DNA of 30,239 bases from a virus: the IMG/VR virus record IMGVR_UViG_3300042889_001421, positions 1 through 30,239 of that record; one strand, given 5' to 3'. The position numbers and the translations under genes were made by a program. This document shows positions 1 through 30,239 of the stretch, piece by piece (within the stretch, counting starts at the first letter, position 1; each line of letters begins with the position of its first letter). Below the pieces are notes generated by a model, which was not told where the DNA came from, did no database searches, and saw only the letters and a program-made list of their open reading frames with translations.

Positions 1-15
1 GGCATGGGTTGTAGT
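1..15. repeat. Terminal overlap, copy 1 (circular junction)
   Basis: These 15 bases are identical to the last 15 bases of the window (30225-30239). A minus-strand reading frame stays open and in phase if the two copies are merged. This shows a circularly assembled molecule of about 30,224 bp rather than a packaged terminal repeat, since the repeat lies in the middle of a tail gene. Confidence 0.9.
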
Positions 16-270
16 GCCAGAAAACGTGCCGCTTGTCAGTGTTTTAAGGCATATTGCGTTAGCAGAAACACTTCCCCAAATTGGCAAATAAAGTCTGAAA
101 ATTTGGCTCCACAGGTTGTTGCCTTTTTGCTGTTTCACAAACCGGCTCAATGCCGACATTCGCGAATTAGTCACTGTCGCACCAGTCGCTCGTATTGAAT
201 CGATGTAGGTGAGGGCGTCCGCGTCGATACCGCTGGATAATGCGCCGCGAGTCTGTTGCAGGATCATCAT
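1..270 (-). CDS. Phage tail/receptor-region protein, N-terminal part (continues across the circular junction)
   Basis: This is the first third of a gene that starts at ATG 270 (or the adjacent ATG 267), runs to base 1 and continues at 30224 down to 29682, giving about 270 aa. The N-terminus reads MMILQQTRGALSSGIDADAL, followed by a segment with LWSQIFRLYLPIWG. That type of N-terminal module (short ADALTYI helix, then a Leu/Trp-rich stretch ending in P-I-W-G) is one I recall from phage tail-tip or structural proteins, where it precedes a lectin-like fold; this is recollection only. The start overlaps the stop of the collagen-like gene by 4 nt (ATGA), implying translational coupling. Bases 1-180 are more AT-rich than neighbouring genes, as is common for host-range genes. 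A receptor-binding or fibre role is inferred from position at the end of the tail operon. Confidence 0.8.
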   Translation of the reverse strand, partial: MMILQQTRGALSSGIDADALTYIDSIRATGATVTNSRMSALSRFVKQQKGNNLWSQIFRLYLPIWGSVSANAICLKTLTSGTFSGTTTHA

Positions 271-1817
271 ACGAGGTTCCCAGAGAGATTGTAGGTTGCC
301 TCCGCGATTTGGATGATCGACGCGGGCGCGTGTTGCCCTGCGGTTTTGACGAGTCCGCCGAATGAGTTGAGCGTCGCGCCTGATCCTGCCGCGATCGTGA
401 TCTGGCCCGCTGCGCCTTGAATGACCATGCAGCTAAATCCAGCCGTGAGAGTTGACGGGACGGTGATGGTGACGGCGGTGGCTGAGGTGCAACGGATGAT
501 TTTGTTGTTGTCGCTGTCGGCCAGCGTGATCGCGGCGTCGGCGTTATCTGCAACCACCAACGACGGTTGCGGGCCGGTCGGGCCAGTAGCGCCCGTATCG
601 CCCCTTGGAATCGAGAAGTCGAATGTTGCTGCGCTTGAATTGCCGGAATTGGTGATCGCTGCTGAGCTTCCCGCAGCTCCCGTGTCGACGGTCCCCAGTG
701 AGATGGTCGCCGCTGCGCCTGTCGCGCCTGTCAATCCAACGTCACCGCGCGGGATAGTGAAGTCAAAAACCGCCGCGCCCGTTGTTCCGGAGTTGGCGAT
801 TGAAACGCTTGATCCTGCCGCCCCAGTCGCGACGTTGCCGAGCGCGACAGTGGCCGCTGCTCCGGTTGCTCCCGTCTCCCCCACGTTGCCACGCGGGATT
901 GAAAACGCCAGCACGGCGGCGGCGCTAGTGCCGGTGTTTGAAACGGTTGCGCTTGATCCTGCCACGCCTGTTGAGACGGTCCCGACTGTTACGGTGGCGG
1001 CGTCGCCCTTGTCACCTTTGGGGATCGCAAACGTCAGCGTCTGACTTGGTGAGGTTCCGCCGATGGTGACTGCTGCGGCCGATCCTGCTGCGCCTGTGGT
1101 CACGCCTGCGACGCTTAGGGTGTTGGCGGGTCCGGTCGGGCCGGTTACTCCAACATCACCTCGCGGGATCGTGAAATTCAAGGTGGCCGCGCTTGCGCTG
1201 CCGCTGTTCGTGATCGCCACGTTTGATCCTGCCGGACCTGTTGAGACAGAGCCGACGGAAAGCGTGCCAGTGTCGCCTTTTTCGCCCTTGTCCCCTCGCG
1301 GGATGGTGAAAGCGAGTGTCTGGCTTGGCGCGGTGCCGCCAACCGAAACGCTCGCCGAGCTTCCAGCCGCGCCTGTCGTGACGCCCGCGATAGACAAGCT
1401 GTTCGCGGGTCCAGTTGCTCCGGTCGGGCCGATGGGAACGCCGGGGGCGGCGGTCACGACGGGAATGCTGGTCGTGGTCGAGCGCGTCACGTCGCGGTCA
1501 ATCCGCAGGCGAAAAAACGCCACGGTGGCCACGGCTCCGGTCGTTAGGTGTTGTGCTTGGATGTCGCAGAATAGGTTTTCGCGGGCGAGGCTTGCCGTGT
1601 CTTGGGGCACTAGGGCAATCGTTGCGGTGGTGCCGCTGACGGTCAGGCCCGTGCCCGTGACCTTTTGGATCACCGCCTTGGCGTCGTCGTCGGTGACGGA
1701 TTTCTTGGCCGTGAAAATCAGCAGGAAACCGGACGGATTGAATGCCGAGCCGTCGAGAGTCAGCGGGATCGTCAGCGTTTTCGAGTCGCCGGAATAAAGA
1801 GAAAAAGTGCTGCTCAT
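267..1817 (-). CDS. Collagen-like repetitive tail fibre / receptor-binding protein
   Basis: 516 aa. Residues 1-120 form a non-repetitive N-terminal region that resembles the N-terminal domain of baseplate-upper/fibre-base proteins (inference). Residues 126-137 are a Gly-X-Tyr stretch (PGVPIGPTGATGP). Residues 141-416 hold six repeats of 42-48 aa, each with a TGxAGSxAxV segment, a hydrophobic strand and then FxIP[RK]G[DN]xGxTG; four of the six carry an exact RGD. Residues 417-516 form a compact C-terminal head (VTITVPSTLTAGFSCMVIQG), a likely trimerisation or receptor domain. Short collagen triple helices separated by beta segments are typical of trimeric phage fibres. It follows the 599-aa baseplate gene after a 65-bp gap and overlaps the next gene by 4 nt. 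Repeat number could change by recombination. Confidence 0.85.
   Translation of the reverse strand: MSSTFSLYSGDSKTLTIPLTLDGSAFNPSGFLLIFTAKKSVTDDDAKAVIQKVTGTGLTVSGTTATIALVPQDTASLARENLFCDIQAQHLTTGAVATVAFFRLRIDRDVTRSTTTSIPVVTAAPGVPIGPTGATGPANSLSIAGVTTGAAGSSASVSVGGTAPSQTLAFTIPRGDKGEKGDTGTLSVGSVSTGPAGSNVAITNSGSASAATLNFTIPRGDVGVTGPTGPANTLSVAGVTTGAAGSAAAVTIGGTSPSQTLTFAIPKGDKGDAATVTVGTVSTGVAGSSATVSNTGTSAAAVLAFSIPRGNVGETGATGAAATVALGNVATGAAGSSVSIANSGTTGAAVFDFTIPRGDVGLTGATGAAATISLGTVDTGAAGSSAAITNSGNSSAATFDFSIPRGDTGATGPTGPQPSLVVADNADAAITLADSDNNKIIRCTSATAVTITVPSTLTAGFSCMVIQGAAGQITIAAGSGATLNSFGGLVKTAGQHAPASIIQIAEATYNLSGNLV
570..1397 (-). repeat. Six-copy protein-coding repeat in the fibre gene
   Basis: Six in-frame repeats of roughly 126-144 nt encode residues 141-416 of the fibre protein. 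The [RK]G[DN] triplets start at residues 174, 219, 267, 309, 357 and 405. Copies are diverged at the DNA level but share the IPRGD-G-x-TG block, so this is an old, selected repeat and not a recent tandem duplication. Confidence 0.85.
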
Positions 1818-1867
1818 GGGTCGGGTGGGATTTAGCGTCGGATCGGGATCGGCGGCGAGGGTTGGCG

Positions 1868-1877
1868 GTGGTCCCCG
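1868..1877 (-). repeat. GTGGTCCCCG motif, copy 1
   Basis: An exact 10-mer found five times in the window, always in the same orientation relative to the leftward operon (CGGGGACCAC on the coding strand). This copy lies 5 nt past the stop codon of the 599-aa baseplate gene and 50 nt before the start of the fibre gene. Confidence 0.6.
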
Positions 1878-1882
1878 CTGCG

Positions 1883-3682
1883 CTAGCCTGCTTGATAATT
1901 GTCCTCGACGGGGATGCGGAGGCGGTCAATGAGGCTTTGGAAATCCATTCGCGGCGACGGGCCGATTTTGACTTCCGCCGCTCCGGTCGAGAGGTCGATG
2001 GACAGCTCTGAAACGGGCGCGGCCATGCTCGCCCACTCGGCAGGCGTTGTGTCCGCTGCGATGTTGAGGTAGTCGCCCGGCTCGGGAAAATCGGCGGCTT
2101 TCGGGTCAAGTGACAAGCTGCCCTTGTAGGGCGTCCAGTCTTGGCGGGCGAAGTAGTTGGTAGCGAGGTCTGCCGGGGCTGGGTTGAACTCGGCGCGGTC
2201 GATCAACGCCGAGTTACCAACGGCCGCCGTCACGGTCGAGTTCGCCTGCGTGGCCGCTGCATTCGCTTCAAGCGCGGCACGGATGATTGACGGGGCTTTG
2301 CTGAGGACGTTGACGGCTACATTAACGTAACGATAGACATAGCTGCGATAGCCAGCATTGGCTAATGACAGAGTCAGGTAATAGCCTTGAGTGTAACCAT
2401 AGATATAATTCTGAAACCCACGGGTGCCAAGTCCATCTCCGATGTATGCAATAACGTTGCCGTAAAGAGTTGCGGCGCTCTGTGTTGCACCCGCAATGGC
2501 GAGCTGTGCTGCTGTAAATGGTGACCCACTGACTAGCCAGCCTCCCACCGTGGAGTATACCGGCGGCAAGCTGACAGTTTGCTTATAGGTGCTAGAGGTC
2601 CCTAATCCAACGCCGGGGCTAGGATAAAGAGTGATTGAATAGGCAGCTTGCCAGCCAAGACTTGGATAAGCCGCCAAGGCTGAATCCTTTTGAATGACGT
2701 AGGCAAGCCAGTTGAACGTATCTGAAACCGTCGGGATTGCAGCCAGTGCTGCTTGGTAGTTTGCATTGATCTGCGCGTTAACGGCCGTCACGGCAGCATT
2801 GGCAGCGACGAGCGATGTGCTGGCGATTTCGCGGGCAATGGTCGAGGTTGAGACCGCTTCGGAAACCATCATGTCTGTCCGCTCATGGCCAGAGAGGTAA
2901 ACGCTCAACTTCCGCCGCGCTTCGGCCGTATCGTCGCCTGCCTGTTGCACGCGGTAATTGACCACTGTGTCGCCGTCGCGCTCGGCGTAAACAAACGCCA
3001 CGGAAAGCGCCCGCGCTTCGGGCCATGCCGCGAGCTGCACGGCGGTGGCGTGGTGGTTTGGGCCGTCGAGATTGATCGTCGTCAAGCTGCTGGCCGTGCG
3101 GGCATAAAACCGGAGCGTTGGCGGGCTGGTCGCGTAATCCATCCGCGTCGTCACGTCGGGTGCCCACTTGAGCGCGTCCTCTAATGCTCCGGCCAGCGAC
3201 GAGGCGCGGAAGGACATCTTGGGGACAGTAAACATCGCCGGAGTGGACGCCAGCGTCGGGGCTTGGATGGGCAGACCTTCCGCCGTGGCCGCAGCAAGGA
3301 TGGACAGCAGGCTCGTCCGCAGGTCGCCTTGGTCATAGGTGACGTAGGGGCGACCATTTGCACTCAGCAAGCTGGTTTGGGACAGGCCAAGATAGACGTT
3401 GGAAACCTCATAGGAGTAAATCCCCTGCGGGTGGGTGTAGGTGCGTTTGGCGATGCCGGTGAACAAACGCGTGCCCGTCCCGTCGTAGAGGCTGATCCAT
3501 TGCCCGTCGGCGGGAATGACCTTGCTGCGACTGCCGAGAATCTGAAACGTCAGCGTGTCGACATCCAGCGAGCGAAGCGACAGCGTCGCGTTGTAGCAGC
3601 AGAGGTCAGCCAGCGAAATCTGCACCGCATCCAGAGACTTGCCAGCCTCTCCGGCGAGGTAATAAGGGGCGGTGGGTTTCAT
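1883..3682 (-). CDS. Tail tip / baseplate hub-like protein
   Basis: 599 aa. It directly follows the tape measure gene with an ATGA overlap, the position where siphophages encode distal-tail and baseplate hub proteins. Residues 1-270 look like a hub fold (beta-rich, with SRSKVIPADGQWISLYDGTG and FTGIAKRTYTHPQGIYSYEV, resembling the first domains of gp27/gpD-type hubs; inference). Residues about 295-470 are a Tyr/Ala/Ser-rich insert encoded by DNA (about 2270-2790) visibly poorer in GC than the flanks. Residues 480-599 return to the usual composition and contain PGDYLNIAADTTPAEWASMA, a typical end domain of hub proteins. The insert looks like an acquired domain. No lytic enzyme motif is visible. 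Hub assignment rests mainly on gene order. Confidence 0.7.
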   Translation of the reverse strand: MKPTAPYYLAGEAGKSLDAVQISLADLCCYNATLSLRSLDVDTLTFQILGSRSKVIPADGQWISLYDGTGTRLFTGIAKRTYTHPQGIYSYEVSNVYLGLSQTSLLSANGRPYVTYDQGDLRTSLLSILAAATAEGLPIQAPTLASTPAMFTVPKMSFRASSLAGALEDALKWAPDVTTRMDYATSPPTLRFYARTASSLTTINLDGPNHHATAVQLAAWPEARALSVAFVYAERDGDTVVNYRVQQAGDDTAEARRKLSVYLSGHERTDMMVSEAVSTSTIAREIASTSLVAANAAVTAVNAQINANYQAALAAIPTVSDTFNWLAYVIQKDSALAAYPSLGWQAAYSITLYPSPGVGLGTSSTYKQTVSLPPVYSTVGGWLVSGSPFTAAQLAIAGATQSAATLYGNVIAYIGDGLGTRGFQNYIYGYTQGYYLTLSLANAGYRSYVYRYVNVAVNVLSKAPSIIRAALEANAAATQANSTVTAAVGNSALIDRAEFNPAPADLATNYFARQDWTPYKGSLSLDPKAADFPEPGDYLNIAADTTPAEWASMAAPVSELSIDLSTGAAEVKIGPSPRMDFQSLIDRLRIPVEDNYQAG

Positions 3683-5289
3683 CGGGCGATCGAGAACAAC
3701 TGGTTGATCTGCGACTGCTGCTGATTCACGCGGTTGTTCATCGCGGAGATGCCAGCGGTCAGATTATTGAGTGCGGAAAGGAAGGCGTCGCCCTGCTCGG
3801 AGAGTCCTTTGCCGACGTCCTGCACGGCTTTGGTGATCGCCTGTGTGTCCTGCGGGTTGGGCGTCAGCGTTTGGATCGCGGCGACCGTGCCCGTGCGCTC
3901 GCCGTCGATAACAGTTTTGACCTCGGCGGCTTTGGTGGTCGCAACCGTGGTGACGGCGCCGACTTCAACTTTGATTTGTTCGACGGCGGCGACCGGCCCT
4001 TGAGCGACGGCGTCTTTGAGCGACGCATAAACCCCGTCGAATGCTTTGGTCGCAGCGGCTGTCACCTTGAGGGATGAATCGGCCTCCTTTTCGCTCAGTT
4101 TGATCTCAACCTCGTTGAGCAATACACCGCGCTGTGCAGTGACTTTCTGGGTCGTGTCGGCAAACGCCTGTCTGGCTGATTCCGCGTCGGTATTGGCGGT
4201 ATCGACGAGTTTGGAAAGCTCGGCGATGTTCTCCGCAGTGTCGTTGGTGTTGATCGCCGTTTGATACGCCGAGAAGGCGGCATCGGCCGCTTGTTGCGCT
4301 TGGACTGCGCCCTGTTGCGCGGCTCCCAGCTCGCCGTTGAGCGCGGCGATTCCCGTTCGCAGTTGGACGGCTAGAGCGTTGGCCTCGGCCACGCCTACGT
4401 CGTATTTCTGCCTGCCTTGGAGGTCTTTTTCTCCCTCGCGTTGCTTGGCGATCTGGATCTCTTGGTTGGCCCGCTGCTGTTCGATGTTGCCCATCTCCGC
4501 CCGCAGTTGGTTGATGCGCTCGATGGTTTTGGCCTGCCGCTCCAGCTCGTCGGCCTCGCGCTGGTAGGTATCCGCCACGAATTCCCGTGTCACCTCTTCG
4601 CGCAGTTTGACCTGCTGCGTGCGCATGTATTCCAGCGCCTCTGCGTTGTCGCGGACTGCTTTGTCGCTCGCCTTAGTTGCGGCAGTCATGCCCTTGTAGG
4701 CTTCAGCCACAGCCCGCCCGCCGATGGCCAGCGCCGTGATGATCACGCTGACCGCCGTGAGTGGCGAGAGAACCGCAGACATGATCGACCCGAGGCTCAG
4801 GGTTGCGCCCTTCAGCATGGCCAACGCCCCGACCGCCTGCGGTGCCTGCTGGGACATGGCGACGAGCGCGCTAGTCCCGCCCTGCACCTGCACGGCAAAG
4901 TCGGTCACTTGATAGCCGACGTTGTTAAAAACGTGGCCGAGGTTTTTAATCTCGCCCGCCTGCGCTCCGGCTGCACGAGCGGCAACGCGGGACTTGGCCT
5001 CGACCACGTCCGCCGTCTGTTGCGCGGCTCGCGCTTCCATGTGGAGCTTGTCCACCAAGTCCTGCTCGGCCTGTTCAAGCTCGCGGGTCAGGCGGATCTG
5101 CTCCTTGCGGGCGGTGATGGCAGCGCCTGCCGTCGGGTCGTCGTATTTCACGCCCCGAGTGCGCGCATCGCGCTGCTGTTGCAGCGTTTGCTCTTCGGCC
5201 TCGACCCGCTTGATCGACTCGACCGTTTGATCAATTCCCGCGGTATCCGCCGCGGTAGTGATCTGAATTTTGATGTCGTTGTCAGCCAT
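3679..5289 (-). CDS. Tail tape measure protein
   Basis: 536 aa. Long alpha-helical protein with extensive heptad-like charged stretches (residues 20-110 and 215-480) and a central hydrophobic block (about 145-200, ALAMLKGATLSLGSIMSAVL region), the classic tape measure layout: coiled coil, membrane-active segment, coiled coil. The C-terminus has a Gln/Asn-rich coil (NNRVNQQQSQINQLF). Tape measure length sets tail length; at the usual 0.15 nm per residue this predicts a short tail of about 80 nm. It is followed with an ATGA overlap by the hub gene. The two-frame tail-assembly chaperone gene usually found just upstream is not seen; a fibre gene occupies that place. Confidence 0.88.
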   Translation of the reverse strand: MADNDIKIQITTAADTAGIDQTVESIKRVEAEEQTLQQQRDARTRGVKYDDPTAGAAITARKEQIRLTRELEQAEQDLVDKLHMEARAAQQTADVVEAKSRVAARAAGAQAGEIKNLGHVFNNVGYQVTDFAVQVQGGTSALVAMSQQAPQAVGALAMLKGATLSLGSIMSAVLSPLTAVSVIITALAIGGRAVAEAYKGMTAATKASDKAVRDNAEALEYMRTQQVKLREEVTREFVADTYQREADELERQAKTIERINQLRAEMGNIEQQRANQEIQIAKQREGEKDLQGRQKYDVGVAEANALAVQLRTGIAALNGELGAAQQGAVQAQQAADAAFSAYQTAINTNDTAENIAELSKLVDTANTDAESARQAFADTTQKVTAQRGVLLNEVEIKLSEKEADSSLKVTAAATKAFDGVYASLKDAVAQGPVAAVEQIKVEVGAVTTVATTKAAEVKTVIDGERTGTVAAIQTLTPNPQDTQAITKAVQDVGKGLSEQGDAFLSALNNLTAGISAMNNRVNQQQSQINQLFSIAR

Positions 5290-5309
5290 GAGGTCGGGGC
5301 TTTAGGAGA

Positions 5310-6137
5310 TCACAGAGCGGCAAGCATGAAGGCCAGCAGTTGCTCGTAGCGGATACCGTAAGCGTTGCCTGCGGCGAGGGCTGGTTTCGCCACTTTGCCG
5401 TCTTCATTGAGGATTTCTGGTGTTGCGTCCCACTCGTCGTAGCACAGCAGCGCATAGTCGGCGGCATCGAGTCCCTCAGCGGCGAAGGCGGCGACCACGT
5501 CCTGCGCGATGATGCCGATGTGAATGCGCGCCTTGTCACCCTTGGCGGTCACGGCGTCATTCATCTTGAAGGCTTTCAGCAGCGGCTTCAGCGAGATAGC
5601 CACGGCGGTTTCTGCCTCGGAAAGCGGGCGGATTTGTTGCTTTTGGCGGGCGTCCGAAGTGCTAATCGTAGTCGTGGCGGCGAAAAGTTGGCTCCAACGG
5701 TAGGCTGTTGTCCCGAGCGACTGTAAACCGTTTGATCCGGGGCGGATAGTGCCCCCTCCTTCCATTGTCATCCGCCAAACGCCGTCAATAGTAAAATTTA
5801 AATCATTATTAGAGTTGATGAGTTCGACGAGTTTGCCGGTTGTATCGCGAAGATTTAATTTGATCACTCCATCAGATGACATATAAAACCCGGATTGATT
5901 AACACCGTTAGTTTTAACCATGCAAAACCCCCAGCGAGCAGTAGTGCCGTCAGATGTAAAGGAGCCGGGGGAATAATAATTCGGACTGAAAACAGCTGAC
6001 GTAGATACAGCGAATGAAGTCATAGTCCCATTGCCTAGATAGACTGGGGCATAAGCATTGATATCTCCAGTCCCAATGTGGAGCAGTTGATTGTAGGTCG
6101 AGGCTGGGCTTGATCCGGTGAGGTTATTGACTGGCAT
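5310..6137 (-). CDS. Tail fibre/spike with C-terminal peptidase S74 intramolecular chaperone
   Basis: 275 aa. The C-terminal part (about 158-275) matches the S74 auto-processing chaperone of phage spikes and fibres: TSDARQKQQIRPL gives the Ser161-Asp162 cleavage position and Lys166 of the Ser/Lys dyad, followed by HIGIIAQDV and the terminal YGIRYEQLLAFMLAAL helix that ends the family. The domain trimerises the fibre and then cuts itself off before Ser161. The N-terminal 155 aa are beta-rich with no recognised enzyme motif and are encoded by AT-richer DNA (about 5740-6137) than the chaperone. Its place between tail tube and tape measure genes is unusual, since most phages put S74 fibres after the baseplate. 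It could be a side-tail fibre or a decoration on the tube. Confidence 0.88.
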   Translation of the reverse strand: MPVNNLTGSSPASTYNQLLHIGTGDINAYAPVYLGNGTMTSFAVSTSAVFSPNYYSPGSFTSDGTTARWGFCMVKTNGVNQSGFYMSSDGVIKLNLRDTTGKLVELINSNNDLNFTIDGVWRMTMEGGGTIRPGSNGLQSLGTTAYRWSQLFAATTTISTSDARQKQQIRPLSEAETAVAISLKPLLKAFKMNDAVTAKGDKARIHIGIIAQDVVAAFAAEGLDAADYALLCYDEWDATPEILNEDGKVAKPALAAGNAYGIRYEQLLAFMLAAL

Positions 6138-6157
6138 GGTTTGGTAGATTTAGAAAA

Positions 6158-6673
6158 TCAAAGGGCGTTCCAGTTGTTGGTGACGGCGTTCCAATTTTGA
6201 AGCACCCAGTCGAACCGGATGCCTTGGAAAAGGCTGATTGCGTAAACGGGCACCTTGTCGCCGGATTCAGTCCGGTAGTTGGTCATGGAGGCGAAGTTGC
6301 CGCTGAAGGCTTGGGTCGAGGAGCAGCCGAGAATCACTGCGTCGAGAAAGTCCCACGTCTCGCCCGCTTGGACGGCGATGCGCAGCTTTCCGGTCGCCAT
6401 GTAGGGAATCGACGCCGGGTGGCGCATGGCGTAGCTGGCGGCGTCCGCGTGGCTGGCGTGGCTTTTGCGCCGTCCCCATTCAACGGCGACCCTCGCGCCC
6501 CATTTCGGGATGGATACGCCATAGGTTGAGCCAATCGGCGCGTAGGCATCCGTGGAAACCGAAACGGGAAACGTCAGCGGGTTTTGCATCCTATCCCCAT
6601 AATCGAGCATCCGCACGGTGGCGCTGCCATCGTCCGGGATAAAGTCGATTTGGTGGATCGAGGAGGTCATCAA
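6158..6673 (-). CDS. Tail protein of unknown function (171 aa)
   Basis: 171 aa; MMTSSIHQIDF start, with a second ATG one codon later. Mixed alpha/beta composition, Trp/Asn-rich C-terminus (DWVLQNWNAVTNNWNAL). It lies 3 nt after the upstream tail gene, within the block between tail tube and tape measure. By position it could be a tail completion or minor tail protein; I do not recognise the family. It occupies the place where tail assembly chaperones usually sit, but no slippery sequence or overlapping second frame is evident. Confidence 0.7.
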   Translation of the reverse strand: MMTSSIHQIDFIPDDGSATVRMLDYGDRMQNPLTFPVSVSTDAYAPIGSTYGVSIPKWGARVAVEWGRRKSHASHADAASYAMRHPASIPYMATGKLRIAVQAGETWDFLDAVILGCSSTQAFSGNFASMTNYRTESGDKVPVYAISLFQGIRFDWVLQNWNAVTNNWNAL

Positions 6674-6676
6674 CCA

Positions 6677-7120
6677 TTAGGGAACGAAGACCACGGCCGG
6701 AGCCGAGACTGTGGGCGGAGTGTAACTAGTCACAACAAAGTCCGGAAGATCAGCCCCGCCAACGCCGACGGTTGGACTGCCAACTCCGGTCGTGATCGTC
6801 CAAGCCGTGAGTCCTGCCGGGTACTGAGCCAGAGATGCCTTGGTTGCCAAATAAGTCGTCCCCATTTTCAGACGCCAAGACGTCCCATCATGAGACATGA
6901 TGATGTTGGTTAGACTGTCAGTTTGCGTGCCGTCCGTGGAAAAAGCCACCTTGCCTGCGCTCCATCCTGCAAAATACAACATTCCGTTCACGCCTGCTGT
7001 TGTGACTCCCGAGATGGAGCATCTAATCGCATTTTGATCCGTGCCGTTGAATATCAACTGTGGCGGGCTCTCGGAAAAATTAGTCTGCGGCGTGTAAATT
7101 GAAATGGGTGCGGATGGCAT
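6677..7120 (-). CDS. Structural protein of unknown function (147 aa), beta-rich
   Basis: 147 aa. Rich in Thr, Ser, Gly and Val with short hydrophobic strands and a Pro-rich C-terminal tail (PPTVSAPAVVFVP), like a small virion decoration or fibre-tip protein. The central stretch (YFAGWSAGKVAFSTDGTQTD) resembles part of the neighbouring S74 fibre (shared WG/TDGT style), so it could be a partner or a fragmentary fibre shaft. It directly follows the hairpin after the tail tube gene. Function is not recognised; virion location is inferred from position. Confidence 0.65.
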   Translation of the reverse strand: MPSAPISIYTPQTNFSESPPQLIFNGTDQNAIRCSISGVTTAGVNGMLYFAGWSAGKVAFSTDGTQTDSLTNIIMSHDGTSWRLKMGTTYLATKASLAQYPAGLTAWTITTGVGSPTVGVGGADLPDFVVTSYTPPTVSAPAVVFVP

Positions 7121-7156
7121 GGGTGGGAATCAGTGAAGGGTGACGGGAAGGATCAA

Positions 7157-7187
7157 GCCGGGGCAGAGGGTTGGACTCTGCCCCGGC
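7157..7187 (-). terminator. Perfect 12-bp GC-rich hairpin after the tail tube gene
   Basis: GCCGGGGCAGAG (7157-7168), a 7-nt loop, and its exact reverse complement (7176-7187). It begins 11 nt after the stop of the tail tube gene in the direction of transcription. Only a weak U-rich tail follows on the minus strand (TTGATCCTT), so it may act as a partial terminator or as an mRNA 3'-end stabiliser rather than a full stop. Confidence 0.7.
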
Positions 7188-7198
7188 AACGATCAAAA

Positions 7199-7753
7199 TC
7201 ACGCGTAGGTAACGAACGTGTTGAGCGTGCTCGGGCGTTGCTCAAGCGAGAACTCAATCGAAGACGTTGCTGGGCCGATGTCGCCATCGTTGACGAGGCG
7301 CAGGCGGGACCAGACTTGAACGCGCTCGATGATCACGCCGGACTTGTTCTGGACTTCTAGCAGCATGACGCCATCGAGGAAGTTGTCAGCCTTGACGCCG
7401 GGCGATTGGGCGGAGGCTGCGACTAGGGCGGCAGCAAGGCCGTTTTCGAGCTGCTTGAGATAGCTGTTGGTCTTGTGGGTGGTAGCCGTCCACTTGCGCA
7501 TCGTGACCATCTCCTCGATGTCCTCATAATAGCCGCCGCCGTCGGATGGCACGTTGAAGGTTTCGCTTTTGATCGTCTTTGCGGACTTGACCGTTTCGAT
7601 GTCTTGGAACTGGTAGCTGGTCCAGTTGCTCGACGGGCTGTTGTCAGGCCACGTAGCATTGGCAACGGTGAGACCATCGACGAGTTCGCCGGACGGGATG
7701 AAATACAGGCGGGCGTTTTTGAGTTCGCGGCGGATAAGGGTAGGAGCAGCCAT
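7199..7753 (-). CDS. Major tail tube protein
   Basis: 184 aa, the usual size for siphophage tube proteins. Contains WTSYQFQDIETVKSAKTIKS and a long acidic/aromatic loop (GGGYYEDIEEMV) followed by helix and strands, and ends in EFSLEQRPSTLNTFVTYA, a typical beta-strand end. It comes after the head-tail connector genes and before other tail genes, and no sheath gene follows, which identifies the virion as non-contractile. Expected to form the hexameric rings of the tail tube. A strong hairpin follows the stop codon, in keeping with a highly expressed structural gene. Confidence 0.75.
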   Translation of the reverse strand: MAAPTLIRRELKNARLYFIPSGELVDGLTVANATWPDNSPSSNWTSYQFQDIETVKSAKTIKSETFNVPSDGGGYYEDIEEMVTMRKWTATTHKTNSYLKQLENGLAAALVAASAQSPGVKADNFLDGVMLLEVQNKSGVIIERVQVWSRLRLVNDGDIGPATSSIEFSLEQRPSTLNTFVTYA

Positions 7754-7786
7754 AATTTAATGAGTTGGATGTTGGAGGTGAGAGGA

Positions 7787-7993
7787 TCAGAAAAGGCCAG
7801 AGATTCGGACCTTGCCGAGGGCTTCCAGTGCCTTAGCGTCGCTGGCGGTTAGCGGAAATGAGCATGGGCCGATGCCGCAGATCGCGTTGCCGATCTTCAG
7901 CCCGTTTTCGAGGATCTGGACGGCGACGTTTCGCGCTTCGGGCGTGGCCTCGACAGCAGCAGGTTCGGCGGGTAATGCGGTATTTTTAGCCAT
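7787..7993 (-). CDS. Small protein of unknown function (68 aa), head-tail region
   Basis: 68 aa starting at ATG 7993, 2 nt after the stop of the gp37-like gene. An Ala/Pro/Glu-rich, flexible N-terminus (residues 1-22) is followed by a compact part with two cysteines (CGIGPCSFPL) and an Ala-rich helix (SDAKALEALGKV). Small genes at this place between connector and tube genes are common in Mu-like head modules. I do not recognise the family; a structural or chaperone role is possible. Longer upstream extension would overlap the preceding gene and is unlikely. Confidence 0.65.
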   Translation of the reverse strand: MAKNTALPAEPAAVEATPEARNVAVQILENGLKIGNAICGIGPCSFPLTASDAKALEALGKVRISGLF

Positions 7994-7995
7994 GG

Positions 7996-8424
7996 TCAGA
8001 GTTGGGATGGGGTGGTCAGTTTGATTTGATGGGCGAGCAAATCGGGCACGTCGGTCGGGGTGATCTCGGTGCAAATCAAGCGGTCGCTGTAAGGCGTGGC
8101 GGCAGTCTCGCGCCAGTCGTGGAGGTGGTTGGCAATGGCCTCGGCGAGGTCATCGGCGGGTGTCTCTCCGGGGCGCAGGATCGGCTTGGAAAACAGGGTG
8201 ACGGAGAACCCGCTTTCGATGCGCGGGCCGTCGGCGGAGACGTCTTTGTTGGTGCCGCCCGTCCACGAAACCAAAACGAGGTTGCCGATCTGCTTGCCGA
8301 TGACTTTGCGCAGGTCGCTGAGGATATCATGCTGGCGGTCCACCACGACCCGGCAATCCGCGAGGATCGGCAGCGTCTGCAACGAGGTGCAGATTGCGTC
8401 GGCTTGTTCATAAAAGCGGGACAT
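7996..8424 (-). CDS. Mu gp37-like (DUF1834-type) tail completion / neck protein
   Basis: 142 aa. Size, position (after the DUF1320-type protein, before the tail tube) and features such as the ADCRVVVDRQHD segment and the late HLHDW motif fit tail terminator/neck proteins that cap the tube and join it to the head. Starts 3 nt after the stop of the upstream connector gene. The assignment is by gene order and general look; no catalytic motif expected or seen. Confidence 0.6.
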   Translation of the reverse strand: MSRFYEQADAICTSLQTLPILADCRVVVDRQHDILSDLRKVIGKQIGNLVLVSWTGGTNKDVSADGPRIESGFSVTLFSKPILRPGETPADDLAEAIANHLHDWRETAATPYSDRLICTEITPTDVPDLLAHQIKLTTPSQL

Positions 8425-8427
8425 GGT

Positions 8428-8862
8428 TTAGAAATTGAGAAGGGTTGAGCCGCCGCTGACGGTGGTGGCCTCGGTGGATTCTGGGATGGTTCCGGCAGCG
8501 TCTTCGATCCGCACGTCACCCTTGGCAACGGCGTCGAGGAAATCGTGAGCCTTGCGCAGCTCTTCTTTGCGGGTTTCGGTCGATCCCTCGGACAGTGGCA
8601 GCGAGCCGACGAGCGCATCACGGGCGATGGTGCAGGCGGCGAATAGGCATTCATCCGGGATGGTTCCGGCCGCGCCGAGTTTGACGAGGTTTTCACGGTT
8701 GGAGGCGACCTTGCCGCGCACCATGGCCGTGACTTGCAGAATGATCTCGGCGAGCGTATCCACGCCGTCCGAGGCTTGATCCCCCGCGTCCACGTAGCTC
8801 TCCAGCTCGTCTTTCGCGAGACGGCCTTTGATGTTGCTAGCGGTGAGGGTGATCCAAGACAT
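8428..8862 (-). CDS. DUF1320 / Mu gp36-like head-tail connector
   Basis: 144 aa. Begins MSWITLTASNIKGRLAKDEL, the usual opening of DUF1320 proteins (a short start then a helix that follows 'L...D...L'), followed by helices DTLAEIILQVTAMVRGKV and PDECLFAACTIARDALVGSL; this helical bundle is the adaptor fold that docks under the portal. It follows the capsid gene, as in Mu-like head modules. The C-terminal 25 residues are disordered Thr/Ser/Gly-rich. Transcription reaches it after passing a hairpin at 8879-8910. Confidence 0.75.
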   Translation of the reverse strand: MSWITLTASNIKGRLAKDELESYVDAGDQASDGVDTLAEIILQVTAMVRGKVASNRENLVKLGAAGTIPDECLFAACTIARDALVGSLPLSEGSTETRKEELRKAHDFLDAVAKGDVRIEDAAGTIPESTEATTVSGGSTLLNF

Positions 8863-8878
8863 GAGAGGGAAAAGAGAA

Positions 8879-8910
8879 CGGCCCCACCCGCGTTGATACG
8901 AGCGGGGCCG
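8879..8910 (-). terminator. Terminator-like hairpin after the major capsid gene
   Basis: CGGCCCC (8879-8885) pairs with GGGGCCG (8904-8910). On the minus strand the hairpin is followed by TTCTCTTTTCC, a U-rich tract. It lies 24 nt past the capsid stop codon and before the connector gene, fitting a partial terminator that keeps capsid mRNA in excess over downstream genes. Confidence 0.7.
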
Positions 8911-8933
8911 AGCTTGGGGTTTTAGAGCAGCGA

Positions 8934-9851
8934 TTAGCTGAGGGTCAGGGCGAAACGAGCAGCGGCCGATGCGTTATTCACATAGGCGGCTTCGGTCCAT
9001 TCCGTGATGATCTTCTCGCCGAAATCCTTCTGGATTGCGCGAACGCCACCGAATGGGTTGGCGGAGACGCGGAAGGTTTTGAAGGCGGAAGCGTCGAACT
9101 GGTTGGCGTTGTCCGCTGCGAAGTAGATCCAGATTTCTGGGAGGGTCGCGTCGGTCAAGGCGTTGTTCTTCGTGCTGGTCGTGCGGGCCGGGGTGTCGAA
9201 GGTCGCGGTGGAAACCATGCACTGGGTGTTAGGATTCAAGAACAGCGAGCCGACGTCTTGGATCATCGGCGAAACCTTCGACGCGTTCGGGTAGCGCGAG
9301 ATGGTTTTGCTGTTGTTCTTGAAGTAGCTCCAAGCAGCGAGGGAGAACACAACGCGGTTCGGGATCACGCCGAGGTTCTTGGCGAGGGCTTCCATCTGCG
9401 CGTCGATTTCTGCCACTGGGTCGGTGGACGAGGACCAGCTTTTCGCAGTAGCGGAAACGCCCGTGCGGAGAACCGAGAGGGTTTCGCTCAGGCGGCTGTT
9501 ACCGGCTTGTGAAACGAGGTTGCGAACGCGAGCTTCGCGCAGCATCCGGGAACCTTCGCCCGTGGTGGCAAGGTCGAGTTCGTGGTTGTCGATGATGTCG
9601 TGGAGCGCGTAAGGAGCCAGCGAGATGCTGATGCGCTCGCCGTCCGTGATGACTGCGGTGGAGTCGCCGCCGATTGCGCGTTTTGCGCTTGGCACTTGGA
9701 GGCCGGATCGTTTGGCGTAGTCGAGGATCGAGAACGACGCGGCACCCGTCTGAACGACAGGAGCAAGGAAGTCAGCGAGCGGGCTTGCGGTTTCTTGGAA
9801 CAGTCCTTTGGCGAACTGGTTCAGAGTGGAGATGTTAGCGGGAGTGGCCAT
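8934..9851 (-). CDS. Major capsid protein
   Basis: 305 aa, in the size range of HK97-fold capsid proteins. It opens MATPANISTLNQFAKGLFQE, has a long region with FLAPVVQTGAASFSILDYAK (N-arm and start of the E-loop-like part), an Arg/Glu-rich helix (RMLREARVRNLVSQAG), a P-domain stretch with VVFSLAAWSYFKNN, and a C-terminal strand region (ADNANQFDASAFKTFRVS, EWTEAAYVNNASAAARFALTLS). It follows the protease/scaffold and decoration genes, the standard order for Mu-like heads, and is followed by a hairpin. No separate N-terminal delta domain is present, consistent with a scaffold encoded by the upstream protease gene. Confidence 0.85.
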   Translation of the reverse strand: MATPANISTLNQFAKGLFQETASPLADFLAPVVQTGAASFSILDYAKRSGLQVPSAKRAIGGDSTAVITDGERISISLAPYALHDIIDNHELDLATTGEGSRMLREARVRNLVSQAGNSRLSETLSVLRTGVSATAKSWSSSTDPVAEIDAQMEALAKNLGVIPNRVVFSLAAWSYFKNNSKTISRYPNASKVSPMIQDVGSLFLNPNTQCMVSTATFDTPARTTSTKNNALTDATLPEIWIYFAADNANQFDASAFKTFRVSANPFGGVRAIQKDFGEKIITEWTEAAYVNNASAAARFALTLS

Positions 9852-9887
9852 GGTGGTAGGTCAGTTGATGGATTGAGGATGGTCGAA

Positions 9888-10265
9888 TTAAACGGTTACG
9901 GATGGGTTGCCGAGGCAGACCTTGATTAGGTGGCCAGCAGCGGTAGCGGCTTGCAGGGCGACGCCGATGCAGGAGTTGGTCGAGGTAGCAGTTGCAACGC
10001 GGCCGGTGGTGGAAGGCATCACCTTGGCACCGAGCGCGATGGCTGCGGAGGCTTCGACGAACACGATGGAACCGGAGCCGAGCAGCGCGATGCTGGCGGC
10101 GTCGCCGGATGCAACGTCTTCAAGGATGATGCCGAGGCCGACGTCCGTGCCGGAAGTGCCAGCCGCGACGACTGTGCCGCTGGAAACTTTAACGTGTTGG
10201 CCTTGCGAGAGGGCGGCACCCGCTGGGAGGGTGATGATTGGCAATGCAGATGCGAGCGATGACAT
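9888..10265 (-). CDS. Head decoration protein (DUF2190/gpD-like)
   Basis: 125 aa, low complexity in Ala, Gly, Ser and Val, with no Trp or Tyr. The pattern PAGAALSQGQHVKVSSGTVV, then GLGIILEDVASGDAASIALLGSG and a C-terminal GHLIKVCLG is that of capsid decoration/stabilising proteins of the DUF2190 type, which bind at three-fold axes after expansion. It lies between the protease/scaffold and the major capsid gene, the normal place for such proteins. Confidence 0.75.
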   Translation of the reverse strand: MSSLASALPIITLPAGAALSQGQHVKVSSGTVVAAGTSGTDVGLGIILEDVASGDAASIALLGSGSIVFVEASAAIALGAKVMPSTTGRVATATSTNSCIGVALQAATAAGHLIKVCLGNPSVTV

Positions 10266-10288
10266 GGTGGTATTTCTTAGAGTTGGAT

Positions 10289-10822
10289 TTAGTTAGCGAA
10301 AGCGGATGGATCAATTTCGGAGGCGCGATCCCAGACGCGGGAGAACGTGGCGGATTCGCCGAGTTCCGTGCGGGCCTTGACCTGCGCGGCTTCGATGCGG
10401 GCGACGAGAGATTCGGGGCGGGCTTGGCCTGCTTCGATGATCGGTTGGTCGAGGCCGTCGTGCTGTTTGACGAGGCCAGCAAGCACCGTCTGCACAAAGG
10501 TTTCGCCGGATGCCAGTTCGGCAGCGATGCGCGAGCAATAGGCGTCGTGGGTGGCGTCGTCTTTGGGTGCAAGGCGACCGTCAGCAACGGCGGCTTCGAC
10601 GAGTCCCTTGGCGCGTTCTTCACGGGCAGCGGAGGCTTCAGCGACGGCAGCTTCCTTCTCGCCCTTGAGTTCGGCGAGTTCGGCTTCCAACTCGGCGATG
10701 CGAGCAGCTTTTTCGGTGTCGCTGAGGGTCATTTCAACGACGCGGTCGGCGGCGAGTTTTTCAGCATCGGGCAGGGCGGCTTCAGCAGCGGAAAGCAGGC
10801 CGCAAGTGGCGAGGATTAACAT
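10289..10822 (-). CDS. Possible internal-start scaffold protein nested in the protease gene
   Basis: An in-frame ATG at 10822 would produce a 177-aa protein (MLILATCGLLSAAEAALPDA start) consisting of the coiled-coil scaffold region only. Nested scaffold genes are known for lambda (Nu3 in C) and Mu (Z in I). The start follows a Thr/Pro/Ser-rich linker, a domain boundary. No clear Shine-Dalgarno is visible in front, so this is inferred from the architecture. Confidence 0.4.
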   Translation of the reverse strand: MLILATCGLLSAAEAALPDAEKLAADRVVEMTLSDTEKAARIAELEAELAELKGEKEAAVAEASAAREERAKGLVEAAVADGRLAPKDDATHDAYCSRIAAELASGETFVQTVLAGLVKQHDGLDQPIIEAGQARPESLVARIEAAQVKARTELGESATFSRVWDRASEIDPSAFAN

Positions 10823-11341
10823 TTTGTGGGTAGTTGGTGTGGAGTTCGTCCCCGCGTCACTTGCGGCGATGCGCTCAATCTCTCGGAAAGCTGGCTCGTT
10901 GACTAATGCTCCGAGTGGTCCCCGTTCTGGCAGTCCTGCCGGGCTGTGATCGTCGGCCAGATCGAAGCGCGGCGAGAAGTAAGCGAAGTCACGCCCCTCG
11001 ATGGCGGCAGCACCTGCGCCGGACCAATCGACCGAGCAAAGAAGACCGCGCCCGGCTTCATATCGAAAGCCTGTTGGGTATCCCGAAGTGGGGCCATCGG
11101 CCTCGTGTTTGAAATCGAGACGCGGCTTGATGTTGCCCTTAGCGAGTCGCTCCAGGTCAAATTGAAATGCAGCCGCGATGGTGTCGCCCTTGTCGGCGTC
11201 CATCTTGACGAGGATTCCATTCGGGTGGCTCTGCGGATAGATCAAGCTATCGCCCTCGGGGATGTAGACGATTTCCGACGGCAGACCCTTGGCGGGCAGC
11301 GCGGAGGCAAGGGCGATGACAAGACGATTCACGCCTCGCAT
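10289..11341 (-). CDS. Mu gpI-like head maturation protease with C-terminal scaffold
   Basis: 350 aa. Residues 1-150 look like the Mu I-type prohead protease: LDFKHEADGPTSG (73-86) and GRDFAYFSPRFDL (116-128) are typical family landmarks. Residues about 195-245 are an Ala/Glu/Lys-rich coiled coil (ARIAELEAELAELKGEK), the scaffold part, and the C-terminus (AFAN end) would bind the capsid protein. An in-frame Met174 (ATG at 10822) follows a Pro/Thr-rich linker and would give a 177-aa scaffold-only product, as in lambda C/Nu3 and Mu I/Z. It follows the minor head gene after a 49-bp gap that holds a GTGGTCCCCG motif, and a second motif copy lies inside, at codons 140-143, shortly before the linker. 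The protease is expected to cleave scaffold and itself during head maturation. Confidence 0.8.
   Translation of the reverse strand: MRGVNRLVIALASALPAKGLPSEIVYIPEGDSLIYPQSHPNGILVKMDADKGDTIAAAFQFDLERLAKGNIKPRLDFKHEADGPTSGYPTGFRYEAGRGLLCSVDWSGAGAAAIEGRDFAYFSPRFDLADDHSPAGLPERGPLGALVNEPAFREIERIAASDAGTNSTPTTHKMLILATCGLLSAAEAALPDAEKLAADRVVEMTLSDTEKAARIAELEAELAELKGEKEAAVAEASAAREERAKGLVEAAVADGRLAPKDDATHDAYCSRIAAELASGETFVQTVLAGLVKQHDGLDQPIIEAGQARPESLVARIEAAQVKARTELGESATFSRVWDRASEIDPSAFAN
10915..10924 (-). repeat. GTGGTCCCCG motif, copy 2 (inside the protease/scaffold gene)
   Basis: This is the one copy deep inside a coding region (codons 140-143, Glu-Arg-Gly-Pro-Leu). It lies 93 nt upstream of the possible internal scaffold start. 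The flanks match copies 3 and 4 (CGAGTGGTCCCCG), showing similarity beyond the 10-mer. Confidence 0.6.
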
Positions 11342-11377
11342 TGCACGACCGATCCACGCCCGATGCTATCTGTCGGA

Positions 11378-11387
11378 GTGGTCCCCG
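11378..11387 (-). repeat. GTGGTCCCCG motif, copy 3
   Basis: It begins 3 nt after the TAG stop of the minor head gene, in the 49-bp gap before the protease gene. On the coding strand the context GGAGCGGGGACCACTCC is nearly self-complementary (seven-base arms with one mismatch around a GGA loop). Confidence 0.6.
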
Positions 11388-11390
11388 CTC

Positions 11391-12419
11391 CTATCCGTTA
11401 GACTGCGGGAAAAGAATCGAATCGCCGCCATCCGTGACGGGCAATCCTTGAGACGGAGCAAGCCGCTCGTTGAGGTCTGAGATGGCTTTGCGGTATTTCT
11501 CAGCCTTGCCCACCTTGCCGCTGAGAATGGCATCTTGCAGCCCTTCATTGAGTTGAGCGGCGCGCACCTTGGCGACAGCTTCGCGGGCCGCTTCCTGCGG
11601 GCTGCGCGGCTTCGGGGCGGCTTGCAGCTCGGCAATGAGCGCGGCCTTGATGTCCGGGTCCATGTTGCGGACGGACGCCCATAAATCATCGTTGAACTTA
11701 GGCGCGGGAGCAACCTCGGCGGGCTTGTCGCCCATGAGCCCCAGCTGTGCGGCCTCTTCCTTTGAAACGTCCTCTTGGGTCACGCCCGAGTGAAAGCCAT
11801 ATGGGCCCCATGGCACGCCAAATCCGCCAATATCTTTGGCATTGTGAAACTCGGCCCAGCGCGGATCGGTCTTGAGCAGGACTTCGCCCAGATTCTCCTG
11901 GTGGCGCGGGCGTGGCTCGTTGACGCCCCGAACTCGGACTAGCCGCGCGGCAGGAAATGTCTGGATGGTGGCAGGAGTCATTCCCTGCTTCCACTGGCCG
12001 TAGCCGTATGCCTGGCGGATGTTGGTGTCAAAAATCAGCCGCAGCCGCGCTTCGCTCTTGATGTCGGTGACGTCCTTTTGGTCCGTGTCGAAAAAATCCT
12101 GCCGAGTCGCCATGCCCTCAGCCACCATGAACTCGCGCATTTTCTTTACGAAATGATCACGGTTGAAGACACTCAACGCCTCGGATTTCACCCCGGCTGG
12201 ATTGGTCACAGTCTCCTTGACTCCGGCGATGTAGTCGAAAAGCAGCGAGTGCGCACGGTCGAGGAAGCGGGCGTTTTCAACTCGGGCAGAGAAGAAGGCG
12301 CGGCTGCGGAATTCCGGCTCATGCGTCGCCCAGCCTGCCGAATCCCACTCGGCGGGGAGTTGCTCCTTGTCGGCGAGAAAGCCGATAGCTTCCTTGAATG
12401 GCATGGGTTCGTCGATCAT
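11391..12419 (-). CDS. MuF-type minor head (head morphogenesis) protein
   Basis: 342 aa. The N-terminal part (MPFKEAIGFLADKEQLPAEW) matches the opening of Mu gpF-like proteins with their 'F.eAi.fl..K' signature. The central region has the family core: RLIFDTNIRQAYGYGQW, then ArgValArg-x-ValAsnGluProArgProArgHis and DPRWAEFH...GFGVPWGPYGFHSG. Residues 235-342 are an Ala/Glu-rich extension probably unique to this phage group. MuF proteins sit at the portal/capsid interface and are a few copies per head. Starts with an ATGA overlap on the gpG-like gene. The order portal, gpG, MuF differs from Mu (portal, MuF, gpG). Confidence 0.8.
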   Translation of the reverse strand: MIDEPMPFKEAIGFLADKEQLPAEWDSAGWATHEPEFRSRAFFSARVENARFLDRAHSLLFDYIAGVKETVTNPAGVKSEALSVFNRDHFVKKMREFMVAEGMATRQDFFDTDQKDVTDIKSEARLRLIFDTNIRQAYGYGQWKQGMTPATIQTFPAARLVRVRGVNEPRPRHQENLGEVLLKTDPRWAEFHNAKDIGGFGVPWGPYGFHSGVTQEDVSKEEAAQLGLMGDKPAEVAPAPKFNDDLWASVRNMDPDIKAALIAELQAAPKPRSPQEAAREAVAKVRAAQLNEGLQDAILSGKVGKAEKYRKAISDLNERLAPSQGLPVTDGGDSILFPQSNG

Positions 12420-13018
12420 GATTGAAGGATTTCCAGCAAGCCCCGACGATAGCGGTTCATGAACGCGTCGGCAATGAGATCATTGGGCGGCAGCGCACCG
12501 GGCCACGGCTGGTGCGTCACGCTCTTGACCAGGGCGTAAACTGCCCGCAGTCCCCCGTCGTCTTTGGTCTCAAACAGCGCGCGTTTGCCCTTGATCGTGA
12601 AAAGGTTTTTCTGGGCGAAAACCTCGTAGTTGGCAGCGGAGCGACCTCGCGCCTCGGCAATCATCGGGATGGTCAGATACTTCGTCCGCTTCGGCTTGAC
12701 CGTGCCGCCCGTCGATTTGAATTTAAGAAAACGGGCGTTGTTCGCGATCGTCGCACCGCGCTCGTCGGAGCTCTGGAAGCTCCACGCTTCCGACACTTCC
12801 GATCCATAGCTGCTGCCGTCGCTGGCTGATCCAAGGTAGCGCTTGCCCCTCCATCCGCCCGACTTGTCGAAATTGCGGTGATAGGTGACAGCGGCGTTGA
12901 CCGCCTCGCGGCCGCCTTGCTCGTTGAGTTGGGCGCTTTGGCTGCCCCGCAGCGCGGCGATAGCCCGCTTGAGCATCGGGCTCGCGCCGTCGGTGACCTC
13001 GACCTTGATTTGGATCAT
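12416..13018 (-). CDS. Phage virion morphogenesis protein (Mu gpG-like)
   Basis: 200 aa. Opening MIQIKVEVTDGASPMLKRAI, then the Arg/Asn/His motif region (YHRNFDKSGGWRGKRY) and an Asn-Asn-Ala-Arg-Phe-Leu-Lys-Phe segment followed by TKYLTIPMIAEARG are characteristic of the phage virion morphogenesis/tail completion family, in which this 'Y..H...G......I.N.a.YA..q..G' layout is common. Overlaps the portal stop by ATGA. Role: head completion or head-tail joining; not a catalytic protein. Confidence 0.7.
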   Translation of the reverse strand: MIQIKVEVTDGASPMLKRAIAALRGSQSAQLNEQGGREAVNAAVTYHRNFDKSGGWRGKRYLGSASDGSSYGSEVSEAWSFQSSDERGATIANNARFLKFKSTGGTVKPKRTKYLTIPMIAEARGRSAANYEVFAQKNLFTIKGKRALFETKDDGGLRAVYALVKSVTHQPWPGALPPNDLIADAFMNRYRRGLLEILQS

Positions 13019-14736
13019 GACTTAAAGCGTTGCGTGCTGCCCGCAAGGGCTGCGCTGCCGATAGCCTCTTTAAAGGCGGTTTGTAAAGTCTCGGTGTCGA
13101 GCGTATCGAACAACTCGGGCAGTTGCTTCTGCGCTTTTTCCAGCGCGGCGAGGAAATCCGCGTCGCTCACGTTCTTGGCCATCGCCAGCGCGGCGAGCCG
13201 GTCGAACATCGGACGCACTGGGGCCAGCCATTCGCGGGCAACGCCCGTCAGACCCTCAAGCACGGCGCTGGATAGTTGCTCGACGTCTGACAGTTTCGCA
13301 GGTTGATCCGCAGCGGCGGCGGTGACTGGTGATAGGTTCACGCGCCCCTTTGTTTCATGAGGTAGAACAACAACTCCCGACGCAGGATCTCCCTGCGCAC
13401 CATCCGGCGACGCGTGAAAAATTTTCTCTCCATCGGCTGGCAGCGGCACACCGAGGTCTTCGTAAACGAATGCTTCCGACATCGGAAGCTTGAGGCGGGC
13501 GAGAATCTCCATTCGTTCGGCCTTGGCCTTGGAGTCGGATGCTTCCTCTCGGCGCACCCACATTTCCGGCAAGTCCTCGCGTCCTTCGCCCCAGTTGTGC
13601 GCGACGATCGCCGGGATGAGTTGGCGCGAAAGCACTTCGCCCACGAAATCCGCAATGCCATCAACCACGGTGTCGAGCGTGTCCGCATGGACTTCGCCGA
13701 GTGCACGGCTCCCCTGGTTAGCGGTGCCGCTGGTCAGGGTTTGACCGAGAATGAACTTGTCGCACTGCTCGTCGGCAAGGTCGATCAATACCTTCTGCGG
13801 CAGTTGATCACCCCCCTTGGCCGCGTCGAGCACGTTGATTTTGGTGCCCGTCTTCGTGACGATGTAGCCATTGGCCCCGATGCTGTTCAATGCGGCCTCG
13901 ACGCTGCGCTGGTCCTTAGAATCCGCCACCTCGGCGTGACGCCACGGGATACCGTAAATCTGGGTGAAGCTCATCAACCACTTGAGGCCGTAGCTACTCG
14001 CCAGCCAGTAGCCAGTGAGCGCCCGCAGCGGTGCGCCAACGAGCGGGTGGCCCGTGTGGCCGGAGTTGACCGCCACTAGGAAACGGTGCGCCGGAAAGTC
14101 TTGCATAGCGTAGCTGCTGCCGCTGCCGGAGGCGTCCAGCATGAGGCGGTCGGATGTCGCTTCGTAAGTCGGGTAGCCGTAGTAACGGGCAGGCAGTTGC
14201 TTGGTGCAACGCGGCCTCCATGTCTTGTCCTTGTCCTGCGTCCAGTGGATTTCCGAGACAGCGTGTCCGTAGTAATAGCCGAAAACGATATTGCGGATGG
14301 TGGCTTCCAGTCCGTTCTCGCCACGGTCCGAGGCCGAGCGCATCCTCCAAATGACGTCTTCGATCTCTGCCGCCATTTGCTCCGCTTGTGGGTCGGGGTT
14401 TTCTCCGCGCTTGGCATAGGGCACGACCTTCCATGGCGAACAGATGACGCGACGGGCGATCTCGTTGAGGTTCTTCTGCAAGCGCGGCCATGTGTCGAGC
14501 ATCGCGTTGAAGAGCATCGCTTGCATCCGCAGATCGCCGCCCCAAGCCGAGGACAAGGTTGCCCGCACGTCGCTCGGCAACTGGTCGCGCTCGAAAAAGT
14601 CCAGCGTCCGCTCCTGCGGCGCGGGTTGAATCATCGGTGAATCATCGCGCTCAATGGTGCGAAGGGTCGCTGCCGCAGCGAGGGTATCACGGCGGGGTGG
14701 CAGGGCGGAGCCGATCGGTTTAAAGTTGGTTTTCAT
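13015..14736 (-). CDS. Portal protein, DUF935/Mu gp29-like
   Basis: 573 aa from ATG 14736 (an in-frame TTG two codons earlier is less likely). Family landmarks in order: LSSAWGGDLRMQAMLFNAMLDT..., IARRVICSPWKVVPY, IVFGYYYGHAVSEIHW, PLVGAPLRALTGYWLASSYGLKWLMSFTQIYGIPWR, ILGQTLTSGTANQGSRALGEVH and FVGEVLSRQLIPAIVAHNWG. These match DUF935 portal proteins. It forms the dodecameric DNA-entry ring and binds the terminase. The C-terminal 120 aa, with LSDVEQLSSAVLEGL and a helical end, may reach inside the head. Follows the lysis cassette with a 23-nt gap and overlaps the gpG-like gene by ATGA. Confidence 0.9.
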   Translation of the reverse strand: MKTNFKPIGSALPPRRDTLAAAATLRTIERDDSPMIQPAPQERTLDFFERDQLPSDVRATLSSAWGGDLRMQAMLFNAMLDTWPRLQKNLNEIARRVICSPWKVVPYAKRGENPDPQAEQMAAEIEDVIWRMRSASDRGENGLEATIRNIVFGYYYGHAVSEIHWTQDKDKTWRPRCTKQLPARYYGYPTYEATSDRLMLDASGSGSSYAMQDFPAHRFLVAVNSGHTGHPLVGAPLRALTGYWLASSYGLKWLMSFTQIYGIPWRHAEVADSKDQRSVEAALNSIGANGYIVTKTGTKINVLDAAKGGDQLPQKVLIDLADEQCDKFILGQTLTSGTANQGSRALGEVHADTLDTVVDGIADFVGEVLSRQLIPAIVAHNWGEGREDLPEMWVRREEASDSKAKAERMEILARLKLPMSEAFVYEDLGVPLPADGEKIFHASPDGAQGDPASGVVVLPHETKGRVNLSPVTAAAADQPAKLSDVEQLSSAVLEGLTGVAREWLAPVRPMFDRLAALAMAKNVSDADFLAALEKAQKQLPELFDTLDTETLQTAFKEAIGSAALAGSTQRFKS

Positions 14737-14759
14737 GGTCAAAATAAAGTTCTAACGGT

Positions 14760-14981
14760 TCATCGCGGCCGCCACAGGCAGGAGTTGATGCCACAGCCCT
14801 TGCTCATCCGGGCGACGTCCTCTTGCAGCTTTTCAATGACGACCGTCTGGGTAGCGATGATCTTGTCCTGGGCGGCCAATCTTGATTTCATAAAGCCCCA
14901 CATGATGCCTGCGAGAGTGGCGATGGCCCCGGAGAGGGTGCCGATGGTGGCGAGAATCCACGCGATGGGTAATTCGATCAT
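14760..14981 (-). CDS. Small single-pass membrane protein with coiled coil (holin or i-spanin-like)
   Basis: 73 aa. One N-terminal transmembrane segment (residues 6-30, AWILATIGTLSGAIATLAGIMWGF), then a cytoplasmic/periplasmic coiled coil (RLAAQDKIIATQTVVIEKLQEDV) ending with a Cys-containing basic tail. Its neighbour upstream is a peptidoglycan-acting enzyme and before that another small membrane protein, so this is part of the lysis cassette. The layout suits an inner-membrane spanin subunit or a pinholin-like protein. No separate outer-membrane lipoprotein partner is visible nearby. Confidence 0.6.
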   Translation of the reverse strand: MIELPIAWILATIGTLSGAIATLAGIMWGFMKSRLAAQDKIIATQTVVIEKLQEDVARMSKGCGINSCLWRPR

Positions 14982-14991
14982 GGTGAAAAAG

Positions 14992-15582
14992 TCAGTTGAT
15001 AGGTCCTTCGACGAGGATCAGCGGGAAAGTTTTCTGGCTGGCCAACTCCAGCGCAGCGGCAAGCTGGCCGTAATACGAGGGCCACTGCTCTCGCGGGACG
15101 GTCACGCAGCCCTCAGAGGACGTGCCGTTGACCCCTCCGCGATGATTGTTGATGCCGAAGCAGCCCGTCTCTTCATTATGCACGGTGCCGTCGGCTTTCA
15201 TGCGCTGGACGGTCACGGGTGAATTGCCCTGTCCGAATGCCATGTAACCAGTTGGGCGGCTCGGGTGGTGTTTCAGTCGGCGGAATTCCCAGCATCCGGT
15301 CTTGAGCCGGGCCATGAATTTCTGCGCACCCTCGTTCCATCCGAAGCGGCTCGGATCGACGTTACCATTGTAGGCTGAGAAGCCGCAGGGGCTGACGATG
15401 AAGAACGCGTCGTCGTAGATCGAGACGTCATTGTAGCCGACCTTGCCCATGCTGTCGCGGTAGTAGCCGCGCACTGCCAGCACATAGACGCTTGGCAACG
15501 CTTTGCCGTAAGCCGCCAAGGCGGTTGCCGTGACCAGCGCCCTTGACGCTTTCGGTTTTGATGGGGGGACGATGGCGCTCAT
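14992..15582 (-). CDS. Endolysin candidate with YkuD-like (L,D-transpeptidase type) catalytic site
   Basis: 196 aa from ATG 15582. The C-terminal half carries ...GINNHRGG...TSSEGCVTVP, which fits the active-site pattern H...G....S.GC of L,D-transpeptidase (YkuD) folds, with Cys as nucleophile and His as base. The earlier segment GYNDVSIYDDAFF...AYNGNVDPSRFGW gives the family's N-terminal strands. A related protein type is found in lysis cassettes of many phages and is thought to act on peptidoglycan. It lies between two small membrane proteins and after terminase. No signal peptide is visible, so a holin-type export route is needed. It may hydrolyse or modify cross-links instead of making them; the reaction is inferred. 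Confidence 0.65.
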   Translation of the reverse strand: MSAIVPPSKPKASRALVTATALAAYGKALPSVYVLAVRGYYRDSMGKVGYNDVSIYDDAFFIVSPCGFSAYNGNVDPSRFGWNEGAQKFMARLKTGCWEFRRLKHHPSRPTGYMAFGQGNSPVTVQRMKADGTVHNEETGCFGINNHRGGVNGTSSEGCVTVPREQWPSYYGQLAAALELASQKTFPLILVEGPIN

Positions 15583-15595
15583 GACCTGGAACAAG

Positions 15596-15778
15596 TCAGA
15601 ACTTGATCGAGTCCTGCGCATGGATCAGCGCCCAGCCCGTCGTGACGGTCGGCACTAGCTCCGTGAGGTTGCAGGTTCCAGTCTTGAGGTAGGACGCGAC
15701 AGCATTGCCGAGGGCGAGGAGGATAGTCAGGATTCCGAGCGAGGTAGTCTTCACGTGGGCAACGTGCGCCGATTCCAC
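15596..15778 (-). CDS. Small membrane protein, holin-like (60 aa)
   Basis: 60 aa. A central hydrophobic helix (TSLGILTILLALGNAVASYL) followed by LVPTVTTGWALIHAQDS, which looks like a second short hydrophobic segment; this two-segment small protein ending in 'GWALIhAqDs' is common next to phage endolysins, where it is often annotated as a holin. Lies directly after TerL and 13 nt before the endolysin candidate. Function inferred from size, hydrophobicity and neighbours. Confidence 0.65.
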   Translation of the reverse strand: MESAHVAHVKTTSLGILTILLALGNAVASYLKTGTCNLTELVPTVTTGWALIHAQDSIKF

Positions 15779-15798
15779 AGGCGATGGAATCGCTTCGA

Positions 15799-15808
15799 GT
15801 GGTCCCCG
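15799..15808 (-). repeat. GTGGTCCCCG motif, copy 4
   Basis: It begins 2 nt past the TerL stop codon, in the 32-bp gap before the first lysis gene. Plus-strand context TTCGAGTGGTCCCCGCTTC is closest to copies 2 and 3. Confidence 0.6.
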
Positions 15809-15810
15809 CT

Positions 15811-17199
15811 TCAGAACCGGACGAAGCTCCCCGCGAAATCATTGCCGCCGCTGGTGCTGGACAGGATTGACCGCTCGGAAACGGCGCCTGTCATCCGAGA
15901 CCCGCACATGATCGCCCCGACGTAGGCGTCCGCGCGGTCGGGTGATTTGATTCCCCGCGCCCGCATATCGTCCTTGCTCTCGATCCGCAGCCGCCCCTTG
16001 GCGTCCCACTCCAGCCGCCGCGTCGTTAGCTGCTCGAAGAGTCCCGGATCAAACTTCTCGCGCGGTCCGAGGTGGATTCTGCCGCGCTCGATGTCGCGGC
16101 TCGCCTCGATCCAGCATTCGGAAATCAGGTTTGCATAGTTCAGCGGATCGCTAGCCGGAAAACCGCCGTGGAATTCGTTCACCCGGAACCCCTCTTCCGC
16201 GAAGTCCTTGATGATCACGTTGCCGATCCCGTCCGCATCGCCGAAGACTTGACCAGGGTAAAGTTGCAGTTGCCGGAAAGACTCGCGGAAATCCCGCCGG
16301 GCCTGCGTCGTATTGACGTCGCGCCAGAACGCGTGCAGGCGGATCACGTTGCCGTGACGGTGTGCCAGCGTGTTTTCATCGCCGCCCGCTGCAAAGTCGC
16401 AGAACGCCACCTTTTCGCCGCTGGCGTCGGCCTCGGGTTGGATCGTGAACGCCTTCTCCAATGCTTCCGGCGTCAGGATCACCCGGCCGTCGAGGCTGGT
16501 GAATTCCGCCAAGTGCATCGACCGGTAGAGCGGGGAATCCTCGCCGAGCTCCAGCTTGTCGCGCTCGCGCTTCACCGGCGAGATGTGCGGGCATTCCAGC
16601 GAAGTCACCCGCCGCGTCCAGTAGAGCCCCGAGAGCTTGAAGAATGCCGAGTGGAACTTTCCCGATGGTGCGCCCGGCGACGAGGTCCACAGCTGATAGG
16701 CGACGGTGCAGCGCTGGAATGCCCCAAAGATTTCGTCCGGCACGCCCTTGGCTTCGTCGATGATGATGAAGACGGGGTCGACCTCGGGTCCATAGGTCGG
16801 GTGCCAGCCTTCCGCCTTGTCGGCATTGTTGGTCGAAAACCCGATCGCCTCCCCGCCCTCAAGGGTGATCACCTTGACCGGCGAACTGCCGCTGGTGATC
16901 CGCCAGCCGTAAGGCTTGGCAAAGCGCTCGATCGCGGGCCACAACTGGTTTTGCAACTGGTTCCACGATCCCGAGGTGATGACCACCTTTCCTCGCGGGT
17001 AGCGGTTCAAAAACCAAGTCACCGCCGGGCCGATGATGGCCGCCGTTTTGCCGCTTCCGTTGGCCGCGCATACTGCCGTCGGTTGGCCGCCGTGCTTCTG
17101 GTAGCCAATCGAGCGCAGACACTCGGTCTGCCAGTCGTAAAGGTCCATTCCTAGATTCCGCCACGCGAAATAGGCCGGACAGTCGCCAAGCGGGATCAT
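15811..17199 (-). CDS. terL: Terminase large subunit
   Basis: 462 aa from ATG 17199, which overlaps the TerS stop by ATGA. ATPase part: Walker A AANGSGKT (45-52), Walker B FIIIDEAKG (144-152), coupling motif LWTSSPG (170-176). Nuclease part: Asp268 (VAFCDFAAGGDEN), Asp321/Asp323 (VFGDADGIG) and Asp421/Asp424 (SPDRADAYVGA), the RNase H-like acidic triad. The order of domains and spacing are standard. It cuts concatemeric phage DNA and pumps it into the prohead through the portal. The upstream neighbour is TerS; downstream is the lysis cassette, so the packaging and lysis genes are coupled before the head genes. Confidence 0.93.
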   Translation of the reverse strand: MIPLGDCPAYFAWRNLGMDLYDWQTECLRSIGYQKHGGQPTAVCAANGSGKTAAIIGPAVTWFLNRYPRGKVVITSGSWNQLQNQLWPAIERFAKPYGWRITSGSSPVKVITLEGGEAIGFSTNNADKAEGWHPTYGPEVDPVFIIIDEAKGVPDEIFGAFQRCTVAYQLWTSSPGAPSGKFHSAFFKLSGLYWTRRVTSLECPHISPVKRERDKLELGEDSPLYRSMHLAEFTSLDGRVILTPEALEKAFTIQPEADASGEKVAFCDFAAGGDENTLAHRHGNVIRLHAFWRDVNTTQARRDFRESFRQLQLYPGQVFGDADGIGNVIIKDFAEEGFRVNEFHGGFPASDPLNYANLISECWIEASRDIERGRIHLGPREKFDPGLFEQLTTRRLEWDAKGRLRIESKDDMRARGIKSPDRADAYVGAIMCGSRMTGAVSERSILSSTSGGNDFAGSFVRF

Positions 17200-17744
17200 G
17201 GCATCGGTGGCCGTGCCGCCTGATCCGCCTTCGCCAGCATGAGGGCAAAAGCCGCCTCTTCTTCCGCCGTGCGCTTGGCCTCCGTCACCGACTGGATCGG
17301 GCCGCCGTCCGGTCCGCTGATCTCCTGGGTGATCTTGTCGCCGTAGCGTTTCGGGTCCCACTTCGCCAGCAGCTTGAGCCGCGTCTCCACCGCCAGTTTA
17401 ACTGCCATCACCCGCGCCCCCGCCTCGCCGGTGCCTGGCATTCCATGGGCGTGATTCATGGCCCCGTCGGAAAGTTCCAAGGCTGTTGCCGCGATCCGAT
17501 CAAACCCCGCCTCCCTCGCGCGCGCGATGGCACTGGAAAGTTCGTGGTCTGTATTCATCCAGCATCTAACGGCGTCGCAGTTCGGCATCTTCGCGTCATC
17601 GCACAGAAGCGTTAGCGGGGTGCCATTCGCCAGCCCCTCCAGAATCCGCTTCACGACCGCCGGGTTGCGCTTCGTGGGCCGACCGATCTTCTTGGCGGCT
17701 GCCTTCTTCTTCGGTCCACCCGCTTTGATCGAAACTCGTTTCAT
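17196..17744 (-). CDS. terS: Terminase small subunit
   Basis: 182 aa from ATG 17744; an in-frame TTG at 17780 (12 codons earlier) would give a TTGA overlap with the preceding gene like most junctions in this operon, so the start is open. GGAGGT directly abuts the ATG, too close for a normal ribosome site. The N-terminus is very Lys-rich (GGPKKKAAAKKIGRPTKRNP), then a helix-turn-helix-like segment (AVVKRILEGLANGTPLTLLCDD..MPNCDAVRCWMNTD), typical of TerS DNA-binding domains, an Arg-rich oligomerisation helix and a C-terminal Ala/Glu helix. Recognises the pac/cos site and hands DNA to TerL, whose gene overlaps it. Confidence 0.82.
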   Translation of the reverse strand: MKRVSIKAGGPKKKAAAKKIGRPTKRNPAVVKRILEGLANGTPLTLLCDDAKMPNCDAVRCWMNTDHELSSAIARAREAGFDRIAATALELSDGAMNHAHGMPGTGEAGARVMAVKLAVETRLKLLAKWDPKRYGDKITQEISGPDGGPIQSVTEAKRTAEEEAAFALMLAKADQAARPPMP

Positions 17745-17776
17745 ACCTCCGAATCTTCCGCGCGCGCGACCCCTCG

Positions 17777-18121
17777 TCAATCGTGGGTGGTGGTCCCCGT
17801 GATGACCTCAACGTCGGCAATAGTGCAACCGTTAATGATCTGCGCCTTGGTCAGCGCCTCCAGCACGGTGTCGCGCCGTTGTTGCGCCTCCTCGGAGTCC
17901 CTCGTTCGCAAACTGACAACGACCCGCTCGCCAACGTATTTCGGGCCACGGTCGACGGTGAATCGCAACTGGTAAAGCCCGCTCCGCTTCCGGCGTAGGT
18001 GGTGGTTTTTGTCTCCCGGATTGGCCGCCGAGCATTCAAGCGTCATGCGGAAACCCAGCGGGAGGAGTGATTGGACGGAGTTCATGTAGGTATAGGCTAT
18101 AAAATCAAACGTTTGTTTCAA
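17777..18121 (-). CDS. Small protein of unknown function (114 aa)
   Basis: 114 aa with a TTG start overlapping the upstream stop by TTGA; a fallback ATG lies at 18085 (102 aa). Arg/Lys-rich with a strand-rich core (GLYQLRFTVDRGPKYVGERVVVSLRTRDSEEA) and an acidic C-terminal part; a helix (EEAQQRRDTVLEALTKA) follows. The core resembles a small beta-domain with one long helix, but I do not recognise the family. A GTGGTCCCCG motif copy lies in its last codons. Placed just before TerS, so it could belong to packaging or be a late switch gene; this is inferred only from location. Confidence 0.6.
   Translation of the reverse strand: MKQTFDFIAYTYMNSVQSLLPLGFRMTLECSAANPGDKNHHLRRKRSGLYQLRFTVDRGPKYVGERVVVSLRTRDSEEAQQRRDTVLEALTKAQIINGCTIADVEVITGTTTHD
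17790..17799 (-). repeat. GTGGTCCCCG motif, copy 5
   Basis: It lies in the last codons of the 114-aa gene (Thr-Gly-Thr-Thr), 46 nt before the TerS ATG. The flanks are less conserved than in copies 2-4. Confidence 0.55.
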
Positions 18122-18654
18122 TCATCCTTTTGGCAGTTCCGCCACCGTTCGGCTTCAGCTTTCCAGAGATCACGCTCATCCAGCAAGGCTCGATAGCCAT
18201 CCTGCCACATCTGGCATGATCGGACAGCCTCATCGCGCTCTTTAATCGCTCCAAGCAGACTGCCTTCGGCCACTTCCTTCCACTCATCCCGCTCGCGTTT
18301 GATTCGTGTCACCCGAAGATCCGCGTTTGCAATCTGGTTGAGCCAGTCGGCTGCACTAACTTTTCTGGCTTGGATCGCTTCATCCCGCTCGCGTTCTAGC
18401 CGCTGCCTGACTAACTTCACCTCCCTTGGGATCTCTCTCAAGAAATCCACAGAACAAGTTGCCGCGCAGGCTCCGCTTTCAAGAGCTTCAAGTATCTTTG
18501 GGAAGATCGCGCGTAAATCATCCCGCTCGCGCACTAACTCACCGAGACGTTCGGCGGCCTCGTAAATCGCGGCGTTCGCCACTCCATCCTCTGTGTCGAT
18601 GTCACGAGAGAGAATCCTCATCGCCTCGATCAGCGTTTCGGTGTCAGTCCTCAC
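18118..18654 (-). CDS. Coiled-coil protein of unknown function (178 aa)
   Basis: 178 aa with a GTG start that overlaps the upstream stop by GTGA. Nearly all helix: long charged heptad stretches (LVRERDDLRAIF, LERERDEAIQARK, RIKRERDEWKEVAEG, LDERDLWKAEAERW). The repeated ER(D/E)xx(K/E) units suggest a parallel coiled-coil rod. The type is common among small phage genes near the replication block ('RDE..EA' proteins), with no known enzymatic function. Cys residues in the middle (SGACAATCSVDF) may bind metal or form a disulphide. Confidence 0.7.
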   Translation of the reverse strand: MRTDTETLIEAMRILSRDIDTEDGVANAAIYEAAERLGELVRERDDLRAIFPKILEALESGACAATCSVDFLREIPREVKLVRQRLERERDEAIQARKVSAADWLNQIANADLRVTRIKRERDEWKEVAEGSLLGAIKERDEAVRSCQMWQDGYRALLDERDLWKAEAERWRNCQKDD

Positions 18655-18833
18655 TTCAGCACCTCCTGCACGGTGATGCGTTCCCACGCTCCGGCGTTGG
18701 CAAAGCATTCTCCCTCCACAATCGGATACATCCATCCTCCGCTTGATAGCCACACATCAAAAGTGCGCGGCTCTGGCTTGATGCGGTATTCATCAGGGTC
18801 ATAGGAGTCCGTATTGAGATTCACCACATTCAC
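18651..18833 (-). CDS. Small protein of unknown function (60 aa)
   Basis: 60 aa starting at GTG 18833, which immediately follows the TAG stop of the 29-aa gene. Acidic, Tyr/Trp-containing (DSYDPDEYRIKP, VWLSSGGWMYPIVEGECFANAGAW). No recognised domain. Its stop overlaps the GTG start of the coiled-coil gene. Codon use and tight packing support a real gene. Confidence 0.6.
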   Translation of the reverse strand: MNVVNLNTDSYDPDEYRIKPEPRTFDVWLSSGGWMYPIVEGECFANAGAWERITVQEVLK

Positions 18834-18923
18834 CTAATCGCCACCGTCGTTAAACTGGATAGTCCTGCCATTGGCTAAAGCCTGCACCAGCGGCATATAC
18901 TCGTGTGCGTTTTGTGCGTTCAT
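18834..18923 (-). CDS. Tiny ORF (29 aa), coupled to the flanking genes
   Basis: 29 aa (MNAQNAHEYMPLVQALANGR start, then TIQFNDGGD). The ATG at 18923 overlaps the upstream stop by ATGA, and the stop abuts the next GTG. The EYMPLVQALANGRTIQ text resembles the opening of a small phage protein family I recall in which 'EYLPLVQAFAEGKTIQ' is followed by more residues; here the protein ends early. It could be a functional mini-protein or the truncated remnant of a longer one fused to the next frame. Confidence 0.5.
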   Translation of the reverse strand: MNAQNAHEYMPLVQALANGRTIQFNDGGD

Positions 18924-19177
18924 GCGTCGATAAGTTTGATTGTTGCTGTGATCTTCGGAATGACACTGCGGACAACTTCCACAATGAGTAGTGGCGCACA
19001 CCAGTCACTGGCGGAGTCTTGTTTGAGGCAAGTGCAGGAGTCCTCCCATACGTTGCGGATGTCTTTCAAAGCCGCTGTCTCTGCGGCCTTCTTTGTGGGG
19101 TATGGGCCAATAGCCTCACGAGTATTCGTGCTTTTTGCGATTTCGCCTGTATCAATGATCCAGTATTGTTTTTTCAT
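18920..19177 (-). CDS. Small protein of unknown function (85 aa)
   Basis: 85 aa, MKKQYWIIDTGEIAKSTNTR start overlapping the upstream stop by ATGA. Begins with a strand (KQYWIIDTGEIAKST), then a helix (PTKKAAETAALKDIRNVWED) containing the 'PT..AAE.AA..' pattern of small phage proteins that look like nucleic-acid-binding or DUF-type folds; then two Cys (SCTC) and a hydrophobic C-terminal strand (LLIVEVVRSVIPKITATIKLI). Function not recognised. Confidence 0.65.
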   Translation of the reverse strand: MKKQYWIIDTGEIAKSTNTREAIGPYPTKKAAETAALKDIRNVWEDSCTCLKQDSASDWCAPLLIVEVVRSVIPKITATIKLIDA

Positions 19178-19407
19178 GTTTGTTCGTGGTAGGTGGTTTC
19201 GTCGTGGCTATCAAAATCGCTGACCTCCATGCAGTCGCAGTCGCCGCATAGCAGGCAGACTTCGAGCAGCGTTTTTCGGAATATCGCGTCGTGGTTTTGG
19301 CGGTAGGCGTCTCCGTCTACTTTTCGGGGAGCATCGCCCTTCCCTGCTGGGTGTTCTCGATTCATCGATTTTCTTAGGTGTTGTTGCTGTCGTGGTTTGG
19401 TTTTCAT
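19174..19407 (-). CDS. Small Cys-rich phage protein (77 aa)
   Basis: 77 aa. Contains AGKGDAPRKVDGDAYRQNHDAIF, matching a widespread small phage family in which 'GKGD.pRpvd...y..n.d.If' is followed by a Cys-containing end; here the end is CLLCGDCDCMEVSD, a possible metal site. Start overlaps the helicase-loader stop by ATGA and its own stop overlaps the next gene. The family is found beside replication genes and is uncharacterised to my knowledge. Confidence 0.65.
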   Translation of the reverse strand: MKTKPRQQQHLRKSMNREHPAGKGDAPRKVDGDAYRQNHDAIFRKTLLEVCLLCGDCDCMEVSDFDSHDETTYHEQT

Positions 19408-20135
19408 TTTCGGAAGGATGGCCAGTCGCAGACAAACGCCTTGCCGTTTTCGCGCATCCGGGATTTCACCGAGTCACTCAGCGCGCCGCGAATCTCCTCG
19501 GTCGTGAAGTTGGCAATCAGGATCGTCGGCCGCTTGGCGGCGTAGCGCTTGTCGAGCAGGTTGGAGATCACGCGGTTTTCCCAGTCCGTGCCGCCGCGCT
19601 CCTGGAACTCGTCGACAATGAGCAAGCCCGGCTTCTCCAGCCTCGCTAGCACGTCCTTTTCTGACACCTTGGAGCCGCTTTTGTTGGCGTCCCGCAGATC
19701 AAGGAAAACGTCCATCGCCCGCCGGTAAAGCGCTGTCTGGTCGCGTTGCATCCTGCCATCGTGTCCGCCGATCCATTCGCCAGCGTCCAGCGGCCAGCGC
19801 CCCGCCCGTGCGATCTCCGCTGCCATTTGTGTTTTTCCCGGCCCGCGTCCGCCGATGAACGCGACCAGCGCCGCATTCGCCACCAGCCCCTGCGCCTCGG
19901 CAAACACTGCGTGCCAGCGGTCACCCGTCAGCGGGATCGGAGTGACGTATTTCTCGCCCCAGCCCGAAGACTGGCGCACCGGATTCGGCTTTGCGCCAGA
20001 AAGCGCCTCAGAATCGCCCGCAGAATCTCTGCCGCTGTCCATACCCTCGGGGGCGCGTTCAATGAGCTTGTCGAAGGCCTGAGCCATGCCAGCGGCCAAG
20101 TCTGCCGCGTCGTTGATGTTTCGATTCTCGTTCAT
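19404..20135 (-). CDS. DnaC/IstB-like helicase loader ATPase
   Basis: 243 aa from ATG 20135, overlapping the initiator stop by ATGA. AAA+ features: Walker A GGRGPGKT (95-102), Walker B LLIVDE (171-176), sensor 1 TILIANF (204-210) and an Arg finger candidate in SVKSRMREN (222-230). The first 70 residues are a low-complexity helical arm. DnaC-type loaders place the host DnaB helicase on the origin opened by the initiator encoded just upstream. With the origin-like iterons inside the initiator gene, this makes a lambda O/P-type initiation unit. Confidence 0.85.
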   Translation of the reverse strand: MNENRNINDAADLAAGMAQAFDKLIERAPEGMDSGRDSAGDSEALSGAKPNPVRQSSGWGEKYVTPIPLTGDRWHAVFAEAQGLVANAALVAFIGGRGPGKTQMAAEIARAGRWPLDAGEWIGGHDGRMQRDQTALYRRAMDVFLDLRDANKSGSKVSEKDVLARLEKPGLLIVDEFQERGGTDWENRVISNLLDKRYAAKRPTILIANFTTEEIRGALSDSVKSRMRENGKAFVCDWPSFRK

Positions 20136-20863
20136 GTCGGTATTTCCAGATTTTCCACGATCCCCGCGAAATGCTGCGGCCTGCCCTTGTTTTGGCCTTG
20201 GCCGTAGCTCGCGCTTTGCTTCACCCAGCCCGCGCTGGTCGCCATGTCGCTCTGCCACGACGTGATCCGCCTGGCGGCCCCACCGTTCACGCTGCCTTTG
20301 GTCCAGCCGCTGGCGTTGCGGGTATGCCACCACTTTTCCGCTTCGGCCTCCGTGAATTTCACGCTCGGGGCGTAGGCTTTCGCCTGTTCGATCGTGCAAA
20401 GCGCCTCGGCACCGGCGACGGGGTTATTTATCTCTTCTAAACTCTTCTCTTCTCTTCTCTTCTCTGGTAACGCTTTTTGTAACGGTGGAAGCGTTACATT
20501 TGTAACGCTTGGAGCGTTACATTGTCGGTTTTTTGCGACGCGCCGATTTGCCAAAGCCCTTAGTTTAGAGGTTTTCCCGTTGTGGCGGTCAAAGTTGGCG
20601 ATGCTTAAGGTTTCGCCGTCCTCGATCAGCCACCCGACGCTGATCATCGCCGCCGCGAAGTTTTTGCAAAACGTGATACGGTCGAGAAACGTTTTTGTAA
20701 CGCTGAGAGCGTTACCATTTACGCACTGAACGTCGCACCAATTCCAAAAACGCAGCAGCTTGCCGACCACTGCGTCAGGGTCGATCCCGAGCAAGTCCGC
20801 CATCTGTATCACTTCCGGTTTGTCCGGCAGCGCGTGTTCAATTTTTATCCAATCTCCGGCCAT
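20132..20863 (-). CDS. Replication initiator / replisome organiser with the origin inside its gene
   Basis: 243 aa. The N-terminal part (MAGDWIKIEHALPDKPEVIQ start, then LLGIDPDAVVGKLLRFWNWCD, a winged-helix-like stretch, and the FDRHNGKTSKLRALANRR segment) matches the initiator/replisome-organiser N-terminal domain found in many phages. The middle (about 113-145) is encoded by the iteron and purine-rich tract, as in lambda O. The C-terminus (TEAEAEKWWHTRNASGWTKGSV, then RRITSWQSDMATSAGWV) is a DnaD-like region that contacts the helicase loader. Its stop overlaps the loader's start by ATGA. Expected to bind GTAACGCT iterons and recruit the loader-helicase complex. Confidence 0.78.
   Translation of the reverse strand: MAGDWIKIEHALPDKPEVIQMADLLGIDPDAVVGKLLRFWNWCDVQCVNGNALSVTKTFLDRITFCKNFAAAMISVGWLIEDGETLSIANFDRHNGKTSKLRALANRRVAKNRQCNAPSVTNVTLPPLQKALPEKRREEKSLEEINNPVAGAEALCTIEQAKAYAPSVKFTEAEAEKWWHTRNASGWTKGSVNGGAARRITSWQSDMATSAGWVKQSASYGQGQNKGRPQHFAGIVENLEIPT
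20421..20520. other. Candidate origin of replication: AT-rich/pyrimidine tract plus iteron palindromes
   Basis: From left to right: an AT-rich start (GGTTATTTATCTCTTC, from 20422), a CTCTT tandem tract (20442-20465, 4.8 copies; purine-rich on the coding strand), a half-site GTAACGCT (20467-20474), an imperfect palindrome GTAACGGT-GGA-AGCGTTAC (20479-20497) and a perfect one, GTAACGCT-TGG-AGCGTTAC (20502-20520). The two palindromes start 23 bp apart, about two helical turns. This mirrors lambda ori (iterons and a strand-biased AT-rich region inside O). Functional role is inferred. Confidence 0.7.
20697..20715. repeat. Third iteron palindrome GTAACGCT-GAG-AGCGTTAC
   Basis: A perfect 8+3+8 palindrome identical in arms to the one at 20502-20520, about 195 bp away, also inside the initiator gene. 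It may be an upstream initiator-binding site that allows looping or autoregulation. Confidence 0.75.
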
Positions 20864-20894
20864 CGTGTTTCAAAGGTTAGCGTTCGAGTTCTAT

Positions 20895-21191
20895 TCAAAA
20901 CGGGATGTCATCATCCTCGCCATGTTCAACCGCTACCGGTGCCGGCGGCATCGAGCGTTGAATCGGTCTCTGCGGTGCGCCCTGTGGCTCGCGCTCCTTC
21001 GCTGGATAGAGCGACAACCAGCCGCTCCACTCGGGGCCGACGGGGATCGTCTTCATCTTGATCGAGATCCGGCCTTGATCGTCCGTGAACGCCTTGCCGA
21101 CGTTGGTGTATTCCTTTTTCTTCTCGCCGCTTTGGTTGGTATATTCGCCAGTCGTTGCGACGACGTCGTGGGTGTATTGTGATTTTGCCAT
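20895..21191 (-). CDS. Single-stranded DNA-binding protein-like (OB fold)
   Basis: 98 aa from ATG 21191. Begins MAKSQYTHDVVATTGEYTNQ, followed by KKKEYTNVGKAFTDDQGRISIKMKTIPVG, a beta-rich OB-fold-like core with aromatic residues, then a Pro/Gln-rich linker and the acidic tail EHGEDDDIPF. The final six residues DDDIPF are the classical SSB C-terminal tip that recruits other replication and repair proteins. It is shorter than bacterial SSB but located in the recombination-replication block, between RusA and the initiator. Expected to coat ssDNA during annealing and replication. Confidence 0.78.
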   Translation of the reverse strand: MAKSQYTHDVVATTGEYTNQSGEKKKEYTNVGKAFTDDQGRISIKMKTIPVGPEWSGWLSLYPAKEREPQGAPQRPIQRSMPPAPVAVEHGEDDDIPF

Positions 21192-21211
21192 GGTTGTGTT
21201 TGTGGTGTTTG

Positions 21212-21631
21212 TTAGAAAGTTTGAATGGATTCGATGCCGACGGAGATCCCGACGCGGTCGCCCCAACACTTGGAGACAATCAGCGTGGAGACTTGCCCGT
21301 CGTCGCCGTAGAAGCGCAGCTTGGTCAGCACGTCGGCCACCAGCTTGACGAGGTTGTCACAGTCGGGCCGCTTATCGTTAGGAAGTTTGCGCCATGATCG
21401 CCGCCTCTTGGTCTCGCACTTGCGCCAGGGGAATACGAAGTCCACTTGGAGCTTGAGCGGGCCACTCAGTGGCGCGTTCGGAGCGTAGGCCGCGCACAGT
21501 GACAGCAAGTTCCTCTCGGCCTCGGCGTGTTCCTTCTTCGGGAAAAACTGCGGCTTGCCGCCGACCATGACCAGCCGTTTGGTTTGCGAGGTCGCCTTGG
21601 GTGGGACAATCGGGAGGTGAAAGGAGATCAT
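21212..21631 (-). CDS. rusA: RusA-like Holliday junction resolvase
   Basis: 139 aa starting with MISFHLPIVPPKATSQTKRL (ATGA overlap on the exonuclease stop). The 'P.pK.tsqTkr' opening and FPKKEHAEAERNLLSLCAAY helix precede DKRPDCDNLVKLVADVLTKL (acidic residues D90 and D92) and FYGDDGQV (D110/D111): together these match the three Asp of RusA. The enzyme is a dimeric metal-dependent endonuclease that resolves four-way junctions generated by phage recombination; a Q-like antiterminator is not seen. Confidence 0.85.
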   Translation of the reverse strand: MISFHLPIVPPKATSQTKRLVMVGGKPQFFPKKEHAEAERNLLSLCAAYAPNAPLSGPLKLQVDFVFPWRKCETKRRRSWRKLPNDKRPDCDNLVKLVADVLTKLRFYGDDGQVSTLIVSKCWGDRVGISVGIESIQTF

Positions 21632-22269
21632 GCCGCGCCTCCTTCCAATAACTGCGGCAGAATCGTCTTCCGCGCCTCGGCGTAGTAGATCAGAAACCGA
21701 TCCAGTGCGTCCGACAGCTTCGCCGTGTAAGCATCGCGCTCGACCCGCAGAATGAACGGCCGCAGTCCTGGGCAATAGCTCATGAAATACCAGTAATCCA
21801 AGCCGGTCACCGCCATCGATCCATGAACCTGCGCCATGTATTGATCCGGCACCTTGCCATCGAGCAGATAGGCCGCGTGGTTTTTCGCCAGCGGGCACTT
21901 GATCTCCAGCCCGGCAATCCACTCGTCCGAGTCCGGCAGCGTGACCAGCGCATCGGGTGAGCAGCCGATCACCTCGTCATCGCGGGTGATGAAGCCGACC
22001 TCCTGCGTCTCGAGATCCATGATTTCGGAAAACAACTCGCGCGCCTCGGGTTCCAGCTCGTTGCCGCGGTCGGTGTGCTTGTTCCCCTCGAAGTTGATCT
22101 CGTCGGGCCGGATGCACTGCGCGATCAGCTCGATCGCGTAGCTTTGCCACTGTGACGAATCCTTGCCCGTCGCCGTCAGCAACCGCGAAAAGTTCGACGC
22201 TGTCGGTCTGCCCGCACGCGCGGCAAACCATGCCTCGCTGCGTTGTTCCATGTCTGGCCAAACCTTCAT
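21628..22269 (-). CDS. YqaJ-type recombination exonuclease (lambda Exo-like)
   Basis: 213 aa from ATG 22269. The opening DMEQRSEAWFAARAGRPTAS matches the YqaJ 'q.s..W...R.g..taS' signature. Metal-binding residues: Asp106 (GCSPDAL), Glu122 and Lys124 (LEIKCP) and Gln147 (YMAQVHG), typical PD-(D/E)XK arrangement. It degrades one strand of dsDNA ends so that the Bet protein (gene at 23209-23931) can anneal the exposed strand. The gene overlaps the coiled-coil gene upstream and the resolvase downstream, both by 4 nt. Confidence 0.9.
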   Translation of the reverse strand: MKVWPDMEQRSEAWFAARAGRPTASNFSRLLTATGKDSSQWQSYAIELIAQCIRPDEINFEGNKHTDRGNELEPEARELFSEIMDLETQEVGFITRDDEVIGCSPDALVTLPDSDEWIAGLEIKCPLAKNHAAYLLDGKVPDQYMAQVHGSMAVTGLDYWYFMSYCPGLRPFILRVERDAYTAKLSDALDRFLIYYAEARKTILPQLLEGGAA

Positions 22270-23204
22270 GCCCACTCCTTCCATACGGCGTTGAAACCGT
22301 TTGCGAGTCCTTGGGCCTTGGCGGTGTTTTTCGAGTGCGTCAATTTTCCGCGCGCCGCTTTCAATTCGGTGAAGGCGAGAATCACCGCCGCCTTGAACGC
22401 GAACCATTCTTCGTCCGCGGTGATGGCCTCTCCCTCGATGACGGGTGCTTGGATTTCGACTTTAGGTGCTGCCGGTGGCGCTGCGGGCTTTGCCGCTTCC
22501 TCCCGCAGGGCGTTCGCCTTGTCGGCCTCCGCCTTAGCTGCTGCCACTTCAGCGCGTAGCTGTTCCGCTTCCTTCGCGGCCTTGGCTGCCTCAAACCGCC
22601 GCCGCAACTCAGCATCGACCGAGTCCGGTGTTTTCAGCTCCAGCTCGCGCTTATCCATCGTCAGTTCCGCCCCATGCGCCGCCTCGAATGATTCAATCGC
22701 TGCTCGTGATTTGTGAATCGTCGCCCGGCGGATCGTCACATAAACCGTCGCCGCTTGGCGCATCGTCTCGACGGTCCGCTTGCCTTTCATCGCGTCAGCG
22801 ATTGCCTTGGTAAACTCCCGCCGCGCCATGGCTGGGTCGATGTCGAATCCCGCCAGCGCCGCGTCGACCAGCTCGGCCTTGACCTCTTCCTTGCGCTTGG
22901 TGATTTGCTTGGTCAGGTCCAGCCGCGCTTTGGCGAGGTCGCCGCTCAGTCCGTCGATCTGCTCGAACAACTGGTGCAACTGCTCCGCGTCCGCCAGTGC
23001 CTTTTCCTTCGCCTCTTTCAACGCGGCCTCGGCATTCGCGATCGCCTTCGCGTCGGAATCCGCCTGGTCAAAGTCCTCATCGGTCGCCAGCTCGCGGTTG
23101 ATCTCCCCCAGCCGCGCGCGGACCATCCCCGCGAAGGCGGGAAAGTTCGAGGAAATGACCTCGCCCTTGGCCTCGATCGCGAGTGTTAGTATTTCGGTTT
23201 TCAT
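22266..23204 (-). CDS. Coiled-coil protein between Bet and exonuclease (312 aa)
   Basis: 312 aa. Two long charged helical stretches: residues 40-115 (AEAALKEAKEKALADAEQL..., TKQITKRKEEVKAEL) and about 205-245 (ELRRRFEAAKAAKEAEQLRAE and KAEADKANALREEAAK), a Pro/Ala hinge (KPAAPPAAPKVE) and a conserved-looking C-terminal domain of 60 aa (EEWFAFKAAVILAFTELKAAR...). No enzymatic motif. It lies between the annealing protein and the exonuclease, the position often used for proteins that bridge the two (inference). A DUF1351-like identity is possible but not certain. Confidence 0.75.
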   Translation of the reverse strand: MKTEILTLAIEAKGEVISSNFPAFAGMVRARLGEINRELATDEDFDQADSDAKAIANAEAALKEAKEKALADAEQLHQLFEQIDGLSGDLAKARLDLTKQITKRKEEVKAELVDAALAGFDIDPAMARREFTKAIADAMKGKRTVETMRQAATVYVTIRRATIHKSRAAIESFEAAHGAELTMDKRELELKTPDSVDAELRRRFEAAKAAKEAEQLRAEVAAAKAEADKANALREEAAKPAAPPAAPKVEIQAPVIEGEAITADEEWFAFKAAVILAFTELKAARGKLTHSKNTAKAQGLANGFNAVWKEWA

Positions 23205-23208
23205 CGGT

Positions 23209-23931
23209 TCAGATCAGGTCTTGGGTTTCCTCCTCGTCGCCCCACGGCGCGTTTTCCATGTTCTCCAGATCCGGCACTATGGATTCCTCGTCCTTCGCCT
23301 TGCGGGCCTTTGCCGATTCGATGAGTGGGCGCGCCTCGGTGACTTCCCCCGATCCCTTGAATGGATCGATCACCGGGCGAGATTGTTTGGTCGGTGTCAC
23401 GTTGCGAATCCCGATGTCCGCCGCCTCGTCCTCGTCGTGGATGCCGCCGATCCCGAAGGCCACGCGGCCCGCTTGCATCACCGCCTTGTTGCGCAGCATC
23501 CGCCGCGGCATCTGGTTCCATGGGTCAGTCCCGCGTTTGCACTCCTCGAAATACTCGGTAATCTTGACGCTGCGGCTGCGGTCCTTGAAGAATATCTCGC
23601 ACGTCGCGTGCGTCGGCGTCTTGCCCTCGCCGTAAACCTCCACTTCCAACCCATCAAAGTTTGGCTGGCGGTTGATGATCTTCATCCAGCCGTCAAAGCC
23701 GACCATCGGCGAAATTCCCCCGCCCTTTTTAGGGAAGGCGTAAAGCTCCTTGAGCAGTGGATTCAGCTCGTAAGTGTTGGCCGTGACGACCAGGGCTAAC
23801 AGCTCGTCATCGGTCGCGCCCTTGAAGACTGTGTTTTTCAGCGTTGAATGCAGCTTCGCCGGATCGACGTTGCAGCGGGATGCCATAAGGACCAAGGCGG
23901 ATGGTGGTGATACTTGTAGTTGTGTGCTCAT
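23209..23931 (-). CDS. bet: Bet/RecT-family single-strand annealing protein
   Basis: 240 aa. Core signature DDELLALVVTANTYELNPLL, then KELYAFPKKGGGISPMVGFDGWMKIINRQPNFDGLE and the later CKRGTDPWNQMPRRMLRNKAVMQAGRVAFGIGG, all hallmarks of lambda Bet-like proteins. Acidic C-terminal tail (PDLENMENAPWGDEEETQDLI) would contact the SSB-like protein or exonuclease. Anneals complementary strands after resection by the YqaJ exonuclease, giving host-independent recombination. Starts 29 nt after the preceding stop, with no clear Shine-Dalgarno visible. Confidence 0.92.
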   Translation of the reverse strand: MSTQLQVSPPSALVLMASRCNVDPAKLHSTLKNTVFKGATDDELLALVVTANTYELNPLLKELYAFPKKGGGISPMVGFDGWMKIINRQPNFDGLEVEVYGEGKTPTHATCEIFFKDRSRSVKITEYFEECKRGTDPWNQMPRRMLRNKAVMQAGRVAFGIGGIHDEDEAADIGIRNVTPTKQSRPVIDPFKGSGEVTEARPLIESAKARKAKDEESIVPDLENMENAPWGDEEETQDLI

Positions 23932-23960
23932 TTTCAGTTTTTGGTTCGTGTTTCAGTTTC

Positions 23961-24596
23961 TCAGTTAAAAGTTCCCGTTGGGTCGATTTCTTGGCAGCGC
24001 GCCGCGATCTCCTCGCGGATCGGGTTCGGGAAACCATGCTCCCTGACCAGTCGCCAGACCTCGAACATCGCCGCCTCGCCGTTGAACTCGACGAACTCGT
24101 TAATTGTATTTTCTCTCTCCGTCTGACGCTTTTGGTTAACGCCAAGCAGTGGCGACGTCAGGCCATCCAACGCCAACAACAGCTTCCCCTCCGGCGTGTT
24201 TTTCCATTCCTCCCATGACTCGCATGGCTCCCCTTCTTCGATTTCCAGCGTGTTGACGTTCAGATCTGCCCCATCGGGCAGCCCGATCTTCACGACCGAA
24301 TACGGATTCTCCTCGTTGAATAAATCCCCCTGGTCAGGATTCGGAATCGACTGCTTGATCTCGCTGCCGTGCTTGACCGAAAACGACAGCCGCGTCTTCA
24401 TCTGGTTCTTGCCAAGGTCGAATGAGACGGCGAAGGAGATCGTCACCTTCTCATCTTCGCAGTTGACCATCAGGTCGTTGATTGCCTCTTCGTTTTCCGC
24501 GATGAGCGAAATGACATTGCGGGCGATTTCCGTCGCCTCCGCGTCGATCTTTTTCGACTGCGGGACTGCGGGGAGTTCTAGGATTCTTGTGTGCAT
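23961..24596 (-). CDS. Phage protein of unknown function (211 aa), first gene of the recombination block
   Basis: 211 aa from ATG 24596. N-terminal helix-strand region (KKIDAEATEIARNVISLIAENEEAINDLM) followed by a strand pair (KVTISFAVSFDLGKNQMKTRLSFSVKHG). The C-terminal 60 aa carry FNGEAAMFEVWRLVREHGFPNPIREEIAARCQEI, a helical motif. The first half resembles short phage proteins found next to annealing proteins, with the 'F.v..dl..n..kt.l.fsvk' strand pair seen in uncharacterised families. Immediately upstream of Bet, so a recombination accessory role is possible. I do not recognise it. Confidence 0.72.
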   Translation of the reverse strand: MHTRILELPAVPQSKKIDAEATEIARNVISLIAENEEAINDLMVNCEDEKVTISFAVSFDLGKNQMKTRLSFSVKHGSEIKQSIPNPDQGDLFNEENPYSVVKIGLPDGADLNVNTLEIEEGEPCESWEEWKNTPEGKLLLALDGLTSPLLGVNQKRQTERENTINEFVEFNGEAAMFEVWRLVREHGFPNPIREEIAARCQEIDPTGTFN

Positions 24597-24631
24597 CTGT
24601 TGTTTGTTGGTTTCATTTTTCAAGAAAAGGA

Positions 24632-24955
24632 TCAGCCGATCAGCGCGTGCGCTCGGTTGCGCAGCCGGATCGAGCGGGCCATCATCGAGCGGGCCTGCGA
24701 TTGAAGGGTGTTGGCGATGTGGGCGATCCGCTCCGCGTCGCAATGGGCAATGTGGCAGTAGCCAGGCGAACCCGGACCGCTCACGACATAGCCGTCCGAC
24801 GCTTCCGCCAGCTTGCGGATTTTCCGGTCTGGACAGTTGAAGTTCTTGGACAACTCGCCCGCCGTGTGGAATCCCGGACGGTTGAGCAAATACTCCACCA
24901 GCTCGCCGACCTCGGCGTCAGCCACCACCGGCGTAAATAGATCGGACTGGGTCAT
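24632..24955 (-). CDS. Winged-helix-like small protein (107 aa)
   Basis: 107 aa from ATG 24955 (ATGA overlap). Residues 15-60 look like a winged helix: VGELVEYLLNRPGFHTAGEL, then SKNFNCPDRKIRKLAEASDGYVV. After a Gly/Pro/Ser-containing wing (SGPGSPGYCHIAHCDAE), an Arg-rich helix (RARSMMARSIRLRNRAHAL) follows. Likely DNA-binding regulator or accessory replication protein; small winged-helix proteins of this kind are frequent in early phage operons. Two Cys in the wing region could bind metal. Confidence 0.65.
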   Translation of the reverse strand: MTQSDLFTPVVADAEVGELVEYLLNRPGFHTAGELSKNFNCPDRKIRKLAEASDGYVVSGPGSPGYCHIAHCDAERIAHIANTLQSQARSMMARSIRLRNRAHALIG

Positions 24956-25134
24956 CGCTCGTTGTCCTTGGTTTGGTGTTGGTCCAATTCGTCCTCTAGG
25001 TCTCGAATCATCCGGTATAATTCGTCCTCTTTGTCTTGAATCAGCCGCGAGCACATGAGCGCGCAGGCCATGAATCCAATGGCGGCAGAGATGAGCGAGG
25101 CGCTGACCAGGTAAGTGATAAATTCGGAGGTCAT
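24952..25134 (-). CDS. Small membrane protein with coiled-coil tail (60 aa)
   Basis: 60 aa (MTSEFITYLVSASLISAAIG start). One transmembrane helix (residues 6-28) followed by a highly charged helical tail (LIQDKEDELYRMIRDLEDEL). Early-operon location and overlap on both sides indicate it is expressed with replication genes, so it is probably not a lysis protein. Similar TM-plus-coil early proteins can act as superinfection or membrane-anchoring factors; function unknown. Confidence 0.65.
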   Translation of the reverse strand: MTSEFITYLVSASLISAAIGFMACALMCSRLIQDKEDELYRMIRDLEDELDQHQTKDNER

Positions 25135-25256
25135 CGGATCAGGTCGACGAGGTTTTTTCCGACGATCATTGCCACCAACCACAGCAGCCCAAGGGCAGCG
25201 GAGATCAGGACAGCGAGCCAGTCGGGCGGATTGACGAGGATTTGTGGGATTTTCAT
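25131..25256 (-). CDS. Tiny single-pass membrane protein (41 aa)
   Basis: 41 aa from ATG 25256, ATGA overlaps on both sides. MKIPQILVNPPDWLAVLISA then an uninterrupted hydrophobic helix (LGLLWLVAMIVG) and a short polar end. Second of two adjacent early membrane proteins; function not recognised. Confidence 0.6.
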   Translation of the reverse strand: MKIPQILVNPPDWLAVLISAALGLLWLVAMIVGKNLVDLIR

Positions 25257-25423
25257 GGCTTCGATTGGGAAAGTGGTTGGGTTTGGCGTTTGCGGGATTC
25301 GGCCTCGAGGGCGGGAAGGCGTTCTCGACCCCATGGGCAGAGGTAAGAGGCGCGGCGCAGATCGCGGATGGCGCCGAGCAGCGCCGTGTCCGAATAACTG
25401 GCGGCGATGGCTGAGTGGGTCAT
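25253..25423 (-). CDS. Small basic protein of unknown function (56 aa)
   Basis: 56 aa from ATG 25423 (ATGA overlap). Helical (LLGAIRDLRRASYL), then a Cys-Pro-Trp and a basic Arg/Lys/Gln-rich C-terminus (ESRKRQTQPLSQSKP). Early operon; may bind nucleic acid, but no family is recognised. Confidence 0.6.
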   Translation of the reverse strand: MTHSAIAASYSDTALLGAIRDLRRASYLCPWGRERLPALEAESRKRQTQPLSQSKP

Positions 25424-25686
25424 AGCGAATAGCCCCCTTCCCAGTCGTCGCGGTAGTCGTCGGCGTGGGCCTCGGCGTGCAGCTCCTCGCTGCGGGCGAA
25501 GGCGCACAACGGGCAGGCACCCGCCACCCAGCCATCCTCTTCCTGCTGGTCGACGACGGCCTCGGGAATCGAGCTTTGAAGCTCCTCGATCGTTCCCGTC
25601 AGCCAGACATCCGGCTCGATCAGGTAACTGGCAGCGCAGAACCGGCAGCAGCGCGGCGCGGCGATTTTTGCGGAGTAGGTGCTCAT
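25420..25686 (-). CDS. Small zinc-ribbon-like protein (88 aa)
   Basis: 88 aa from ATG 25686, with overlaps on both sides. CCRFC (residues 13-17) and CPLC (59-62) give two Cys-x-x-Cys-type knuckles, consistent with a single zinc ribbon. The region between is acidic (SIPEAVVDQQEEDGW) and the C-terminus is acidic and His-containing (EAHADDYRDDWEGGYSL). Small zinc proteins in early operons are often regulators or host-takeover factors; the function is unknown. Confidence 0.65.
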   Translation of the reverse strand: MSTYSAKIAAPRCCRFCAASYLIEPDVWLTGTIEELQSSIPEAVVDQQEEDGWVAGACPLCAFARSEELHAEAHADDYRDDWEGGYSL

Positions 25687-25943
25687 GCGTCCCTCCTCCG
25701 CTTGATGTATGAGGCAACGTCGCAAGCGCGGTAGCGGATCACGCTTCCCGCCACGATAGTGACGCGCGGAGGGCCATCCTTCAGCGTGTCCAGCGTCTTT
25801 TGGTTCACGTTCAACAGCCCGCAAACCTGCACCGGAGTCAGCAGCTCCAAATCGTCTCGGCGCTCTGTGAGCAGTCGCTCAACCAGTCCGCAACGGGCAC
25901 CGGCGATGATCTCGCTGAGCTGTATTTCGGAAAGGGTGATCAC
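25683..25943 (-). CDS. HTH protein of excisionase/MerR type
   Basis: 86 aa, GTG start overlapping the upstream stop by GTGA. The segment LLTPVQVCGLLNVNQKTLDTLK followed by PPRVTIVAGSVIRYRACDVASYIKRR is the AlpA/excisionase-type helix-turn-helix with its wing ('R' in 'IRY...V..yi'). Second gene of the leftward operon that diverges from the repressor, a position that suits a directionality factor or an early regulator. No integrase lies next to it, as int is on the other side of the repressor. Confidence 0.78.
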   Translation of the reverse strand: MITLSEIQLSEIIAGARCGLVERLLTERRDDLELLTPVQVCGLLNVNQKTLDTLKDGPPRVTIVAGSVIRYRACDVASYIKRRRDA

Positions 25944-26116
25944 TTGTCGCCTCCTTCGCTTGGAGTGAATCCCGCAGCAGCAGCAGCGGTGGCAATAAGC
26001 TGTTTGGCGACCTCGTCCGTGCTCAAACCCAGTTGGGCGCTCTTAGCGGCGATCCAAGTGATTTGCTCAGGTGTGAGGAGTTTCAGGGTTATCGGAAGAT
26101 CAAGCGTTGCTGACAT
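25940..26116 (-). CDS. First leftward gene: short protein (58 aa), Cro-position
   Basis: 58 aa from ATG 26116. The protein reads MSATLDLPITLKLLTPEQIT, then a helix (WIAAKSAQLGLSTDEVAKQLI) and an Ala-rich stretch ending GFTPSEGGDK. The helical content and short length match neither a canonical Cro nor a known antirepressor; LTPEQITWIAAKSAQLG suggests a helix-turn element. It is the first gene read leftward from the divergent control region and its stop overlaps the excisionase-like GTG by 4 nt. It takes the place of Cro, but function is inferred only from this position. Confidence 0.65.
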   Translation of the reverse strand: MSATLDLPITLKLLTPEQITWIAAKSAQLGLSTDEVAKQLIATAAAAAGFTPSEGGDK

Positions 26117-26124
26117 GCACGGGA

Positions 26125-26143
26125 ATTATCCGTATCGGATAAT
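26125..26143. promoter_or_regulatory. Operator candidate: perfect inverted repeat ATTATCCG-TAT-CGGATAAT
   Basis: 8-bp arms with a 3-bp spacer, just upstream of the first leftward start codon and within the divergent repressor/early-gene region. Related half sites (ATCCGA at 26160-26165, TCGGAT at 26197-26202) form a second, more widely spaced inverted pair in front of the repressor gene. Likely repressor-binding site; it could overlap the leftward promoter (GATAAT as a -10, TTGTCT at 26144-26149 as a weak -35). Confidence 0.7.
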
Positions 26144-26164
26144 CAAGACAAGTAAAAACATCCG

Positions 26165-26182
26165 AAAAGTTAAAAAACTTTT
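26165..26182. promoter_or_regulatory. AT-rich inverted repeat AAAAGTT-AAAA-AACTTTT in the divergent region
   Basis: 7-bp arms around a 4-base spacer between the two sets of operator half sites. It may be part of the repressor-gene promoter, a second operator type or an intrinsic bend; the sequence does not decide. Confidence 0.45.
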
Positions 26183-26214
26183 CTTTTACCTGAAAATCGG
26201 ATACTTTTTGGCAA

Positions 26215-27072
26215 ATGAACCCAACCAAAGACCAAATCAAAATCTGGCTCAAGCATCCAGACCGCAACAGAGCGTGGCTTGCCGATGCGTGCAGAGTCGC
26301 AAAAATAACTGTCGATCGTTGGTTATCCTCCTCTATCGACGTGCCGCCAAAACAACTGATCCGGATTGCCCAGCTTATGGCCGCGCCAGAGGAAAAGCCC
26401 CCGGTATCCAAACCCGTCGAATCGGTGCTCGTCATCAAAACCACGCCCGAAGAAAACGAAGCCTGGTCAAAAGCCGCTCTCGCCAAGGGGCAGATCCTTG
26501 CCGATTGGGCCATTACCGCCATCCAGTCAGTCTACCAAGCAGAGCAGGAAGAAACCCAGCACATCATCGCGCGCTCTTCCATCCCTCCCCTCGCCTCCCA
26601 TCCCTCTCACTGGATCGACCTCTGCGGCGGCATCGCTGCCGGTTCGCCGATCTCCAGCGACGCTCCCCACGAGCCGATTCCCGTGGCTAACGCTTACCCC
26701 ATCGACTGCTATGCGCTCCGCGTCTTCGGTCACTCCATGGAGCCAAAAATCGCCGATGGCTCGACCATCGTCGTTCAGCGGCTCACAGCAGGAAACCACC
26801 CCAAGCAAGGGAAGTTCGTCGTCTACTCCGATGCTTACGGCCTCAGCCTAAAGAAACTCGCCTACCGCAAAGCCAAGGCGGGAGAGGAAGCCAACAGCCT
26901 CGGCAAGGTCGCCATCCTCGAATCCACCAACCCGGATTTCCCCGAAGTCCAGACCATGGACGGCGGCCGCATCGAGGCCGTCTTCGTCGCGTCCATCAGC
27001 CCGGAAAATATCCTCTCGCCCATCACCCTTGTCCCTGATTCAAAAATCCCTTCTGTCGAAAAACAGGCTTGA
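26215..27072 (+). CDS. S24/LexA-type phage repressor with two DNA-binding regions
   Basis: 285 aa, divergent from the leftward operon. Residues 10-55 form a HTH-like segment (WLADACRVAKITVDRWLSSS), residues 70-108 a second DNA-binding candidate of ribbon-helix-helix look (SVLVIKTTPEENEAWSKAAL, then AKGQILADWAITAIQ, as in CopG/Arc proteins), and residues 135-270 the S24 domain: cleavage site Ala142-Gly143 (GGIAAGSP), Ser174 in FGHSMEP and Lys213/Lys214 in SLKKLAY. Self-cleavage stimulated by the host RecA filament would induce the prophage. The start codon is preceded by half operators, suggesting autoregulation. The middle domain is unusual for a repressor of this class. Confidence 0.85.
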   Translation: MNPTKDQIKIWLKHPDRNRAWLADACRVAKITVDRWLSSSIDVPPKQLIRIAQLMAAPEEKPPVSKPVESVLVIKTTPEENEAWSKAALAKGQILADWAITAIQSVYQAEQEETQHIIARSSIPPLASHPSHWIDLCGGIAAGSPISSDAPHEPIPVANAYPIDCYALRVFGHSMEPKIADGSTIVVQRLTAGNHPKQGKFVVYSDAYGLSLKKLAYRKAKAGEEANSLGKVAILESTNPDFPEVQTMDGGRIEAVFVASISPENILSPITLVPDSKIPSVEKQA

Positions 27073-27306
27073 GCGTTCGACCCGTCCAATCCCCCCGTTT
27101 CCACACCCATCTAGCAGCCTCTCAGCCTCTCAGCCTCTCAGCCTCTCAGCCTCTCAGCCTCTCAGCCTCTCAGCCTCTCAGCCTCTCAGCCTCTCAGCCT
27201 CTCAGCCTTAAAGTTGGATAAAATCGCAAAAAGCAAGCTCAATGTTCTGCCATTTTTCCGCAGAGGCTGCAAATCCTGTGATCCCCGCTTCAACTAGCCG
27301 CGCACC
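27073..27306. other. Intergenic region between repressor and integrase
   Basis: 234 bp without a supported gene. It contains the 8-bp array (27115-27208), an AT-rich stretch with TTGGATAAAATC (27214-27225) that could include the integrase promoter, and TGATCCCCGC (27279-27288), a weak relative of the GTGGTCCCCG motif. No clear terminator for the repressor is visible. Confidence 0.6.
27115..27208. repeat. 8-bp tandem array CAGCCTCT, 11.75 copies
   Basis: Eleven perfect copies of CAGCCTCT and one partial copy (CAGCCT) in direct tandem. The unit is not a multiple of three and no plausible gene crosses it. Perfect identity points to recent slippage expansion, and copy number is likely to vary between isolates. 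It separates the repressor and integrase genes. Confidence 0.95.
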
Positions 27307-28482
27307 ATGGCAAATTACACCGTCAAATCAGGCTCTGTAACGATCGAGGTCAAACCATGGACTCATCCATCGGGCCGCTCCTACTGGCGCGCCACCTACC
27401 ACTGCCCGATCACCCACAAGCGCCGGTCAGTCACCCGCGCCGTGCTGGCAGACGCGAAGGAGGCCGCCTTCAATGCGGCAAAGTCCATTGCCACGGGAAC
27501 CTTCAACCTCAATGATCTCGCCCCCAACGTCGTCAGCGCGCTGCGCCGCCTGTTGGAAGTGGACCCGCAGCTGGCACTCGTCGACGAGTTCCTAACATGG
27601 AGATCCAAGGCCAAGCCCGAGAAGCCATGCCCCGAAGCCGTCGACGAATTCATCGCTATCAAAAAAGCTAACCAGGGCAACTCCACCCAAAACGTCAAGA
27701 CCCTCAAAAAGCACCTCGAACCCATCGCCCTTCGTTTCGCGGACTGCTCGCTGGCCTCCATCACCGTTTCTCAGATCGAAAGCCACCTCTCGGCCAATCC
27801 GAAACACAGCAACCGCACCCGCCGCAACGTGCGCGCCTCCCTCGTCACCTTCTTCCGCTGGTGCCGATCCATGGGTTATCTTCCAGAAGGCGAGACCGCT
27901 GCCGAAAAAACCAGCACCCCCATCGTCGCCGACAGCATCCCCGAAACCTACCAACCGGAGCAACTGCGGACGCTACTCGACAACGTCAATCCCGAGTTCC
28001 TGCCGTGGCTCGCCACCGCCGCCTTCGCCGGTGTCCGCACCGATGAGATTTCCCCCATTCCCGGCAGCAAAAAAAGCCCGCTCGATTGGTCTGATTTCAA
28101 ATGGGAGCGCGACCTCATTATCATCCGGCCTGAAACCGCCAAGACCAAGCGCCGCCGCGTCGTCCCCATCCTGCCCGCCCTCCGCTCGTGGCTCTATGAA
28201 ATCAAACGCGATTCCGGCCCGATCCACCAAACCCACGCCCCCACCAAACGCGGAAAAGGCAAAGACGCCCAAGCCGAGACCGTCCGGCTCGGCACCCTCA
28301 TCGGTGGATGGAAATCCAACGCCATCCGCCACAGCTTCATCAGCTACCGCGCCGCCATCGTCAGCCTCGGCCAAACCGCCATGGAAGCTGGCAACTCCGA
28401 AGCCGAAGCCAAGGCCAGCTACAACGACGCCAAGGGAGCCGACGAGGCCGAAGTCTGGTTTTCACTGCTAAAAACGAGGTAA
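27307..28482 (+). CDS. int: Tyrosine-type integrase
   Basis: 391 aa. N-terminal arm-binding part (1-100), core-binding SAM-like domain (about 105-205) and catalytic domain (about 215-391). Catalytic positions aligned by spacing with lambda Int: Arg244 (AGVRTDE), Lys279 (TAKTKRR), Asn338 (SNAIRHSF; usually His), Arg341, Asn363 (AGNSEA; usually His/Trp) and Tyr372 (ASYNDAK). The Arg341-Asn363 and Asn363-Tyr372 distances equal the lambda values of 22 and 9. The Asn-x-x-Arg variant is one I associate with PVC-group integrases. Located beside the predicted attP, downstream of the repressor on the same strand. Confidence 0.93.
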   Translation: MANYTVKSGSVTIEVKPWTHPSGRSYWRATYHCPITHKRRSVTRAVLADAKEAAFNAAKSIATGTFNLNDLAPNVVSALRRLLEVDPQLALVDEFLTWRSKAKPEKPCPEAVDEFIAIKKANQGNSTQNVKTLKKHLEPIALRFADCSLASITVSQIESHLSANPKHSNRTRRNVRASLVTFFRWCRSMGYLPEGETAAEKTSTPIVADSIPETYQPEQLRTLLDNVNPEFLPWLATAAFAGVRTDEISPIPGSKKSPLDWSDFKWERDLIIIRPETAKTKRRRVVPILPALRSWLYEIKRDSGPIHQTHAPTKRGKGKDAQAETVRLGTLIGGWKSNAIRHSFISYRAAIVSLGQTAMEAGNSEAEAKASYNDAKGADEAEVWFSLLKTR

Positions 28483-28550
28483 GGTGAATTCTTGATAGTG
28501 GGGATCAACTCCCCAAAACCTTCAATTTTCAGCCTTAATTTGTGGGGATA

Positions 28551-28642
28551 TTTGAGAACATTTGAGAACATTTCATGCCTCGGTTTTGCCCGTTTCTATC
28601 AGATAGTTGTTAGAAATCTGCTAGTGTTCTCGGAATGTTCTC
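28551..28642. repeat. Cluster of GAGAACA/TGTTCTC elements (possible integrase arm sites)
   Basis: Direct repeat TTTGAGAACA at 28551-28560 and 28561-28570, then the reverse motif TGTTCTC at 28625-28631 and 28636-28642. Each pair has a 10-11 bp period, one helical turn. A further TGTTCTC lies at 28819-28825 on the other side of the core. Such phased sites flanking a core are the usual layout of integrase or excisionase arm sites. Confidence 0.6.
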
Positions 28643-28751
28643 GTTTTCGTAAATCCGCCACGGAGTAGGACGCATTCTTGTTTTTCACAATCCTTTGATT
28701 TTTCAACATTTCGCGTCCTCGCGTCAAACAGGCGGAGACCCATCAGACGGA

Positions 28752-28771
28752 TTCGACTCCCCTCGCCTCCA
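28752..28771 (+). other. attP core candidate: 3' end of a tmRNA or tRNA-Ser gene
   Basis: TTCGACTCCCCTCGCCTCCA has the T-loop (TTCGACT), the 3' T-arm strand (CCCCT), a 7-nt acceptor strand (CGCCTCC) and discriminator A of an RNA gene. The acceptor strand is that of tmRNA or tRNA-Ser types (GGAGGCG or GGGGGCG partner). The 5' T-arm strand just before it is not complementary, as expected if the phage carries only the end of the gene. Location 269 bp after int supports an att core. Confidence 0.7.
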
Positions 28772-28802
28772 CTCTTTCAACTGCTGATTACCAATTAGTT
28801 AC

Positions 28803-28840
28803 AAAAGGTGTTCCCCGATGTTCTCAGGGAGCACCTTTTT
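28803..28840 (+). terminator. Rho-independent terminator after the att core
   Basis: AAAGGTGTTCCC (28804-28815) pairs with GGGAGCACCTTTTT (28827-28840) around an 11-nt loop, forming a 12-bp stem with one G-U pair, and ends in a run of five T. It is 32 bp past the core. In the prophage it would end the reconstituted host RNA gene; it also isolates the downstream small gene. Confidence 0.88.
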
Positions 28841-28925
28841 ATTGAGGCAATCATTCGTTGGAATCCATCAAGAAGCTGGTTTGATTTTGGATGGACAAAA
28901 ACCCAGAAAAACAGGACATTCGGCC

Positions 28926-29264
28926 ATGGAATTCCTCATCCCCCTCGTCATCTCCAGTTTGATTTTCGGCATCGTTGGCTGCGCCATCGGCGACCTCGGC
29001 GGCAAAAAGAACGGCAAGAAGGGCTTGGCGCTCGGTGCTCTTCTCGGCCCGATTGGCTGCATCATTGTCGCCATCCTTCCTCCAGGTGAGGGGTCGGCGG
29101 TTAAAAATGAAAAACAGCAGGCGGTCGAACTAGAGCGGCGCAAAGTTGCGCTTCTTGAGGCTCAGCTTGCCGAATTAAAAAAAGGCAGGTCCCCGGCTAC
29201 CAGCTCCCGCACCCAACGTGCCGAAGCTCTCCTCGACGAGCCGCCCGTCTACCGTCTCGACTGA
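28926..29264 (+). CDS. Small membrane protein (moron), GlsB/YeaQ-like
   Basis: 112 aa from ATG 28926. Two transmembrane stretches (residues 2-20 and about 34-54) enclose a Gly/Lys loop (GDLGGKKNGKKG), a layout like the GlsB/YeaQ or PLD-N-type small membrane families. A cytoplasmic helical tail of about 55 aa (KNEKQQAVELERRKVALLEA, then QLAELKKGRS) follows. It stands alone on the plus strand between the att core and the end of the leftward operon, convergent with it; in the prophage it would be next to attL. Such single genes at prophage ends are typically expressed in lysogens (host fitness or exclusion). A start further upstream would overlap the terminator and is rejected. Confidence 0.72.
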   Translation: MEFLIPLVISSLIFGIVGCAIGDLGGKKNGKKGLALGALLGPIGCIIVAILPPGEGSAVKNEKQQAVELERRKVALLEAQLAELKKGRSPATSSRTQRAEALLDEPPVYRLD

Positions 29265-29267
29265 GCC

Positions 29268-29327
29268 CTAGATCGCCAGCGCTGCCGCCCGGATGTTTTC
29301 GGATGCGTCCATTTCCCGTTTCATCAT
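29268..29327 (-). CDS. Possible micro-ORF at the end of the leftward operon (19 aa)
   Basis: ATG-ATG start at 29327, reading MMKREMDASENIRAAALAI to a TAG at 29268. The frame is open further upstream into the 103-aa gene without an obvious ATG. It ends 3 bp from the end of the convergent plus-strand gene. The amphipathic helix look is compatible with a real mini-protein, but the support is weak. Confidence 0.25.
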   Translation of the reverse strand: MMKREMDASENIRAAALAI

Positions 29328-29373
29328 TTGCCCTGGCGCCGCGCTAATGCTCTGCCCGATCGTGGCAGAAGAT

Positions 29374-29685
29374 TTACGCCCAGAAAACGTTTGGCGCGGT
29401 GATGTATTCCGCGTCGATCTCGACACGCGCACCGAGGCCGCCAAGTGCCGCGATGATGTCCGCGAACTCGGGGAAATCCTTCGGGCTCATCACCGGCGAT
29501 CCGAGCAGCGGCGTGTCCATGATCGCATCGTCGCATGGGATAAATGTTTTGCCTTCATGTTCGCCGCTAAATATAGGGCATAATCCGGGCAACCAAAAAA
29601 CGGGAAGTCCGCGATCAATCTGCGCCTGCGCCACCGCGTCGTTAGCCGCTTGCGCTTGCTGAGGTGTTGTTACAAATCCGATCAT
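29374..29685 (-). CDS. Last gene of the leftward operon: small protein (103 aa)
   Basis: 103 aa starting with MIGFVTTPQQAQAANDAVAQ (ATGA overlap on the tail gene stop). Helical N-terminus, a Cys/Pro-rich middle (FWLPGLCPIF, KTFIPCDDAI), then DFPEFADIIAALGGLGARVE, a helix-turn segment. Following the tail genes it may be a fibre chaperone, a tail accessory or a lysis-timing gene; no family is recognised. No terminator is visible behind it before the convergent gene. Confidence 0.65.
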   Translation of the reverse strand: MIGFVTTPQQAQAANDAVAQAQIDRGLPVFWLPGLCPIFSGEHEGKTFIPCDDAIMDTPLLGSPVMSPKDFPEFADIIAALGGLGARVEIDAEYITAPNVFWA

Positions 29686-30239
29686 GGCAAGGTGAGTCCG
29701 GTGCAGGTTTCCCAGAGGGTTTTGAGGTCTAGCGTAAATCTACTCGCCTGATCGTCGTCGATTCCAGCCATTGCCCCATATAGGCCAAATCGTGAATTCG
29801 ACCTGAATATCCCCTCACCATTCAGCGCTGTTGCCCACATGGTCTTCGTAGAAAGCACAGGGGCGCTTTGAGTCGTGTTGATGGTTGATTGCAACAACCC
29901 GCTCGCCCGTCGCACAAAAGCACGCTGTCTTGTTTCGCTAGTCCTAGAAATTAAGTGCAATCCAACATTCCCAATGTTTGCGACGCCCGAGGTAGACGAC
30001 GCGGAAATACCTGTAATCTGGCCGTTACCCCCTGTATTATGCATGATTCCGGTATGCCTAGTATTGTTCCCATCACGCACGCCGATCATGCCAGCGAATG
30101 AGTTACTCGGGACCGTCGTAATAAGCGAGAAAAGGCATCCTTGCTGGGCAGTTATTCCAAGCCCGGCGGCGGTTGAATTTAAGCTGAAAACATTTGATAC
30201 TCCATCGCCCTGAATATAGCCGCTGGCATGGGTTGTAGT
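29682..30239 (-). CDS. Phage tail/receptor-region protein, C-terminal part (start at 270 across the junction)
   Basis: This is the rest of the gene that begins at 270. After the junction it reads TTTHASGYIQGDGVSNVFSL, then a beta-rich domain with ...GMIGVRDGNNTRHTGIMHNTG... and ends ...DLKTLWETCTGLTLP. The Gly/Asn/Thr-rich, strand-forming composition suggests a lectin-like or jelly-roll receptor domain (concanavalin-like folds have similar text), not an enzyme. An internal Met at 30089 gives a 135-aa start, but the frame is open and meaningful further upstream, so this is not the true start. AT-richer than the main genome. Confidence 0.78.
   Translation of the reverse strand, partial: TTTHASGYIQGDGVSNVFSLNSTAAGLGITAQQGCLFSLITTVPSNSFAGMIGVRDGNNTRHTGIMHNTGGNGQITGISASSTSGVANIGNVGLHLISRTSETRQRAFVRRASGLLQSTINTTQSAPVLSTKTMWATALNGEGIFRSNSRFGLYGAMAGIDDDQASRFTLDLKTLWETCTGLTLP
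30225..30239. repeat. Terminal overlap, copy 2 (circular junction)
   Basis: Exact copy of bases 1-15; joining here restores an open reading frame of about 270 codons. Confidence 0.9.

Follow-up and report, generated by a model that had tools for sequence, protein, structure and literature searches.

A recurrent ten-letter element as the probable activator box of late promoters in a group of phages seen almost exclusively in metagenomes, with a candidate regulator in the last early gene

The ten-letter sequence GTGGTCCCCG that recurs in this 30.2-kb viral record (the window, meaning here the whole stretch of DNA analysed) probably serves a family of phage late promoters as their activator box, located at about -53 to -44, and the activator reading it would be the product of the last early gene. 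Exact copies of the element are located at 1868, 10915, 11378, 15799 and 17790 (n = 5), all on the plus strand; with 0.15 copies expected by chance and five or more reached in 0 of 100 dinucleotide shuffles, the same-orientation copies reported in the initial annotation are real. The element reads CGGGGACCAC(TC) on the minus, coding strand, and since all late genes of the window lie on this strand (Table 1), the functional reading is CGGGGACCAC. Three copies had been placed just past stop codons, as is the case for the genes at 1883, 11391 and 15811, and the placement of one copy over the last codons of a gene (within the 17777-18121 ORF) and of another inside the protease gene was also confirmed. 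A feature absent from that annotation is the near-constant distance of 52-54 nt from the box to the next start codon.

Table 1. Genes and predicted late promoters of the window.
Feature	Position	Strand	Start and remarks
Tail/fibre gene	267-1817	-	ATG 1817; served by the fibre promoter
Fibre promoter	box 1868-1876; -35 TCGCCG 1853-1858; -10 CTAAAT 1830-1835	-	ATG 1817
Major capsid	8934-9851	-	
Head maturation protease	10289-11332	-	GTG 11332
Nested in-frame scaffold-like gene	10289-10822	-	ATG 10822, 48 nt past predicted RNA start
Protease-internal promoter	box 10915-10923; -35 TAGTCA 10900-10905; -10 GAGATT 10877-10882	-	predicted RNA start 10870
Protease promoter	box 11378-11386; -35 TAGCAT 11363-11368; -10 TGCAAT 11340-11345	-	GTG 11332
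Minor head	11391-12419	-	
Portal	13015-14742	-	
Holin-like ORF, 52 aa	15596-15754	-	GTG 15754; function guessed from hydrophobic start and position
Lysis-module promoter	box 15799-15807; -35 TTCCAT 15784-15789; -10 CACGTT 15761-15766	-	GTG 15754
Large terminase	15811-17361	-	
Small terminase subunit	17196-17744	-	ATG 17744, 53 nt past box reference base
Terminase promoter	box GGGGACCAC 17790-17798; -35 TTGACG 17775-17780; -10 AAGATT 17752-17757	-	predicted RNA start 17744-17745
Candidate late activator, 89 aa	17777-18046	-	ATG 18046; frame open to 18121; weak DUF6538/Arm-like domain

The anatomy of the promoters was derived from 55 sense sites with dissimilar flanks, picked by the box alone; this set keeps orthologous sites of diverged phages, and of the protease-internal copies just one was taken out by the filter intended to exclude them. 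With column 0 set at the second G of GGGGACCAC and column 52 taken as +1, the conserved columns are 17 (T, 39/55; -35), 19 (G, 45/55; -33), 38 (G, 33/55; -14), 41 (A, 33/55; -11) and 45 (T, 37/55; -7), as in sigma70 promoters whose spacer is 17 bp, T.G falling in the -35, the next G in the extended -10 and A...T in the -10. The T-35/G-33 and A-11/T-7 bases stand at sigma70 spacing past the box with p values from 1e-9 to 2e-17; taken together, the 55 sites agree with sigma70-type -35/-10 hexamers about 17 bp apart. The box itself occupies -53 to -44 and is centred near -49, giving the formula CGGGGACCACTC - N7 - T.G-type -35 - 17 bp - G..A...T extended -10 - 6 nt - ATG/GTG. The box, the -35/-10-like columns and the start spacing are direct observations on the sequences, as are the box variants within genomes and the joint occurrence with the regulator gene described below, and a role of the element as the upstream box of a promoter family is strongly supported by sequence. 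Within the window, the -35 of the terminase promoter includes the TGA that ends the upstream gene. The weakest promoter is that of the fibre gene, where the start codon falls at column 58, about 6 nt past the predicted RNA start; -10 bases are weak in this promoter and in some others.

An ATG or GTG is found at columns 52-54 in 37 of the 55 sites, and at 36 of those 37 it begins a frame of at least 40 aa. The RNA start was placed from the distance to the start codon, its exact position being a prediction, and most late mRNAs are presumably leaderless, with start codons at or no more than 2 nt from that position in these 37 sites; with leaderless transcripts, start codons come to lie at a fixed distance from the promoter bases. 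Phage transcripts have often been described as leaderless (PMC5312081), so this part of the proposal is not unusual in itself. No clear, normally spaced Shine-Dalgarno sequence was found at any gene start of the window, and its absence is therefore unusable as extra evidence for leaderless starts. As a separate observation, this absence across the window may hint at the host.

Two further kinds of repeat are present in the window. Three near-identical palindromes, GTAACGCT..AGCGTTAC, lie at 20479-20520 and 20697-20715, a count reached in 0 of 100 shuffles, within an ORF (20132-20863, minus strand) that adjoins a DnaC-like helicase loader gene; they are possibly iterons of a replication origin within an initiator gene, as in lambda O. 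The 8-mer CAGCCTCT is repeated in tandem about eleven times at 27115-27208, flanked by a repressor-like gene at 26215-27072 and by an integrase-like ORF at 27307-28482; this is a possible phase-variable or regulatory repeat.

The comparison with related phages that had been proposed was carried out on contigs fetched through terminase, portal or capsid similarity, and the element is kept before the same late genes in approximately 25 related viral contigs, a count that overstates independence because several are close kin (G000/G001/G008-G010; G014-G016; G018-G021; G022/G023). Across these contigs, 99 sense copies stand against 10 antisense copies. Orthologous genes in different phages are preceded by the box at one constant offset, including the small terminase, a small holin-like gene, the portal, the protease, the homologue of 8428-8862, the tape-measure gene and tail genes. 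In contigs L061, L063 and L068, the gene for a protein beginning V.WIT lies, box included, on the strand opposite the other late genes; here the promoter has travelled along with its gene. Judged by terminase, the named phages closest to the window are those of Akkermansia, at 40-45% identity, and in them no repeated 7-9-mer at the proper distance exceeded control distances. Two scans in which terminase and capsid were searched against GTDB contigs returned a single MAG contig, labelled Porticoccaceae, the binning of which may be wrong; a link to Verrucomicrobia would have the 40-45% terminase identity to Akkermansia phages as its sole basis.

Variants of the box within whole genomes are also observed. 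In two lineages nearly all sites have GGGGGCCA(C/T) in place of the usual box; the A and G variants are GGGGACCAC and GGGGGCCAC. G011 and G012 (capsid 75% identical) are without GGGACCAC, and their late-gene sites read GGGGGCCACT, which precedes the portal, the protease and the 8428-8862 homologue, among others; one scored site of G012 (28812, GGGGACAAC) is a misfit to the variant rule. The 68-kb contig G004 (IMGVR_UViG_3300046001_005260) contains two related phage genomes or prophages, one with GGGGACC and the other with GGGGGCCA(T/C), each with its own copy of the candidate regulator gene beside it. Such genome-wide shifts are expected if one protein reads all sites, as in a regulator-operator pair. 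Two positions of the regulator are His in both GCC-type regulators, from two GCC lineages, and in none of the ACC-type regulators, a lead for residues that may determine specificity.

The candidate regulator gene, 17777-18121 at its full open frame, is the sole early ORF of the window with homologues throughout the set, and a regulator gene is observed in 17/17 box-carrying contigs of at least 22 kb. It is the last early gene, directly before the terminase in the window and several relatives and farther from it in others, and encodes a small, basic product, likely of 89 aa from the ATG at 18046, with the core HHL....G.Y.LRVTVDRGPK.VGERV...LRT.D..EA..RRD. Of 12 members, seven match DUF6538 weakly (best E 6e-4) and one matches Arm-DNA-bind_3 weakly, all below the Pfam cut-off, and none has a DUF6538 or integrase Arm match above the curated cut-off. 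DUF6538, which we take to be an integrase N-terminal domain, is named in no paper found in the open literature searched. Two AlphaFold models, of moderate confidence (mean pLDDT 63-66), predict three strands plus one helix, and fold searches with both returned nothing significant; the better-superposed hits, likewise not significant (probability ~0.6, TM ~0.4), were T. gondii mitoribosome chains. This ribosome includes AP2-domain proteins (PMC11652630, PMC11742926), and the matched chains are not necessarily those. Among longer homologues, those of G026 and G031 have an N-terminal HTH that passes the Pfam cut-off, and in G012 the score falls just short of it; the longer G016 homologue has no Pfam match for an HTH. 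Searches of the regulator against GenBank phages and PDB sequences gave no match.

Searching in both directions connects promoter and protein. A composite pattern of the box, T.G, A...T and ATG was scanned against 2.9 million viral contigs and matched four, all of this group (G026, G028, and the new G030 and G031), indicating that the promoter pattern is specific; G030 and G031 have two pattern hits each, the same late gene order, and an encoded regulator. The regulator alone, used as query, retrieved the new L105 with a full promoter set and the new L108 without one, where the homologue has 42% identity; the box was looked for in L108/G029 and not found. As the scans may omit records very near the window, the numbers fall short of a census.

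The copy at 10915 lies within the protease coding sequence, where it encodes RGPL. In phages with GGGGACC boxes the internal Gly codon is always GGA and the Pro codon always CCA while adjacent codons vary, and in the second prophage of G004, with GGGGGCC boxes, the Gly codon in the protease gene is GGG. The predicted RNA start of the internal copy lies 42-51 nt upstream of an in-frame ATG in all tested phages having the copy, and the Met of this nested start, preceded by a variable linker, is found in all aligned protease homologues, with or without the internal box. The internal copy is likely to be a promoter driving a nested scaffold gene, one that some lineages acquired or lost. In lambda-type nested protease/scaffold genes, an in-frame internal start yields a scaffold-like C-terminal product. 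The arrangement here is alike in this respect, but many lineages of this group carry a late-promoter box within the protease gene, upstream of the nested start.

In the mechanism proposed, the last early gene, 17777-18046 on the minus strand, would be transcribed early, and its small phage protein would attach to the box, immediately before the -35, and bring in host RNA polymerase carrying the main sigma factor. Several late modules would then be switched on in parallel, which in the window means terminase, lysis, protease, nested scaffold and fibres and in relatives also the portal, head-tail and tape-measure genes. Most of the resulting mRNAs would be leaderless, and the protease-internal promoter would give a leader of approximately 48 nt before the nested scaffold-like gene.

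Of the three roles offered in the initial annotation, binding of a late regulator is the one favoured here, the element being specified as a putative -53 to -44 box in late promoters of sigma70 type, with a candidate gene for the regulator. The main rival, which we consider unlikely, accepts the late promoters and has the box read by another protein (a phage regulator, a host factor or an alternative sigma factor), with 17777-18046 as a bystander. Conserved neighbour genes can co-occur without a role in binding, the domain matches of the candidate are weak, and L108 has a homologue where the box was not found; however, no further early gene is common to the whole set, both contigs found through the promoter encode the regulator, and the two G004 prophages, within one contig, differ in box and regulator alike.

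An element acting in RNA, as a leader-processing, antitermination or translation-enhancing site at a defined spacing from the start codon, is considerably less probable. No RNA structure common to the sites emerged (the consensus was empty and the mean single-site z was 0.15), with which an unstructured RNA site would still be compatible, and while transcribed sites just past stops, at fixed distance from the start codons of genes without Shine-Dalgarno sequences, would suit this reading, it explains neither the tie of the box to -35/-10-like bases, with -35/-14/-11/-7 spacing of the columns between box and start, nor the different distance of the internal copy from its start. A recombination or module-exchange boundary is highly improbable and was rejected on the grounds of fixed spacing and variable flanks: the window copies do lie at module borders, as a by-product of promoters standing between modules, yet one is within the protease gene, the flanks are non-homologous and vary outside the promoter bases, and the fixed start distance and genome-wide box variants would be left unexplained. 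A chance repeat or base-composition artefact has equally little to commend it; antisense copies do occur in the GC-rich relatives G005 and G028, but this reading is already contradicted by the 0.15 copies expected, the 10:1 strand bias, the fixed start distance, and the presence of the element on the late-gene strand in relatives at 46% GC.

With the box as an activator site of late promoters, the group, known almost only from metagenomes, offers a sequence-defined late regulon, a candidate regulator and natural operator variants, making late-gene control, leaderless translation and regulator-operator co-evolution directly testable. No description of this pair of promoter and regulator was found in the open papers and databases searched, a search outside which subscription papers and preprints lie. 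That it represents a new class of late switch is a more tentative proposal, possible but somewhat short of probable: a stand-alone integrase-Arm/AP2-like beta-sheet protein, HTH-fused in some relatives, would bind GGGGACCAC ahead of the -35 and drive many parallel, largely leaderless late transcripts, with an internal promoter for the nested scaffold and two operator variants reflecting two specificities.

Among known systems, late-gene control by P2 Ogr and P4 Delta works like the proposed mechanism: a short element lying ahead of sigma70 promoters lets a small phage protein activate several late operons. Ogr is a zinc protein with a CX2CX22CX4C motif, and the P2 element is TGT-N12-ACA (PMC3931495); in contrast, the 89-aa sequence of the window lacks CX2CX22CX4C, and the conserved block here is GGGGACCACTC, with no TGT-N12-ACA dyad among the conserved columns. 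Mor and C of phage Mu are alike as phage activators bound beside or over the -35 that work with host sigma70 polymerase, such binding being proposed here. The target of Mor is a pair of 5-bp inverted repeats with its centre at -43.5, taking the place of the -35 (PMC4390567), whereas the present box is centred near -49, has no spaced repeat and keeps -35-like bases; the likeness is limited to box position, and Pfam and PHROGs scans gave no Mor/C family match for the regulator. To integrase Arm, DUF6538 and AP2-type domains the regulator is alike in its weak profile matches and predicted layout of three strands plus a helix, but it stands alone or is fused to an HTH, without a recombinase domain, and its proposed role is late activation; if true, a DNA-binding domain type related to the recombinase Arm would join the known kinds of phage late activators.

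Follow-up and report, generated by a model that had tools for sequence, protein, structure and literature searches.

Restoration of the target gene is textbook behaviour of elements that integrate into tDNA, and in phage lambda the tI/sib terminator lies downstream of int across attP and is separated from int by integration. An attP that carries the end of its target gene and restores that gene on integration is well known, and tmRNA is an ordinary target. In the Islander study by Hudson, Lau and Williams (PMC4383910), tRNA or tmRNA genes are given as the target of about 30-50% of integrative islands, the attP holds the restoring fragment of the target gene, and tmRNA is a more enriched target than any tRNA type. 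In E. coli the presence or loss of the CP4-57 prophage at ssrA alters tmRNA, and its loss deletes one ssrA base (PMC10107115). In Streptococcus pyogenes M1 the speA prophage is inserted between the two terminators of ssrA, and speA is driven by transcription reading through from ssrA (PMC9951164). In KplE1 attL the arm-type sites of IntS overlap the int promoter (PMC2951348). Since integrating elements are known to favour tmRNA, the core that we describe below is ordinary. The apparent superposition of a terminator hairpin on a pair of arm-type-like sites is the less usual part of the finding; no title or abstract opening in the open-licence literature was found to describe arm sites inside a terminator, which is no proof of absence.

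We analysed the whole of IMG/VR record IMGVR_UViG_3300042889_001421 (30,239 bp, hereafter the window), whose opening 15 bases are the same as its closing 15 bases. The features of the locus are listed in Table 1. Like the islands and prophages of Islander, the window phage combines a tyrosine integrase, a target fragment in attP and restoration of the target; it differs in having a P'-arm terminator-like hairpin, as the main text of that paper contains no occurrence of "terminator" and no P'-arm terminator (PMC4383910). It would share ssrA as prophage target with CP4-57 (PMC10107115), but unlike CP4-57 no change in tmRNA is predicted here because the core matches the 3' end of the host gene in every base. 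The S. pyogenes speA phage disrupts the second host terminator, whereas the window phage brings its own (PMC9951164). As in KplE1, the arm-type-like sites lie on the same DNA as a transcription signal, but that signal is a promoter in KplE1 and a putative terminator here, and int flanks the core from the opposite side (PMC2951348). The window sites lie downstream of int and do not overlap an int promoter in the KplE1 manner.

Table 1. Features of the attachment locus and neighbouring genes in the window. Offsets are relative to the core.
Feature	Coordinates	Strand	Basis and remarks
Repressor-like gene (temperate phage)	26215..27072	+	PHROG phrog_4 transcriptional repressor, E 3.9e-11
int, tyrosine recombinase/integrase, 391 aa	27307..28482	+	PHROG phrog_1 integrase, E 3.1e-20; int of the relatives L435 (72%) and G347:C6 (58%) likewise precedes an RNA-gene 3' end
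Two arm-type-like sites TGAGAACA, 10 bp apart	28553..28570	-	Inverted relative to the others; GAGAACA at offsets -198/-188
P-arm pair TGTTCTC, 11 bp apart	28625..28642	+	Offsets -127/-116; counterpart in virus record L435 at -126/-115
attP core = 3' end of tmRNA gene (T-loop, 3' T-strand, 3' acceptor strand, discriminator)	28752..28771	+	Exact matches and simulation
Intrinsic-terminator-like hairpin, stem 28803-28818 / 28824-28839, loop TGTTC, T-tract	28803..28842	+	Fold, stem comparison
P'-arm pair TGTTCCC / TGTTCTC, 10 bp apart	28809..28825	+	Offsets +57/+67; in 5' strand and loop of the hairpin
Small ORF just past the terminator, 112 aa	28926..29264	+	ATG 28926 by eye

Genes with PHROGs matches in the window encode portal, terminase, head protease, tail, RecE-like, repressor-like and integrase functions. 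This set, which includes a repressor-like gene and an integrase, indicates that the window is a temperate tailed phage; it is circular and looks complete, and its host is probably a member of the Verrucomicrobia. A sibling, IMGVR_UViG_3300047281_000160 (31,154 bp), is a circular permutation of the window and is collinear with it over most of its length in pieces of 78-97% identity, while the tail region near the window ends is replaced. The tail-side stretch that spans the ends (29402-30239 plus 1-229) is unmatched in the sibling, though both of its flanks are alike. Between the repressor-like gene and int, at 27115-27208, the window carries a perfect tandem repeat of CAGCCTCT. There are 11.8 copies in the window and 12.8 in the sibling (L121 4801-4902), thus the spacing upstream of int is variable. 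The program-listed start of the small ORF beyond the hairpin, 28818, falls inside the hairpin, and the 148-aa form of this ORF matched no Pfam or PHROGs family at 1e-3.

The integrase gave no Pfam family at E 1e-3 and no match among 50,697 phage records or among PDB sequences. The best five relatives in 386 genomes of the same order were G347:C6 (58%), G172:C11 (50%), G347:C62 (46%), G280:C64 (46%) and G131:C1 (45%). A tRNA-type 3' end follows int co-directionally, which is also the geometry of the window, in all of these except G131, where int is convergent with an intact tRNA-Asp; three of the four ends were recognized by eye and that of G172 via its repeat. The G172 prophage is complete: it has an intact tRNA-Ser(GGA), spans 36,100 bp, and its int lies at attR beside the second copy of a 30-bp repeat. 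Two virus records, L435 and L436, share the core of the window, and the L435 integrase is 72% identical. Phages L377 (5700-5745) and L378 (4720-4775), whose portal proteins are 95-98% similar, encode different integrases, and in them the tRNA-type 3' end lies upstream of int. G391 and G392 share structural genes with the window and carry other integrases, with other tRNA 3' ends upstream of int (by eye). The occurrence of other integrases and tRNA ends in near-relative phages shows that int and att are exchanged as a module.

We found that TTCGACTCCCCTCGCCTCCA (28752-28771, +), which starts 270 nt past the int stop, is exactly the 3' end of bacterial tmRNA (ssrA). An exact 20-mer scan of genome contigs gave at least 119 stretches holding at least 122 matches. 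ARAGORN called 92 of the 122 exact genome matches listed as tmRNA and one as tRNA-Ala, and left 29 uncalled. The sole tRNA-Ala among the matches listed (L219) is on a Bacillota contig and shares the same 3' end. Directly before the 20-mer stands CAGGGG, like the 5' T-strand of ssrA, in 115 of the 122 genome matches listed. Many of the core-bearing contigs among these matches belong to Akkermansiaceae and other Verrucomicrobia, and the exact core is present in 137 of 386 genomes of one Verrucomicrobia order. The initial annotation had placed the 3' end of a tmRNA or tRNA-Ser gene in an attP next to int. The RNA-gene end and the tmRNA assignment both hold, and the genome matches are RNA genes and not a protein gene. 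As the target, tRNA-Ser was rejected, since ARAGORN called it in none of the 122 matches listed, though a relative integrase uses tRNA-Ser.

To the left of the core the window has ATCAGACGGA, which does not pair with the 3' strand of the T-arm; ssrA genes carry GGACAGGGG at that place. The fold of 28722-28775 is no better than that of shuffled sequences (z 0.42), and the window contains no whole tRNA or tmRNA. Thus only the 3' end of tmRNA is carried, which agrees with the earlier reading that the 5' strand of the T-arm is unmatched. Since the 20-mer lies inside phage DNA in both the window and the sibling, the site is an attP and not a prophage end. An attL or attR identity was rejected, as the sibling is collinear on both sides. 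Among viral contigs, L008, L012, L036, L041 and others form a large group with truncated tmRNA 3' ends in near-identical contexts, and L027 looks like an attL that matches contigs of this type.

When the 5' part of a host ssrA was joined in silico to the right side of the phage, the simulated attL gave a full tmRNA with tag peptide in 5/5 hosts, and the reciprocal attR gave a full tmRNA in 0/5. This is the outcome that had been proposed, in which the host gene keeps its 5' part and gains the phage 3' end followed by the phage hairpin. The further proposal that the phage supplies a whole new 3' processing and termination context stands for the flank and the terminator, which do change; for processing it is too strong because the 3' end is letter-for-letter that of the host. 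No copy of this phage was found integrated, at ssrA or elsewhere, in the genome contigs searched; the anticipated ssrA junction was not recovered, nor was this exact phage seen as a prophage with a different core. A core or repeat at both ends was seen in other elements, namely the relative at tRNA-Ser (G172) and others at ssrA (G257, G130 and G288). The latter, roughly 15 to 46 kb long, occur in Verrucomicrobia and are bounded by an intact ssrA on one side and another copy of the core on the other, with core pairs at G257:C200 4199 and 37717, G130:C116 28952 and 74485, and G288:C154 12131 and 27485. In G130 an integrase relative adjoins ssrA.

Of the 10 copies of the heptamer TGTTCTC/GAGAACA in the window, five lie inside 378 bp around the core (binomial 7e-8; 0/2000 shuffles reach five). 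The +57 copy reads TGTTCCC in the window, and L435 carries TGTTCTC at both +57 and +67, without the hairpin. The inverted pair at -198/-188 is absent in L435. Since the offsets agree despite integrases that are 28% apart, the repeats are likely arm-type sites, and from their sequence and placement Int would be expected to bind them.

The hairpin is on the + strand like the core; it begins 31 nt beyond the core and 320 nt downstream of the int stop (28482). The stretch 28795-28846 folds to -21.9 kcal/mol (z -5.2; 0/200 shuffles as good), and as in an intrinsic terminator a G+C-rich hairpin is followed by a U-tract. The strong terminator in the same orientation named by the initial annotation is thus borne out as a terminator-like structure, which we infer would terminate transcription. 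A consensus terminator scan whose rules allow loops of 3-8 did not list it. We compared the 16 stem pairs over the sibling, the window and G347 and found 95.8% standard pairs, versus 44-58% when the strands were slid, with two two-sided changes. Since 49/500 shuffles match this figure and it comes from three sequences only, covariation gives mild support only. The count covers three of four sequences; the G172 hairpin was left out because it is about 1.5 nt out of register (loop TTCT versus TGTTC in the window). Between core and terminator, at 28784-28798, there is a small stem, CTGATT-ACC-AATTAG, and at the matching place G172 has CCCGTT-ACC-AACGGG (by eye).

A terminator-like hairpin follows within 110 nt in 59/108 distinct genome tmRNA ends (shuffled 1) but in only 4/31 distinct viral-contig cores with a truncated tmRNA, one of the four being the sibling (shuffled 1/31); flanks below 90 nt and duplicate flanks were dropped, and many of the viral flanks come from one group of similar contigs. 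In this sample, therefore, only a minority of the tmRNA attP-like sites have a phage-borne terminator. L435 has the same att anatomy and no terminator, and the tRNA-Ser attL of G172 has no U-tract hairpin, which indicates that the terminator is not required by this integrase family. A search of viral contigs with the hairpin pattern gave 17 matches, among which the sibling is the only att site. Like lambda tI/sib, the window hairpin is past attP and co-directional with int, which stops at 28482, ahead of the hairpin start at 28803. However, lambda attB is not an RNA gene, and RNase III retroregulation of int, as in lambda, would be conjectural for the window phage.

The pattern core-N35-65-TGTTCTC was found in 2/386 genomes, G347 and G172, and in both GTTCNNNNNTGTTCTC stands at +56 inside a U-tract hairpin right after ssrA. 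A simple count gives 0.001 expected sites of this kind in 137 flanks. These are also the genomes with the best integrase relatives, the motif and integrase comparisons having been made after the motif was seen. Beyond the element both have host-type genes, with no integrase relative and no prophage. Close relatives of G347 have other ssrA terminators, G347 and G172 fall in separate clades of a UvrD tree (flanks at hand for 12/20 tree genomes), and UvrD does not lie within 900 nt of the ssrA 3' end in 19 relatives. G347:C88 was considered as an integrated copy of the window phage and rejected, as the genes that follow there are UvrD (Pfam), an M20-type peptidase, LysA and a transporter (the last three by eye) and 0/27 window ORFs match.

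The element in G347 and G172 is possibly a phage scar. Either the P' arm of a phage stayed behind in them, or hosts of this kind were the source of the flank of the phage lineage. In the second case the phage would have copied core and terminator together from a G347- or G172-like host with a native ssrA terminator. It would fit that window 28749-28846 is 84% identical to G347:C88 over 99 bp, that both genomes have host-type genes and no phage genes downstream, and that the similarity ends right after the hairpin. However, the host pair is at +55/+65 versus +57/+67 in both phages, a chance match of the host loops to the phage arm heptamer would be needed, and the close relatives of G347 differ in their ssrA terminators, so that we regard copying from a host as unlikely, though a serious alternative. 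The phage-like offsets favour a P' arm left behind. That the P'-arm terminator of this lineage was twice left as a working ssrA terminator, in G347 and in G172, is a tentative reading to which we give somewhat less than even confidence; the similarity stops after the hairpin, the G172 hairpin is out of register, and the G347 ssrA is at a contig break (C177 and C88 share 55 nt).

It could also be argued that the inverted repeat does no more than bind Int or its directionality factor at the P' arm and is no terminator, as L435 retains both sites at the same offsets without the hairpin and the loop is identical in the window, the sibling and G347. We consider this improbable, since the stem reaches past the sites into AAAAGG/CCTTTT and on to a T-tract, two of its pairs are changed on both sides in G347, and the fold has a z of -5.2. 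That the 20-mer is a chance match or a tRNA fragment unrelated to integration is hardly credible, for although one tRNA-Ala (L219) has the same 3' end, the 20 exact bases adjoin the integrase and L435, with its 72% identical integrase, has the same core between the same arm pairs.

We think it likely that this temperate circular phage integrates at the 3' end of ssrA by its tyrosine integrase and that the P'-arm hairpin ends transcripts of int and later those of ssrA. Integration would split ssrA within the core. In silico, the host 5' part and the identical phage 3' end would rebuild an intact tmRNA at attL, and attR would keep only a fragment beside int. Judged from gene order, the hairpin probably ends int transcription in the free phage and ssrA transcription in the lysogen. 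With int reading towards it from 320 nt upstream, it is most likely the point where the int transcript ends in the free phage. After integration it would be parted from int and lie at attL, where it would end ssrA transcripts and shield the prophage genes from ssrA transcription; the small ORF would be the first phage ORF after ssrA. At attR, int would run into the former ssrA terminator of the host, and the int and ssrA units would thus exchange terminators reciprocally.

These observations are relevant because mobile elements are strongly enriched at tmRNA genes (PMC4383910) and, in S. pyogenes, leaky ssrA termination drives a prophage gene (PMC9951164). By carrying their own terminator on arm-site DNA, such elements may preserve both the RNA and their own silence. 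Possible competition between Int binding and termination on the same 17 bp is now a directly testable question. If the G347 and G172 elements are scars, then phages reshape the 3' ends of transcription units for housekeeping RNAs as well. In that case a recombination site of phage origin would have been domesticated as a termination signal for a housekeeping RNA, and one hairpin would have served int, then ssrA in the lysogen, and then the host alone.
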